NCBI GenBank assembly: GCA_943736015.1
Contig: OX031068.1
Span: 27,970,296-28,034,295, forward strand
DNA length: 64,000 bases
Reading direction: 5' to 3'
Source: Tridacna crocea
Lineage: Eukaryota; Mollusca; Bivalvia; Cardiida; Cardiidae
In this document: piece after piece, positions 1 through 64,000 of the stretch
Position numbering within the stretch: the stretch's first letter is position 1
How the letters are laid out: the number at the start of each line of letters is the position of its first letter
Notes under the pieces: generated by a model
Told to the model about the DNA's origin: nothing
The model's input: only the letters and a program-made list of their open reading frames with translations
Databases searched by the model: none
Made by a program: the position numbers and the translations under genes

Positions 1-202
1 GATTGGGCACTAAATGTAAATCGGGTACGGCACACGCTGAATCGGTAGATTAGACACAGGATGCTTTGTCAGTATACGCGAGGCGACTTCCCGATTTTTT
101 CAGGCAACTTGGACTTCACTTTACTTGGCAAAATGAGCGAAGTTTTTTGAAATCAGGCGACTTCTTCGCCCAAGTCGCCCAATTGGCCGAGGCCTGTAGA
201 AT

Positions 203-399
203 GATCGAAATTGAAAGCACTTGCAGACGACAAAATAAACATAATTAAAAGATTGAAATATGTTTCCAGCAGAGTAGAAGACACTGTGGGAAAAGGAGAA
301 AAATGCTGGTTACCAGCATTTTCTCCTTTTCCCACAAAGTTTTCAAAAGTCATCTTTTCCAGGGCCGTAAAAACCAGGGATTGTTTGGTAAAAGGTTAA
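203..399 (-). mobile_element. TH MITE, outer end truncated
   Basis: The hairpin and the GGTAAAAGGTTAA end are intact. The opposite terminus is missing: the copy begins at the internal 'attgaaagcacttgcagac' segment. Confidence 0.7.
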
Positions 400-423
400 A
401 TTAGGACTCTATATTTAAAAAGT

Positions 424-460
424 ATTGCCATCTCTGATTGGCTAAACCAATTAAAAGGTG
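424..460. mobile_element. F fold-back fragment
   Basis: Only the CTGATTGGCTAAACCA centre of one arm is left, about 35 bp. The rest of 400-613 shows nothing I recognise. Confidence 0.4.
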
Positions 461-613
461 CATAACTTTCAAAGTTAGCCATGCAAAGATTTTTTGCAAA
501 CTGATGTTGAACCAAACTTTCTCGGTCCAAGATTTTGAGATTTTTAAATCCGCAGGATTTGGAAATTAATGAAAAAAAATCCTAAGATTTAACAACCGTG
601 GAAATGATGACAG

Positions 614-2003
614 TTTTTAGCTCACCTGAGCACAAAGTGCTCATGGTGAGCTTTTGTGATCGCCCAGTGTCCGTCGTTCGTCATCCATCGTCCACAATTT
701 CTTTAAACATCTTCTTCTCCCAAACCACCTGGCCAATCTTGATGAAACTTGGCAGGGATGTTCCTCGGGTGAAGTTCAATAGATTGAATTCCAGCCATGG
801 CAACCGAAAGGAAAAAAATAGCAAAATCTTTGAAAATCTGCTTCTCTGAAACTAGAAGGCGCAGAGCTTTGATATGTGGTATGTAGTATTTCCTAGTGGA
901 CCTCTACCAAGATTGTTCATATGATGCCCCTGAGGTCAAAACTGGTCCCGCCCCGAGGGTCACAAGTTTGAAACATAGGAACAAAGAAGGAAAACTTTAA
1001 AATTCTTCTTCTTTGAAATTTGAAGGTGCAGAGCTTTGATATTTATTATGTATTATCTCCTAGTTGACCTCAACCAAGATTGTTCATATGATGCCCCTGG
1101 GGTCAAAACTGGCCCCTCCCCGAGGGTCACAAGTTTGAAAGATAGGAACAAAGAAGGAAAACTTTAAAAATCTTCTTCTCTGAAACTAGAAGGTGCAGAG
1201 CTTTGATATTTGGTGTGTAGCATCCCTTAGTGGACCTCTACCAAGATTGTTCATATGATGCCCATGGGGTCAAAACTGGCCCCAGCCTCGGGGATCACAA
1301 GTTTGAAACATAGGAACAAAGAAGGAAAACTTTAAAAATCTTCTTCTCTGAAACTAGAAGGTGCAGAGCTTTGATATATGGTATGTAGTATCTCCTAGTG
1401 GACCTCTACCAAGATTGTTCATATGATGCCCCTGAGGTCAAAACTGGCCCCGCCCCGAGGGTCACAAGTTTGAAACATAGGAACAAAGAAGGAAAACTTT
1501 AAAATTCTTCTTCTTTGAAACTTGAAGGGGCAGAGCTTTGATATTTATTATGTATTTTCTCCTAGTTGACCTCAACCAAGATTGCTCATATGATGCCCCT
1601 GGGGTCAAAACTGATCCCACCCCGGGGGTCACAAGTTTTAAAGATAAGAACAAAGAAGGAAAACTTTAAAAATCTTCTTCTCTGAAACTAGAAGGAGTAG
1701 AGCTTTGATTTTTGGTATGAAGCATCTGCGGGTTGCCTCTACCGAATTTGTTCACATGATGTCCCTGGTGTCCAAACTGGCCCAGCCTTGGGGTTCACAA
1801 GTTCAAAACATAGGAACAAGGAAGGAAAACTTTAAAAATAATTTTCTCTGGAACTGGAAATGGTAGAGCTTTGATATTTCATTATGTGGACCTCTACCAA
1901 ATACGATACGATAATCTTTTCGGAAAAGAAGAATTTTCATTGTAGACCTTTACTGCTTAGTACTCAGGTGAGTGATATAGGACCATCATGGTCCTCTTGT
2001 TTA
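614..2003 (+). mobile_element. PEARL element, CTCACCTGAG end type
   Basis: Non-autonomous element. The left end is TTTTTAGCTCACCTGAGC, followed by a GTCCGTCGTTCG stretch. The right end is CTCAGGTGAG, then a small hairpin (GGACCATCATGGTCC) and CTCTTGTTTA. The left and right ten bases are complementary. The interior is a tandem array. No transposase is encoded. The plan matches bivalve pearl repeats and Helentron-associated elements, which insert between T residues; the family assignment is inference. Confidence 0.75.
838..1850 (+). repeat. ~167 bp tandem core with trimeric order
   Basis: Six units begin near 841, 1009, 1174, 1344, 1509 and 1676, with a degraded seventh near 1844. Units 1 and 4 read 'aaactagaag...gtggacctctacc', units 2 and 5 read 'gaa(a)tttgaag...gttgacctcaacc', and units 3 and 6 are a third variant. 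The array is therefore two copies of a ~503 bp trimer. Confidence 0.75.
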
Positions 2004-2141
2004 AAGATAAACAGGAGAAAATGGTGAGAAGCAGTTTTTTCTTGTTAACCCACAATTTCTTGTGTTTCATCAGAGGCAAACCTGATGATTGGTGCCTATA
2101 TTCAAAATGGTGAATGCAATTTTTTTCAAATTTGTCAAGTC

Positions 2142-2358
2142 TTAATCCTTTACCAAACTGTCCCTGGTTTTCATGGCCCTGAAGAAGAAACCTTTTGCAT
2201 TTGCATTCTCAGTAAATGAGTAAATGCTGGTAACATTTTCTTCTTTTCTCGCAATATTTTTTATACTCCCAGAACAAATTTCAATTTTGAGTCACATTAA
2301 TTTTGTCACTTGCAAATGCTTTCAGTTTGGCAGTCTAAAATTTTGCAGTTTAGTTGAA
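2142..2358 (+). mobile_element. TH MITE, old copy
   Basis: Both flanks are readable, but the left hairpin arm is replaced by unrelated 'catttgcattctcag' sequence. The 3' terminal TTAA is lost. Confidence 0.6.
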
Positions 2359-2478
2359 TGTTGTCTGTATAGTGTTGAAAAAGGAGAAATGGTGGCAACT
2401 GGCGCTTTCTCCGTTTCTTTCCATTTAAAGACAGATGCCATTGATTAATGTAGAATAGATTTTATTCATTTGATAAGA

Positions 2479-2612
2479 TTTCTGAAAGGGTTGAAAATAT
2501 TGTGGAAATAGGAGGAAATGCTTGTTAGCAGTATTTCTTCTCTTTTCCCATGATAGTTTTAAAAGCCCTCTCCCCAGGGGTCCTTAAACTATGGGTTTGA
2601 TAGAGGGATAAT
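2479..2612 (-). mobile_element. TH MITE, partial
   Basis: The hairpin and right flank remain; a further hairpin fragment lies at about 2370-2420. Confidence 0.5.
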
Positions 2613-2790
2613 ACAAAAGCCTTATTTATGCAGATGAATGTCACACAGCCTATTTTCTTTCTGGCCCTGTAAGCGATATTTTTTCGATACATCAGGAGAA
2701 ATCATTTCTTATTTTGACTGGTTGACTGCACAATTACATTTTGTGAGTATTCTCGTCTCTCTGGTAAAGAACCAGTCCAATTGCATTTTG

Positions 2791-3006
2791 TTAACTCTAC
2801 CAAACGAAAGACATTTATGCAGGTCCAAATTGAAAGCTTTTGCAGATGACAAAATAAACGTAAGTCAAAAATTGGAAGTTGTTTCCAGCAGGATAGAAAA
2901 CAATGTGGGAAAAGGAGAAAATGCTGGTTCTCCTTTTCCCTCAGTATTTTCAAAAGGCTTCTATCTTGGGGTCTGCACAGGCAGGGATTGTGTGGTAGTG
3001 GGTTAA
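2791..3006 (-). mobile_element. TH MITE, complete ends
   Basis: Starts TTAACTCTACCAAACGA and ends GTAGTGGGTTAA. The hairpin tip is shortened: 'aatgctggttctcc' replaces the full AATGCTGGTTACCAGCATT turn. Element A abuts its right TTAA directly. Confidence 0.8.
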
Positions 3007-4918
3007 AGGTGGCCCCTCAGATTTTGGGACAAACATTTTAGAAGAATACAAAAAAAATCATCGTTATGCTCCATAAGCCTTAAAATTTTCATCCATGAGA
3101 CCCTAGTAGTCGAAAACGTCTGACAACAAGAGAAATTAGAGATTTACCACAGCCCAGGTCGACACCGACGCGAAACATGGTCTATTTTTACATGAGCAAC
3201 TCGCTCATTTGCATACCAGAAATATACATATAAAGCTTTAAATATAGGGTCCGAAGAAGACCTTATGGAAAATAATGACATGCTTATTATGTTATGGAAT
3301 TTCAGTCATTAGTCACATGCCAGTCACTTAACATTTCCATCATGCTTTTTAGCTCACCTGAGCACAACGTGCTCAAGGGGAGCTTTTAGGGTCACTGGGT
3401 GTCCGTCGTTCGTCGTGCGTCGTCAACAATTCTTTAAACATCAACTCCTCCTAAACCGCTGGGCCAATTTGGACCAAACTTGGCAGGAATGTTCCTTGGG
3501 AGGTCCTCTTTAAAAATTGTTCACAGAATTTGATTCCGTCAAAAACTCTGGTTGCCATGGCAACCAAATGGAATTTTTTAGCAAATTCTTTAAAAATCTT
3601 CTCCTCTGAAACCGCTGATCGGATTTTGAAATAATTTCACAGATATGTTCCTTGTGTGACCCTTTTCAAAAACTGAACATGAAATTTTGATCCGTCAAAA
3701 ATTGTGGCTCTGGTGAATGGGGGCTACTTGCTCTATATAGAAGTGAAGGAATTCTTAAAAAATCTTCTTCTCTGAAACCGCTGGTCAGATTTTGAAATAA
3801 TTTCACAGATATGTTCCTTGGATGACCCTTTTCGAAATTGTTCGTGAAATTTTGATCCGTCAAAAAATGTGGCTCTGGTGAATGGGGGCTACTTGCACTA
3901 TACAGCAATGAAGGATTTCTTAAAAAATCTTCTTCTCTGAAACCGCTGGTCAGATTTTGAAATAATTTCACAGAATTGTTCCTTGGGTGACCCTTTTCAA
4001 AAAATGTTCGCAAAATTTTGATCCGTCAAGAAACATGGCTCTGGTGAATGGGGGCTACTTGCACTATAGGGAAATGAAGAAATTCTTAAAAATTCTTCTT
4101 CTCTGAAACGGCTGGACAGATTTTGAAATGATTTCACAGAGATGATCATTTGGTGACCTTTTTCAAAAACTGTTCACAAAATTTTGATCGGTCAAGAAAC
4201 AGGGCTCTGGTGAATGGGGGCTACTTGCACTATATGGAAATGAAGAAATTCTTGAAAATTCTTTTTCTCTGAAACCCCTTGTCAGATTTTAAAATAATTT
4301 GACACAGATGTTCCTTGGGTGATCCTTGCTCTTGTGAATGGTAGCTACTTGCACTATATGGACATGATGAATTTCTTGAAAATTCTCTTTCTCTGAAACC
4401 CCTGGTCAGATTTTAAAAGAAATTTTCCGAAATGTTCCTTGGAAGACCCTTTTCAAAACTTGTTTGTAAATTTTGATCCATTCAGAAACATGGCTCTCGT
4501 GGATGGGGGATACTTGCTCTTATACAGAAATGAAGAATTCTTAAAAATTCTTCTCTTTGAAAGTGATGGTCAGATTTTGAAATGAATTTTACAGGTGATC
4601 TTTTGAAAATTGCTTAGCAAAATTATAAATTTGGTTCCAATGTTTCAATGCCAAAAAAAAAAAATAGGCTATGGTCATCTCAAAAATTCAGGTGAGCGAT
4701 CCAGGGCCATCTCGGCCCTCTTGTTTATTTTTTGGTGGGAAATCTAAAAATAGCATAAGAGGCTACGTAGCCTTTTAAGGGAATACCATCGAAATATTTT
4801 TTTTGCAATTTTATGATTCTGAATTATTGATGATTTCTATTGTGTTTTCATATAAATTTTAAGGATATATATATTTCTTAATTTGGTGGGATATGAAAAT
4901 TCTACATACCCACCTTTA
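3006..4918 (-). mobile_element. Element A, split by a PEARL insertion
   Basis: The ends are AAGGTGG and CCACCTT. The two parts (3006-3345 and 4728-4918) align to the reverse complement of the uninterrupted copy at 59639-60174. That copy gives the empty site and shows that the PEARL element at 3346 arrived later. No coding capacity is seen. Confidence 0.75.
3346..4727 (+). mobile_element. PEARL element, CTCACCTGAG end type
   Basis: Shares both ends with the copy at 614, including TTTTTAGCTCACCTGAGC, TTCAGGTGAGC and GGCCATCTCGGCCCTCTTGTTTA. The core is unrelated: units of ~166 bp start 'ctctgaaaccgctggtcag' near 3603, 3770, 3934, 4101, 4267, 4391 and 4553. One unit is shortened to about 124 bp. 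Confidence 0.75.
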
Positions 4919-5172
4919 CACAGTAATATTCATACTGAGCAATGATCTCTCCCTTCAAAGGAGATATTTGAGGATAAATTGGAATTAAACTTTTCTTTGC
5001 AATGGAAAATGACAGACTTTTATAGAATATTAAAGAAATCATGATTTTTTTTGGGACTTCCTGTGAAATGATTCAGAATTAAAATACAACAAACTTCAGT
5101 AGTATTTACTGACTATTACTTTTGTGAAAATTGTCTGATCAGGGAAAAAGAACTTTTTTCCTGTAGTAGCCA

Positions 5173-5207
5173 CCTGGGCCCCTAACTTAAAAAATCCAGG
5201 GGCCCAG
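5173..5207. repeat. GC-rich hairpin
   Basis: CTGGGCCCCT and AGGGGCCCAG form a perfect ten-pair stem with a 15-nt loop in an AT-rich stretch. A third partial copy, 'ctaggggctcag', follows. Confidence 0.6.
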
Positions 5208-5257
5208 CCCAAAATCTAGGGGCTCAGCTTACCGTTTAGTATGGCAAAATTTTTCCC

Positions 5258-5468
5258 CTTTTCATGGTATCGGCAAGGACAACTCGCCCCAAAGACAATT
5301 CGCCCCGACACGTTTGGGGTGAGAATTTTGGTAACCAATGGACTTGAGCGAGTTGTCATTTGAATTATGGGCCAGTCTTTCCAATCTATGGTGAGTCCAA
5401 TTTTATTTTTAGTTTTAGCGAGTTGTGTTTAGTTTCGGGCGAGTTGTCCATAATTCTCAGTGAGATGC
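5258..5468. repeat. GGACAACTCGCCC fold-back
   Basis: The left side carries 'ggacaactcgcccc' and 'gacaattcgcccc'. The right side carries the opposite words 'gcgagttgt' and 'gggcgagttgtcc'. The plan resembles the minisatellite fold-back at 43875-44435, with other words. Confidence 0.5.
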
Positions 5469-5538
5469 ACGCGCGGTAATTGAGAACCAGCCAAATGCGA
5501 GTAAACATCTGGTAAAAAAGAATACCGTAAATGATACA

Positions 5539-5614
5539 TTATTATTTTGTAGTCTGCAAAATAATGCTTTCAACTTGGACTAGTCTAAAATTTTGTCGTT
5601 TAGTAAAGAGTTAA
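5539..5614 (+). mobile_element. TH MITE, right quarter
   Basis: Only 'attttgtagtctgcaaaat' through the GTAAAGAGTTAA terminus survives. Confidence 0.55.
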
Positions 5615-5671
5615 AATCTTGTAAATTACTCTGGAATTTTGATATATTTCTGGCCAATTTTAGTGCTCAAG

Positions 5672-5860
5672 ATGAGGTGCAGTGATCGTTCTGTGTCCAT
5701 CCTCCATTGTTCATTGTCTGGCTTGCCTTGTCTGTCATCAGGGTGTCAACAGCAGCCTTGTTTGCACTGTGGGATCCTCATTTCTATGCCACTACACATG
5801 AAACTTGGTCAGAATGTTTGTCTTGATAAAATCTCACACTTCTTTGAAATTGGGTACTGA
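5672..5860 (+). mobile_element. Degraded PEARL left portion
   Basis: 'gatcgttctgtgtccatcc' and 'catgaaacttggtcagaatg' match the sub-left segment of the PEARL copies at 614 and 3346. Neither terminus is visible, and 5861-6120 holds nothing recognised. Confidence 0.4.
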
Positions 5861-6123
5861 CATTCTTGAAAATCTTACAAAAACCATGTGTGCACTCTTG
5901 AGACCATAATTATTTTGGATTTGTATGTATCAGTTATACTTTCTGCATTGTTGCAGTTTTATAAGCACAAAGAAAGCTAGATTGAACACTGAAACTCCAA
6001 CCCAATAAAACCTTTTTAGTTCAATATGGAGGGAAATAGATAAAAGTAACTTCATCATTACAGAACTCCAGATAAGCGGGAGTGATGGAATGACGGAATT
6101 CTTAGCCCATTATTTCTCTTCCA

Positions 6124-6196
6124 AACCCAATGTTATGGGTACTCATTAGAATTGTCTTGATGAGACAATTCTAATGAGTACTCATAACATAGGGTT
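6124..6196. repeat. Near-perfect palindrome
   Basis: Two arms of about 33 nt flank a 5-7 nt loop. The inner arms are ACTCATTAGAATTGTC and GACAATTCTAATGAGT; the outermost bases are AAACCC and GGGTTT. Confidence 0.75.
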
Positions 6197-6217
6197 TAGC
6201 GGAGAATGAGTGATATT

Positions 6218-6480
6218 TATACCCACCACAAGGTAGTGGAGGAGGGTATACTGGAATGGCAATGGCTGTCTGTCCATCTGTCCGACCGCCTGTCTGTCGA
6301 CACAAATTTGTCCGGAGCAATATTCCAACAGTTTTTCAGGTACTGTACTCAAATTTACACATACAGTTTTTATACATGTGACGTTGTGCATGTGCCGTTT
6401 TCATTTCCCTTCTGTGATTTGTTGCTGAGTTATCTCCCCTTGAACTTTTTCATTTCATACTATGGTACTAAACCATTGTG
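6218..6480 (+). mobile_element. PEARL-like element, right side lost
   Basis: Begins TATACCCACCACAAGG...GGAGGGTATA, then a GTCTGTCTGTCCATC microsatellite and 'ttgtccggagcaatattcc', as in the copy at 11302. No CTTGTTT end was found. Confidence 0.5.
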
Positions 6481-6722
6481 GATTCTGTGACAAAGACCTG
6501 TATTTGTCCCAAGGAGCTGGTGGGGGGTATAATAATGTTTTGCGATAGCTCTAGTTTCAATTTTGAAATAAAAATCACACTCTCTATCTGGAGCTCAGCC
6601 ATTAGTTGCCCAAGAATGGGCCTGCAGAGGCCCACCAAATATATGCTAGTCCACATTTTTGACAAATTGCTATTCACTTACGCGAATAATTTATATCAGT
6701 ACCAAGAAGCATGTACTTATCC

Positions 6723-6932
6723 TTAACCAAACAATACCTTGTTTTTACAACCCTGAGATAGAAACCTTTTGAAAACATTGTGGGAAAAGGAGAAAATGGT
6801 AATCAGCATTTTCTCCTTTTCCTACAATGTTTTCTACCCTGCTGGAAACAAATTTTTGAGGCACATTGATTTTGTTGTCTGCAAAATTAATGCTTTCAAT
6901 TTGGACTTGTCTGAAATTTGGTAAAGAATTAA
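6723..6932 (+). mobile_element. TH MITE, complete ends
   Basis: The left tip of the hairpin has lost 'ctg'. It carries the internal variant 'gcaaaattaatgctttc', which supplies an extra TTAA. Confidence 0.8.
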
Positions 6933-7289
6933 ACGCAAGTGCTATCTTCCTTGACAAAAGAAGGGGAGGTGATCAATATCCCTGCATGTTGATTTCTAAA
7001 ACTAAATGTCGAAAAGATCTTCTTGTTTCCAAATATAGCTGACACATGCTGAGGCAGACCATTAAATGTTTTGTTATTTGTTTCTTTCATCAAGAAGAAT
7101 GCTCTATATATAGCTACTGCCTCAGAATTTCACGATTTCTTACACGAATGATGGTCTTGTGACTTCTGATCTATACCAAACAATCTCAGGGTACAAGGAC
7201 TCTAATCCTTTACCCCATAAGGCATTTCTATGGTATCTCTAACTGACCCTAACTAACAGCAAGGATGAAGCCATTTCTTATGTGTATAT

Positions 7290-7430
7290 GATACCTTTTG
7301 ATATTGTAGAAAACATTGTGGCAAAAGGTGAAATTGTTCGTCACGAGCAATTTCATCTTTTGCCACAATGTTTTCCAAAGGCTCCTACAAGCAGTGCATA
7401 GAAATGAGTATCTATGGAGTAAAGGGTTAA
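7290..7430 (-). mobile_element. TH MITE, subfamily 2 hairpin
   Basis: The arms read GTGGCAAAAGGTGAAATTG and CAATTTCATCTTTTGCCAC. The sequence differs from the main family on both arms, yet the stem still closes. The left flank is unrecognisable. Confidence 0.65.
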
Positions 7431-7545
7431 CTTTGTCAGTGACCCTGAGGTGGAAGGATTATGAAAACAGTGTTGATAAAGGAGAAAATGCTGGTGACCA
7501 GAATTTCTCCTTTTCCCACTATGTTTTCAACCATTTCAAAGGTAT
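7431..7545 (+). mobile_element. TH MITE, partial
   Basis: 'gtgaccctgaggtggaagg' and a hairpin whose right tip has lost 'gca'. The right flank is gone. Confidence 0.5.
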
Positions 7546-7583
7546 TTCTAACAATGTGGGCCACATTTAATATAAGGGAGTTT

Positions 7584-7682
7584 ACATCACTATCACTATC
7601 ATCATCACTATCGTCATCATCGTCATCATCATGATCATCTATCTCTTCTTCATCACCATCATCATCATGACACTCTTCCTTC
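7584..7682 (+). repeat. (ATC)n microsatellite
   Basis: Imperfect ATC/GTC trinucleotide run, followed by pyrimidine-rich sequence. Confidence 0.8.
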
Positions 7683-7732
7683 CCCTCCTCTTCATCTTCT
7701 TTTTCTCCTTTGTTTTTTCCTTTTGTTCATAA

Positions 7733-8737
7733 CAGCTCTACTTGCCTCAGGCCTGTGGGAGTATGTCATGGCCAGGTGTCCATTGTGTGTATGTTCTTCT
7801 GTGCATGCATGCGTGCATTAAATTGTATTTCAAACACCTCTGAAACTAGCCATCCAAATTTATGAAACTCAATCACAGGGGTGAACTTGCCATGGTCCTC
7901 TTCATAATGTTTTGAAAGAATTTGATTTCTTAGAAAACTCTTAGAAAACTCTGGTTACCACGGCAACAGAAGAGAAAAATATTGAAAATTGGGAAAAAAA
8001 TCATCTGAAACCATTATGCCCATTGGCAACAAATTTGACATGTAGCTTTATCCAACAGTCCTCAAAGTTTTTTCATACTATAGCCCTGGGGTCAAAATTG
8101 GCCCCATGCCTGGGATCTCAAGTTTAGCATTGGCTTATACATGTACCTACTTCATTTAAGTAGGAATCAAGGGAAATGACTCCTGTCAGAAGAGTTAAAG
8201 TTGGTAACTATTTATCTTCCTTGATTATCAAACTGCTGTAATTGATATTCGGTATTCAAGTTGTTTGGACAGGTCATGTTCTGTTGTCTGAGGGAGAGTG
8301 ATTTATTTTGATGCCAATAGTTACGCTCACATGAATGGAATATTTAACTTATAGTAAGGTTTCTGTCATTCAGTTTTCTTTCCAGAACTTTACCTGTCAT
8401 GCTTAATGAATAAACCTGCCTGTATTCACTGACGTAATCTTTGCTCTTGAAGATATGACTCTATTTTTGGAGCAAAGGGGAGATTATGTTTCCAAAATAA
8501 GTTTATTACTTTACAGACTTTTTATATGCTGTATGTCTCTGTTAATGCAAATGAAGTGCATGATGCATGAATTTCACTCCTTGCTAAAGGAGAAAATACT
8601 GGCAGACAACATCTTGTCCTTTTCCTGCAATGTTTTCAAAAGCTTCCTCTTTAAAGGTCATTAACACTTTGACTTTTGTGGTAAATGGTTAAAAAGCCAG
8701 TAGAGCAATACAGGGTCGTCATGGCCATCTTGATTTC
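7733..8737 (+). mobile_element. PEARL element, CCACTGGC end type, diverged
   Basis: The left end AGCTCTACTTGCCTCAGG and the right end AGCCAGTAGAGCAATACAGG are diverged relatives of the copies at 48525 and 49905. The right 800 bp align with 51180-51567. Just inside the right end sits a TH fragment (8580-8691) ending GGTAAATGGTTAA, in the same place as in the 49905 copy. Confidence 0.65.
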
Positions 8738-9036
8738 TTCTACAACACCATCATCATTTTCATAGGTGTAAGCATCATAATTATCATCAGCACAATTTCC
8801 TAAAAAAGAAACCAGTATGTGAATTTAAAAAAAAAATAGCAAGACTATATTTGCTTCAGCTGGACTATATTTGATTAAGTCCTCTCAAGTTTGAAGTAAT
8901 TAAGATGAAAAGGGTGGGGGGGAAGATGTCCAATAAAACCCAGATTGGTTTGGGAAATTCCGATTTTTTCTGATTGACAGATGCATTACAGCTCCATAAA
9001 TAGATGTGATTACTCCTGGTAATCTTTTGCGCTTTA

Positions 9037-9225
9037 GGTCTGTATTCTCCAGCTATCCTTAGTGTGTTCTATGTCTGATTCTCTAGAATTTTCTAAATTT
9101 GTCAGTAACACACCTTCTGATTGGCAAAACCATCTGGTTTTGCCAATCAGAAGGTGTGTTTCTTTCAAATATGGAAAATCTTGGAAAATATGAAGAAGAA
9201 TGTTGGTGAATATTAGCATGGACCC
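9037..9225. mobile_element. F fold-back element
   Basis: The central palindrome is ACCTTCTGATTGGCAAAACC / GGTTTTGCCAATCAGAAGGT. The outer arms are weaker, ending TGTTGGTGAATATTAGCATGG. Each arm carries a GCCAATCAG box. The ~300 bp before it (8738-9036) show no recognised feature. Confidence 0.75.
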
Positions 9226-9319
9226 AGAATGTCAAGTTTTTGGAAAGAGTTTGTCAATCATTCCAAAATCAGTTCCGATTCTTAATTTTAAGAATTATAC
9301 ATCTGATCAGCTTAGAGAG

Positions 9320-9515
9320 TTAACTCTTCACTTTACAATCTTGATTTTTAATGACCAGGGGAATGAAAACATTGTGAAAAATTTAAAAAAAAAAGGGGTA
9401 ACAAGCATTATTTTCCTCCATTTTCCATAGTGTTACAAACATATCTGCTCACACTTTCAACATTTTATTCTAAGTTAAATTATTGTTTGCAAATGATTTT
9501 AGTTTGAACAAGAAA
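9320..9515 (+). mobile_element. TH MITE, degraded
   Basis: The left TTAACTCTTCACTTTACAA and the order of segments are readable. The hairpin is interrupted by a poly-A tract. Confidence 0.5.
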
Positions 9516-9523
9516 CTTCAGGA

Positions 9524-9579
9524 AATCATGAATAGGTGCATAACTGAAATAATGTTGAAAACACCATACAATCAATCTA
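9524..9579 (+). mobile_element. S2 SINE tail
   Basis: 'ataatgttgaaaacaccata' with 'caatcaat' is the conserved 3' end of the S2 family; nothing of the head is present. Confidence 0.5.
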
Positions 9580-9779
9580 ACTAGTGCTGAGAGTTGAGAA
9601 TTGAAAACCAACTTTTTGAAATGACAATCATTAAACCACAAAAAAGAAAAATGGCAAACCTGTATTCAAGCTGATGTCTCTATGGATACCCTGGTCTCAT
9701 TTAAAGCATCTGACTGATCACAGAGAAGACCTTTGAAAACATTTTGGTAAAAGAATGTTATAAAGACTGTTACTTTGTC

Positions 9780-9890
9780 TCTTGCCATAGGGGGGATATC
9801 CCTTTGGTAGTGTGTGTCTGTCTGTCCTTTGATCCATTTGTCTGTCTGCCTGCCTGGCTGAGTGCATCTATCCGTAATTTCCATCCAGTT
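9780..9890 (+). mobile_element. PEARL-like fragment
   Basis: A 'ggggggatatccctttggt' start with GTCTGTCTGTCC and 'tgtctgtctgcctgcc' runs. No core or right end is seen. Confidence 0.4.
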
Positions 9891-9920
9891 TTTTTTTAAT
9901 TATTTCAGTACAAATATAAT

Positions 9921-10177
9921 GGCCTGCAACGTGCAAAAGGGGCATTTAGACATTTGCAAACAGTATTATCTTGAATTAGCCTGCACAGTCTGCACATGCC
10001 AATCCAAAATGACACTTTCAGAGTTTACGTTTGCATGTAATTTTCTGTTTTTACAAGTCTACTGTAGAACAAAATCTAATGTAGTCGTAAAGTACAGTCT
10101 CAGATTAGTCTGTGCAGGCTAATCCGAGCAACACTTTACGCAAATGTCTGAATGCCCATTTTCCCTTGTTGCAAGCC
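9921..10177. mobile_element. Element E
   Basis: Imperfect inverted ends: GGCCTGCAACGTGCAAAAGG on the left, and GGCTTGCAACAAGGGAAAAT when the right end is read in reverse. Both continue through GGGCATT(T/C)AGACATTTGC. A second copy at 38191 confirms both edges. Confidence 0.7.
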
Positions 10178-10778
10178 GTATGGTCTTGCTGGCAGGATAA
10201 TCATCGGTTGAAAGGAGTAATTTGTTTGTCTAGGAATTAGAAGGAATAATTGCAAAGTAGGACATGAAGATATAGGTTGATGTGAATAGAGCGATAGAAG
10301 GTGGGAAAAAAATTGATTAAAAGCTGGTGGATTAAATGATGTTGAAGATTTGCTTTTTGTGGAGGGTGACTAGACTGGCAACTCTTTCTAGCCGACTGGT
10401 TCTCAGGAAATTATTGGAAGGAAAATGTTGACTGGTACATGTCATTGTTAGAAATGGTGTTTTCTCGGCAGAGCTGCAGTAGAAGTGTGGAAATATCAGT
10501 TCTTCTGAGACTGTCTTTGATGTTTTTCCCATCTGTTCGAAAGAAAAACATGGAATTGTGCTTTTATGTAAGTGTGGAAATGTGTTTGTGAACATGAACT
10601 GTTAGATTTTAAGAGGAATTTTGTTAGTATATGTGTTTATTTCACGTGTTAATTGTGTAAGTGGAATATTTTAAAAGCTGGAAATGGAATTGCAAGATTT
10701 GTTCCGTAAGTGGGTTTTAAATTTGTTTTTGTTGAATGATATAATCTATGGTTACAATCATACTAGATTTCTTACTAT
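10178..10778. other. No feature recognised
   Basis: About 600 bp of unique-looking AT-rich sequence. Short open frames occur on both strands, but none has a recognisable domain or splice context. Confidence 0.6.
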
Positions 10779-11007
10779 TTAACTTTTCACCAAACAACAA
10801 AATTATAGACTTGTCCAAGTTGAAAGCACTTGCAGAAGACACAATAAAAGTGACTGAAAATTTGAAATTTGTATAGAAAAGGAGAAGAAAACATTGTGGG
10901 AAAAGGAGAAAATGCTGGTAACCAGCATTTTCTCCTTTTCCCACAAGGTTTTCAAAAGGCTTCTTTCTCAGGGTCGTCAAAATTGGTCATTGTGTGGTAA
11001 TTGGTTA
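10779..11007 (-). mobile_element. TH MITE, complete, core flipped
   Basis: Flanks place it on the minus strand, yet the hairpin centre reads GGTAACC, the plus-orientation state. 'gtatagaaaaggagaag' interrupts the segment just before the hairpin. Confidence 0.85.
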
Positions 11008-11302
11008 ATCCTTTACCAAGTAATCCTATGTTTGAATGACTGTACAAAGATCTGGTGTGAACGTTGTGATGAAATTAGAAAATGCTGATTAACAGCATTT
11101 CTCCATGTACTGCCACCGTCAATTCCTTTAGATCTAGTTGCTGGCTGCTTTTCTGCACGTACAAAATCATATTGATGCCTAAGTATTCTCAGTGTTCTTG
11201 ATTTTCTCAGATAGGATCACAAATTTTTGGCAAAGAGGAAAATTAATGTTAACCAGTAGTTGCTAATGCTTTCTATTGGGACAATCCAAAATTTTGTTAT
11301 TA
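11004..11302 (+). mobile_element. TH MITE remnants
   Basis: Shares its first TTAA with the previous copy, then decays after one hairpin arm (to ~11105). A right-side remnant follows at 11210-11302 ('caatccaaaattttgtta'). Confidence 0.5.
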
Positions 11303-12384
11303 TGCCCCCCTTCGAAGAAGTGGGGGTATATTGCTTTGCACTTGTCGTTCCATCGGTCCGTCGGTCCATCGGTCCGTCGGTCCGTCCGTATACCACATTT
11401 TTGTCCGGAGCATAACACAAAAAGTATTTCAGGTATCATCTTGAAACTACATAGGTGGATAGATCTCATTCAGGAGAAGTGCAATGCACAAGAATCATAA
11501 CTCTGCCCATCATATTTATGGAGTTATTGCCCTTTGTTGATTTTCATACTTAATTTTTGTCCAGAGCATAACTCTAAAAGTATTTCAGGTATCATCTTGA
11601 AACCTCATGGGTAGATAGATCTCATTAAGGAGAAGTGCAGTGCACAAGTACCATAACTCTGCCCATCATATTTTTGGAGTTATTGCCCTTTGTTGATTTT
11701 CACACTTAATTTTTGTCCAGAGCATAACTCTAAAAGTATTTCAGGTATCATCTTGAAACCTCTTAGGTGGATAGATCTCATGAAGGAGAAGTGCAGTGTA
11801 CAAGAACCATAAATCTGCCCATCATATTTTTGGAGTTAGTGCCCTTTTTTGATTTTCATACTTAATTTTTGTCCAGAGCATAACTCAAAAAGTATTTCAG
11901 GTATCACCTTGAAACCTCATAGGTGGATTAACCTTATTAAGGAGAAGTATAGTGCACAAGAATCATAACTCTGCCCATCATATTTTTGGAGTAATTGCCC
12001 TTTGTTGATTTTCATACTTAATTTTTGTCCGGAGCATAACTCAAAAAGTATTTCAGGTATCACCTTGAAACCTCATAGGTGGATTAATCTTATACTGGAA
12101 AAGTGCAGTGCACAAGAACCATAACTCTGCCCATCATAATTTTTTTCCAGAGCATAACTAAAAAAGTATGTGAGGTAAAATCATGAAACTTAAAAAAGTT
12201 GATAGCTCACATAAATGGGAAGTGCAGTGCCCAAGAATTGTTTATTTATCAATAATACTTTTTGAGTAATTACCCTTTGTTCGTTTTTACACTTTGAACT
12301 TAACACTTTATAATCACATGTCATATTTAGAATTGGATGCCATTAGGGGGACATACAGTCCTGTTTTACAAAGATCTCTTGTTT
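11302..12384 (+). mobile_element. PEARL-like element, CCCCC end type
   Basis: The left end TATGCCCCCC is followed by a GTCCGTCGGTCC microsatellite. Five ~156 bp units start 'ttttgtcc(a/g)gagcataac' near 11399, 11556, 11711, 11868 and 12024. The right end contains TTAGGGGGACATACAG and finishes TCTCTTGTTT. The C-run and G-run are the complementary end pair. Confidence 0.75.
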
Positions 12385-12397
12385 GTTAACCCCTAGG

Positions 12398-12500
12398 TTG
12401 CTAAGCCCGACTCACTGACCTTTTGTTGATAGTGTAGGTCAAAATCAGACAGTTCAGAACATGCAATCTGATCTTGAATCTACTCTGTCTGCTAAAGGGG
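12398..12500. mobile_element. G fold-back element
   Basis: 'agtgtaggtcaaaatcagac' faces 'tgatcttgaatctactctgt'. Similar inverted pairs occur at 25888, 55283 and 58776. Confidence 0.45.
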
Positions 12501-12534
12501 AAATTATTCCCCAGAACATAACTCTTAACCCTTA

Positions 12535-12754
12535 TCCAAACAATTCCTGGTTTTTATGACTCCGAGATAGAAGCCTTTTGAAAACATTGTTAGAAAAGGA
12601 GAAAATGCTGGTAACCTGCATTTTTCTCCTTTTCCTACAATGCTCTCTAACCAACCAAAAACAAATTTCAATTCTTAAGTCATTTTTGTTTTGCTGTCTG
12701 CAAATGATTTCAATTTGGACCAGTCTAAAATTTTGTCCTTTGGTAAAGAGTTAA
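12535..12754 (+). mobile_element. TH MITE, complete ends
   Basis: TTAACCCTTATCCAAACAA to GGTAAAGAGTTAA. The right arm has an extra T at the tip and 'ctacaatgct' near the base. Confidence 0.85.
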
Positions 12755-12794
12755 ATATCATTGAATAGAATTAAAAAAATTTGACCTTCCCAAG

Positions 12795-13350
12795 ATTCTT
12801 CACCAAACAACAGAATTTATGGCTGAACCAATGTGAAAGCAATTGCAGACGATGTATCAAATGTAGCTAATGATGACTTTGTAGGATAAAGGTCCCTGCA
12901 CGCTCTAGTTTTTATATGGTATGGACCACTGGAGATGAAGAATTGGACACAAGGAGATCTGAGTACAGGCGCCTAGCTCTTCTTCGAATAGACCTTCTTG
13001 GTTTTTAACGTGCCTGGTGTAAAGTACAGATACAGACGAGGCTACCTTTGGGTTCCCAACCAGTTCACCTGTAGTTGGGTGGGAAACACAAGGTGCCTCA
13101 GAGAGGTCAAGGTTGGGCCGGTATCGAACCTCCGGCCTTAGGATTGATAGCCCAGCATTTTTACCACTGCACTACCGGTCCCCCCAAATGTAGCTTAAAT
13201 GGTGATGTCTGTACTTTATATGGTAGAAAACATTGTGGGAAAAGCAGAATATTTTGGTTACAAGCATTTACTCGTTTTCCCACATTTTTAAACGTTTTTC
13301 TTTCATGTTTTAGGGCCCTTAAAAAACTGGATTGTGTGGTTTAGAGATAA
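12795..13350 (-). mobile_element. TH MITE split by a SINE
   Basis: The two parts (12795-12868 and 13186-13350) rejoin at AAATGTAGCT, which is duplicated around the SINE. Terminal TTAA is not preserved at either end. Confidence 0.7.
12869..13185 (-). mobile_element. S1 tRNA-derived SINE
   Basis: Read on the minus strand, the head has an A-box-like GTAGTGCAGTGGTAAAA and the B-box GGTTCGATACC, with a body of ~240 bp and a short TCATCA-type tail. It is flanked by the direct repeat AAATGTAGCT (12859-12868 and 13186-13195). A second copy lies at 20716. Pol III promoter elements look intact; no CCA or cloverleaf is preserved. Confidence 0.85.
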
Positions 13351-13377
13351 AATGCCTATAAGTACAATAGATGCCTT

Positions 13378-13452
13378 TGCAGTGAGTCTAGATCAAGGTT
13401 AGATGACACAAAAATGCAATCTGGTCTTTTATCTGCACTGTCCCCTTTCCTT
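13378..13452. mobile_element. G fold-back remnant
   Basis: 'gagtctagatcaaggttaga' faces 'tcttttatctgcactgtc'; pairing is weak. Confidence 0.35.
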
Positions 13453-13540
13453 AGACAATCTATACTAAAGCAACCATAAAATTACAATTATCTGGGTTTT
13501 ATTTCTTGGCTGATAACTTCTGTTGGTTTATTGGGGTCTT

Positions 13541-13990
13541 TAACCCTGTACTAGACAACACAATTTTAGCTTTGTCCAAAGTGAGAGCATTACCTCTTTA
13601 CCATTCCTACTTTTAACGACCCTGAGAAAGAAGGATTTTGAAAACATTGTGCAAAAGGATCAAATGCTGGTAACCAGCACTTTCTCCTTTTTGCATAATG
13701 TTCAAATGACAAATTCTGTCATTTCAGCTATCTTTAATTTGACATTCTGCCAATGCTTTCAATTTGCACCACTGGCTAGAATAATGCTGTTTGGTAAAGA
13801 TTTAATTTGCAGATGACAGTTTCATTGTGGCTCAAAGAGTGTATTTATTTTGAAAGGGTAAGAAACATTGTCGGAACAGGAGAAAATGCTGGTTTACAAG
13901 CATTTTCTTCTTTTCTTACAAAGTTTTCAAAGGCTTCTTTTGCAGAGTTAGGGGTCAACAAATCTTATTTGTTCCTGACAAAAAGCAATA
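13541..13990 (-). mobile_element. TH MITE hosting a nested TH
   Basis: The left part (13541-13591) ends 'gtgagagcatt' and the right part (13806-13990) resumes 'atttgcagatgac'. The break falls at the variable 'gcat(taa)tttgcag' position, which carries TTAA in several other copies. Confidence 0.65.
13592..13805 (+). mobile_element. TH MITE nested in TH
   Basis: Complete segment order, from 'acctctttaccattcctac' to GGTAAAGATTTAA. The hairpin base is damaged on the right ('gcataatgttcaaatg'). Confidence 0.7.
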
Positions 13991-14174
13991 ACTCATAGAA
14001 AACTAAGAACGGGAAAGGTTACTTTTTACTTGGTTGGGATTTCAATTTACATAACCATGCGTATTGGGAGAGAGGAAAAAATCAGTGATTTTCGGTAGAC
14101 ATTTTATGTTTTCATCCCAGAGATAAAAATCAATCTAATTGTTTCTAAACATGCAATGGTTAAAGAAATGTTGT

Positions 14175-14262
14175 TAACCCATTTACCACTTGACAAACTT
14201 GTGGGCTTGTCCAAATTTGCTGACAACAAATTAGACATGCCTAGGCCATGTACCACACAAAT
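14175..14262 (-). mobile_element. TH MITE, left third only
   Basis: TTAACCCATTTACCACTTGAC followed by 'gggcttgtccaaatttgctg'; no hairpin. Confidence 0.45.
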
Positions 14263-14268
14263 GGAGTT

Positions 14269-14497
14269 TTAACCCATTACCACACAATCCCTACTTTTGA
14301 CGCCCCTGAGAAAGAAGCATTTAGAAAACATTGTGGGAAAAGGAGAAAATGCTGGTAACCAGCATTTTCTCCTTTTCCCACAATGTTTTATACCCTTCAC
14401 AAAACAAATTTCAAATCTTCAGTCGCTTTTATTTTGTCATCTGCAAATGCTTTCAATTTGGACCAGTCTAAAATATTGTTGTTTGGTAATGGGTTAA
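14269..14497 (+). mobile_element. TH MITE, near-consensus copy
   Basis: TTAACCCATTACCACAC to GGTAATGGGTTAA. The hairpin is perfect apart from the base pair next to 'gaaaac' and the single central A. A TH start (minus) shares its right TTAA and runs to about 14558. Confidence 0.9.
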
Positions 14498-14603
14498 GTC
14501 TTTACGAAATGACAGCAGTCTGGCAACTGGGTCAAATGGAAAGTAATTGCAGATGACAATAATAATTATTATAATTTGTCTTTACCAAACAGTCCCAATT
14601 TTA

Positions 14604-15865
14604 ATGGTGGGTATTTAGAATTTTTACATCTCACCAAATTAAAAAGTTTAAATATCACTGAAATTCATATGAAAGAATTATACAAATCATCAATAATTAA
14701 GATTAATAAAATTACCCCCCCAAATTTTTTTTTTATGGTGATCCCTTAAAAGGCTACGTAGCCTCCTAAAGACCCGTTTACACATTCACGATTTTCTCTA
14801 CGATTCACCACGATTCACCCAGATTTCTCATGGTCAGAAAAATTGGGATGGATCGGGATGAATCATGGCGAAAAGTAGAAATATTCAGTGTCACTACAAT
14901 TCTAGTAAGAATGTCCACGATATTAGTACGGTGTCTGTAAGGTATCGCTACGAATCAATGACGATTCATGACGGCAACGCTACGGTCAATGAGGATTGAC
15001 CACGGTGGCACAACGAATGCTCACGGTACTTGTACGGTTCTATACGGTACTAGTACGAATCACGGAGGTAGCGACATGAGCTCCCACGACTGACCACGAT
15101 TTAAACCGTGGATGATTCGTAGGACAACCGTACACAATTCGTGGTGAATAGTGAGAATTGGTGGTGTCAACGATTCCACGACTGGCTACGATCTCTCACG
15201 AATAGCCGCGAATATAGCTACGGTGTCAGTACGAATAAGCACGATTCCGCTACGGTTGCGCTACGAATTAGGCCACGCCCAATAACCACCACGATTCGCC
15301 ACGAATGTTTTAAACAGTTTAAAACTTCCGTAGCGCTACCGTGCAGTTTCCCGAATCATCACGATTCATCAAGATTCACCACGGTTCTACTACGAATCAC
15401 CACGGTACACGAAGATTTTACAAATTGTGGCGAATCGTAGCAGCACCGTAGCCAAAAATCGTGAATGTGTAAACAGGCCTTAAGGTATTTTCAGATTTTG
15501 CGCAAAAAATCAATAAAGTATTTTGGGAATGTCAAGTGACTGGCATGTGACTCATAACGCTTGAATTCCATTACATAACAAACATGTAATAATTTCAATA
15601 ATATCTTCTTTGGGTGCTATGTTTGAAACTTTGTCTGTGTATTCCAGTATGTAAATGAGCGAATTGATCATCTAAAAATAGAATGTGTCTCCTGTTGGTG
15701 TCAATCTGGGCCATAGTAAATCTCTCATTTCTCGTCTTGTCGGATGGTTTTCAACTACTGGGGTTTTATAAATGAAAATTAAAGGGCTTTGGGAGTAAAA
15801 GGATGATTTTTTTTTTTCATATCTGTAAACTTTTTGTCCCAAAATCTGAAGGGCCACCTTAAAAG
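14604..15865 (+). mobile_element. Element A hosting element B
   Basis: The left part runs 14604-14769 and the right part 15481-15865, ending GGGCCACCTT. Alignment to 59639-60174 shows a single clean interruption at CCTCCTAA. Confidence 0.75.
14770..15480. mobile_element. Element B, PIF/Harbinger-like ends
   Basis: The left end is AGACCCGTTTACACATTCAC; the right end in reverse is AGGCCTGTTTACACATTCAC; both continue CGATTTT. The flanking TAA is duplicated (14767-14769, 15481-15483). The interior is built almost wholly from recurring words such as CACGATTC, TACGGT, ACGAAT and their complements. It is far richer in CpG than its surroundings and has no credible ORF. Confidence 0.8.
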
Positions 15866-15946
15866 ACCCAAAGTAAGTTGTTGAAAACATTGTAGCAAAA
15901 GGAGATGCTGGTCATTAGCATTTTAACCCTTTTCCCACAATGTTTA

Positions 15947-16800
15947 TTCCCCCATTCAATGAAGTGGGGGTATATTGCTTTGCTAATATTTGTCGGTCGG
16001 TCGGGCCATCAGTCAGTAGATCTTACCTTGTCCGGATAATAAGTAGACACAGGTTTGTCAAATATTTCACAGACATAGGTCTTGGAGTGTAGACGATCCC
16101 TATTGATTTTGAGGTTAATAGGTCAAATGTCAAGGTTACAGTGACCGTCTGTTATAAAGACCAGACTTTGTCTGGATGATAACTAGACACAGAATTGAGT
16201 AGCTTTGTCAAATTTGGTGCAGACATGCGTCTCGAAATGTAGATTATCCCTGCAGGGCTCAGTCGGTCACATGTCAAGGTCGCATTGACAGTCAAAATGT
16301 TAATATATAAACCTGACCTTGTTATGAATGATAACTAGACACAGAATTGACCTAAGTTCATCGAAATTGGCACAGACATTCGGCTCAGAGTGTAGATGAT
16401 CCCTATTGATTTTGAGGTCAGTTTGTCAAATGTCAAGGTCTCAGTGACCGTCAACATCTTGATATACAAACCAAACTTTGTGCAGATGATAACTAGACAC
16501 AAACTTGACCTAAGTTTGTCAAAGTTGGCACAGACAATTGTCTCAGAGAGTAGATGATTCCTAATGATTTTGACATTAATCCATTTAAGGTTAAGGTCAC
16601 AGTGGCCTTCAGCTTAATGATACATGTATATAGTTGTTGCTCCATCATTTTATTCGCATATTATCGGAGATGAAGTAAGCATAAAGTCGACTGGGAAAAA
16701 GCAGAAGTTGAGTGTGCGTTCACTTTATGAACTGTGCCATTCCTTTATCAGTGTGGCAGTAAGGGACATGACTGTTTTACAAACAGGCATCTTGTTTGAA
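15947..16800 (+). mobile_element. PEARL-like element, CCCCC end type
   Basis: TTCCCCCATTCAATGAAGTG start, GTCGGTCGGTCGGGCC microsatellite, and ~155 bp units starting 'gataactagacacag' near 16176, 16329 and 16487. The right end is CAGTAAGGGACATGACTG...GCATCTTGTTT. Sequence after it (to 16855) is a TH terminus. Confidence 0.7.
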
Positions 16801-16869
16801 AAACCTTGTTTTCCAGGCTTGTTCACAGTTAGGATTGTTTGGTAAAGGGTTAGAGACTAAGAGAAAGTA

Positions 16870-17385
16870 GGCTTCAGAAAATGATGTTGGAAAATGATAA
16901 AATGCTGTTTACCAGCACTTTCTCACAATCTTTTACACCTTTTACAAGGTCAAAAATTTTTTGTCTCACCCCATTAGGTTTAGGATTCATATTTTTATTC
17001 CTAATAGATTGATGTGTCTTTCTGTATGTATGTCTGTCTGTCCATCACAAATCATGTCTGCTCTATAAATTGAAAACCTTTTAAGATATTTTGATAAAAC
17101 TTCACACGATTGTAAAGCACCACGAGACAAAGTCTCTTGCATAAGAACCATAACTCTGGCTTGTATATTTTTTTATTTATTTCCTTTTGATTATTTTATG
17201 TATCATTTCTTGGAGAAAATGTTATTAACTTTATAATAGATAGTTAATCCTTCTGACACCAGGAAGGGGTGAGACATCTGATTTTTTAAAGAACAACAAG
17301 ATAAAGTATAATTTGAAAAAAACATTACTTGTTGTATGTAAATCCTTTCAAAACGGATGAATCTAGAATTTTGCTGTTTATGTGA
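16870..17385 (+). mobile_element. TH MITE split by a PEARL-like element
   Basis: A hairpin remnant (16885-16930) lies left of the insertion; 'gtatgtaaatcctttcaaaa' through 'attttgctgttta' lies to its right. Confidence 0.5.
16973..17300 (+). mobile_element. PEARL-like element, GTCTCACCCC end type
   Basis: Perfect ten-base inverted ends, GTCTCACCCC and GGGGTGAGAC, with a GTATGTCTGTCTGTCC microsatellite behind the left end. Only one core unit is present, so this copy is short. Confidence 0.65.
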
Positions 17386-17480
17386 CTGACTGGCCTCTGC
17401 AGCTGAAACTTAAGGAAGGCACTTCTAAACCCTGAAAAAATAAAAAAAATTCAAAGCTGTAGAAAGTGATGAAATAACCC

Positions 17481-17702
17481 TTAACCAATGATCAAATTTT
17501 GAACTGGTCCACGTTGAAAGCACTTGCAAATGGAAAAATAAATACAACTCAAAAATAAAAAACTGTTTCTAGCAAAGTAGAAAACGCCGTAGGAAAAGAA
17601 GAAAATGCTGGTTACAAGCATTTCTCCTTTTCTCACAATGTTTTCAAAAAGCTTCGTCCTGTTGGTCCTTAAAGAACCAGGGATTGTTTGGTAAAGGGAT
17701 AA
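17481..17702 (-). mobile_element. TH MITE
   Basis: Starts TTAACCAATGATCAAATTTT and ends GGTAAAGGGATAA. Several hairpin mismatches: 'aaaacgccgtagg' against 'tctcacaatg'. Confidence 0.75.
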
Positions 17703-18040
17703 TAGCTGGTTTCATTTCCAGTTCCTTTGAAAATAGATTTTCACTCTTTAACCATGGAGAAAATCACAGGGACAAGACATTTATGCATGACCTGAGTTTC
17801 ACCAGTATTATATAAATTACCGGGCTCTGATGTGTCCTGCCCAAAAACATTCTGATGGAAAATAAAAAGGATCAAACTTGGGACTGCCAGAATAAGGATC
17901 ATACATCTACACCATGCAGCAGGCCAGGACTGTTTAGTCATGGAAGTCATTCATGAAGGAATGAGCAGACGTTGGTGTCCCAGACAGGATGTAAGAGTAC
18001 TACTAATTTGAAATTCTCAGAAAAGCATTCTTGCTTTGAA
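17703..18040. other. No feature recognised
   Basis: Mixed-composition sequence with a short minus-strand open frame. No repeat match within the window. Confidence 0.5.
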
Positions 18041-18267
18041 TTAACTCTTTACTTAACGGCATATTTTAGACTGGTCTAAATTGAAAGCATTTGCAGATGA
18101 CAAAATAAAATGACTGGATATTTTAGATTTGTTCCCGGAAGGGAAGAAAACATTGTGGTAAAAGTAGAAAATGCTGGTTACCAGCATTTTCTCCTTTTCC
18201 CACAATGTTTTTCAAAGGCTTCTTACTGAGGGTTGTTAAAAGTACTGATTGTGTTGTAAAGAGTTAA
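18041..18267 (-). mobile_element. TH MITE, complete ends
   Basis: Right terminus GTAAAGAGTTAA is shared with the next copy. The right arm carries an extra T ('tgtttttc'). Confidence 0.85.
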
Positions 18268-18524
18268 CACTTTACCAGACAATCAAGACTTTTCATTACT
18301 CATGTGTAGTAGGCTTTCTAAACTTTGTGGGAAATTGAGCAACTTTTATCTTGTGTGTACATGATTTTAGTTTGGTCCAGTCCAAAATTTTGTCGTGCAG
18401 TAAAAAGTTGACTCTAGAAGAGTAGAAAAAACTGGTTACCAGCATTTTCTTCTTTTCCCACAATGTTTACAGAAGGCCTCTTCCTCTGGGTGGTAAAAGC
18501 CAGGGATTGTTTGGTAAAGAGCTA
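18264..18524 (+). mobile_element. Two reduced TH copies
   Basis: 18264-18411 (+) has both flanks but only a vestige of the hairpin. 18412-18524 (-) keeps the hairpin and the right terminus only. Confidence 0.6.
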
Positions 18525-18932
18525 AATGAGTATCACAGACAAAAAGAATATTTAGAAAGAAGAAGAGATTCTCTTTGACAGCCTGGAAGTCATGTCAATT
18601 CAGTTTATGCCTATCTTGCTGTCAGACGAATGGAAAACCCAAGAGAACATAAACTGCCTTTTTTGTTAATTGAAGATGAGTATCATTTTGTGTTCATTTG
18701 CATTACTTTTGTATTATGTTACATGGATGAATATTACTATTTCATGACCAGTAGGAAAAAGCATACTGAAGGTCTCAACTCTAATGTGTGATAAAATTTT
18801 TAGCCTTGGCCAACTTGGAAGCATTTCCTAAAGGAAGGAACTCAAGCCTTGTGTCCAGTATCAAATTTCGGCAGACAGACTAATTCTTCACAAGTAATGC
18901 CTCTGGTAGCCACACAGTGTTTTCATTACGTT
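18525..18932. other. No feature recognised
   Basis: Nothing beyond a possible decayed TH left end near 18793-18835 ('ttttagccttggccaactt'). Confidence 0.45.
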
Positions 18933-19159
18933 TTAACCCACTACCACACAATCCCTACTTTTGATGACCCTGAGAAAGAAGCCTATTGAGAACATTATGG
19001 GAAAAGGAGAAAATGCTAGTAACCAGCATTTTCTCCTTTTCCCACAATGTTTTCTACCCTTTACAGAACAAATTTCAAATTTGAAGTCACTTTTATTTTG
19101 TCGTCAGCAAATGCTTCCGATTTAGAAAACCTAAAATATTGTAGTTTTGTAATGAGTTA
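18933..19159 (+). mobile_element. TH MITE, complete
   Basis: TTAACCCACTACCACAC to TTTGTAATGAGTTA; abuts the next copy, which runs the other way. Confidence 0.85.
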
Positions 19160-19390
19160 TCTCTTTACCACACGACAAAATTTTAGGCTGGTTCAAATTG
19201 AAAACATTTAATTTGCAGACGACAAAATAAAGGTGAGTGAAAAATTGAAATTTATTCTGGGAAGGGTAGAAAATACTGTGGGAAAAGGAGAAAATGCTGG
19301 TTACCAGCATTTTCTCCTTTTCCTACAGTGTTTTCAAAAGGCTTCTTTCTCAGGGGCGTCAAAAGTAGGGGTTGTGTGGTAATAGGTTAA
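19156..19390 (-). mobile_element. TH MITE with paired arm change
   Basis: The stem base is ACTGTGGG facing CCTACAGT instead of the usual ATTG/CAAT, so both arms changed. It carries the 'gaaaacatttaatttgcag' variant with an internal TTAA. Confidence 0.85.
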
Positions 19391-19438
19391 GCCTGTATCA
19401 CATGACTTGGATTTTTAACAACCCTGTTGAAGAAAACT

Positions 19439-19664
19439 TTAACTCTTTACCACAGGATCCTGAATTATAACTACCCTGAGTAAGAAACCTTTTGAAAACA
19501 GTTGGAATAGGAGAAAATGCTTATAACCAGCATTTTCTCTTTTTCCCGCAATGTTTTCCACCCTTCGAAAACCTAATTTCATTTTTTCAGTCACATTTAT
19601 TTTGTTGTCTGCAAATGCTTTCAACTTGGACTGGTCTAAAATTTTCTTGTGGTGAACAGTTGAA
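19439..19664 (+). mobile_element. TH MITE
   Basis: Left TTAACTCTTTACCACAGGA is intact; the right end is weakened to GGTGAACAGTTGA. The left arm has lost several bases ('acagttggaatagg'). Confidence 0.75.
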
Positions 19665-19689
19665 AAGCATCATTGGAGAAGTCAGTATT

Positions 19690-19815
19690 TAAGCATTTCT
19701 CCTTCTTCCACATTGTTTCTACCTTCTCAATGACATAGCTCATATTTTAAGCCAAGGTTGATTTGTGGTCTACAAGTACTTTAGATATGGAAAAGTCCAA
19801 AATTCTGTCAATTAA
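19690..19815 (+). mobile_element. TH MITE, right half
   Basis: One hairpin arm plus the right flank to 'attctgtcaattaa'. Confidence 0.5.
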
Positions 19816-20040
19816 CTCTTTCCCAGATGAAAAAAATTTAGCCTCTTCCAGAATGAAAGCATTTGCAGACAAAAATTTAAATGTGTCCCAAATAATGGAA
19901 TTTGACCTTGACAGGGTTGAAAACATCGTGGGAAAAGGAGAAAATGCTAGTTACCAGCATTTTCTCCTTTCCCCACAATATTTTCAAAAGGCTTCTTCCA
20001 TAGTGGTGTTAAAAGTCGTCATTGTGTGGTAAAAGGTTAA
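19812..20040 (-). mobile_element. TH MITE, complete ends
   Basis: The stem keeps pairing except for 'catcgtggg' against 'cccacaata'. The first TTAA is shared with the previous remnant. Confidence 0.85.
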
Positions 20041-20219
20041 ATGCTTCAGGGTCTCCCAAGTCATGTGACTTATCTTTTGAAGGAAATAGGACAGTTTAGA
20101 TCCAAGATCAGACTGTGAGTTCTTTGTGGTCTCATCTTGATATAGTGTCGACAAAAGGTTTATGTGCTGTGCATAGTGGCTTAGTGGTTAAAAGTTCAAT
20201 TTCAGGATTTGTCTCCTAA

Positions 20220-21412
20220 TACCCCCATTCCACTAGGCCGCGATCCACGGCGCTCTGACGGAGCGCCGTAGATCGCCATGCAGAGCGCCAAGAACGCCAA
20301 GCACGCTAACAGATCTTTAACGGATCGCCAAGATTGCCTAGATCGCCACCAGTCTACTCCCTTGCACAAAGATCCGCGGCGCTCTGTTCAGAACGCAGTC
20401 ACATCGCTACTCAATCGCTTAAATCGCTATTGAATCGCAACTAGAACGTAAACATCGTAAATGGAGCGCTATCGGATCAATCAAGAGCGCAAATGTTCCT
20501 CCAGTATGCTGGTCATTGCGCTCCTATGTGATCTGATGCGACCATCAGAGATGCAGTAGCGCTCCGTTGTGATCAAGTGGCGATATGATCACGCTCCCAT
20601 ACGATCAAGTGGCGATATGATAGCGCCCTGTTACGATCAAGTTGCGATAGGATAGCGCTCCATTACAATCAAGTGGCGATATGATGGCGCTCCGATCGCG
20701 CTTTTGGAGGACCACAATAACAGAATGTCTGTCTCTAAGACTGGTACTGCAGTGGTAAAATGCTGGACTTTCAATCCTGAGGCCCGAAGTTTGATACACG
20801 GCCCAACCAGGGCCTTTCTGAGACACCTTGTATTTCCCACAAGGTGGACTGGTTTGGAACCGAGAGGTAGCTTCGCGTCTGTCGGTGCTTTACATCGGGC
20901 ATGTTCAGGAACCAAGGAGGTACATGTTTATTCGAAGAAGAGTTCGGAGCTAATGTACCCGGATTTCCTTGTATCCGATTCTTTTTCTCTAATGGTCCAT
21001 ACCATACATGTATATGTCTCGAGCACAGAGGGACCTTAATCCTACAAAGTCATCATATCATCATTTTGCATTTGGAGACCACCTGATGTAGATACAATAA
21101 ATTTTTTAGTCAACTACAGTAAGTCACCCAGGGGAAGGAGCGAAAGAGAGTCAAATCCTTGGATCGCTAACGGAGCGAAAACAGGTCGCATAAGGTCGCA
21201 ACACCCAGCGAGGCTACAATAGTGACTATGTACTGTTCAGTCGCTATTGGATCTCAACGGTCGTTACTTGATCGCCATTGGAGCGTCATCTGGTTGTTAT
21301 CTGAGTGGGAGTGTCCTCATAATCACCAATCCGGCAGCGATCTGAGGCGATCTACGGCGCTCTGTATGAGCGCACAGAGCGCCGTAGATCGCGGCCTAGT
21401 GGAATGGAGGTA
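20220..21412. mobile_element. Element C, TAA-flanked, word-array interior
   Basis: 26-bp inverted ends: TACCCCCATTCCACTAGG(CCGCGATC) on the left and its near-exact complement on the right, with TAA duplicated outside (20217-20219, 21413-21415). The interior is dense in GATCGC, GAGCGC, GCGCTC, CGATATGATC and related words on both strands. An S1 SINE sits inside. TAA target plus TIR suits PIF/Harbinger; no transposase is present. Confidence 0.85.
20716..21070 (+). mobile_element. S1 tRNA-derived SINE inside element C
   Basis: The head 'actgcagtggtaaaatgc' and B-box-like 'gaagtttgatac' match 12869-13185 in reverse. The tail is 'aagtcatcatatcatcattt'. It is flanked by TTTGGAGGACCAC (20703-20715) and TTTGGAGACCAC (21071-21082), a slightly diverged duplication. 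Confidence 0.85.
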
Positions 21413-21423
21413 TAACCCTTTAT

Positions 21424-21623
21424 GACCTGTTTTATTCACCAACCACTCTTAAGAATGTTCTTTGTCTTATTCTTCAAGATTTTCTGATAGTGAAAGTAAC
21501 AGAACTTCTGGTTGGCTAAACCATATGGTTTAGCCAATCAGAAGTTCTGTTACTTTCACACTAAAAAAATTCTGAAGAATTATAAGACTAAGAATGTTCT
21601 TAAGAATGTTGGTGAATATGGAC
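21424..21623. mobile_element. F fold-back element, best copy
   Basis: A ~190 bp palindrome centred near 21523, with outer arms 'attcaccaaccactcttaag' and 'aagaatgttggtgaatatgg'. The inner arms each carry TTAGCCAATCAGAAGTTCTG on one strand. It starts 11 bp after element C ends. Confidence 0.85.
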
Positions 21624-21636
21624 CCTGATCCCAAAT

Positions 21637-21791
21637 TTTAAATGCCCTTAAAGAAAGAAGGCTCAATTTGGAAAGACTGACTCAATAGGAGAATAGCTGG
21701 TAACCAGCATTTTTCTCCTTTTCCCACATTGTTTTCAGAAGCCTTCTTTATCAGGGTCACTAAAAGTTGGAATTGTGTAGTAAAGGGTCAA
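21637..21791. mobile_element. TH MITE with two left-type flanks
   Basis: The hairpin is bordered by 'ccttaaagaaagaaggctc' on one side and 'gaagccttctttatcagggt' on the other. The left flank is thus present twice, inverted, and the right flank is missing. The 3' end is GTAAAGGGTCAA. Confidence 0.65.
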
Positions 21792-21891
21792 ACACATTAG
21801 ATTATGATGTAAGCAAGTGCTTTAAATGAAGAAAAGTTAAAATTTATTTCGTGTGGAAAAGAGCGAACTTTTAATGTCCAAACTTTAAACT

Positions 21892-22106
21892 CAGATTTTA
21901 CCAAGTGACAAAATTTTTGACTAGTCCAAAGCTTTTGCAGACAACAAAATAAATGTGACTTGGAAATGCAAATTGATTTGGGACGGTAGAAAACATTATG
22001 GGAAAAGGAGAGATGCTGGTTACCAGCATTTTCTACTTTTCCCAGAATGTTTTCAAAAGCAATCTTTCTCAGGGTGTTTAAAAGTTGGGATTGTGTGGTA
22101 AAATAA
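21892..22106 (-). mobile_element. TH MITE
   Basis: Both flanks present; terminal TTAA missing at both ends ('gattttaccaagtgac', 'gtggtaaaataaa'). Confidence 0.75.
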
Positions 22107-22298
22107 ATCTAGGTCGATGGATGAATGGAGGAGGAAAACACATATAATCAAAAGTTCCTGTATTGCCAAAATTCAATTATGACCAGCAAGTGGCATCATT
22201 GTTGTTAATTAGCAGCCTTGTGTTGAATTAGTTATTCTCTGCTTTATAATTAACAGTCAGCTCAGAGTCTCCATGATGGACAAGAAATGGAATGCCTT

Positions 22299-22525
22299 TT
22301 AACCCTTTGCCAAACAGCAAAATTTTAGACATATCCAAATTGAAAGCATTTGCAGACGACAATTTCAAAGTGGCTCAAATAGTGCAATTTTGCTTTGATA
22401 GGATAGAAAACTTTGTGGGAAAAGGAGAAAATGCTGGTTACCAGCACTTTCTCCTTTTCTCAATGTTTTCAAAAGGCTTCTTCCTCAGGGGCGTTAAAAG
22501 GTGTCATTGTGTGGTAAAGGGTTAA
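22299..22525 (-). mobile_element. TH MITE, complete ends
   Basis: TTAACCCTTTGCCAAACAG to GGTAAAGGGTTAA. Carries the 'acaatttcaaagtggctcaaatagtgcaa' type of arm, shared with 31371. Confidence 0.85.
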
Positions 22526-23202
22526 ATCTTTACTCTGCATGGTCACTCAGTGGTTAGCATAATTATCTGCATCTTCGCGAGCCAAGGTTACGATCACTAC
22601 ATGGATCTTACCTTGGCTGATTGAGCCCGATTTCGAGATTCTTTCGATGCGCTCTCTATTGGATGCTGGTTATTTAAGCCCCGTTTACATCATATTTCTG
22701 AAAGCCAATGAAATACCATTTTACAAACCGCTTACGAATACCCATGAAACGATAAGCAGACATCCACATGGGTTTCCATGTTTACCTTCTATTCGAAAGG
22801 TAGTGGCCTTGTTCTATTTTTATCAAAGATGAAATGCGATTTCATTTGTTGCAGTTAGAGCTGGCTGCATCCAATGAAAAACAGTATCGGTGGGAATATA
22901 AAAATCAAGCTTGATCCTCTAAGGGTAGAGTAACGTAGTGAATCGTCAGCCTTGGCTTGTGAAGATAAATTATCTGACTCGTCAACTTATGGTTGGGAGT
23001 TCATTACCCAGATGGAGTAAACTTTCTTTTACTGTTTTTTACCTCATACCTCTAATGCATGTGAGAAGAGCAGTAAGAGTCTTGGAATGGAAGTTGTGTC
23101 AGTACCGGTGTAACAAAACTAGAAATAAATGTGCATAAAATGACCACTGTGATAGTACCTTAGATGTTAAAATGGCGGTAAACTCCGATATAAACAGATT
23201 TT
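22526..23202. other. Mostly unrecognised; possible tRNA-like head
   Basis: 22545-22605 ('ggtcactcagtggttagcat' then 'aaggttacgatcac') resembles A and B boxes of a tRNA-derived SINE head. The remainder, including AGCCCCGTTTACATC near 22676, matches nothing else clearly. Confidence 0.35.
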
Positions 23203-23422
23203 TACCATTTACCAAACAGCCACATGTTTTAGCAACCCTGAGAAAGAAGCCTTTTGAAAAAATTGAGGAAAAAGGGGAAAATGCCGGTAACTAGCATTTT
23301 CTAATTTTTCCACAATGTTTTCTACCCTATGAAGTGGAAAATTAATGACTTTAATCACATTTAGTCTGTAGTTACTTTCAGTTCAAACCTGGCAAAAATT
23401 TGGTCGTTTGGTAAAGTGTTAA
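23203..23422 (+). mobile_element. TH MITE, old copy
   Basis: The left TTAA is replaced by 'tttttaccatttacc'. The stem has several mismatches ('ctaatttttcc'). Confidence 0.65.
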
Positions 23423-23842
23423 AAGAGCCAGCTAAGTTCATTTGTAACATACTGTACATACAGTGTTCTGTTTACCCCAACTCAGAAATAACCTTGTATT
23501 AGGAATGATCTACAATCCACTCACGTCGGCCATCAACACGCCTTAACAAGGCAAATATCGATACTTAGCTGGCAGTTTATCGCCCTGGTCAAGTTTTAGC
23601 CATCAAACTGACCTCTACGCTGATTGACCATATACTCATGTTTCCTTCACTCAAAGGGGGGGGGGGGGGAACTTGGGAAAACCTATAATTGCCAAGAAGC
23701 ACTAACGAAATGTCCACAGGCAAATGATCGGTCTTTAGAAATTGTTATCTTGATTGGATATCTTCATTCATTCTAACAGAGAGATTCTGAGATTCCGAAA
23801 GTGGTATCATCTGAAATATCATGACCTATGCATTCACTTTAT
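23423..23842. other. No feature; poly-G tract
   Basis: A run of at least ten G begins near 23658. Nothing else is recognised. Confidence 0.5.
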
Positions 23843-23955
23843 GACCAGTTTACCGAAAGAAAAAGCTGTGAACTCTACAAAATTAAAAGCATTTGCAGAC
23901 AACTAATTACATGCAGCTAAAATGAGGATTTCTATTTTTGATAAGCTTACTTACT

Positions 23956-24300
23956 GTTAACCCTCTACCATATAATTGCTTATTTGAAATACCAAGAGGA
24001 AGGAGGCTGTTTAACCCATTACCACACAATCCCTACTTTTGATGCCCCTGAGAAAGAATCCTTTAGAAAACATTGTGGGAAAAGGAGAAAATGCTGGTAG
24101 CCAGCATCTTCTCTTTTTCTCACAATGTTTTCTACTCTTCACAGAACAAATTTCAAATTTTAAGTCACTTTTATTTTGTCATCTGCAGATGCTTTTGATT
24201 TGGACAAGCCGAAAATATTGTTTGGTATTGAGTTAAAACATAGTGAGCTAGAGCAGGAGAAAAAGTTGGTACCCACTATGTTTTTTACTATTTCAAAGAC
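23956..24300 (+). mobile_element. Old TH MITE hosting a nested TH
   Basis: The left part 'ttaaccctctaccatataat' to 'aaggaggctgt' and the right part 'aacatagtgagctagagcagg' flank the nested copy. The break lies between the 'gaagcc' segment and the hairpin. Confidence 0.5.
24011..24236 (+). mobile_element. TH MITE, complete, nested
   Basis: TTAACCCATTACCACAC to GGTATTGAGTTAA. The tip differs on one arm only ('ggtagccagcatctt'). Confidence 0.85.
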
Positions 24301-24327
24301 TATTCCCATCATTCAACAGTTCACTAC

Positions 24328-24845
24328 TTAACCCTTTACCACACAGTCATTACTTTCGGCCACCCTGAGATAGAAGCCTTTTGAAAACATTGTGGGAAAA
24401 ATGAGAAAATGCAGGTAACCAGCATTTTTACCTTTTCCCACATTGTTTTGTACCCTGCTGGAAACAAATTTCAATTTTTGAGTTACATTTATTTTGATGT
24501 CTGCAAGCAGGAGCATAGCTACCTGAACGCAAAAATGCAGTTGCGTACACTTTGTCTAACAAAGAGAAAGAGAAGAAAGACCATTTTGCCAAAGAAAAAA
24601 GAAACAAAAAGAAAGGTCATCAGAGGCCGCCAATCAACTTCTGCAATTCAAGCCCCTCCCCACCGACCATCCTTGGAAATCCACTTTTCCCCTCCCGCTG
24701 TCTCGGTACCTCTCGCCTCGGATAATACCCTAATAGGCTAATACCTCTCATTACATTTGTGTACACTTTATTTTAGGCTAGCTATGCCCCTGGCAAGTGC
24801 TTCCATTTTGGACCAGTCAAAAGTTTTGTCGTTTGGTAGAGTTAA
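24328..24845 (+). mobile_element. TH MITE hosting a hAT-like element
   Basis: TTAACCCTTTACCACACAG to GTTTGGTAGAGTTAA; interrupted in 'ctgcaag|tgcttcc', where GCAAG is duplicated. Confidence 0.8.
24508..24792. mobile_element. 285 bp element, hAT-like ends, 5-bp duplication
   Basis: The left end is CAGGAGCATAGCTA and the right end TAGCTATGCCCCTG, 13 of 14 complementary. GCAAG is directly repeated at 24503-24507 and 24793-24797. The interior is A-rich then C-rich and encodes nothing credible. CAGGGGCATAGC-type ends are common in hAT elements, whose usual duplication is 8 bp; 5 bp is less usual. Confidence 0.75.
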
Positions 24846-24846
24846 A

Positions 24847-25025
24847 CTTAACCCTGAGAAAAAAGCTTCTTCAAAAAATTGTGGGAAAAGGAGAAAACTG
24901 AAAAACCTGTTTTCTACCCTTTCGCAGACAAATTTGTGAATTAACCTGAATACTCATTTATTCATCTGCAAATGCTTTTAATTTTGACCAGTCTAAAATA
25001 ATGTGATTTGATAGCTAGAGGCTCA
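24847..25025 (+). mobile_element. TH MITE, shortened
   Basis: Starts at 'cttaaccctgagaaaaaagc', lacking the first ~30 bp. The hairpin tip is deleted ('gagaaaactgaaaaacctg'). Confidence 0.6.
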
Positions 25026-25251
25026 ACTCTTTACCACACAATCCTGACTTTTAACGACCCTGAGAAAGAAGTCTTTTGAAAACATTCTGGGAAAAGGAGA
25101 AAATGCTGGTAATCAGCATTTTCTCCTTTTCCCACAATTTTTTCTACCCTTCACAAAACAAATTTCAAATTTTCAGTTACTTTTATTTTGTTGTCTGCAA
25201 ATGCTTTCCATTTAGACAAGCCTAAAGTATTGTCGTGTGGTAATGAGTTAA
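25023..25251 (+). mobile_element. TH MITE, complete
   Basis: Left CTTTACC paired with right GGTAATG, so the terminal repeats are not of the same type here. Confidence 0.85.
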
Positions 25252-25516
25252 GTCACATTTTATTCTGTAGTTTTCTTCTTCTTTTGCTACAGTGTTTACA
25301 AAAGTGTGTCAAATTTTGGAAGATGATGAAGCATAAACATATCTGCAGGTGTTAATGTGTTATATATTTAATGAGAGGGTTAATTACAGGCCTAATTATG
25401 AAGATTGCCATGGCAACAGATTTGAAGTAATGGACAGATCAGAAATTGTTTTCTTCTGAGAATTAGAAAATGAGGTTTTACAACTCACTGTGTGACTTTG
25501 GGTTATATTTAGTTAA

Positions 25517-25745
25517 TTAACTCATTACCAAACGACAATATTTTAGGCTTGACCAAATTGAAAGCACTTGCAGACGACAAAATGAAAGTGACTGAAAATT
25601 TGAAATTTGTTATGGAAATGGTAGAAAACATTGTGGGAAAAGGAGAAAATGCTGGTTACCAGCATTTTCTCCTTTTCCCACAGTGTTTTCTAAAGGCTTC
25701 TTTCTAAGGGTGGTCAAAAGTAGGGATTGTGTGGTAATGGGTTAA
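25517..25745 (-). mobile_element. TH MITE, half-changed stem
   Basis: The left base is CATTGTGGG and the right base CCCACAGTG. One arm carries the change seen on both arms at 28190, leaving a G-T pair. The 265 bp before it hold only a 'gttttcttcttcttttgct' remnant. Confidence 0.85.
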
Positions 25746-25887
25746 ACTGTAATCACATAGTCTAGAGTTCAGCTCCATAGACCCTGATAGAAAAGATTTA
25801 ACAAACCGTACGAAACCTTCTTCTGTGAGTTATTAGTAGCATAATTAATACCATCGACAGCACTAAAACTTTTGTGGACAGTTTTGA

Positions 25888-25962
25888 TTAAGATCAGACT
25901 GCAGTCACTGCACATAATGTGCAGTCTAATCTCTGATCTACACTGTTCACTGCAATGATCAG
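25888..25962. mobile_element. G fold-back element
   Basis: 'gatcagactgcagtcactgc' faces 'gcagtctaatctctgatct'. Confidence 0.45.
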
Positions 25963-26017
25963 ATAATGAGATAATGATCAGATATTATTTCATGCTTTCC
26001 GGTAAGACATTATCGAG

Positions 26018-26450
26018 AAAAAGCAGTAAAAATATTTTTTGATCTTACATTGGTACCACCAGTGAAAATACCGATTTCCATGTTCTTGTTGCCTAGGTTA
26101 ATTGCGTGTGCCTCACAACCAGTTGGGTCTGAACTATGACGTCATTTACCTTACATTTCTCGCACTTGACATAATATTGTAATGCTTTGCTTTGTGGGAG
26201 GGTTACACCATGGGGAATAAAGGAAAAGAATTGTAATGGACTTTGATACAGCTCCTCCCAGAAAGGGTTAAAAGCATGAAATAAATAGAATACACATTTG
26301 TTTTTTTTTTTCAGTGAAAGATCGAAATTTATTTCATCTCGTGAACACCAGCGGTAATATTTTCACTTGTGGCTGCACCACTTGTGAAAATATTACTGAT
26401 GATGTCCATTCTATGAAATAAATTTCGATCTTTCACGGAAAAAAACAAAT
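26018..26450 (+). mobile_element. Element D, copy 1
   Basis: About 410 bp, with matching copies at 42228 and 53838. The internal inverted pair is GTGAAAGATCGAAATTTATT and AATAAATTTCGATCTTTCAC. It contains TGACGTCA, a cyclic-AMP-response-element octamer (about 26139). No ORF. Confidence 0.7.
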
Positions 26451-26652
26451 ATCGTCTGTCTCATGATCTTGTAGAGAAAATGTAATGTAAGCCTTTGAGA
26501 AAACACTAATTATACAGTAATGAAAGAATTTAAAATATTAATTTAATTTTATGATAAAATTGTCGATTTGGACAAACCCAAAATTTTGTTAATGGTAATG
26601 AGTTAATCATCTCCCAGTGAAACTGCATTACATTTATAGCCATTGAAAAAGG

Positions 26653-27305
26653 TGTTAAAATGGCAGAGACAAACACCTCAAGTCAGAAGAGAATTGGAGA
26701 GCTCATTATTTTTGCCTCATTATTAAATTAGACAGTGATTACTCCTTCTGTCACAATATTTTTTTCCTGAAGTCTTCAACTGCTGGGGATCCAGAGGTGT
26801 GTGAGTTAATAATCTTTTACCGAACAATCCCGACATTTACCAACCCTAGGAAAGATGCCTTTTGAAAACATCGTGGGAAAAATAGAAAATTCTGGTGACC
26901 AGAATTTTGTCCTTTCCCAGATTTTTTTTTTAACCCTTCCTAAAGCTATTTCAGTTTTTCAGTTACTTTTTTCCTTGTCTGTAAATGCTGTCAATTTGGA
27001 CCAGTTTACAATTTTATCATTTGGTGAAGAGTTGAGAATGGCAGAAGCAAACACCACAGAGCAGAGCAGAGGAAGAATTCATCAGATTTGTTGTCGTTAT
27101 TCTATAAGACAGTGATTAGTCCTTCTCTTACAATGTTTTTTCAAAAGCTGTAGAGGATACTGAATTGAAGCTTGTGGGTTATAAAGAATAAATGAAAAAT
27201 TCATCAGATTGTTGTCTTAAATTATTCTATAAGACATTGATAAGTCCTTCTCTTACAATGTTTTTTCGAAAGCTGTAGAGGATACTGAATTGAAGCTTGT
27301 GAGTT
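26653..27305 (+). repeat. Tandemly duplicated ~145 bp host unit
   Basis: Units starting 'aatggcag(a)agcaaacacc' recur at 26653, 27037 and, decayed, 27878. The stretch 'ttctataagaca(g)tgat...gaagcttgtg(g/a)gtta' occurs back to back at 27097-27181 and 27229-27307. A TH copy sits at the unit border each time. Confidence 0.6.
26806..27034 (+). mobile_element. TH MITE
   Basis: The tip is ATTCTGGTGACCAGAAT: a C-to-A/T-to-A style change present on both arms relative to the usual ATGCTGG...CCAGCAT. Confidence 0.75.
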
Positions 27306-27537
27306 ATAAACCCTTTACCACACAATCCCTGGTTTTAATGGCATTTTGGAAGAAGGAGTCTAAACATTTTTGGGAAAAGGAGAAATTCATGCAGGTACCC
27401 AGCACTTTCTCCTTTTTCCGAAATGTTTTATTCCCTTTCAGTGAGAAGTTTCAATGTTTGAGCCAGAGTTAATTAATTTGCTGTCTGAAAATACAACTTG
27501 CTCAAGTCTTTTACTGTTGTCTTTTGGTAAAGAGTAA
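27306..27537 (+). mobile_element. TH MITE
   Basis: TTAA is absent at the left ('gttataaaccctttacc'). The hairpin tip is enlarged with 'ttcatgcaggtaccc'. Confidence 0.65.
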
Positions 27538-27572
27538 AAAACAAAATAGAGAATTCACCACCTTTGTCACTA

Positions 27573-27788
27573 AAACTCCTTACCAAACAACAAAATTTTA
27601 GACTGGTCCAAATGGAAAGCACTTGCAGACAACAAAATAAATGTAACTACAAAGATGAAATTTGTTTCCAGCAAGGTAGAAAACATTGTGGGAAAAGGAG
27701 AAAATGCATTTTCTCCTATCCCCACAATGCTTTCAAAAGACTCCTGTCTTAGGGTCGTAAAAACAATGGATTGTTTGTAAAGGGTTAA
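27573..27788 (-). mobile_element. TH MITE, short hairpin
   Basis: The tip turns at AAATGCATTTT: nine bases of each upper arm are missing symmetrically. Confidence 0.8.
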
Positions 27789-28134
27789 ATTAGACATGGA
27801 TGTACTCCTTCTCTCACAGTGTTTGTTCTGAAGCTGCTGTAAGGGATACAAAATTGAGGCTTGAGTCTGAGTTACTAAGAATGGCAGGAAGCAAACATCA
27901 CAGATAAGAACAGATGGAGAAATCATCAGTTTTGTGTTCTTTATTCTATTAGACAGTGATGAGTCACAATCATTCTCAAATCCCTGAGCTATACACTAAG
28001 ATTTGATCAATGATTTTATGGAGTTTGACAACATCAGCAGTTGTGCTTCTGTTAATTATCAAGATGGTCAGTGCACCTTTCCCATGTCTTCCTGGCATAT
28101 CTTACTGTTTTCTCTATTGCTTCATTTTAATCAT

Positions 28135-28363
28135 TTAACCCATTACCACACAATCCCTACTTTTGACGCCCCTGAGAAAGAAGCCTTTTGAAAACACTGT
28201 GGGAAAAGGAGAAAATGCTGGTAACCAGCATTTTCTCCTTTTCCCACAGTGTTTTCTACCCTTCCCAGAACAAATTTCAATTTTTCAGTCACCTTTATTT
28301 TGTCATCTGCAAATGCTTTCAATTTGGACCGGTCTAAAATTTTCTCGTGTGGTAAAGAGTTAA
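28135..28363 (+). mobile_element. TH MITE, perfect hairpin with paired change
   Basis: The stem 28190-28256 is two perfectly complementary 33-nt arms around a single A. Its base reads CACTG/CAGTG where most copies have CATTG/CAATG, so both arms carry the change. Confidence 0.9.
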
Positions 28364-28403
28364 TGGCCTTTTGTCCTTCCTTTTGTTTTGGGGTATCAAT
28401 TTT

Positions 28404-28744
28404 ATTAACCCTTATCACTTAATCCACTCTTTTAACCCTTTACCAAACAACAAAATTTTAGGCTGGTCCAAATTTTCATCTTTTCCCACCATGTTTTCAA
28501 TTTTAAGGCCCCATACATGGTTCATAAAAACCAGGGATGGTTTGGTAAAGGGTTAATAACCCTGAGAAAGAAAACTTTTGAAAATGTGTTGGAAGACGGA
28601 GAAAATGATAGTAACCAGCATTTTCTCCTTTTCTCACAATGTTTTCTAACTTTCTCAAAACAATGTAATATTCTTTTTTGTTGTTATCTGTGAGTGCTTT
28701 TAATTTGGACAGTTCTAAAACTTTGTTCTTTTGTAAAGCGTTGA
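28404..28744 (+). mobile_element. TH MITE hosting a nested TH at internal TTAA
   Basis: Left part 'attaacccttatcacttaat' to 'cactcttTTAA'; right part 'TTAAtaaccctgagaaag' onward. Removing the insert with one TTAA restores the normal left flank exactly. Confidence 0.8.
28432..28556 (-). mobile_element. TH MITE, internally deleted, nested
   Basis: 125 bp with TTAACCC/GGGTTAA ends. The left hairpin arm and the adjoining flank are deleted. Confidence 0.85.
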
Positions 28745-28818
28745 AATTATATAACCAAGGGATGTATCTGCATTTCACACACAGAAGTGTTATTCCTGTA
28801 TTTAGAGGTCTGTAGGAA

Positions 28819-29053
28819 TTAATCCTTTACCACACAATCACGTAATTTTACCATGTTAGCAATCTTTGATAAGAGTACCTTTGAAAACATCATTTGAAAA
28901 AAATGAGAAAAATAATACAGTAACGACCAGCATTTCCTCCTTTTCCCAGAGTTTTCCTCCCTGTGAGAGAAACTGTATCATTTTAGCTACATTTTTTTTT
29001 AATAATGTCTCACTTTGGATCAGTCTGAGCTTCTTTGTTTGGTAAAGAGTTAA
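28819..29053 (+). mobile_element. TH MITE, old
   Basis: Ends intact (TTAATCCTTTACCACAC, GGTAAAGAGTTAA); the stem is broken by small insertions. Confidence 0.7.
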
Positions 29054-29586
29054 TGACTAAGCTGATCTGGATGGAAGCTTAAATCTCCATTTAGAAAATC
29101 AAGCAACTTTTCTCCTGTTTTTGGCAGTGTTCTTTTCAGTTCGTCTGCTGACTTGAGTCTTTTCTTTTGTGTGAGAGAATTCCTTTGTATTGAATTCCTT
29201 ATTCATTTTGATAGATCACAGGCGGAAGGGGAGTGAGAAATGAAATTTCAAGGAAATTGAAATGGAATTGGGAGTCTTTTTGTAAGGCCTGTAATTATTT
29301 TTTTCTCTCTCCTTCCATCCTTACAATTTAGAGGTAATGAGAACGAAATTGAATCAACCTTTTTTTGACCATCAGATTGAGACAGATTGTTGTCACTTCC
29401 TGTCTCTCATTTCAATTTTAGTTTCTTGAATCATTGACATTGACATGGAGATCCAGAAGTGTCAATTGAAGGACCATGTTGGTCAGGTTTTGTTTCCCTT
29501 AATGTTTTCTATGCTATGCATAAATAAAATTTTTACCCAAAAAATGACTCAAGATTTTATAATACACATGAGGTTGCCTTGCGGTT

Positions 29587-30187
29587 TGTTGGTTCATGGT
29601 AGTTACGGTCCGATCAAGAAAAACGCAAAAGTTTAACAGAGTATAGAATAAATCACCAAACAATTTCCTAAATTCATCTAGTTAGTGTCATAGACAATAT
29701 GATGTGGTTTCATCGAAACATTCAAAAGAAAATCAACCTTGACCTTCCCCACTGTCCCGGTGCCATTCTGAAATTCAATTGCATACTTCAATGGTTTTTA
29801 TAAAAAAAAATATGAATACAGCTTGATATATTTGGCGCGAATTTGCAGTCACATGATCAGAAAATATCGCAACATGACCCAGCAGATGATTTAAATATGG
29901 TCGTCATGCACGTTTTGGAGCAAAACTGCTTGAAATGAAGAATTTTAGAGTATGGGGTACACAGTGTTAAGCATGTAGATCTAGGTGCCGATGACACTGT
30001 TTTCACTTCCAGTAAATTTTTCTTCCATTCTAATCTTTTATTTTGAAAAATGAAGTTGGTTGAGGTACAGAAATGTTTAATTCAAGGTATTTACAATCAA
30101 AATAGAGACAGACAAGCAGGGCGCCGATTTTTGTTATGTATGGAAAAATACTGATTAGCTAAAAGCAATATGTACCATGAACCAACA
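29587..30187. mobile_element. ~600 bp element with 15-bp terminal repeats
   Basis: TGTTGGTTCATGGTA at 29587-29601 and its exact complement TACCATGAACCAACA at 30173-30187. No duplication of flanks and no long ORF. It is the only repeat-like feature between 29054 and 30509; the rest of that stretch looks unique. Confidence 0.5.
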
Positions 30188-30509
30188 TGTCATGGCCATA
30201 ATACTATGTTTGAACAATCACTACTGGCTGGGAAAAAAAAAAATTATTTGAATACGTACCAATAAAATGGCAGAAGTTTATTTACAACTGTATATTACTG
30301 CTTCTGTACAGTTTATGATTTCTGTCAGTTATATATATATAAATGGTTCTAGAATTAAATCCATATAGACAGATTATTATTTTAACTATCTAGACTGTGT
30401 TATGAGATACTGGAGATATTTTCTCGATGGGTAGTAATTTGTCGAACTTTTTTGCCGAACTATTCTACTTTAAACTGGAATCTATCGCTATTGGTAGAAC
30501 TTTGAGGGT

Positions 30510-30722
30510 TTAACTCTATAACAAACAATAATGATGTTCAATGAACACCTGGAACAAGGATTTTTATAACATTGTGGGGAAAAGGAGAAAATGATGGTAA
30601 CCAAAAATACTTCCTAGCCTATCAAAGACAAATGCCTAAATCTAGGGCATGTGCAGCTTGTCAATTGCAAAATGCTTTTGCTTTGGACTGGTCTAAGATT
30701 TAATTGTTTGGTAAATACTTAA
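30510..30722 (+). mobile_element. TH MITE, one hairpin arm lost
   Basis: 'gtggggaaaaggagaaaatg' is present, the right arm is replaced by 'ccaaaaatacttcc'. The last TTAA starts another left-end fragment running to about 30790. Confidence 0.7.
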
Positions 30723-30858
30723 CTCTTTGCCAATTTAACAAGCCCGACTTTTAATGACCCAAAGAAAGAAGCCCTTTGAAAACATTCATCCATCTTAGAA
30801 CCGTGTACCTGATGACATTATTTTCAAATTGTCTAAATTGAAAATCATTAAATTTTGC

Positions 30859-31020
30859 CATCCCTTCCACCATCCTGACATCCATCCCACCATCCTGACA
30901 TCCATCCCACCATCCCACTATCCATCCATCCATCCATCCATCCATCCATCCATCCATCCCATCCCATCCCATCCTTCCATCCATCCATCCATCCATCCAT
31001 CCATCCATCTATCCATCCAT
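30859..31020 (+). repeat. (ATCC)n microsatellite
   Basis: Mostly CATC/CATCC tetranucleotides, including two long uninterrupted ATCC runs. It ends ~30 bp before the presumed FERM 5' exon. Confidence 0.9.
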
Positions 31021-31051
31021 GCTGAAGCCAATTTCCTTTCTCTATTTTTAG

Positions 31052-31207
31052 ATATCATGTGACCTGAGGTGGTTAACACTATGCTAGAGTGGCTGAGATA
31101 GTCAAGACTGAGGTTTCCTGACAGGAACAGAGATGGACAGAAAAGGGAAGCATGTCACGCTGCGGGTACTGTTTCTGGACGGCAACATTCGGGCATTTCC
31201 CATACAT
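31052..31207 (+). CDS. FERM gene exon 1 (5' UTR plus residues 1-25)
   Basis: Coding part 31133-31207 begins [17 protein letters not shown] and ends in phase 0 at CAT|gtaagt, a strong donor. A pyrimidine-rich acceptor, ttctctatttttag, ends at 31051. The ~80 bp of UTR may therefore start there and be preceded by further non-coding exons, but this edge is a guess. Confidence 0.8.
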
Positions 31208-34200
31208 GTAAGTCCACCAGAAACCCCTACTATATTGATTCTGTATAATGGGCATTTCCTATGTATACAAGCCAACTCTGAACTGCTACATTGATTCAGA
31301 ATGTGGGTATTCCTAATTTATGACAGACAGCTGTGAATTGCAACATTGATTCAGTATCAGAGCCTTGCAATTAACTGTTTACCACTCTGAGGACAAAATT
31401 GTCAAAATTGAAAACATTTGCAGACTTCAGTTTCAGTGTGGCTCAAATGGTGCAATTTTTCTTTGGAAGGGAAGAAAACAATGTGGGAAAAGGAGAAAAA
31501 TCTGATTATCAGCAGTAGACTAATGCTGGTTACCAGCATTTACTTCTTTTTCTGCAATGTTTTCAAAAGGCTTCTTTCCCAGGGGTGTTAAAAGACTTGA
31601 TTGTGTGGTAAAGGTTTAAAGAAACAGTTAACTGTTAGATCTTCTGAATACCGGTATATGGGCATTTCCATTTCATGTTAGTCAACTATAAACTGCTTCA
31701 TTTTTTTACTTTTGGGGCATTTCCAATTTATGTAAGTGAACTGTAAAGTGCTTCATTGATTTTGCAGATTGGTTAATTCCGAAATAATCTTCTTTCTATC
31801 GTGGTATATCATTCAATAAACCACAGTTGTGAGTTATGCGGCGCAATAAATAATCCACGAGGGCGATAGCCCGAGTGGGTTATTCATTGCGCCTCATAAC
31901 TCACAACGTGGTTTATTGAACGATATACCACGATAGAAAGAAGATTATTTCGATTCTAACGTGACTAATTCTTAATGAAAGGAAAACAAGTTCAAACTTA
32001 GAGTAAAAACGCGGATGAAGATTATGTTCCATTGAATAACTCACTCAATAAATGACAGATACAGAATGACATCACTCTACATAGATTGTCGCAGATTTCA
32101 CCACGCTTTCCTTGCACTGTGTTTATAGAGCCAAATTCGCGTGTCATGTTAGAATTCCATTTCATGCGACTGTAAACTGCTACTGTATACATGGATATGT
32201 ATGCATGTCAAAAAAATTGCATATTAACCCATTACCACACAATCCCTACCAAAGGACAATATTTTAGACTGGTCCATATTGAATGCATTTGCAGACCACA
32301 AAATTAAAGTGACTTAAAATTTGAAATTTGTTTTGTGAAGGGAAAAAAACATTGTGGGAAAAGGAGAAAATGCTGGTTACCAGCATTTTCTCCTTTTCCT
32401 ACAATGTTTTCAAAAGGCTTCTTTCTCAGGGGCATCAAAAGTAGGGATTGTGTGGTAACGGGTTAAGGAATAAGAACTTTTGTGTATGGAAATGTTTGCG
32501 ATTTCAAAACACTTGCTATTTTTGGTATACTTGTTACAGAAAATGTTTTTGGAAAAGGAGAAAAATGCTGGTTAGCAGCATTTTTCCTTTTCCCACAATG
32601 TTTGAAGCACAGTTACTGTTGGTGTTGTACAGGTCTTGAGAAAAGTGGTTGCTGGTTTGAAAAAAGTGGTTGCCAATTTCTTGCCAAGGATTGATGATAC
32701 TCATTGTTATTGAATTTATTCCTCTGTGACAGCTGATCATTGTTTTGACGATGGTTATCTGGGAAAGCAGCCAGCCAGTAGCATGTGAAGAAACCACACG
32801 AAGCAAAAGGAATGAAAAGCCCTGTAAAGCATGGAAAGGGCTGCACTAGTTGCCATGATATAGCTGAAATAATGTTGAAAATGGCATAAAACATCATACA
32901 GTAAAGTTCAGTTGATCAATTATTTGTGACCTGTCACATGATAAGGGAGAATCTGGGAATTCCCTACATCAAAATTTGAAATTGGTTTTGTGAAGGGTAG
33001 AAAACATTATTGGAAAAGTAGAAACTTCTTGTTGCTAGCGTTTTCTCATTTTCTCAAATGTTTTCTAAAGGCTTCTTTTTAGGGTAGTCAAAAGTGGTTA
33101 TACCCCGGATTATGCCTAAAGAGATAAGAGCACTAAGGCAATGACTGTGTACCGTGGAATCAATAGAAGTAATTTGTAAAGGAGAACTGCACCAAATAAA
33201 AAAACCCCACAGACTATATCAATCAATAAGAGTGCAACTGAACATAAAAAAATAGAGGGATAAAAACTCCTGAAGCATACACACAAATGTTGCTTTTTAC
33301 CCATATAGTTGCTTTGTCCTTAACTCTTTACCATACCACAAAATTATAGACTGGTCCAAATTTGCAGAAGACAAAATGAATGTGACTGAAAAATTGTAAC
33401 TTGGTTTGGGAAGGGTTACAAAGAAAACAATGTGAGAAAAGGAGATAATGCTGGTTACCAGCATTTTCTCCTTTTCCCATAATGTTTTCAATAATTATGC
33501 TTCTTTCGCAGGGTTGTAAGTTGCTCAGTCCTGAACTCTTTACCATATGACAGAATGATAGACTGGTCCAAATTGAAAAGCATTTGCAGATGACAAAATA
33601 AATGTGACTTGAAAAATTGTAACTTGGTTTGGGAAGGGTAGAAAACATTGTGAGAAAAGGAGAAAATTCTGGTTACCAGCATTTTCTCTTTTTCCCACAT
33701 TAAATGTTTTCATTTAGGCTTCTTCCTCAGGGTCGTTAAAAGTTGGGATTGTGTGGTAGAGAGTTGACTCTATGGATTCAGCTGAGCCTTTGCAATCCAC
33801 GCAGGCTGACCTGAACCACGGCGGGGAATCACGTGACACAACAACAAAAACAATGACCGACATTTGAAGAAATTCCCCCACTTCAGGTAAGAAAATCTTC
33901 AATAATTCCGTTAATACGTGACCGATTGGAATTTTGTTTGAAGCAGAGAAGGCGGAAGGACTCCGGGGATTTGCTTGATGTGTTAGATTTTTTAAACAAC
34001 ACCTGATAAAAAAGTTATTGACAAGCAAAAAAATTATCCAGGGTAAAAAAATTGTTTGCTCGTCAATAACTTTTTTATCGGGTGTTGTTTAAAAAATCTA
34101 ACACATCAAGCAAATCCCTGGAGTCCTTTCGCCTTCTCTGCTTCAAACCAAATTCCAATCGGTCACGTATTAACGGAATTATTGAAGATTTTCTTACCTC

Positions 34201-37200
34201 AAGTTGGGGAATTTTTTCAAATGTCGGTCATTTTTGTTGTTGTTGTGTCACGTGATTCCCTGCCGTGTGAACTGAAACTTTCTGCTATGGATCAGTTTTC
34301 TGTATGTTTGAGGATCATCCTACCTCATGATTCAATTGATTGTGGAACAAAATGAATTTTATAGATCCATGATTATGTGATGGCTTGCTTGGTGTCACGG
34401 AAATGCTATAAGCCCCATTTTAAATTTCTCATGTGGATTGGTTTGTATTCAAGGATTGTTATATTAACTCTTTACCACACAATCCTGACTCTTAAGGACT
34501 CTGAGAAAGAAGCCTTTTAACCCTTTCGAAATGACAAATTTTAGACTGTTCCAAATTCAAAGTGTATGCAGATGACAAATTTTGAATTTGATGAGAATGG
34601 CAGAAAGTTTTCTGTTAGGCTAGAAAACACTATGGGAAGAGGAGACATTGCTTGTTAAGAGCAATTTCTCCTTTTCTGACAGTGTTTTCTAAAGACTTGT
34701 ACTGCAGACACGTAAAAACAAGGACTTGTTTGGGAAAGAGTTAAAACAAAGTGGGAAAATGAAAAGCTCCCACAATATTTTCTTCCCTCCCCAAAACCCA
34801 AGTTTAATTTTTTCAGTCACATTTATTTTGGTATCTACAAATACTTTCAACTTGGACCAGTCTAAAGTTTTGTCGTTTGGTAAAGAGTTAAGCAATAAAA
34901 AAAGTAACATTTTGTTTCACCAGCAGTAGTGACTGTTGTATTATGAAAAAATCTGTATGATAGAAGACACAATGTTTTAGGAGGAGGAAAAATTCAGAGA
35001 TGATGCAAATTTTGGAGTTGTCGCAAAAGTAACATCACTGCATCATTGTCTTCTTGAAAATCTCCATCAGACAAACTGTACTGAAACCATTTAGCAACAT
35101 GTAACAGATTCTCGTGTAATTTTGCCACTTCAGCAGAAGGTATCTGATTTATAATATCTATAAGTAATTCATTTTTCTCTATAATCTGACTTGCGTGAAC
35201 AGTTATTGTAAAATCACTATAGTCTAAAAGGTCTTGGAATGGATAAGTAACATTATATTTCTCTTTGAAAATGATTGGGATACATCCACTGAGAATTGAA
35301 TCGTAAAACGATTTTCTTGTTGGTGAATCCCCTGGAGCTTGAACACAAAAAACAGAGTTCACCATCCACGGAATTGTGGTCGTGCGATGACTAGAGGAGC
35401 ACTCGTTTGTTATCAGCATTACTTGGTGGGAATTGGAAGTATTAGTTTTTTTCATAATGTTAGAATGCTCTTTCGTATATTCCTCATAGCTCCCGTGGGT
35501 CTGAAATGGAAATTGATCAATTATCTGGGCCCTAAATGGATTGCTTCTTCTCGATCCAGCAGCGAAAAAGAGAAGCACATTTCTGGCAGATAATGACGGC
35601 ACATTCAGATGGAATTGAGTGTTCTTGAGATCAAGAGGTTCATCTTGATATTCCAATAATGTTTTGTCATGTTTGACTCCTGCGAAATGAATATACGATG
35701 GATAAGGGGCAACGATTATTGATTTCCCAAATATGTAACCGCTATCTTGCCATCCTGGGTTAGCCTCTTTTTCAATCCCAATATAGGTGATGTTTTCCGA
35801 TTCAGGCTGTCTTAATGTGTTACAAAGGTCAGACCCTTGTTCTCGCTGGATTTTAGACAGTGTGGAAAAATGAGGTTTCCCACTGTGAAAATATTTTGAC
35901 TCATTTATTTTGAGATGGTCAAACAGTTGTGTAATGAAGTAACGAGCACCCTCTCTGTCTTGTAGACACTTCAATCCTGTATAGGCTGGTATATAAAAAA
36001 TATCTGCTTTTCGTGGATCCATAGTTCTATATTTACTGTGTAACAACTTGTAATGAATGATCACTTCTAGAGAAAATTGTTGCGTGTCACGAATACTCAA
36101 AGTGAAATTGGAGTAGATTGATCTCCCTTCGAAAGGTTCACTGAAGAGTGGCCTCCCTTGTTTATATGAAAACTGATTTAATTCTTTTCCAGCACCACAG
36201 TAGAAGAGGTCATAGCAGTAGGAATACTTTTTATCCATGCTCATTTGTTTCTGAATCTCATAATTGAACTTTGAAGGTAGATTGTAAATGAAGAATTTAA
36301 AAGGCGTCTTTATTTCATCTGGTTTGAGGTTGTCTGGGAAACAGGAGGGGGTCACATCTCTATCAATGATGGTATTGACTTGTCTGATGGTATCTCTGTC
36401 GTTGAATGGGTTCTGTCTGTGATTTCTGAATGCTTTGTGTTTTGTGAAGCTTCGATGTTCCCTGCAGTGATATTAAAAAAAACTCATTTTTTCTAACTCT
36501 GTACTAAATAATTCCAGTTTTTCCATGACTTTTTTTTTTTGTCTTTACCAGACAATATCTGGTTTTTATGACTCTGTGAAAGAAACATTTTGAAACACTT
36601 TGGGAAAGGAGAAAATGCTGGTAACTAGCATTTTCTCCTTTGCCAACAATGTTTTCTACCCTTCCCAAAACAAATTTCAGTGTTTGAGTCACTTTAAATT
36701 TGTCGCCTGGTAATGCTTTTAATTTCGAACTGTCTAAAATTTTGTTCTTTAGTAGAGTTACCAAGCAAAAGCATTTCTGAAGCTTCTAATATTCAGAGCA
36801 TTTTGCAGACAACCCTGGAAAAGTGCCTCAGAATTTTTAATCTCTGATTATGAGTAGAAAACATTGTGGGAAAAAGAGAAAGTATTTTAGGTAACTAGCA
36901 TTTTCTCCATTTCTCAGAGTTTTCAAACTCTTCTTGGTTAGGGTCATTAAACTATGGATTCCATGGTAAAGGTTAAACCTATTAAAACACATTCGAAACT
37001 TGTAATAACCCTGAGAAAAACAGTCCTTATGAAAAAATTGCAGAAAAAGTAGAAAATGCTCTCATTTTCCCACAAAGTTTTGAACCTGTTTAACTTTCAT
37101 GATTATACTCACCTTCATTTATGACTGAAAATGATTTCAATATGAAAATTCTGAAAACCGGTTGTCTCTGGCAAATAGATAAAATAAAACTCTTATAGCT

Positions 37201-40200
37201 GTAAAAATCATTTGCCTTAACCCTTTACCACATAATGCAGACTTTTAACTTGCCTGGAAAAGAAACCTGTCTAAAACATGGAGAGAAATGGAGAAACTGC
37301 TGGTAACAAGCATTTTCTCCTTTTCCCACAATGTTTTCTTCTCTTCCTGAAAGAAATTTCAAATCTTTGTCAACATTCATTTTGTCATCTGCAAAATTAA
37401 TGCTTTGAATTTGGACCAGTCTAAAACTTTGTTGACATTATGCAGACTTTTAGCCATCCTGGGAAAGGAGCCTGTCAAAAAAATTGAGGGAAATGGAGAG
37501 CATTTTCCCCTTATAATGTTTTCTACCCAATCAAAGAATAAATACACCATTTAGGCCACTTTGAATTTAGCGTCTTCAAATACTAAGTTCAATTTGGAAA
37601 AGGCTAAGATTTTGTTGTCTGGTCTTTACCAGACTACAAAATTTTAGACATGTCTATTTTAACCCATTACCACACACAATCTCTACTTTTGGTACCCCTG
37701 AGAAAGGAGCCTTTAGAAAACATTGTGGGAAAAGGTGAAAATGCTGATAACCAGCATTTTCTCCTTTTTACACAATGATTTCTACCCTTCACAAAACAAA
37801 TTTCAAATTTTCAGTTACTTTTATTTTGTCATATGCAAATGCTTTCAATTTGGGCAAGCCTAAAATATTGTCGTATGGTAATGAGTTAATTGAAAGCATT
37901 TGCAGACGACAAAATAAATGTAGCTCAAAAGTTGAGACTTGAATTTGGAAAAGTAGAATTCTTTGTGGAAAAAGGAGAAAATGCTGGTAACCAGCATTTT
38001 ATCCTTTTCCCACAATGTTTTCAGGGTCGTTAAAACCAGGAATTGCCTGGCAAAGGATAGGTTATTTTTCTGATTGAGGTGCTAAGTAATAGGCATTTGC
38101 TCCTTTTCCCACAAAGGTCTGAACCTTTTTAAATTTCATCATTTTACTTATATGTACTTTTGATTTTTTAGCAGCAGATGCTTTGAATATGGCCTGCAAC
38201 ACTTGAAAGGGGGCTTTCAAACAGTTGCTTACCCCTTTCCCAAACAATCCCTGGTTTTTACGTCCCTGAGATAGAAGCCTTTTGAAAACATTGAGGGAAA
38301 AGGAGAAAATGATGGTAACCAACATTTTCTCCTTTTCCCACACTGTTTTCTACCTTTCACAAATCAAATTTTCAGTCACTTTTATTTTGTCGTCTGCAAA
38401 TGGTTTCGATTTGGACAAGCCTAAAATTTTGTCGTTTGGTAATGAGTTAAAGTGTCGTCCTGTACCAACCTGTGCAATCTGCACAGACTCTTCTGAGAAA
38501 ACATCCTCTGATTATGATTTTCTGTTTCACCCAAGTCTACTGTAGGATAAAGTCTGATGTTCACTTAAGTGCTGTCTTGGATTGGCCTGTTATGACAGCA
38601 CAGACTGATCTGAGATGACACTTTACGCAAATGCTTGAAAGCTTCTTTCTGCATGTTGCAGGTACATGAACAACTTTAATGTCAACTGTCGTGCAAATAG
38701 ATAAGATAAAAACCCTCATTTCTTGATCTCTTTACCAGGTAACAAATTTTAGATTAAAAATTTTGAAGCACAAATAATGAAGAAAATTTGACTGTTGCAG
38801 ATAAACTGTGTCATTGAAGGGGTAGAAAACAATGTCGATAAAGGAGAAAATGCTAGTACCAGGGTTTTCTCTTCATTCAGTAATGCCTTCAGAAGGATCT
38901 TTTCTAGGGTTGTAAACTCTCTACCACACAATCCCAACTTTTAACGACCCTAAGAAAGAAGCCGTTTAGAAAACATTGTGCAAAAAAGAGAAAATGCATG
39001 GTGGTAACCAGCATATCCTTTTCCCACAAGTTTTCTACCCTGCTGGGAACAGATTTCAATTTTTGAGTTACTTTTATTTTGTCGTCTGCGAGTGCTTTGA
39101 ATTTGGACCAGTCTAAAATTTTGTCGTTTAGTAAAGAGTTAATTCAGTGAATAGTTTTGCAAAGGGTTAGCTGACTGAATGATTTGATTGCACTTATTTT
39201 CAGCTTTTAATCATCTTCAACAATCCCAAAAGGTCCAGATACCAGTGCTAGATAAATAGATCTAGGCATTGTAATCTCTGATCCTGATCTAGCCGATATG
39301 CAAAATCTATTCAGCACTTAACTCTTTATCACTTAACATAAATTTAATACTTTACCATACAACAAAATTTGACTGGTCTAAATTGAAAGCACTTGCAGAC
39401 AACAAACTTGGAAACCTAACTCAAAAATTGGAATTTTTTTCCAGCAGGGTAGAAAACATTGTGGGAAAAGGAAAAAAAATGTAACTAGCATTTTCTCCTT
39501 TTCCCACATTTCCTACAATGTTTTCTAAAGCTTTCTTTCTCCGGATCTTTAAAAGTGTGGACTGTGTGGTAAAGGGTTAAAACGTGGGATTGTTTGGTAA
39601 ATGGATGACTTCATTGCACCTACTTCGAACTTTACAAGCTTTATTATGTACCTTTGGTATTCCTCAGAAGTTCAAACACTGTATCAGAAGGAGATCTAGG
39701 AATTAAAATCTTTGATCCTGACTACACTGTTTGTGAATTTGATCTAGTTGTAATAAAAATGGTAGGTGTTAAGATAACTAACAGATGCAACCACTGTTAA
39801 AATTTTGTCCTTGCTCAGGAAAACATTGTGTCTAACCCTTTACCTAACCAGCATTTCCTCTTTTTTCCCACAATGTTTTCTATCCTGCTGGAAACAAATT
39901 TTAATTTTTGAGTTATGTTTATTTTGTCCTCTACAAGTGTTTTCAATTTTGGATGAAACTAAAATTTTGTCGTTTGGTAAAGATTGGATTAACTATGACC
40001 TATATATGACCACAGCTTTTAATCCTGCACCAAACGACAAACCCTTGGATCAGACCAAATTGAAGGCAACAGAAATGACAAAAAAAAATGCAGCTCAAGT
40101 AGCATTGCATCCTCGTTGACCCAGTTTCAATTCATACTGTAATCGACCCTGGGTTATTTGGCTGGCATTTTCTCGTTCTTATGAATTATTCATAAAGCAT

Positions 40201-43200
40201 TTTGATTGGTAATCTCAGGTTTCTTTGAGAAAATTCAAACTATTTTTATCACAAATATACTGTCATTTATATTTTTGGTAACTGACGAAATGAAATTGCC
40301 CTCCCTACAAGAGAGAAGGAATATTTTATCGATCTTTTGATTGACTATTAGGGTACTTTCCGACCATATGAGTATTCATAGATAACGAGGGTTTGCTAGT
40401 CAATTTTCCCAGGGATAATGCATGGAGAGTAACATGGAAAGTAACGTAATGCTTAAACCTGGGTTCCCAGGATGGTGGCATTGTACAAATGTGAAAGTGC
40501 TGGTTCTCCTTTCCACTCAAAGTTTTGAACTCTTTTTCCCGCAACAAAAATATAGACTGGTCCAGGTTGAAAGATGATTTGCAGTAAAAAAAAAAATAAA
40601 TGTTGCTATATTGTGATGATTTTGGTCTATGATAGCATTTTCTCCTTTTCTCACAATGTTTTCAAAAGCTTCATTCTCCAGGGTTGTCAAAACTTGTGAT
40701 TGTGTTGAAAGGGGAACAAAGCCTTATTTTTTGAAGGTCATTAGGTAGGTTTTAGATTTTAACCTGAGTGTGTCTCCCACAGATCTCACAATCCAAGTTT
40801 TAATGACCAAGAAACAGAAGAAATTTGAAAAAAATTATAGGAAAAGGACAAAATGCCTAAGAAACCATCATTTTCTCCTTTTCCCACAGTGTTTTCTACC
40901 TTATCAAGGTGGAAATCATCATTTGATCTACATTTGATTTGTTGTCTGGATCGAGATGCTTTTGATTTCGTGATCGAGTCCAAAATTTTGTCGTTTGGTA
41001 AAGAGTTAAGTCATGGTGGAGGTGTGCTTCGGAACACCTAATTTTTGTGCATTACCCAAGATTTTACTTGTAATAAATTGCTACTATAAAGTAGATATGT
41101 CAGTATTGTGATTTCTTACCAAAAATTAAGAAAATTTTGTCTACCAAAAGTAGCTTGTAGGAGTAGAGTTGTTGCTATGGCAACAACAGTGAAGCCGATC
41201 AAGTTTCTGTACTTCCTGTATGATGTTTGTTGAAAGCACCGTCTAAACATTGTCCTCATTGTCATTGGTTTGATGATGTTGCAAGTCTTTAAATGGACCA
41301 ATTGAAATGCAGATTCCTTAGTGCTCTGTTATGTCATGTACCAGTGACTTTCATTGGTCTGTGCTTATTGGAATGTATTGAAGGCTTCATTTCCTGGAAT
41401 AGATTGATCATAGGGGAAACTTTTATAAGTATTTATGTACAATTTTTCTTCACCTCTCCCATTATAATTTTTGAAGCTTTAAATTGCAAGGGCATAAAAA
41501 TGAAACTTGTGTGAACTAAGTAAAAGATATTTGAAAGAAAATTTTAGGGGAGTATATGAAATACATGTAAATTTAAATCCATAATTTCAGCCTTAGAATT
41601 ATGAAACCCTATGGGATTGTAATGACTTATTTTACCGTATTCATTTCTCAAATTGAACAAAATTTGATATAGAACCAGACTGAAATGCAAAAGGAGCTAG
41701 AAAATTGTAATATGTTCTCAGAGAAATAGAATTAATATCTCTGTCACCACTTTTCATGGTTTTGAAGATCTTTATTTTGGGAAAGCAGCCAAAGTTTTGG
41801 GAAGAATATTGTACCAAGCACTGGTTAACCCTTTCTCACATGCAAAGTTCATATTCTTCAAAATGTTGAAACGAAATAAGTTCTGAAGGGAAGAAAACAT
41901 TGGAAAAACCAGGAAATACTGACTACATGCTTTTCTCGTTTTCCTACAATGTTTTAAATGCCATGATCTCCGGTAGAATATATGGTATTGCGTGGAAAAG
42001 GGCTAAAGAAACTCCAGGAAAGCATAGGTAGATGCACTGGCTGCTACTTATCAACTTAAATAACGTTAGAATCTGTGTTAACCCTGTACCACACAATCCT
42101 GACTTGTAACAACCTAATTGAAGAAAGCTTTTGAAATATTTTGGGTAAAGGAAAAAATGCTGGTAATGAGCATAATGTCTGCTTTTACCTTGATGTTTTT
42201 TTTCCTACTTATTTTATGCTTCCCAGTATGTATTGAGAATTACTGGTGACATATTTTTTGATATTTCATGGTTATGACTAGTGAAAATACAGATTTGTAT
42301 CTTCTAGATATCTAGGTAAAAATGCATGTGACTCACAACCAGATGGAAATATGACTTCATTTACCTTCAATTTCTCACCCTTGATCTAATATTGTAATGG
42401 ATTGCTATGTGGAGGGGGTACACCATGGGGAATAACTGAAAAGAACTGTACTGGGTTTCAATAAATGTCCTCCCAGAAAGGGTTAAAAGCATGAAATGAA
42501 TAGAATATTTTTTTTTTTGGTCAAAAATTGAAATTTATTTCATCTCATGAAAACCATTGGTAATATTTTCCCGAGTGGCGCATATAACCGATGATATTCA
42601 CTCAATGAAACAAATTTCGATCTTTAACCCAAAAAGACTAAATATCCTTAATAATTGCTACTTAGAACTCGGAAAGTGAATTGGTAAATTAAGCCACTGG
42701 CTTCTAATACATAAATTATTCTCTACTGAGGCAAGAAATGATTTAACTCACAGTCACACAATCCTAAGTTTTAGCAACAAATACACAGAAGGATTTCTAA
42801 AAGGTTGCTGGAAAAAGAGAAAAACTCTCATAACCCTTTACCAAACAAGCCCTAGTTTTTACAATTCTGAAATAGAAGCCTTTTGAAAACATTGTGGGAG
42901 AAGGAGAAAATGCTGGTAACCAGCATTTTCTCCTTTTCCCACTATGTTTCCTACCCTGCTGGAAACAACTTTCAGTTTTTGAGTTACATTTATCTTGTTG
43001 TCTGCAAATGCTCTTAATTTGAACAAGTCTAAATTTTTGTTCTTTGGTAAAGAGTTAATCTGTATTTTCTCCCTTTTTCACAATATTTCCTACTCTTCAA
43101 GCTAAATTCTTACCAAATGTTCCATATACATTACTCTGTCCATGAAGAATATAAGGACATTTACTGAAAACCATAAATTATTGCTATTGTTACTAGATAA

Positions 43201-46200
43201 TAGAGACATCTGTTTCTTTATGTTGCTATTCCCATATTTGTACAAAGATGATTCGTGACCTATCTATCTGTCTTACTTAACCCTTTACCACACAGCCAGA
43301 CTTTTAATGACCCAGAGATAGGAGCCTTTTTAAAACATTGTGGGAAAAGGAGAAAATGCTGGTAACCAGCATTTTCTCCTTTTTCCACAATGTTTTTTAC
43401 ACATCCTGACAAAAATTTTGATTTTTCAGTCACATTTATGTTTTCGTCTGCAAACACTTTCAATTTGGATCAGTCTATAATTTTTTCATTTGGTAAAGAG
43501 TTAACCGTTAATTCTGTACCACACAACAAAAAGTGGACTTGTCCAACTTTGAAAGTATTAATTAATTTTGCAGCAGACAATTGTATTTCAAATGATGGAA
43601 TTTGGTTTTGATATGTTAGAAAACATTGTGGGAAAAGGAAAAAATGCTTGTTACCAGCATTTTCTCGTTTTCACACCATGTTTTCTTAAGATTTCTATCA
43701 CACTGGTAAAAAAAAAAAGAAGTTGGGATTGTTTCGTAAATGGTTTAAACTCCTTAGTTTTCCACAAAGCCTAGCCCCAATGGAGCAGTTACTAAGGGAG
43801 AGGATTTGAGATAAAAGGGTTGGTAGTTGAAATCCCCAGCTTGGGCAATTTCTTTCTGAGAATTGATGATATTTGGGGGTGTAGGACAAATTCCCACAAG
43901 GACAAAATCCCACTACGACAAAAGCTCACTAGGAGAAAAGTCCATTGGGACAGAAGTCCACTAGGACAAAAGCCCTCTTTTAGTTATAATCTTGTATTTA
44001 ATTTTAAAAAAAAATCATGTATATGATGTGACTTGTCTTTAGAAGTCGTAAAAAACATTATGTGAAAAGTAGAAAATGCTTTCTTACAAAAATGATTAAA
44101 ACATAATTTTGTAACACTGTTTTATTAGCAGTGGGCTTTTGTCCTCCCTGCCAGAATTAGTAGTGGGCTTTTGTCCAGTGGGCTTTTGTCCCAGTGGGCT
44201 TTTGTCCAGTGGGCTTTTGTCCAGTGGGCTTTAGTCCTCCCTGCCAAAATTTGTGGGCTTTTGTCCAGTGGGCTTTTGTCCAGTGGGCTAAAATTTGTCC
44301 CAGTGGGCTTTAGTCCTCCCTGCCAAAATTTGTGGGCTTTTGTCCAGTGGGATTTTGTCTTAATGGGCTTTTGTCCCAGTGAAATTTTGTCTGTTCCCCG
44401 ATATTTGCGACAGGATTCATTCCACTTTCACCCCTGATTTTTGTTTTGACGATAGTTATGTGGGAAAACAGCCAGTGGCTTAGGAAGAATATTGTAGGAA
44501 ATGCTGGTTTATAGACACTTTAGGAAAGAATGGATAGGTGCACTGGCTGCAGTGAAATCACTTATAACACTGAAAACAGCATTGAACACCATACAAAAAG
44601 ATACATCACTACATGATTAGAACAACCATTAATTTGTGTAATTATTTAGTCAAGAAAGATAACTCCTGAAAACATTAAAACATGAAATTCTGTTGGTCCC
44701 CAACATTTTCTCCATTTTCCATAATGTTTACTAGCATAAGAGCAATATAAAGTCTGTTATCTGCAAATGCTTTCAGTCTTTAGCTAGTCTATTGTTCTAA
44801 TGGCAAAGGGTTTGTGTTAATTGGAAAGAATATACTAGAAATAAAAAAGAAAAAACATGTAAATGAATTGGTATGTCTGATAAAAATTATACCGATATTA
44901 ATAATTATATCCATTTCTTTTATGTTGAAATATTTATCATTTACATTATCTTCCACTTGCAATGGGTTTTACCTCACAATTCACCAACTTTTCAAACAGA
45001 GAAATTGCATCAGTTAGCAGCAGTTCTCTTTTACCACAAGTTTTATATTCACTTATTCATTGAGCTGTAATTAAGTCTGTAATCCGTATTTTCAAAGGAT
45101 ATTTTGACAACCATCTGTTGCAGGATCAGGATATGGTTAGTTTTGTATCAAATCTTGACTGAACAAAATATTTTGGACTCATCCAAATTGAAAGGCAAAT
45201 GAAAAGTTGAATATGGCCCAAATGATCGGATTTTGTATGTGATGGTAAAGAACATGATGGGAAAAGGAGAAAATGCTGCTTAACACTGTTTTCAAAAGCT
45301 CTTTTCCTCAGGGTTGTTGAAACTTTGGATTGTGTGGCAAAGGGTTAATATAATTCAGTTATATGTAATTGTTTGACCTTAACACAAGAAACAAATGAAT
45401 TTTTCTTTTTGCCCTATAACTCTTTACCAAACAACAGTTATAGACTGGTCCAAATTGAAATTCAGTTTGGGAAAGGTAGAGAACATTGTGGGAAAAGGAG
45501 AAAATGTTTCAAAAGGCCTCTTTCTCAGGGTAGTTAAAAGTCAGGATTGTGTGTTAAAGAGTAAAGCAAATGACAAAATCTTAGATCCAAAGTAAAGCAT
45601 TTGCAGACAAAAAGTCAGATGTGACTCGAGAAATGAAAATTGAAAGGTAGAAAATACTGGCTGGTAACTTGGTTAGCATCTGCTCCTTCTCTCACGATGT
45701 TTTCAAAAGGCTTCTTCCGCAGGGTTGTTCTCCTTTTCGATACACATTTCAAATTTTCAGTCACTTTTATTTCGTCCTCAGCAAATGCCTTCAATCTGGA
45801 CCAATGTTTTCAAAAGGCTTTTTTTCTCAGGGTCGTCAAAAGTCTGCATTTTGTGATAAAAGGTTAATGCTTTACTTTTGGTCTAGTTTAAAATTTGGCC
45901 TTTAGTAAAGAGTTTACCCATTACCACACAATCTCAAGTTGAAACGACCCCGAAGAAGTCTTTTAAAACATTGTGGGAAAAAAAGAGAAAATGCTGGTAA
46001 CCAGCAGTTTTCTATTCTATCACAGTCAAATCTCATAATTAGAGAACATTTGATTTGTCGTCTGCAAGTGCTCTAAATGCAGAGTATTTATGTAGAATTT
46101 TTTCCTTTGGTACCAATTTTAGTCAGAAGGTTAATTACATGCATGCCTGACGAAAGGAAACCTCCATTTTTCATTGTTAGCTTATGTCGTTAATTACACT

Positions 46201-49200
46201 CTTGGTTGAACTTATAAATATGCAAGTTTTGTTTTCTTGTAAGTTTCCTTCACTTTGAGATGACAAAATTTTAGACTGGGTCATACTGATAGTATCTGAC
46301 TGAAATGTCATGGGAATCAAATGTATCTGCAAGATTACAAATCATTGCAGGAAAGGAAAAAATGCTTTCAATCATTATTTTGTATTCTTGCAATGTTTTC
46401 CCAAGCTGTCACTCCAATGGTTTGGCTTAAAAAACATTATGTATACAATATTAAGGTTATTTTCTTTTATGTTAACCCTATACCTAACAATCAAGCGTCT
46501 CATTGACCTTTAGAAAGATGGCTTTTGAAAACATTTGAAACAAAAAAATTCTTTTATCCATTCCTGTGCAAGGGTTCTGAAGTACCTTGCTGAAGGACAT
46601 TCCTATGCTAAACCCAGTGCTTTCTGTAAGGCTGGAACCCATGGCCTCTAGGTTACAATTTTGACACTTTACCACAGAGCTTACAGTTTCCAATTACCTC
46701 TTTACAACATAGTTCTGGGTTTTAACCCTTTCCCAAACGGCAAATTTTAGACTCCTCCAAACTCAAAGAGTTTGCAGACGACAATTTCAAATTCGATAAA
46801 AATGGCAGAAAATTCTCCAAATGGGTAGAAAACACTGTAGGAAAAGGAGAAATTGCTCGTTGTGAGCAATTTCTCCTTTTCCCTCAGTGTTTTCAAAAGA
46901 CTTGTACTGCAGACACATAAAAACAAGGGCTTGTTTGGCAAAGGATTAACAACCCCAAGAAGAATGTCTCTTTTGAAAACATTACAGGAAAAGGACTTCC
47001 TTTTTCCCACATTATAACCCATACCACATGATCCCTACTTTTGACGACCCTGGGAAAGAAGCCTATAGAAAACATTATGGGAGAAGGAGAAAATGCTGGT
47101 AACCAGCATTTTCCCCTTTTCCCACATTATATTTTCTACTCTTCACAAATAAATTTCAAATTTTCAGTCACTTTTACTTTGTCGTCTGCAAAATGCTTTT
47201 GATTTGGACAACATTGTCGATTTGTAATGAGTTGTAACTTTTAAAGTTTTTAGAGACAAATATTGACATTTGAACAGCATTTAAATGATCATCTGCAAGT
47301 CCTGTAGATTTGGTTGGTTGTATTGGGGTTTTACGCCACTTCAACAGCTAAGGTCATATCATGGCGGTTGATGACGCACATGTGTTTCCTGGCTTTCTCA
47401 CACAGGTACCTACACTACTTTCTTTCCAAAGCCATTGACTACTTTTCTCACATGCTTCAGCAGAGGTGAGAGGTGAAAATACGCCAGACAGTTCGCCTCA
47501 ACCAGGTATCGAACTCACAACCACCAGGTCATGAGTCCGACACACTCACCACTGAGCCACCCGGGCGGGCCTGTAGATTTGGACAAGTCTAATAGTTAAC
47601 TCTTAATCAAACGACAAAATTTTGAACTAGACCAAATTGAAAGCACTTGTAGACAACACTTTAAATCTGAATCAACTTGAAGGGTAGAAAACATTGTGGG
47701 AAAAGGAGAAAATGCTGGTTACCAGCATTTTCTCCTTTTCCCACAAAGTTTTCCATAGGCTTCTTTTTCAGGGTGGTTTAAAGCAAGGATTGCTTGGTAA
47801 AGTGTTAATCAATCATCTGCAAGTACTGTCAATCTGGATATGTATAAAATTTTATTGTTGGTAAATCTGATGTTTTATATAATGACCCTGATAGAGAAAG
47901 TTTTTGAAATCATAATTTACTGTTGGAGGAGTTAACCAAACAAGTTTACAGGGCCCATATTCACCAACCATTCTGAAGAATGTTCCCTGTCTTATTCTCC
48001 ATGATTGTCCAAGTTTGAAAGTAACACAGCTTCTGATTGGCTAAACCATAATTGGTTTAGCCAATTAGAAATTGTGTTACTTTCACATATTGAAGAATGT
48101 TTATAAGAACGGTTGGTCACAGAATACGAGCTGGTCTATACATACAAGTTGGCTTCTGTAAAGAAAAAAGCCAGGAGAGGTCAGCATCAATGTTTTCAAA
48201 TAGTTTATTGGCTTTCAATTTCAATATATTTTGGTACATGTAAGCAAACGAGTTAATAAGCTGCCACGCAGAAACCTCATATGCTTTACATGATGGTAAT
48301 TTGACTTTCCTGTCGCGTTTTCAAGTTGCATGTTCTTGTCCAGTAGTTTTCTTTCTCTTTTTTAAGGAAATTCTTATTTTTTCTTCTGATTGGAATATTT
48401 GCTTGATAAAAAAAACTACAATTATTTGAGAGGTTATTTGCAGCCATGGCAAATTACTAAATTAAATCTTTACTGAAATTTGTCATTTATAAAAATAAAC
48501 CATGACTTAATGTCCTGTTCCGGTTTTTAGCTCCACTGGCCGAAGGCCAGCGGGCTTATGTCATGGCCCGTTGTCCGTCGTGCGTGCGTCCGTCCGTCTG
48601 TGCGTGCGTGCGTCCGTGCGTGCGTTAACTTTTATTTCAAACATCTTCTTCTCTGAAACTACCCATCCAATTTTGATGAAACTTCACAGAAATGATCCTG
48701 CCATGGTCCTCTTCAGAATTCCTTGAAAGAATTTTATTCCTTCAAAAACTCTGGTTGCCATGGCAACAAAACTGAAAAGTATTGAAAATTTTTAAAAATC
48801 TTCTTCTCTGAAACCATAAGGCCTAGGGCTACCAAATTTGGCATGTAGCTTTATCTAGTGGACCTCTACCAAGTTCCTTCAAATAATAGCCCTGGGGTCA
48901 AAATTGGCCCCACCCCGGGGGTCACAAGTTTTATATGGGCTTATATAGGGAAAACTTTAAAATCCTTCTAATACCTAGCCATAGGGCCTAGGGCTACCAA
49001 ATTTGGCATGTAGCTTTATCTAGTAGACCTCTACCCAGGGTGCCCAAATGATAGCCCAGAGGTCAAATTTGGCCCGGCCCCAGGGGTCACAAGTTTTATA
49101 TGGGCTTATATAGTGAAAACTTTAAAAATCTTTTCGTACCAAGCCATAAGGCCTAGGGCTACCAAATTTTGCATTTAGCTTTATCTAGTGGGCCTCTACC

Positions 49201-52200
49201 AGGAGGGCCCAAATTATAGCCTTAGGGTCAAGTTTGTCCCCACATCAGGGGTCACAAGTTTTACATGGGCTTTTGTGGTGAAAACTTTCTAAGTCATCTT
49301 GTTACTAACCATAATAAAGACTAGGACCACTAAATTTAGCCTTGTCTCATGGATTTTATGTTTTACAGGGCCTTTTATTGAAAATTTGAAAATCTTCTTG
49401 TTTATAACCACACATTCTAGACCTGTATTATTTAGTCTGGGGCTTTATCTTGTAGACCTCCACTAGGATTCAAGTAATTATAGCTTTGTGGTCAAAATTG
49501 GACTTGCCTAGGGGTCACAACTTTTTTGTAGGTTTTTATGGAAAAAAATTGTATGCCCTCAAGTTTGAAAGCAGTTTGCCAAATAATGTAATGTTTGCCT
49601 TGTAGTGTTTTTACGAATTAGCCAGTGGAGCGATACAGGGCCATGATGGCCCTCTTGTTTTATTTCGCTTTATTTACAAAACCATGACAAAACAGACTGT
49701 GTATCAGAACAAGTAAGCTGGAAGAAATAGAATTAGACAGCAAATTCTGTTGCAGTCTGCCTTTTAAACTCACCACTGTTGGAGAGGTCTGATGACCTCT
49801 CCAATGAGCATGTCAAGGAAATTGACAGCTCTTGGCTATATTTGTCTTGGAAAAAGAATTAGAAAACACTGTTGAAATAAGAGAAAAATGCTCATTAGCA
49901 GCATTTTTAGCTCCACTGGCCGAAGGCCAGCGGGCTTATGTCATGGCCCGTTGTCCGTCGTGCGTCCGTCCGTCCGTTAACTTTTTCTTTAAACATCTTC
50001 TTCTCTGAAACTACCCATCCAATTTTGATGAAACTTCACAGAAATGATCCTGTCATGGTCCTCTTCAGAATTTCTTGAAAGAATTTAATTCCTTCAAAAA
50101 CTCTGGTTGCCATGGCAACAAAACTGAAAAATTTTAAAAATCTTTGAAAATCTTCTTGTCTGAAACCGTAAGGCCTAGGGCTACCAAATTTTGCATGTAG
50201 CTTTATCTAGTGGACCTCTACCAAATTTCTTCAAATTATAGCCCTGGGGTCAAAATTGGCCCCGCCCCGGGGGTCACAAGTTTTACATGGGCTTAGAGAG
50301 AACTTTAAAATTCCTCTTCTACCTAGGCATAGGGCCTAGGGCTACCAAATTTGGCATGTAGTTTTATCTAGTAGACCTCTTCCAACAGTGTCCAAATTAT
50401 GGCCCGGGGGTCAAAATTGGCCCCGCCCCGGGGGTCACAAGTTTTACATGGGCTTATATAGGGAGAACTTTAAAATTCTTCTTCCACCTAGCCATAGGGC
50501 CTAGGACTACCAAATTTGTCATGTAGCTTTATCTAGTGGACCTCTACAAAGGATGTCCAAATTATAGCCCTGGGGTAAAATTTGGCCCGGCCCGGGGGGG
50601 TAACAAATTTTACATGGGCTTATATAGGGAAACTTTAATAATCTACTTGTACCTAGTTGCAAGGGTTAGGGCTATCAAATTTTGCATGTAGCTTTATCTA
50701 GGGGGTCTCTACCAAAGGGTGCCCAAATTATAGGCCCGGGGTCAAATTTAGCCCTGTCACAGGGGGTCACAAGTTTTACATGGGCTTATATAGGGAAACT
50801 TTAATAATCTACTCGTACATAGCCATAAGGCCTAGGGCTACCAAATTTTGCGTGTAGCTTTATCTTATGGGCCTCTACCAAGAGGGCCCAAATTTTAACC
50901 TTGGGGGTCAAGTTTGACCCCACCCCAGGGGTCACAAGTTTTACATTGGCTTTTACAGTGAAAACTTGATAAACCTGTCTCATGGGTCACATATTTTAGA
51001 GGGCCTTTTATTGAGCAAACTTGTTTTACAGGGCTTTTTATTGGGCAAGATTAAGAAATCTTCTTGTATATAAACACACATTCTAGTTTCATATTGTAGG
51101 TCTGGGGTCAAAATTGCCTCCATTCAGGGATCACAAGTTTAACATGGGCTTAAAAATAGAGTCACTTCAATTTAAACATTTATCAAGGGAAATAACTCTT
51201 TTTATGAAAGATAAAGTTTGGTACTATTTACTTCCCTTGATTATCAAACTGCTTTGATACATGATTGGTGCTAGATATTAAGTTTTTGATAGAAAATGTT
51301 CTATTTTCAAGGAGTGTGATTCATTTTGATGCTAATAGTTATGCTCACATGAGGTGAATAATAAATTCAGAGTAAGGTTTCTATCATTCAGCTTATTTTT
51401 CCAAGGATTTTACCTTTCATGCCAATGAATTAATCTACTTGTATTGCCTGACAGTGTTCATTGTTTTTGAAGGCCCTCTTTTTCATGGTCATGAACACTT
51501 CAGTTTGTGTGGTAAAGGGTTAAAAAGCCAGTGGAGCGATACAGGGCCATCATGGCCCTCTTGTTTACTTTTCCTTTAATACTATACAAGACGACAAAAT
51601 TTTCGACTGTTCAAAATTGAAACCATAAACAGAAGACATAATTCAAGTGACTCAAAAATTGAAATTTCTTTTGGGAAGGGTAGAAAACATTGTGAGAAAA
51701 GGAGAAAGTACTGGTTACCAGCATTTTCTCACAATGTGAAACCCAGGGATTGCTTGGTAAAGAGTTGATAGTTTCAAAAGTTCTTTACTCTAGGATTGTT
51801 TAAAAATTATGTAATTACATAAAAGAAGCAAAAAACATTAAATTACTGTGTAAGTGGAAATTTTTGTGACATTGTAAATTTTTGCGATTTTGCAAATTTG
51901 AAATATTAGCAAAAATTTCTGTTTGCTTATTTTACTACACCGGTATGAGTATCTCAATTTTACAAACATTTTCATGCACAAAATGTTGGAAATTGGCAAT
52001 TTGCAATTTGCAGTTTTTTGGATTATGACACATGTAGGTGTATCCACAAACACAATAAGTGGGATTCAAAATTCTGAATGACGAATCAATACAAACACTA
52101 ACAAAGAAATATTTACCAGGAAAGACCATCCATTGATGTTAATTCAATCATCAATCCATAAAATACCTTATAAGAATAACAGATTTTTATGTACTGACAT

Positions 52201-55200
52201 AGACCATAATGGTTGGAGGTGTCTTAATAAATAAAACCCTTGTCTGACAACAGCAGAATGAGCAAGATCCTTAACCTATTCAGCATGAGACAGATGGAAA
52301 GCGAATCCTTTACAAAAAAGTTTCCTGCAGAAGGAACCACCTTTTGAAAACATTGTTGGAAAAGGAGAAAATGCTGGTAAACAGCATTTTCTCCTTTTAT
52401 AACAATGTTTTTTTCCGTCCTTGGAAAGACAAACCCCATCGTATATGTCCAAATAAGACTCTCAATGCAAATGCATTGAATATGGACAAGCCTTTATTTT
52501 GTCACATGGTGAAGAGCTAACTATTCCCTACAGTCAGGTTCATGATTTTAACCCTTTACCGCATGGGAAAATTTTGGACCTAACCAAATTGAAAGCATTT
52601 GCTGACAACAACTACATTGTGGCTCACATGACACAATTTTCCTTTAACAGAGTAGAAAACTTAGTGGAAAAAGGAGAAAATGCTGGTTACCAGCATTTTT
52701 CTCCTTTTCCCACCATGTTTTCAAAAGGCTTCTTTCACAGGGTCGTTAAAAGTCAGGATTGTGGCGTAAAGAGTTAACCCTATTGCAACAGTCAGGCTCA
52801 TGATTTTAGGATGCCCAAGAAACTTGTATTTTAGTCACACTAAAGAGAAACTTTGAAAATTATATGTTAATTTTAAAAGCTTCTTTTTTATATGCTTTTA
52901 ATGTTTGATATAGTGTTTTTTTGTGATTCAACTTTTTTTTTTGACCAGAAAGTAGTACTTTCAGGCTGACTATATTATGGAGAAAAGTGAAACCTTATCT
53001 TTATGTGCCATTTTTCACTTGACCCTCTATGCAAGGTCTATCACAGATACACCTTTAGAGATGCATTGTGATACATTACTTTGATGCATGATTCCTAAAC
53101 AGCAAGATAGATTGGAAAGTAGAGTGACAATTGAAAAAAAGTGGTGTTCATCTATCACAGTTTTATATGGATAAAAAGGTGTCAGGACGTAGGAAAGAGA
53201 TTGATGGCTGAATAAACCTCATGCAATCATAATTTTAATGACCCTTAACTAGAAGGGATCTTGAACTAGATCTACTGACTTACTCTTTTTTGTTCACTGC
53301 ATGTTTATGAAAATGGATTATCATATTGCCCAATTTTCATCATTCAAGGTAAAGATTGGTGTAAGAATGAAAAGTAAAGGAATATTAATTAAAGGTGGCA
53401 GAACTGAGATTCATATACTGAAATGTTGGTAAATAATTTATCTGGCATCCATTTCCAATAAACACCGATAATGCTAGAGCCTTTTCCCCTTCATAGGTAG
53501 AAGTTCTGTGATATGTTTGAGTCTATTAAAAGTGGTTCTAACTCTTTACCCCATAATCACTTTCACGGCCCCGAGAAAGAAGCATTGTCGAAAAAGGACA
53601 AAGTGCGGGTTACCAGCATTTTCTCCTTTTCCACAATATTTTTTTCCCTATCAATGTCAGAAATCAGTCCAAAAATTTGTTGTTAGCTAAAGGGTGAAAC
53701 TGGCTTACTTGCGATGACTGCACAGTGACCTAAGATGCAAAGAACAAAGTACTGTCTTGATTCTTTGAAGTTTAATGAAATATTTAGCCTGATCCTGGAA
53801 TAACAGTGTTGGTTTGTTAAATATATTCCTTCATTTCATGCCATAGTATGTCGAGAAATAGCAGTGAAAATATTTTTTCGATGTTACACTGGTACAACCA
53901 GCGAAAATACCAATTTTCACGTTCTTGTTGCCTAGATAAGTTGCATGTGCCTAACAACCAGATGGGAAATATGACGTCATGTACCTTACATTTCTCGCGC
54001 TTGTCGTAATATTGTAATGCGTTGCTATGCGGGAGGGGTACGCCACGAGGAATAACGGAAAAGAACTGTACTGGATTTTGATAAAGCTCCTCCCAGAAAG
54101 GGTTAAAAGCATGAAATAAATAGAATATTTATTTTTTTCGGTGAAAGATCGAAATTTATTTCATCTCGTGAACACCATTGGTAATATTTTCACTCGTGGC
54201 TGCACCACTCACTGAAATAAATTTTGATCTTTCACCACAAAAGACAAATATCCTCTATTTATTACAGCCATGAAGATATAATACTTGAGGTTATATTTAT
54301 GGAACAAACTTTTTATGTTCAATTCCAAGATAAGCTATTGATTGGTTACATATTCTCTCTCAGCCAGTTAGTTGGCTTGATTAGAAAATGTTCTTGTATC
54401 AGCAGTCTTGAATTATGTAATATTTACTGTTTTATATACAAAATATTCTAAATGCAACTCTAAGACTCATTGCAAGCCTTCATTGAAAAATACCCATTTT
54501 AGTTAAAAGTCCTTTTCTATAAATAACAATTCTGAGTTTTCATACCGAAAGTGAAAAGAACTTTGAACAACTTTGTTGGAAAAGGAGAAAATGCTTGTAA
54601 TCAACATTACCTGCTTTTTCCTCTATGTTTTTTCTGTCATATCATAGACAAAAACCAATGTTTGAAACACATTCTATTTGTCATTCTGCAAATGCATTCA
54701 ATTTTAACAAGTTTATGTTGTGGTCAGGTAAAAAATTATACATTTCTTCGTTTAATTATTCTATCTTTTTGGAAGTAGAAGAGGTGTTTCTATTTACTTT
54801 AACATAATTATTATTTTATATTGATTCAGAAACAAGATTATAAAACTTATGCTAATCTCAAATGATTCTGGTTGTGGGAACAGCACCATCACTCATGGCA
54901 AGAGTGTGGACCATGCAATGAAAAATCCCAATGTTGAAACCTGCTTCTGATTCTCAAACTCGGGACCTTACAGTTACGAGGCCAGTGCTCGACCTTGCAA
55001 TCACAGATACCATTGTTTCCCTATTGCTGCATGTCCCTACAAACAATAGTACACACTTCTATAGCCATTATGCCTCGACATCCTGCTGAAGCAAGATGAT
55101 TTATAGTAGTGGAAGGACCTTTAAGAATGGCAGACAATCTCATTGATTGGTCAGAATGATGCCAATAACCTGAGTCTTATAAATATTTGATTAATTTGGA

Positions 55201-58200
55201 CGTTTTCTTGTGTGATCAAAAAGCAGAAAATAGCAATAAAACGTTTTACCAAACAATCCCGTGTGTTTACTCATAAGGTGAAAAGGCCGACTCGCTGACC
55301 TTTTGCAGAAAGTGTAGATCAAAATCAGACTGCACAGAATGTGAAGATACTTTTCTCTAAGAAATAAGTTTGAAATAACATCTATTATTTGGGTTATAAC
55401 TCTTGGCTTTTTAACTTTTTACCTCAATCCTGAGGTAAAGCCCTTTGAAAACATTGTTGGGATTGGAGAAAATCCTGGTAACAAGTGTTTTCTCCTATAT
55501 TCCCACAATGTACCTTTTTATGAACAAATTACATTTTGATACATACTTATTTTTTGTACAGAAGCTTTCATTTTAAACTTCTATGAAAATTTTGTCTTGT
55601 AGTAAGATATTAACCCATTATCACACATTATCGCGACTTTTGATGACCCTGGGAAAGAAGCCTATTGAAAACATTGAGGGAAAAGGAGAAAATGCTGGTA
55701 ACAAGCATTTTCTCCTTTTCCCACAATGTTTTTTACCCTTCCAAAATAAAAATTCAATGATTTTGTTATTATTTTGTTGTCTGCAAATGCTTTCATGTCG
55801 GACTAGTCCAACATTTTGTCATTTGGTAAAGAGTTAAGTTTACTGAGATTGGTATATTCTACTATAAATTTCACTCCAATCTGCCAAATCCCTGTAACTT
55901 AGTCCATAGCATACAGGACTAGAGAACAGACTAGCAACATTGCTGGTTTGATTTTCATCTTTGCCAATTTCTTTCTGCGAATTGATGATAGTCATTGAGA
56001 CAAAATTCAATTATTTCTCGTAATCATTCAGACAAAATTCAATTATTTCTCACAGCTGACCATTGTTTAGACAGTGGCTATTTGGAAAAGCAGCCAGTGG
56101 CTTGGAAATGATATTTTGCAGAGTACTGTTAAAAGAAACTCCAGGAAAGCATGGATAGATTGGACAGTGATTGAACTAAAATCATGTTGAAAATGGTGCT
56201 AAACACCATACAATCAATTAACCCTTTACCAAACAATGCCTGGTTTTTACGACCCTGAGCATGGATAGATTGGACAGTGGTAGAACTGAAATCATGTTGA
56301 AAATGGTGCTAAACGCCATACAATCAATTAACCCTTTACCAAACAATGCCTGGTTTTTATGACCCTGAGATAGATGCTTTTTGAAAAAATTGTTGGAAAA
56401 GGAGAAAATGCTGGTTACCAGTATTTTCTCATTTTCCCACAATGTTTTCTGCCCTCCTGGAAACAAATTTCAATGTTCGGATTATGTTTATTTTGCAATC
56501 TGCAAATTAATGCTTTCAGTTTACACAAGTCTAAAATTTTGTTATGTTTGGTCAAAGTTAACTCTTTACCAAACAACAAAAAATTGGACTGGTCCAAATT
56601 CAAAGGATTTGCAGATGACACAACTGTTAAATAATGATTTTTGTCTTGAATGGGGAAGAAAACATTCTGGGAAAAGGAGAAAATGCTGGTACCAGTACTT
56701 TCTCCTTTTTCCACAATGTATTTAAAATGTTTCTTTTACAGAGGTGTTATACGAGTCATGATCGTGTGGTAGAGAGCTAACCCATTACCAGACAATCCCT
56801 ACTTTTGACGACCCTGGAAAAAAAGCCTTTTGAAAACATTGTGGGAAAAGGAGAAAATGCTGGTAACCAGCATTTTCTCCTTTTCCCACAATGTTTTCTA
56901 CCCTTCACAAAACCAATTTCAAATTTTCAGTCACTTTTATTTTGTCGTCTGCAAATGCTTTCAATTTGGACAAACCTAAAATATTGTCGTTTGGTAATGG
57001 GTTAAACCCCTGAATCTCTACATTATGTCCAAACATCCCCATTCTTACTGCTACCTTATTTTTCTTCTTTCAGGCTAAGGCATATGGCTCTGTACTCTGG
57101 GAGAAGGTCGTGGGACATCTGAACCTCCTGGAAGCGGACTATTTTGATCTCGAGTATAAGGATTCCAAAGGCCTAAAGGTATATATAATGACGGCTGTGT
57201 GCTCAGTATTGTTTGTACTACATAATAATTGATGCTTTCCATCTTTTTACCCTTCTAATGCCATGGGTAAAATTGGGCTTTTAAGTCTTTACCAAATGAC
57301 AAAAGTATAGACTGGTCCAAATTGAAAGCATTTACAGATGACAAAATAAAGGTTACTGAAAAAATGAAATTTAGTTTTTCAAAAGGTTAGAAAACACTGT
57401 GGTAAAAGGAGAAAATGCTTTCTCACAGGGGCTCATCACATGACCTTGTGCTGAAGGGAGAATTGGAAAATTAAACGAGACTTACCTGTAAGTTGAATTT
57501 CAATTCTCAGAAGCACAAGGTCACAGTGATGAGCTTATGCTCCCACCCGTTTTACCCACCCTTTCTCCACAATGTTTGTCAAAGCTTTTATCTCCAGGGT
57601 TGTTAAAATACAGGATTGTGTGGTTTAGATTGGAGACCAAACATCCCAATACCAGTGTTTACCTTTTACTAAACAACAAAATTTCAGACTGGTCCAAATT
57701 AAAAGCATTAATTTTGCAGATGACAATTAATGCCAATCAAAAATTGAAATTTGTTCTTGGAGGCTAGAAAACGTGGGAAAAGTAGAAAATGCTGGTTACC
57801 AGCATTTTCTCCTTTTCCCACAATGTTTTCAAAAGGTGTCTTTCTCAGGGTCATGAGAACCAGTTATTGCTTTGTTAAGGGTTAAATTATGTTCAACTTC
57901 CAGAAACACTCTGTAAGCTATCATTATTATGGTGTTTGCCATTAATCAATGACATTCTAGGGCTCCTTATTTCTTTACCGATGGATAGAATTCCACACAT
58001 TATCTAAAGTGAAAATGTTTGCAGACAAAAAAATAAACATGTCTTAAATTATAAGATTTGCTTTTGAACGGATAGAAAACATTGTTGGAAAGGGAAATGA
58101 TGCCACTTAACCCATTAACACACAATCTCCACTTTTGACGACCCTGAGAAAGAAGCCTTTAGAAAGCATTGTGGGTAAAGGAGAAAATGCTGGTAACCAG

Positions 58201-61200
58201 CATTTTCTCCTTTTCCCACAATGTTTTCTATTCTTCACAAAAACAAATTTCATATTTTCAGTCAGTTTCATTTTGTCATCTGCAAATAGACAAGCCTAAA
58301 ACATTGTCGTTTGGTAATGAGTTAATAGAATTTTCACAATTTCTAACAATGTTTTCAAAAGCTTTCTTCCCCAAGGTCGTTAATATTTTGAATGATGCTG
58401 TAAAGGGTTAACCTCTTACCCTCATTCAAGAGCCCCTTTTAACTTCTGGAAAATTCCTTATTTGACCCATCCCTCTAGTAAATGCTACACTAACGTTGAT
58501 CTAACTGAAAGTGGACTGAGCTCATGGTCAATCTGTCAAGTTAAAAGAATTTACTTGAAAACAAATTGATATTACTAAACTGATATAAATGATAATACAA
58601 ATCTACATCTTCAGCTTTGCTTTGGAAGCTGTCAAACAAGAGGAGTCCAAATGTCCTGACCAATCAGTCTAAGAGACAAAAAGAGAAAACTTAAAACCGA
58701 TCTTGATGAATTGAAAATTGAAGTTGATAAAAAACCAAGTCTTGCTATTTCAGAGGCAATTTTTTTACAGGGAAACATGCTTGTCAATCAGTGTAGATGA
58801 AAAATCTGCATTCTATGCAGTCTGATCTTGATCTACACTGTCTTAGCAGCGTAAGTGTGGAGGAAAGAAAAACACTTTTTTTTATAATTTGAATTATTAA
58901 AATACATGTATTACATTATTACAAGAAGCAGTAACTTTAGATAAACAAACTATGTCATCATGGCCCTATAAATTACAGTAATTCTTTTACACAGAAAAAC
59001 TTGAAAATTATTGCGAACTTTCTTGTAGAATTGGCTGGACAGGGAAAAGGCCATTATGAAGCAGTTGCCATTTGCTGATGCTGAAATTCAATTTTTGGTC
59101 AAGTTTTATACGCCAGACCCAGCTCTGTTAGAGGAAGAGTTAACAAGGTTAGTTTTGTGTTTACCCTTATGTTGGATTGCCAAACAATCCAGGCAAACAA
59201 ACCATTTGAAAACAGTGTTGGAAAGTGAGAAAATGCTGTAACCAGCATTTTTGTCCTTTTCCCAAGATGTTTTTATCCTTTTAGCTCCAAATGCCATCAT
59301 TTCAGCCGTATTTGCAGATGCTTTCAGTTCGGACCGGTCTAAATATGTGATTTGATAAAGGGCTTAACAACGCCTTGGACAGTTCTATAATGTATTTGTA
59401 GTCTAATTCTCAAGAATTTTGGAATTTTCAAAACATATGTTTTCTGATTGGTTTATCCAATCAGGAATTGTTATACTTCTTGAGAGTTTGACTTAGCGTG
59501 GTATTGAGAATGGCTGGTGAACACAATATTCCTATGCTTTATCATCCAGTCCAAGGTTATATTACCTTAGTTACTGCTAACTTAACCATGGTCTATATTC
59601 ACCAACCATTCTTAAAAACATTCTTTGTCTTGTTCTTTAAAGGTGGGTATTTAGAATTTTTACATCTCACCAAATTAAAAAATATATATATCACTGAAAT
59701 TCATTTGAAAAAATAATTCAAATCATCAATAATTAAGATTCATAAAATTACAAAAAAAAAATTGTTGGTATTCCCTTAAAAGGCTATGTAGCCTCTTAAG
59801 CTATTTTTAGATTTCGCGCCTAAAATCAATAAAGCATTGTGGGAATATCAAGTGACTTGCACGTGACTTATAACGCTTAAATTCCCTATCATAACAAACA
59901 TGTAATAATTATTTTCCATTATGTCTTCTTTGGACCCTATATTTGAAGCTTCTTTTGTGTATTCCTGTAAGTAAATGAACGAATTGATCATCTAAAAATA
60001 GAATGTGTCTCCTGTTGTTGTCAACCTGGGCCGTAGTAAATCTCAAATATCTCAAGTTGTCGGACGGATTTCGACTACTGGGGTTTTATGAATGAAAATT
60101 TAAAGGAGTATAAGGATGATTATTTTTGCAATTTTGTAAAATTTTCGTCCCAAAATCTGAAGGGCCACCTTTAAGATTATATAACTGTGAAAGTAACAGA
60201 ACTTCTGATTGGCTAAACCATTTGGTTTAGCCAATCAGAAGTTTTGTTACTTTTACACTGACAAAATTCTGAAGAATAAGCCTTAGAATGTTCTTAAGAA
60301 TTGTTTGTGAATAGGGACCCAGATGACACAATTTAAGACTGGTCCAAATTCAAATCATTTGCAGATGACAATTCTTTCCCAAATGATTGGATATGTATAG
60401 GAAAGAGTGAAAACATCATTGGGAAAGAGGAAATCACCTAGTGACCAGTTTTTCTCATGTGCCCCACAATATTTTCAAGAGCCTTCTTTCTCAAGGTCCT
60501 TAGAATTCAGGACTGTGTGGTATAGATTTAACTCTGTAACAAATGATTGTGTAGTATTCAAAGAGTTTTCAGATGACAAGTTTATTCTTTGTCAAATGGT
60601 GGGATTTGTCTGAATTGATTGCTAATATTGTGGGAAAAGAGTAATATGCTGGTTACCAGAATGTTCTCCTTTTCCCTAAATGTTTTTAAAAGCTTTTTTT
60701 CACTAGGTCCAAAACTTGGGATTGTACGATAAAGGGTTAAAAGCAAATGATGTTATAGAGCATCATACGATGATTGAACCTAAGTTCATACTTAAGAATT
60801 AACCTTCCACATATTATGTTGACCCATAGAAAACACCTCAGAATTTTTTTAGAAAAAACTGGGGAAAAATGCAGGAGCTGGTCAATGATATAAGGGGAAA
60901 AAGTAGCTGTGTGTTAATTATAATGTCTTGTAGCTAGAAACAGGGTAATCGTATTTAAGGGGTTTTCCCTGGTCACTTTACCCAAACAAAATGGCTGAAT
61001 AATTGATGAGGTTTCACATGTTGATTGCTTTATATCTGTCAGAATTATTGCCAGGATTTGTTACAGCCCATCTATTGTAGGAAATTAATTCTGTACCAGA
61101 GGAAAAAACATTAGAGTTTAACATATTGAAACTATTTGCAGACAATACATTAATTGTAGAAAACATTATGGGAAAACAAGACAAGGCTAGTAACTAGCAT

Positions 61201-63128
61201 TTTCTGTTTTCCCTAAAATGTTGCCATTTTTCTCAGGGTTGTTAAAACTTAGAAGGGTTAACCCCTTAAACTGACTTTTAATGACCCAGATGAAGAAGTT
61301 GTTGTCGGCAAATTCTTTCAATTTGGACTTGTAAAAAATTTATGGTGTTCTAAAGCACAATTTTCCATACCACACGAGAAAATTTTAGACTGGTCCCAAT
61401 TGAAAACATTTGCAGCCAACAAAATAAAGGTGACTGAAAAAATGAAATTTGTTCTGGGAAGGGTAGAAAACACTCTGGGAAAAGGAGAAAATGCTGGTCA
61501 CCAGCATTTTCTCCTTTTCCCACAGTGTTTTCAAAAAGCTTCTTTCTCAGGGGCATCAAAAGTAGGGATTGTGTGGTAATGGTTTACCAAATGACAAAAT
61601 GTTACACTGAACTAATTGAAAGCTTGAAAATACTAGCAGGTGACATTAGATATGCTTAATGTGACACAATCTGTCTATGGAGGGCAGAAAATATCATTGG
61701 AAAAGGCGGAAATGTTGATTGCCAGCATTTTCTCCTTTCAAAAATGTTTTCCAAAGCTTTCTTCCACTTGGTAAACAACAAATGAAGGCAAATACATTAG
61801 GAAACACAGTTGCAAAAGCAGACAAAGGCTGTATTGAGAGGTCCACTGTGTGTCTGTGGGATGGGGAGGGGAAGGGGAGAAGATTATGGATAACAATGGA
61901 TTTCTTTGGTAGAGTTTTTTATATTCAGATTATTAACTTTATTTTTGTGGCGGTTGTCGCCACAGAGTTAACGAAAATTCCAAAATTCGAAACTAAATTC
62001 GAAAAATAAATAAGAGTTAAAAACCAAACAAATTGCTATGTTTTTTTTGCTTTGTACAGGTACTTGTTTGCCCTTCAAGTAAAGCGTGACCTGAGTACGG
62101 GCACTTTGACATGCAGTGATAACACAATGGCCCTTCTTGTATCCTACATTGCTCAAGGTAAAATGGATTTTCAGTTTTCATAAGTTCAATTCACCTAAAG
62201 ACGGCCATCGTAGGAGCCAAGAGAATTGTTTTCAAAAGTATAGACAACATTAAAAGAAGAACAGAAGTTGCGTATGTTAGGTAGCCCCTCTTTTTCTTTC
62301 AGTATTTTTTCCAAGCAATGAATGTCTGGGACAAAAAGATTTAAGTAAACTCAGTCGTGCTTGTATGCTTCTAAAGCATCATAAAATTGGCTTGAAATCT
62401 ATGGTTTATGAATTTGGAGACCCAGTGGTGCAGTGGATAGAGCAGGAGAATTAAGAATGTTGTTTCTGGTTTAAATTCCCTGCACAGCCAGTCGTTTAGA
62501 GGATTGATGATAGTCATTGTGACAGGATCTATTCCTCTCTCACGGCTGATCATTGTTTTGATTATGTTTATATGGGAAAGTAGCTTGTGGCTTGGGAAGA
62601 GTCTTGTCCAAAGCACTGGTAACAATTTTCAGGGAAGTATGGATAGCTACACTGGCTACCAAAGTTAACTGGAATAATTTTGAAAACATTGTTGAATATT
62701 ATATGATCAATCAACCATGCATTAATTTATAGGTGCAATATCCAGTCATGACAAAGTCCTTTGGGAGATTGATAATAGAAATTTTGATAGAGTTCATCTC
62801 TCACTTGCAACAGACTATTTTTTAGACAATATTGTATTGAGTATTTGTTAAGAAACTTCTTGTCCTTAAGGAATGTATGAATAGGTGCATTTGTGGCTGC
62901 AATATAATATGAAAATAAGTTGTAAATAGCATAACACACCAATCAGACGAAAACTTTGTTACTGCCTTGTTTGTAATCCCATATATATCTTCTTGTAGCT
63001 GAACTTGGTGACTTTCCGATGGAGGAATATGCCGACCATACATATCTACGTGCTAATAATCTACGCTACTTGCCAAATCAAACAGAGGAAATGGAGAGAA
63101 AAATCATGGAGTACCATAAACAGCATAT
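31133..63128 (+). CDS. FERM-domain (band 4.1 superfamily) protein, 5' part
   Basis: Five exons join in phase into 175 complete residues that continue past the window. FERM proteins link membrane proteins and phosphoinositides to the actin cortex. Residues 7-95 form the ubiquitin-like F1 lobe ([43 protein letters not shown]); F2 starts at 98 with [16 protein letters not shown] and reaches AELGDF and [11 protein letters not shown]. The pattern resembles EPB41/EPB41L, FRMD and FARP N-termini; the paralogue cannot be fixed without the C-terminal part. The Gly of the usual DYFGL motif is Asp here (DYFDL). The first ATG, at 31133, follows an in-frame stop at 31109-31111. Intron 1 is 25.9 kb and holds a GT47 gene on the other strand. 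Confidence 0.9.
31371..31619 (-). mobile_element. TH MITE in FERM intron 1
   Basis: TTAACTGTTTACCACTCTG to GTAAAGGTTTAA. An extra 'cagcagtagactaatgctgg' lengthens the hairpin tip, 163 bp after the donor of exon 1. Confidence 0.8.
31779..31953. mobile_element. ~175 bp fold-back element
   Basis: Arms of about 75 nt: CGAAATAATCTTCTTTCTAT and its complement outside, TTGTGAGTTATG further in. The turn is GGGCGATAGCCC. Most arm mismatches are single bases. Confidence 0.8.
32224..32466 (-). mobile_element. TH MITE with hybrid left end
   Basis: Begins with a left-type terminus (TTAACCCATTACCACAC + AATCCCTAC) fused to the ordinary minus start 'aaaggacaatattttag', so both termini are left-type. Confidence 0.8.
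32530..32610. mobile_element. Isolated TH hairpin
   Basis: The hairpin survives alone; the tip is GCTGGTTAGCAGC. Flanks are not TH. Confidence 0.55.
32612..32915 (+). mobile_element. S2 SINE, decayed head
   Basis: 'ttgatgatactcattgttat', 'cagctgatcattgttttgac', 'gaaagcagccagccagta' and the tail 'ataatgttgaaaatggcata' follow the S2 order also seen at 62415. Confidence 0.6.
32963..33103 (-). mobile_element. TH MITE, partial
   Basis: The left third and the terminal TTAA are missing; the tip is altered to 'cttcttgttgctagcg'. Confidence 0.5.
33320..33768 (-). mobile_element. Two TH copies in a tandem duplication
   Basis: 'agttgctttgtccttaactc' (33308) and 'agttgctcagtcctgaactc' (33520) open two ~212 bp units that share a TH copy plus flank. 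The repeat therefore arose by segment duplication, not by two insertions. The second unit has TGAA in place of TTAA at its start. Confidence 0.75.
33817..34267. mobile_element. ~450 bp fold-back, ~217-nt arms
   Basis: Left CACGGCGGGGAATCACGTGA faces right TCACGTGATTCCCTGCCGTG. Pairing runs nearly unbroken to 'aagttattgac' / 'gtcaataactt' around a short AT-rich loop. CTATGGATTCAG (33770) and CTATGGATCAG (34284) outside may be a target duplication. The matching open frames on the two strands are a by-product of the palindrome. Confidence 0.8.
34517..34744 (-). mobile_element. TH MITE, subfamily 2, nested
   Basis: Starts TTAACCCTTTCGAAATGAC; tip arms 'cattgcttg' and 'gagcaattt'. The right flank 'cttgtactgcagacacgtaa' is diagnostic and shared with 46732. 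Confidence 0.85.
34822..34827 (-). promoter_or_regulatory. Candidate poly(A) signal of the GT47 gene
   Basis: The first AATAAA on the minus strand after the GT47 stop, about 165 bp downstream. It lies within a TH copy, whose 'gacaaaataaa' segment supplies this hexamer in most copies. Use is inferred. Confidence 0.45.
34994..36461 (-). CDS. GT47 exon 2, catalytic domain
   Basis: The acceptor is TTTTTTAATATCACTGCAG|G at 36463-36462. The open frame reaches back from a GTG codon at 36355 to this acceptor without any ATG ([16 protein letters not shown]), so the exon cannot supply its own start and needs an upstream exon. The first base completes a split codon. Confidence 0.85.
34994..41265 (-). 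CDS. Exostosin-like (GT47) glycosyltransferase, two exons
   Basis: Predicted 537-residue type II Golgi/ER membrane protein of the exostosin family (transfer of a sugar from a nucleotide sugar; substrate unknown). Residues 1-21 are a basic cytosolic tail, and 22-40 ([19 protein letters not shown]) the membrane anchor. The exostosin domain begins near 101 ([13 protein letters not shown]), with ADIFYIPAY, a [18 protein letters not shown] block, and the family's C-terminal signature near 424 ([27 protein letters not shown]). Several N-glycosylation sequons (NFT, NES, NIT, NVT) fit a luminal location. Exon phases match and create a Trp at the join. It lies antisense inside FERM intron 1 and ends QNLHHL-stop. 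Multi-copy GT47 genes of this compact form are common in molluscs (family knowledge). Confidence 0.85.
36541..37625. mobile_element. Run of five TH copies in the GT47 intron
   Basis: 36541-36761 (+, poly-T at its left border), 36800-36976 (-), 36973-37150 (+, degraded), 37217-37433 (+, TTAACCCTTTACCACATAA) and 37434-37625 (+, left end lost). All but the first have more than five hairpin mismatches. Confidence 0.65.
37622..38059 (-). mobile_element. TH MITE hosting a nested TH, core flipped
   Basis: The left part ends 'gacatgtctatTTTAA', the right part resumes 'TTAAttgaaagcatttgc'. The hairpin centre is GGTAACC despite the minus flanks. Confidence 0.75.
37659..37889 (+). mobile_element. TH MITE, complete, nested
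   Basis: TTAACCCATTACCACACAC to GGTAATGAGTTAA; stem imperfect only near 'ctcctttttacacaatg'. Confidence 0.85.
38191..38662. mobile_element. Element E hosting a TH
   Basis: GGCCTGCAACACTTGAAAGG at the left, 'gcttctttctgcatgttgca' at the right. The interior after the TH ('ctgtgcaatctgcacagact') matches 9990-10150. A TH right-flank remnant (38090-38190) lies before it. Confidence 0.65.
38228..38450 (+). mobile_element. TH MITE inside element E
   Basis: The left end is 'cttacccctttcccaaacaa' (TTAC for TTAA), the right end GGTAATGAGTTAA. Tip ATGATGGTAACCAACAT has changes on both arms. Confidence 0.8.
38726..39142. mobile_element. Two TH copies back to back
   Basis: 38726-38917 (-) has a rearranged left flank and an altered right arm. 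38915-39142 (+) runs from 'aactctctaccacacaatcc' to GTAAAGAGTTAA. Confidence 0.7.
39317..39606 (-). mobile_element. TH ends surrounding a nested TH
   Basis: 'ttaactctttatcacttaac' and 'aacgtgggattgtttggta' are outer termini. The inner copy 39344-39580 has TTAATACTTTACCATAC to GGTAAAGGGTTAA, with a duplicated 'cccacatttcctacaatg' in its right arm. Confidence 0.65.
39828..40110. mobile_element. Two reduced TH copies
   Basis: 39828-39990 (+) lacks the left arm: 'aaccctttacctaaccagca' joins the terminus straight to the tip. 40018-40110 (-) is a left third only. Confidence 0.55.
40111..40527. other. No feature recognised
   Basis: GT47 intron sequence without a repeat match in this window. Confidence 0.5.
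40528..41009. mobile_element. Two TH copies, GT47 intron
   Basis: 40528-40716 (-) lacks the left arm. 40785-41009 (+) has an eroded left end and an intact GGTAAAGAGTTAA, ~110 bp from the exon 1 donor. Confidence 0.65.
41120..41265 (-). CDS. GT47 exon 1, membrane anchor
   Basis: Starts [19 protein letters not shown]. The upstream in-frame stop is at 41331-41329 and the first following ATG is at 41265; later Met codons at 3 and 6 are alternatives. Ends ...AATTTTTG|GTAAGAAATC, leaving two bases (TG) that join G of exon 2. The link to exon 2 is inferred from phase, strand, distance (4.66 kb) and topology. Confidence 0.75.
41266..41754. other. GT47 upstream region, nothing else recognised
   Basis: Holds the presumed 5' leader and promoter of the GT47 gene. 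I see no clear TATA or initiator on the minus strand and no repeat. Confidence 0.4.
41755..42056 (+). mobile_element. S2 SINE split by a TH at TTAA
   Basis: 'gggaagaatattgtaccaag' + 'cactggTTAA' at the left, 'gaaactccaggaaagcatag' at the right. The uninterrupted order 'ctg-ttaaaagaaactccag' at 56126-56143 gives the empty site. Confidence 0.65.
41825..42006 (-). mobile_element. TH MITE inside S2
   Basis: TTAACCCTTTCTCACATGC; the end has decayed to 'ggaaaagggctaaa'. Stem damaged. Confidence 0.6.
42078..42220 (+). mobile_element. TH MITE, left two-thirds
   Basis: TTAACCCTGTACCACAC and both weakened arms; element D starts where its right flank should be. Confidence 0.6.
42228..42645 (+). mobile_element. 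Element D, copy 2
   Basis: The most diverged of the three. The octamer has become 'tgacttca' and the palindrome arms read 'attgaaatttatttcatc' / 'gaaacaaatttcgatctttaa'. Confidence 0.7.
42742..43115 (+). mobile_element. TH MITE hosting a nested TH
   Basis: The left arm ends 'agagaaaaactctcaTAA'; after the insert 'tctgtattttctccct' supplies the right arm. The insertion is in the hairpin loop. Confidence 0.55.
42833..43058 (+). mobile_element. TH MITE, near-consensus, nested
   Basis: 'ataaccctttaccaaacaag' to GGTAAAGAGTTAA, one mismatch in the lower stem. Confidence 0.85.
43277..43504 (+). mobile_element. TH MITE, complete
   Basis: TTAACCCTTTACCACACAG to GGTAAAGAGTTAA. The left base is TTTAAAACATTG, giving one extra open pair. 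Confidence 0.9.
43508..43748 (-). mobile_element. TH MITE
   Basis: Carries the longest version of the internal variant, 'gtattaattaattttgcag', with two TTAA sites. Confidence 0.8.
43758..44598 (+). mobile_element. S2 SINE split by a minisatellite fold-back
   Basis: A tRNA-like head ('caatggagcagttactaagg', B-box-like 'ggtagttgaaatcc') and 'aatttctttctgagaattga' lie to the left. 'ttgttttgacgatagttatg' through 'cattgaacaccatac' lie to the right, completing the S2 order. Confidence 0.65.
43875..44435. repeat. Fold-back with minisatellite arms
   Basis: The left arm is a ~16-bp array of GGACAAAAGCCCACTA-type words (43888-43972); the right arm is the same word inverted, GTGGGCTTTTGTCCAGT (44160-44395). 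The spacer (43973-44110) contains a TH fragment. Outer ends GGGGGTG and CACCCCT are roughly complementary. Confidence 0.75.
44660..44818 (+). mobile_element. TH MITE, degraded
   Basis: 'ctcctgaaaacattaaaaca' to 'atggcaaagggtttgtgtta'. Confidence 0.45.
44819..45157. other. No feature recognised
   Basis: Low-GC sequence with overlapping short frames. None shows a domain. Confidence 0.5.
45158..46124. mobile_element. Cluster of broken TH copies
   Basis: 45158-45348 (-, right arm lost); 45417-45564 (-, hairpin upper part deleted); 45564-45867, in which a plus-orientation right flank is embedded between two minus-orientation pieces; 45912-46124 (+, starts TTTACCCATTACCACAC). Confidence 0.55.
46256..46558. 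mobile_element. Two TH remnants
   Basis: 46256-46405 (-, arms 'gcaggaaagg' and 'tattcttgcaatg') and 46472-46558 (+, left flank and one half arm). Confidence 0.45.
46562..46684 (-). mobile_element. tRNA-derived SINE head
   Basis: Minus strand: 'agctctgtggtaaagtgtca' (A-box region) and 'catgggttccagcc' (B-box), then ~60 bp of body. Only one copy in the window. Confidence 0.55.
46697..47016 (+). mobile_element. TH MITE hosting subfamily-2 TH at internal TTAA
   Basis: 'acatagttctgggttTTAA' | insert | 'TTAAcaaccccaagaag'. This is the same internal TTAA position that is used at 28432. Confidence 0.75.
46732..46949 (-). mobile_element. TH MITE, subfamily 2, nested
   Basis: TTAACCCTTTCCCAAACGG to TTGGCAAAGGATTAA. 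Tip arms AGAAATTGCTC and GAGCAATTTCT are perfect. Confidence 0.9.
47017..47235 (+). mobile_element. TH MITE
   Basis: 'ataacccataccacatgatc' to 'ttgtaatgagttg'; both terminal TTAA sites decayed. Confidence 0.75.
47314..47569 (-). mobile_element. tRNA-derived SINE
   Basis: On the minus strand: GGGTGGCTCAGTGGTGAGTG (A-box), GTGAGTTCGATACC (B-box), then ~180 bp of body ending 'cccaatacaacc'. The direct repeat CCTGTAGATTTGG lies at 47301-47313 and 47570-47582. The target is the right flank of a TH remnant. Confidence 0.85.
47596..47808 (-). mobile_element. TH MITE, complete ends
   Basis: TTAACTCTTAATCAAACGAC to GGTAAAGTGTTAA; remnants of further copies run to ~47930. Confidence 0.85.
47951..48128. 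mobile_element. F fold-back element
   Basis: The centre is TTGGCTAAACCATAATTGG; one CCAAT box has changed to CCAATTAG. Confidence 0.7.
48129..48524. other. No feature recognised
   Basis: Unique-looking intron sequence. Confidence 0.5.
48525..49661 (+). mobile_element. PEARL element, CCACTGGC end type
   Basis: Left TTTTTAGCTCCACTGGCC with an immediate CTGGCCGAAGGCCAG hairpin, then a GTGCGTGCGTCCGTCC microsatellite. ~165 bp units share 'cctagggctaccaaat' (48824, 48988, 49153). Right end GCCAGTGGAGCGATACAGGG, GGGCCATGATGGCCC hairpin, TCTTGTTT. Confidence 0.8.
49905..51567 (+). mobile_element. PEARL element, CCACTGGC end type, long
   Basis: Same ends as 48525 but with more core units and an extra ~350 bp right segment. 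That segment ends in a TH-derived 'gtgtggtaaagggttaa' directly before AGCCAGTGGAGC. Inserted in a TH hairpin remnant (49860-49904). Confidence 0.8.
51574..51769 (-). mobile_element. TH MITE, shortened
   Basis: Both ends present; the right arm and flank are condensed to 'gcattttctcacaatgtgaa'. Confidence 0.65.
51770..52295. other. No feature recognised
   Basis: 'caatttgcaatttgcag' is a short local repeat; otherwise unique-looking. Confidence 0.5.
52296..52777. mobile_element. Two TH copies
   Basis: 52296-52520 (+) has an altered left end. 52548-52777 (-) is complete (TTAACCCTTTACCGCAT; GTAAAGAGTTAA). Its two outer flanks repeat 'cagtcagg(t/c)tcatgatttta'. Confidence 0.75.
52778..53537. other. 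No feature recognised
   Basis: 760 bp with poly-T stretches, no repeat match and no supported frame. Confidence 0.5.
53538..53698 (+). mobile_element. TH MITE, shortened
   Basis: 'gaagcattgtcgaaaaagg' shows loss of the 'cttttgaaaa' segment; the right flank is mostly deleted. Confidence 0.6.
53838..54243 (+). mobile_element. Element D, copy 3
   Basis: Has the intact ATGACGTCAT and the same GTGAAAGATCGAAATTTATT arm as copy 1; its right arm has lost ~20 bp. Confidence 0.75.
54560..54738 (+). mobile_element. TH MITE, degraded
   Basis: Recognisable from 'ttggaaaaggagaaaatgc' and 'tctgcaaatgcattcaattt'; termini lost. 54246-54555 holds nothing recognised. Confidence 0.5.
54890..55015 (-). mobile_element. 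Possible tRNA-derived SINE head
   Basis: Minus: 'gtatctgtgattgcaaggtc' and 'ggtcccgagtttgagaatc' resemble A and B boxes. Confidence 0.4.
55283..55352. mobile_element. G fold-back half
   Basis: 'aagtgtagatcaaaatcaga' + 'ctgcacagaatgtg'; the opposite arm is missing. Confidence 0.4.
55411..55837 (+). mobile_element. Two TH copies sharing a TTAA
   Basis: 55411-55613 is diverged (TTAACTTTTTACCTCAATC). 55610-55837 is complete, with one stem mismatch at 'cattgaggg'. Confidence 0.8.
55881..56217 (+). mobile_element. S2 SINE, most complete tail
   Basis: Head remnants ('gacaaaattcaattatttctc' doubled by a ~30 bp tandem repeat), then body and tail 'atggtgctaaacaccataca'. Confidence 0.65.
56148..56367 (+). 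repeat. 110 bp tandem duplication across an S2-TH junction
   Basis: 'agcatggatagattggacag' opens both units (56148 and 56258). Each contains the S2 tail and the first ~40 bp of the TH. Very few differences, so recent. Confidence 0.85.
56328..56780. mobile_element. Two TH copies sharing a TTAA, facing
   Basis: 56328-56561 (+, 'gcaaattaatgctttc' variant with internal TTAA) and 56558-56780 (-, ends GTAGAGAGCTAA). Confidence 0.85.
56777..57005 (+). mobile_element. TH MITE, reference copy
   Basis: The closest copy to consensus. The left terminus (T)TAACCCATTACCAGAC mirrors GGTAATGGGTTAA. The stem GAAAACATTGTGGGAAAAGG... is 33 nt on each side of one A. The right flank contains 'ttttattttgtcgtctgc', giving AATAAA on the other strand. 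It ends 68 bp before FERM exon 2. Confidence 0.95.
57074..57178 (+). CDS. FERM gene exon 2 (residues 26-60)
   Basis: Acceptor tttttcttctttcag; 35 whole codons [13 protein letters not shown]...DSKGLK; donor AAG|gtatat. Encodes the F1 helix and the DYF motif. Confidence 0.92.
57281..57628 (-). mobile_element. TH MITE split by a fold-back
   Basis: 'gtctttaccaaatgacaaaa' to 'caggattgtgtggtttag'; the hairpin tip is replaced by the 57428-57546 element. Confidence 0.65.
57428..57546. mobile_element. Fold-back with ACTTACCTGTAAGT centre
   Basis: GCTCATCACATGACCTTGTGC faces GCACAAGGTCACAGTGATGAGC, and AGAATTG faces CAATTCT inside. The loop contains ACTTACCTGTAAGT, a palindrome that reads ACAG|GTAAGT on the minus strand, a full-consensus splice donor. 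Confidence 0.7.
57664..57885 (-). mobile_element. TH MITE
   Basis: Carries 'gcattaattttgcag' (internal TTAA) and a stem base shortened to 'aaaacgtggg'. Confidence 0.8.
57974..58411 (-). mobile_element. TH MITE hosting a nested TH in its loop
   Basis: The left arm ends 'gggaaatgatgccacTTAA'; the right side resumes 'TTAAtagaattttcacaatt' and runs to GTAAAGGGTTAA. Confidence 0.7.
58107..58325 (+). mobile_element. TH MITE, complete, nested
   Basis: TTAACCCATTAACACACAA to GGTAATGAGTTAA; the segment 'gctttcaatttgga' is deleted from the right flank. Confidence 0.88.
58413..59028. other. FERM intron with one G fold-back
   Basis: At 58776-58852, 'cagtgtagatgaaaaatctg' faces 'cagtctgatcttgatctaca'. 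Remaining sequence unrecognised. Confidence 0.45.
59029..59147 (+). CDS. FERM gene exon 3 (residues 61-99 and part of 100)
   Basis: Acceptor gaactttcttgtag; [13 protein letters not shown]...LLEEELT plus two bases AG; donor AG|gttagt. Phase 2. Confidence 0.92.
59176..59368 (+). mobile_element. TH MITE, eroded left end
   Basis: Begins 'ttgccaaacaatccaggc'; right end 'gataaagggcttaa'. Only 28 bp from the exon 3 donor. Confidence 0.6.
59375..59522. mobile_element. F fold-back element, short
   Basis: The centre is TTTCTGATTGGTTTATCCAATCAGGAA; outer arms weak. Confidence 0.6.
59590..60320. mobile_element. F fold-back hosting element A
   Basis: 'gtctatattcaccaaccatt' at the left, 'gaatgttcttaagaattgtt' at the right. 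The centre CTGATTGGCTAAACCA/TGGTTTAGCCAATCAG is perfect and lies wholly to the right of the insertion. Confidence 0.8.
59639..60174 (+). mobile_element. Element A, only uninterrupted copy
   Basis: (TA)AAGGTGGGTATTTAG to GGGCCACCTT(TA), ~535 bp, TA or TTA repeated at the borders. It contains AGGCTATGTAGCCTC, a short palindrome present in all three copies. No ORF. Confidence 0.8.
60320..60740 (-). mobile_element. Two TH copies in tandem
   Basis: 60320-60531 lacks the left TTAA; 60528-60740 starts at the shared TTAA and ends GATAAAGGGTTAA. Both stems have several mismatches. Confidence 0.75.
60741..61084. other. No feature recognised
   Basis: FERM intron 3 sequence without a repeat match. Confidence 0.5.
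61085..61772 (-). mobile_element. Chain of TH copies
   Basis: 61085-61261; a hairpin-less plus-orientation fragment 61258-61345; 61366-61585 (near-perfect stem, tip GCTGGTCACCAGC); 61583-61772 (right end lost). 61773-62059 up to exon 4 is unrecognised. Confidence 0.75.
62060..62157 (+). CDS. FERM gene exon 4 (residue 100 to part of 133)
   Basis: Acceptor ttttttgctttgtacag; G completes Arg100, then [20 protein letters not shown] and on to YIAQ plus one base; donor CAAG|gtaaaa. F1-F2 boundary and first F2 helices. Confidence 0.93.
62415..62715 (+). mobile_element. S2 SINE with head
   Basis: Head 'cccagtggtgcagtggatag' (A-box) and 'tctggtttaaattccctgc' (B-box region), body, and tail 'ttgttgaatattatatgatc'. 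A second, older S2 body follows (62743-62950) up to the exon 5 acceptor. 62158-62414 shows nothing recognised. Confidence 0.7.
62999..63128 (+). CDS. FERM gene exon 5 (part of 133 to part of 176)
   Basis: Acceptor atatatcttcttgtag; CT completes Ala133, then [20 protein letters not shown] and on to MEYHKQH plus AT; donor AT|gtaagt. An Ile, Met or other codon is completed by the next exon, outside the window. Confidence 0.92.
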
Positions 63129-63150
63129 GTAAGTAAAATAAAACCCACTA

Positions 63151-63378
63151 TTAACCCTATACCAAACGACAAAATTTTAGACTGGTTCAAATTGAAAGCA
63201 CTTGCAGACGATAAAATATACGAAACTCAAAAATTGAAATTTGTTTCCAGCAGGCTAGAAAACATTGTGGGAAAAGGAGAAAATGCTGGTTACCAGCATT
63301 TTCTCCTTTTCCCAAAATGTTTTCAAAAGGCTTCTATGTTAGTGTCATAAAAACCAGGGACTGTTCGTAAAGGGTTAA
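63151..63378 (-). mobile_element. TH MITE
   Basis: TTAACCCTATACCAAACGAC to CGTAAAGGGTTAA, 22 bp after the exon 5 donor. One stem mismatch. 63379-63747 is unrecognised; a partial minus copy with shortened tip lies at 63748-63920. Confidence 0.88.
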
Positions 63379-64000
63379 GACCACCCATGGTACTTTTGAA
63401 AACTTGCCTATTTGGCAGGATGGTATGATTTCTGAGGGTTACCTATTGATGAGGTGAAAGAAAGAAAGGCTTACCACATGTTGACTTGACTCATTATGAA
63501 ATAAACTGTGTGCACAGTATATTATTTTATGAAAGGAAGCTTGCATGCACATAAAAATGATAGCTGAAGAATTTTCGCATGCACTGTACAAATCTGGGGG
63601 TTCTTGATTTTATCAACAACTGTAAATTATTGATTCAAAATTGTCCAAGCTTTTACGCATCATGATGCTTGTTCATTAGAACAAAATAAAAACATACAGT
63701 TTACCAAGTTCTTAAACATATTTAGTTGTTCTTTTTCATTTTAAAAAAAATTGAACCAGACTAAATAAAAAGAACTTGCAGACTACAAACAAAGTGTGGC
63801 TCAAATGATTTTAATTGTTTCTGAAAGGTTAGAAAACATTGTGGGACAAGGAGAAAATGCATTTCCTCCTTTTCTCCCCATGTTTTCAAAAGTCCTATTT
63901 ACCAGGGTGATTAAAACTGGATAAGATAGATGCCAATTATTCTAAAGCCTGATGTTTTACACTTTTTCTTTTTGCTTGAAATTTTCTACTGTTAGTAACT

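Follow-up and report, generated by a model that had tools for sequence, protein, structure and literature searches.

Abundance, probable transposase partner and conserved palindrome of a piggyBac-type MITE in the genome of Tridacna crocea

The window analysed here, a stretch of 64,000 bases of Tridacna crocea DNA (G000:C13:27970296-28034295 of an assembly of 1,048,827,098 bases), is in large part made of copies of one short element with TTAA ends and an internal palindrome. The locus raises the questions of what kind of element this is, whether its density belongs to the locus or to the genome, which transposase moved it, and what the palindrome contributes. A profile of 231 positions, built from the window's own copies, gives 138 matches at E ≤ 1e-2 with a mutual overlap of at most half. 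Among the 138, 125 reach E ≤ 1e-5, 94 hold the hairpin and 51 are full length (model position ≤5 to ≥222). At E ≤ 1e-3 the matches cover 22,313 of the 64,000 bases, or 34.9%, a value slightly favoured by the training of the profile on the window. The reversed window gives no match, and a first-order Markov sequence gives one of 82 bases. An earlier note, made from the sequence alone, had described about a third of the window as roughly a hundred copies of a unit of about 225 bp with a 67-nt hairpin placed off centre, and all of this holds. The consensus measures 229 bp including both TTAAs, with about 221 bp between them, and the hairpin occupies element positions 56 to 122 of 229.

The boundaries were studied in 128 full copies, 51 from the window and 77 from 20 genome samples, which were divided by a left-end rule into a young set of 43 and an old set of the other 85. 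Conservation in their alignment stops right after the TTAA on either side, and 72 of the 128 have an exact TTAA at both ends (counted by script). The TTAA ends of the earlier note are confirmed, as is TTAACCC as the commoner left form (CTC occurs in 14 of 58 scorable copies); its right form GGGTTAA, found in 21 of 66 scorable copies, gives way to the more frequent GAGTTAA (45). The element is short, occurs in high copy number, carries terminal inverted repeats and is too short for a transposase, as expected of a MITE, and both ends show the TTAA target-site duplication of the piggyBac superfamily. Counted by eye in the young consensus, 11 of the 13 bases next to the TTAA are the same at the two ends. 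The superfamily is further defined by terminal inverted repeats of 12–19 bp with a CC[C/T]T motif (PMC2872659); the older left form CCCTTTACC fits this motif, the right end begins with CTC, and the young form has CCCA/CTCA. The proposal of a piggyBac-type MITE, i.e., a non-autonomous DNA transposon, is supported by the TTAA-bounded copies, by paralogous empty TTAA sites and by the presence in this genome of a transposase-bearing element whose ends match. Selected copies and sites are listed in Table 1.

Table 1. MITE copies, their parts and empty insertion sites in the 64,000-base window.
Feature	Positions	Strand	Basis or remark
Type copy, full-length 229-bp young-form MITE, TTAA to TTAA inclusive	28135..28363	+	Best window profile match, E 1.8e-75
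Type-copy left end, TTAACCCATTACC and subterminal CTTTTGACGCCCCT	28135..28173	+	In register with left end of the piggyBac partner
Type-copy 67-nt palindrome (hairpin), off centre	28190..28256	+	Sequence; consensus positions 56-122; consensus DNA fold
Type-copy right end TGGTAAAGAGTTAA (young consensus TGGTAATGAGTTAA)	28350..28363	+	
Full-length MITE, young-form left end	14270..14499	+	Profile coordinates; left TTAA starts one base outside
Full-length MITE, right TTAA decayed to TTAT	18934..19161	+	Right end overlaps opposite-orientation copy 19155-19389 (-)
Full-length MITE with left end CCCTTTACC	22299..22524	-	Profile search
Full-length MITE, young-form ends	25517..25744	-	Profile search
Three adjoining full-length MITEs	56329..57005	+, -, +	56329-56562 (+), 56556-56779 (-), 56778-57005 (+, CTAA in place of left TTAA); profile search
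Full-length MITE, left end CCCTTTACG	63151..63377	-	Profile search
Empty paralogous site of the MITE at L025:8934-9162	59721..59839	+	89.5% to joined flanks, one TTAA at joint
Second empty paralogous site of the same insertion	4729..4835	-	89.1%, one TTAA at joint

Other repeats are found in the window as well. Tandem arrays with a period of about 165–167 bp lie at 824-1879, 3583-4327, 48814-49288 and 50172-50963, and one with a period of 156 bp at 11397-12144. At 26265, 42480 and 54100 (minus), a common TTTCATGCTTTTAACCCTTTCTGGGAGGA is accompanied by the same bases outside the TTAA; these sites represent a different repeat that merely resembles the MITE end. A 110-bp unit duplicated in tandem at 56148-56369 (95% matches) includes a MITE left end (56218, 56328). 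None of the Rfam families reaches its gathering score in the window, and the MITE hairpin has no match in viral contigs. Six family-specific MITE strings of 15–17 bases were absent from the literature main texts searched, a search lying outside Repbase and Dfam, and no paper evidently on this family was among the matches listed in the literature searches.

The earlier note had also suggested counting the family genome-wide. In this genome, of which 18 chromosome-sized contigs make up all but 0.41 Mb, an 18-mer of the hairpin arm occurs exactly 603,657 times (301,811 + 301,846; reversed control 0). As one hairpin has at most two arms, this corresponds to at least 301,829 hairpins. A near-palindromic 35-mer of the hairpin centre is found exactly 83,529 + 83,973 times (reversed control 0), and the 34-base left end of the young MITE has 35,555 exact occurrences. 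Coverage was estimated from 20 samples of 10 kb at preset round coordinates (5 and 20 Mb) on C1–C17, with none on C18. They contain 184 matches, including 77 full copies, and are covered to 15.7% (E ≤ 1e-3; bootstrap interval 11.0–20.7%). The MITE is present in 19 of the 20, with coverage ranging from 0 to 35.9% and three samples at 34.6–35.9%. The samples hold 78 arm 18-mers compared with 115 expected from the genome count, and the direct value of 15.7% is therefore probably low; calibration by the arm count gives 23% (20–28%). Scaled from 200 kb, the 184 matches correspond to about 0.97 million copies and fragments, or about 1.4 million when calibrated. The MITE thus probably amounts to about a million copies and fragments and to roughly 16–23% of the genome of ~1.05 Gb. 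The view of the earlier note that the window reflects a burst of unusual local density is not borne out, as the window contains 43 arm 18-mers compared with 36.8 expected for 64 kb from the genome count, the three samples mentioned are equally dense, and the copies are not all of one age. Within its genome the window is unremarkable; it is the genome that is unusual.

Empty TTAA sites at paralogous loci, whose absence the earlier note had named as evidence against a piggyBac-type MITE, were found. The joined flanks of the MITE at L025:8934-9162 match three MITE-free places with one TTAA each, two of them in the window and the third at L016 (92.7% over 124 bases). This analysis included the 72 copies with an exact TTAA at both ends, skipping copies whose flank was shorter than 60 bases. 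A non-MITE match across the joint was obtained for six of the 72, with L025 as the clean case. The matches of L014:1987 (82%) and L018:378 (80%) also keep the TTAA, and those of L027:1830, L023:7829 and L024:5205 are relatives without an exact TTAA. In eight of the 72 copies the joined flanks match MITE sequence.

The piggyBac transposase domain has at least 118 scored matches genome-wide, and the surroundings or ends of 18 of these loci were fetched, covering 12 different frame sizes. An unbroken frame of 492 codons is present at five loci (C3, C5, C9, C10 and C15) with nearly equal domain scores. It belongs to an element of 7,195 bp, which lies at C5:7864466-7871668 with its TTAAs. Between the C5 and C9 copies, identity is 99.9% over 4.25 kb to the left and 1.85 kb to the right of the domain. 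At four of the five loci (C5, C10, C3 and C15), a TTAA and then differing flanks come after the right end; at C9 this TTAA is lacking. The left end is present at C3, C5, C9 and C15, and C10 has no left-end 26-mer within two mismatches; genome-wide, the left end occurs eight times (six exact, two with two mismatches). The intact frame encodes a protein of 486 aa from the first ATG, which matches Pfam DDE_Tnp_1_7 over 1–349 of 349 (E 2.6e-88) and, in the PDB, piggyBat (E 5.8e-40) and Trichoplusia ni piggyBac (E 4.8e-36). It aligns to the latter with aspartates at D268, D346 and D447, which are the catalytic residues of T. ni piggyBac (PMC7351741). The element also carries several MITE copies or fragments, the same in the C5 and C9 copies, and two adjoining full-length MITEs are located to the right of the transposase in both.

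The ends of this element resemble those of the MITE. The partner has the left end TTAACCCATTACCGTTCAATAACGCCTTTTGACGCCCCT and, read inward, the right end TTAACTCATTACCACTCAGAG, and the young MITE consensus has TTAACCCATTACCACACAATCCCTACTTTTGACGCCCCT and TTAACTCATTACCAAACGAC, respectively. Over the 38 bases after the TTAA, the left end of the partner is identical to the young MITE at 28 and to the old MITE at 24 positions. Six ends of four or five other piggyBac families in this genome reach 11–16 of 38 with either MITE left form, and the maximum among 3,138 non-MITE TTAA-site readings on both strands is 21. The 14-base motif CTTTTGACGCCCCT is located at position 26 in both MITE and partner, a score reached by none of 200 shuffles. 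The partner has two further occurrences, at 61 and at 95, the latter with one extra base, and this spacing in steps of 34–35 bases would be the usual look of transposase-binding repeats. For the right ends, the score was reached by one of 200 shuffles. The second base of the terminal repeat is C on the left and T on the right in both the MITE consensus and the partner, although this rule is loose in single MITE copies (left C 44, T 14, n = 58; right T 45, C 21, n = 66). The earlier note had suggested looking for a piggyBac transposase gene with the same first 16 bp. A transposase-bearing partner with matching ends does exist, but strict terminal identity is limited to 13–14 bases including the TTAA. 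The terminal 420 bases at either end of the partner contain nothing like the MITE hairpin or right interior; a simple internal deletion of the partner would therefore not have produced the MITE.

Other piggyBac families were considered as partners. Those with CCCTTTATATAC (624 aa), CCCTWGTCATGC (593/653 aa), CCCTTTCAGYGC (599 aa) and CCCATTTATGCCT (552 aa) were rejected, as they match at 11–16 of 38 bases and have little beyond the first letters in common with the MITE. The 624-aa element had seemed to be flanked by MITE halves at L030, but its copies elsewhere have other flanks, and at L030 it had inserted into a MITE. This 2.8-kb family has a 624-codon frame and ends TTAACCCTTTATATAC (L030 = G000:C18:30427700-30431300; L031–L034), and its domain matches score 303.3 bits on C18, C3 and C4 and 303.5 bits on C10. 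The copy on C18 is inserted in a MITE, and that on C4 directly adjoins one, the terminal TTAA being apparently common to both. Among further piggyBac loci, no clear terminal repeats were seen at L029, L043/44, L047/48 and L053/54, and one end each was seen at L039/40 and L051/52.

The copies differ in age. Median divergence from the consensus is 7.2% in the young set of 43 and 18.3% in the old set of 85, whose consensus ends are CCCTTTACC/CTCTTTACC. TTT at both ends of the old consensus is replaced by ATT in the young one, and ATT is also what the present partner has at either end. The ends of single copies agree in 25 of 32 scorable cases (A/A 17, T/T 8, A/T 6, T/A 1), the other 96 of the 128 copies being not scorable at one or both ends. 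The paired change looks like the tracking of a changing transposase. The closest pair among the 128 sampled full copies differs by 3.6%, so recent movement of the MITE is not demonstrated, though two partner copies are only about 0.1% apart.

From these sequence comparisons, the MITE was very probably moved in trans by a transposase from a piggyBac lineage that is represented today by the rare 7.2-kb element with its 486-aa transposase. Confidence is slightly reduced by two gaps among the five loci, the missing left end at C10 and the missing right TTAA at C9. The transposase would recognise the short asymmetric terminal repeats, CCCATTACC on the left and CTCATTACC on the right, together with one copy of the left subterminal motif that is repeated in the partner, and would cut the MITE out and insert it at TTAA. 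Either the present transposase or its ancestors may have acted in this way.

Two other origins of the copies have to be weighed against movement by this lineage. Expansion as tandem or satellite-like arrays instead of transposition is suggested by copies that sometimes adjoin (56329-57005) and by the many tandem arrays of the window. It is extremely improbable, given that the copies are dispersed in both orientations in the window and recur in 19 of 20 separate 10-kb samples, that Tandem Repeats Finder detects no window array with a period near 225–230, and that empty TTAA sites exist. A different, lost or unsampled TTAA-inserting transposase might have amplified the MITE, with the 7.2-kb element merely related by end ancestry. 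This transposase could come from another piggyBac family or from the Kolobok superfamily, which also makes TTAA duplications. Consistent with such an origin, the 85 of 128 full copies outside the young set are older and have consensus ends that are not found in the partner, eight partner left ends are few for about a million passengers, and several further piggyBac families with CCC- ends are present, surroundings or ends having been fetched at 18 of the at least 118 matches. On the other hand, the partner matches both MITE left forms better (28 and 24 of 38) than any of the six other ends (at most 16), the in-register subterminal motif ties the MITE to the 7.2-kb element, and the Kolobok end motif has purines first, which does not fit CCC...GAG. 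A different transposase is accordingly regarded as improbable, and the piggyBac lineage of the 7.2-kb element is retained as the probable source of mobility.

The palindrome is the least diverged part of the element. As DNA, the young consensus has a folding z of -9.3 relative to 200 shuffles, and divergence in the 128 copies is 8.8% in the hairpin compared with 18.7% in the left and 19.9% in the right part. Partial copies were left out of the variation tests, and four of the 128 full copies lack at least 30 of the 65 hairpin columns. In the young set, private and shared variants behave differently. The per-site frequency of private changes is similar in all three parts (hairpin 0.0138, left 0.0143, right 0.0186), whereas shared variants, present in at least three copies, are fewer in the hairpin (0.023) than on the left (0.041, ratio 0.57) or right (0.063, ratio 0.36). 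With 43 copies, the bootstrap intervals of hairpin and right part overlap at the edge only, those of hairpin and left part overlap broadly, and the choice of the young set by its left end lowers left-flank variation. Private counts in the old set are saturated and reversed (hairpin 0.0073, flanks 0.0034 and 0.0029), as they are in the combined set, so that only the young set is informative. A comparison of pairwise distances, in which the hairpin/flank ratio rises to 0.8 for the closest pairs, is biased by the choice of pairs by flank distance, and the private and shared variants were therefore relied on instead. The shortage of shared variants is indicative of constraint acting on the source elements and not of a slower decay of the copies, and the palindrome seems to be kept in amplifying lineages. 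At hairpin pair 67/119 of the alignment (0-based), 19 of the 128 copies, including the type copy at 28135, have changed to a complementary pair, as in a subfamily that kept its pairing.

Instead of selection, the lower variation could also reflect a side-effect, namely a low CpG content, gene conversion among copies or the ease with which the hairpin is aligned, and this explanation is given a substantial, though less than even, chance. The hairpin consensus contains no CpG, and flanking CpG sites are the most diverged (0.20–0.41). Nevertheless, the lower divergence of the hairpin persists for each of the four bases when CpG columns are removed. Mean divergence of the hairpin is about 0.4–0.5 of that of the right part in young and old sets alike, as an effect arising after insertion would give; the private and shared variants of the young set, despite their overlapping intervals, speak against it. 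Hairpin changes comprise 503 one-sided and 82 two-sided cases, compared with 37 two-sided cases expected by independence. Complementary double changes number 52, modestly more than the 30 non-complementary ones, and a single pair accounts for 19 of the 52. Correction between the hairpin arms was rejected as the cause of the low divergence, as this signal is too weak, and unbiased conversion between arms would not be expected to lower total divergence.

The palindrome may help amplification. It would represent a possible binding site for a dimer of the C-terminal cysteine-rich domain of the transposase, or an obstacle to replication. We tentatively suggest, as a possibility that is itself rather doubtful, that the 67-nt palindrome is a cis-acting amplifier that does not derive from the partner ends and raises transposition or copy gain, letting one MITE with few helper genes fill about a fifth of the genome. 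Such an amplifier might bind the dimeric cysteine-rich domain away from the tips, or might delay replication in such a way that copies lost by excision are recovered.

A share of about one fifth of a one-gigabase genome is, to our knowledge, the largest for a single MITE family. With eight copies of the left end of the candidate helper and probably about a million MITEs, the genome represents an extreme natural experiment in the escape of a MITE from copy-number control. As the ends, an intact transposase frame and a conserved palindrome are in hand, the question of how a MITE outruns its helper is directly testable. In this lineage, the MITE can be expected to dominate repeat masking, small-RNA mapping and assembly.

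The MITE is an extreme case of a known kind of element, remarkable for its abundance and its conserved palindrome. The CMITEs of Acropora corals are similar MITEs of the piggyBac type with ends of the CC[C/T]T type and duplicated TTAA, have a piggyBac-like partner, AmiPB1, with identical terminal inverted repeats and weak internal similarity, and are known from an allele without the element (PMC2872659). They differ in that the text available for them has no mention of a hairpin, gives about 70 copies (CMITE-IN) and describes tandem arrays (PMC2872659). The excerpted text of a study on bivalve MITEs describes no TTAA/hairpin family of such size, its MITEs being not classified further (PMC10294476). 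The partner transposase resembles T. ni piggyBac and Myotis lucifugus piggyBat in its related protein, its cysteine-rich C-terminus and its TTAA target (PMC7351741, PMC11707139). Asymmetric ends with subterminal motifs are likewise shared with both systems, in which palindromic sites are bound by cysteine-rich domains (PMC7351741, PMC11707139). In T. ni piggyBac, these domains bind a 19-bp palindromic repeat as a dimer (PMC7351741); the left end of piggyBat contains imperfect palindromes (PMC11707139). These palindromes measure 14–19 bp and lie in the transposon ends (PMC7351741, PMC11707139), whereas that of the MITE comprises 67 nt, lies mid-element and is absent from the partner ends. As short, non-coding DNA transposons with high copy number, plant MITEs are also comparable (PMC12550479, PMC6200218). 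In the excerpted account of 207 plant genomes, the largest MITE total for a single genome, summed over all families, is 368,869 copies, and the highest content mentioned is 6.04%, in rice (PMC12550479); the wheat family Thalos has 42,321 copies (PMC6200218). Against these plant values (PMC12550479, PMC6200218), a single family accounts here for about a million copies and roughly 16–23% of the genome.
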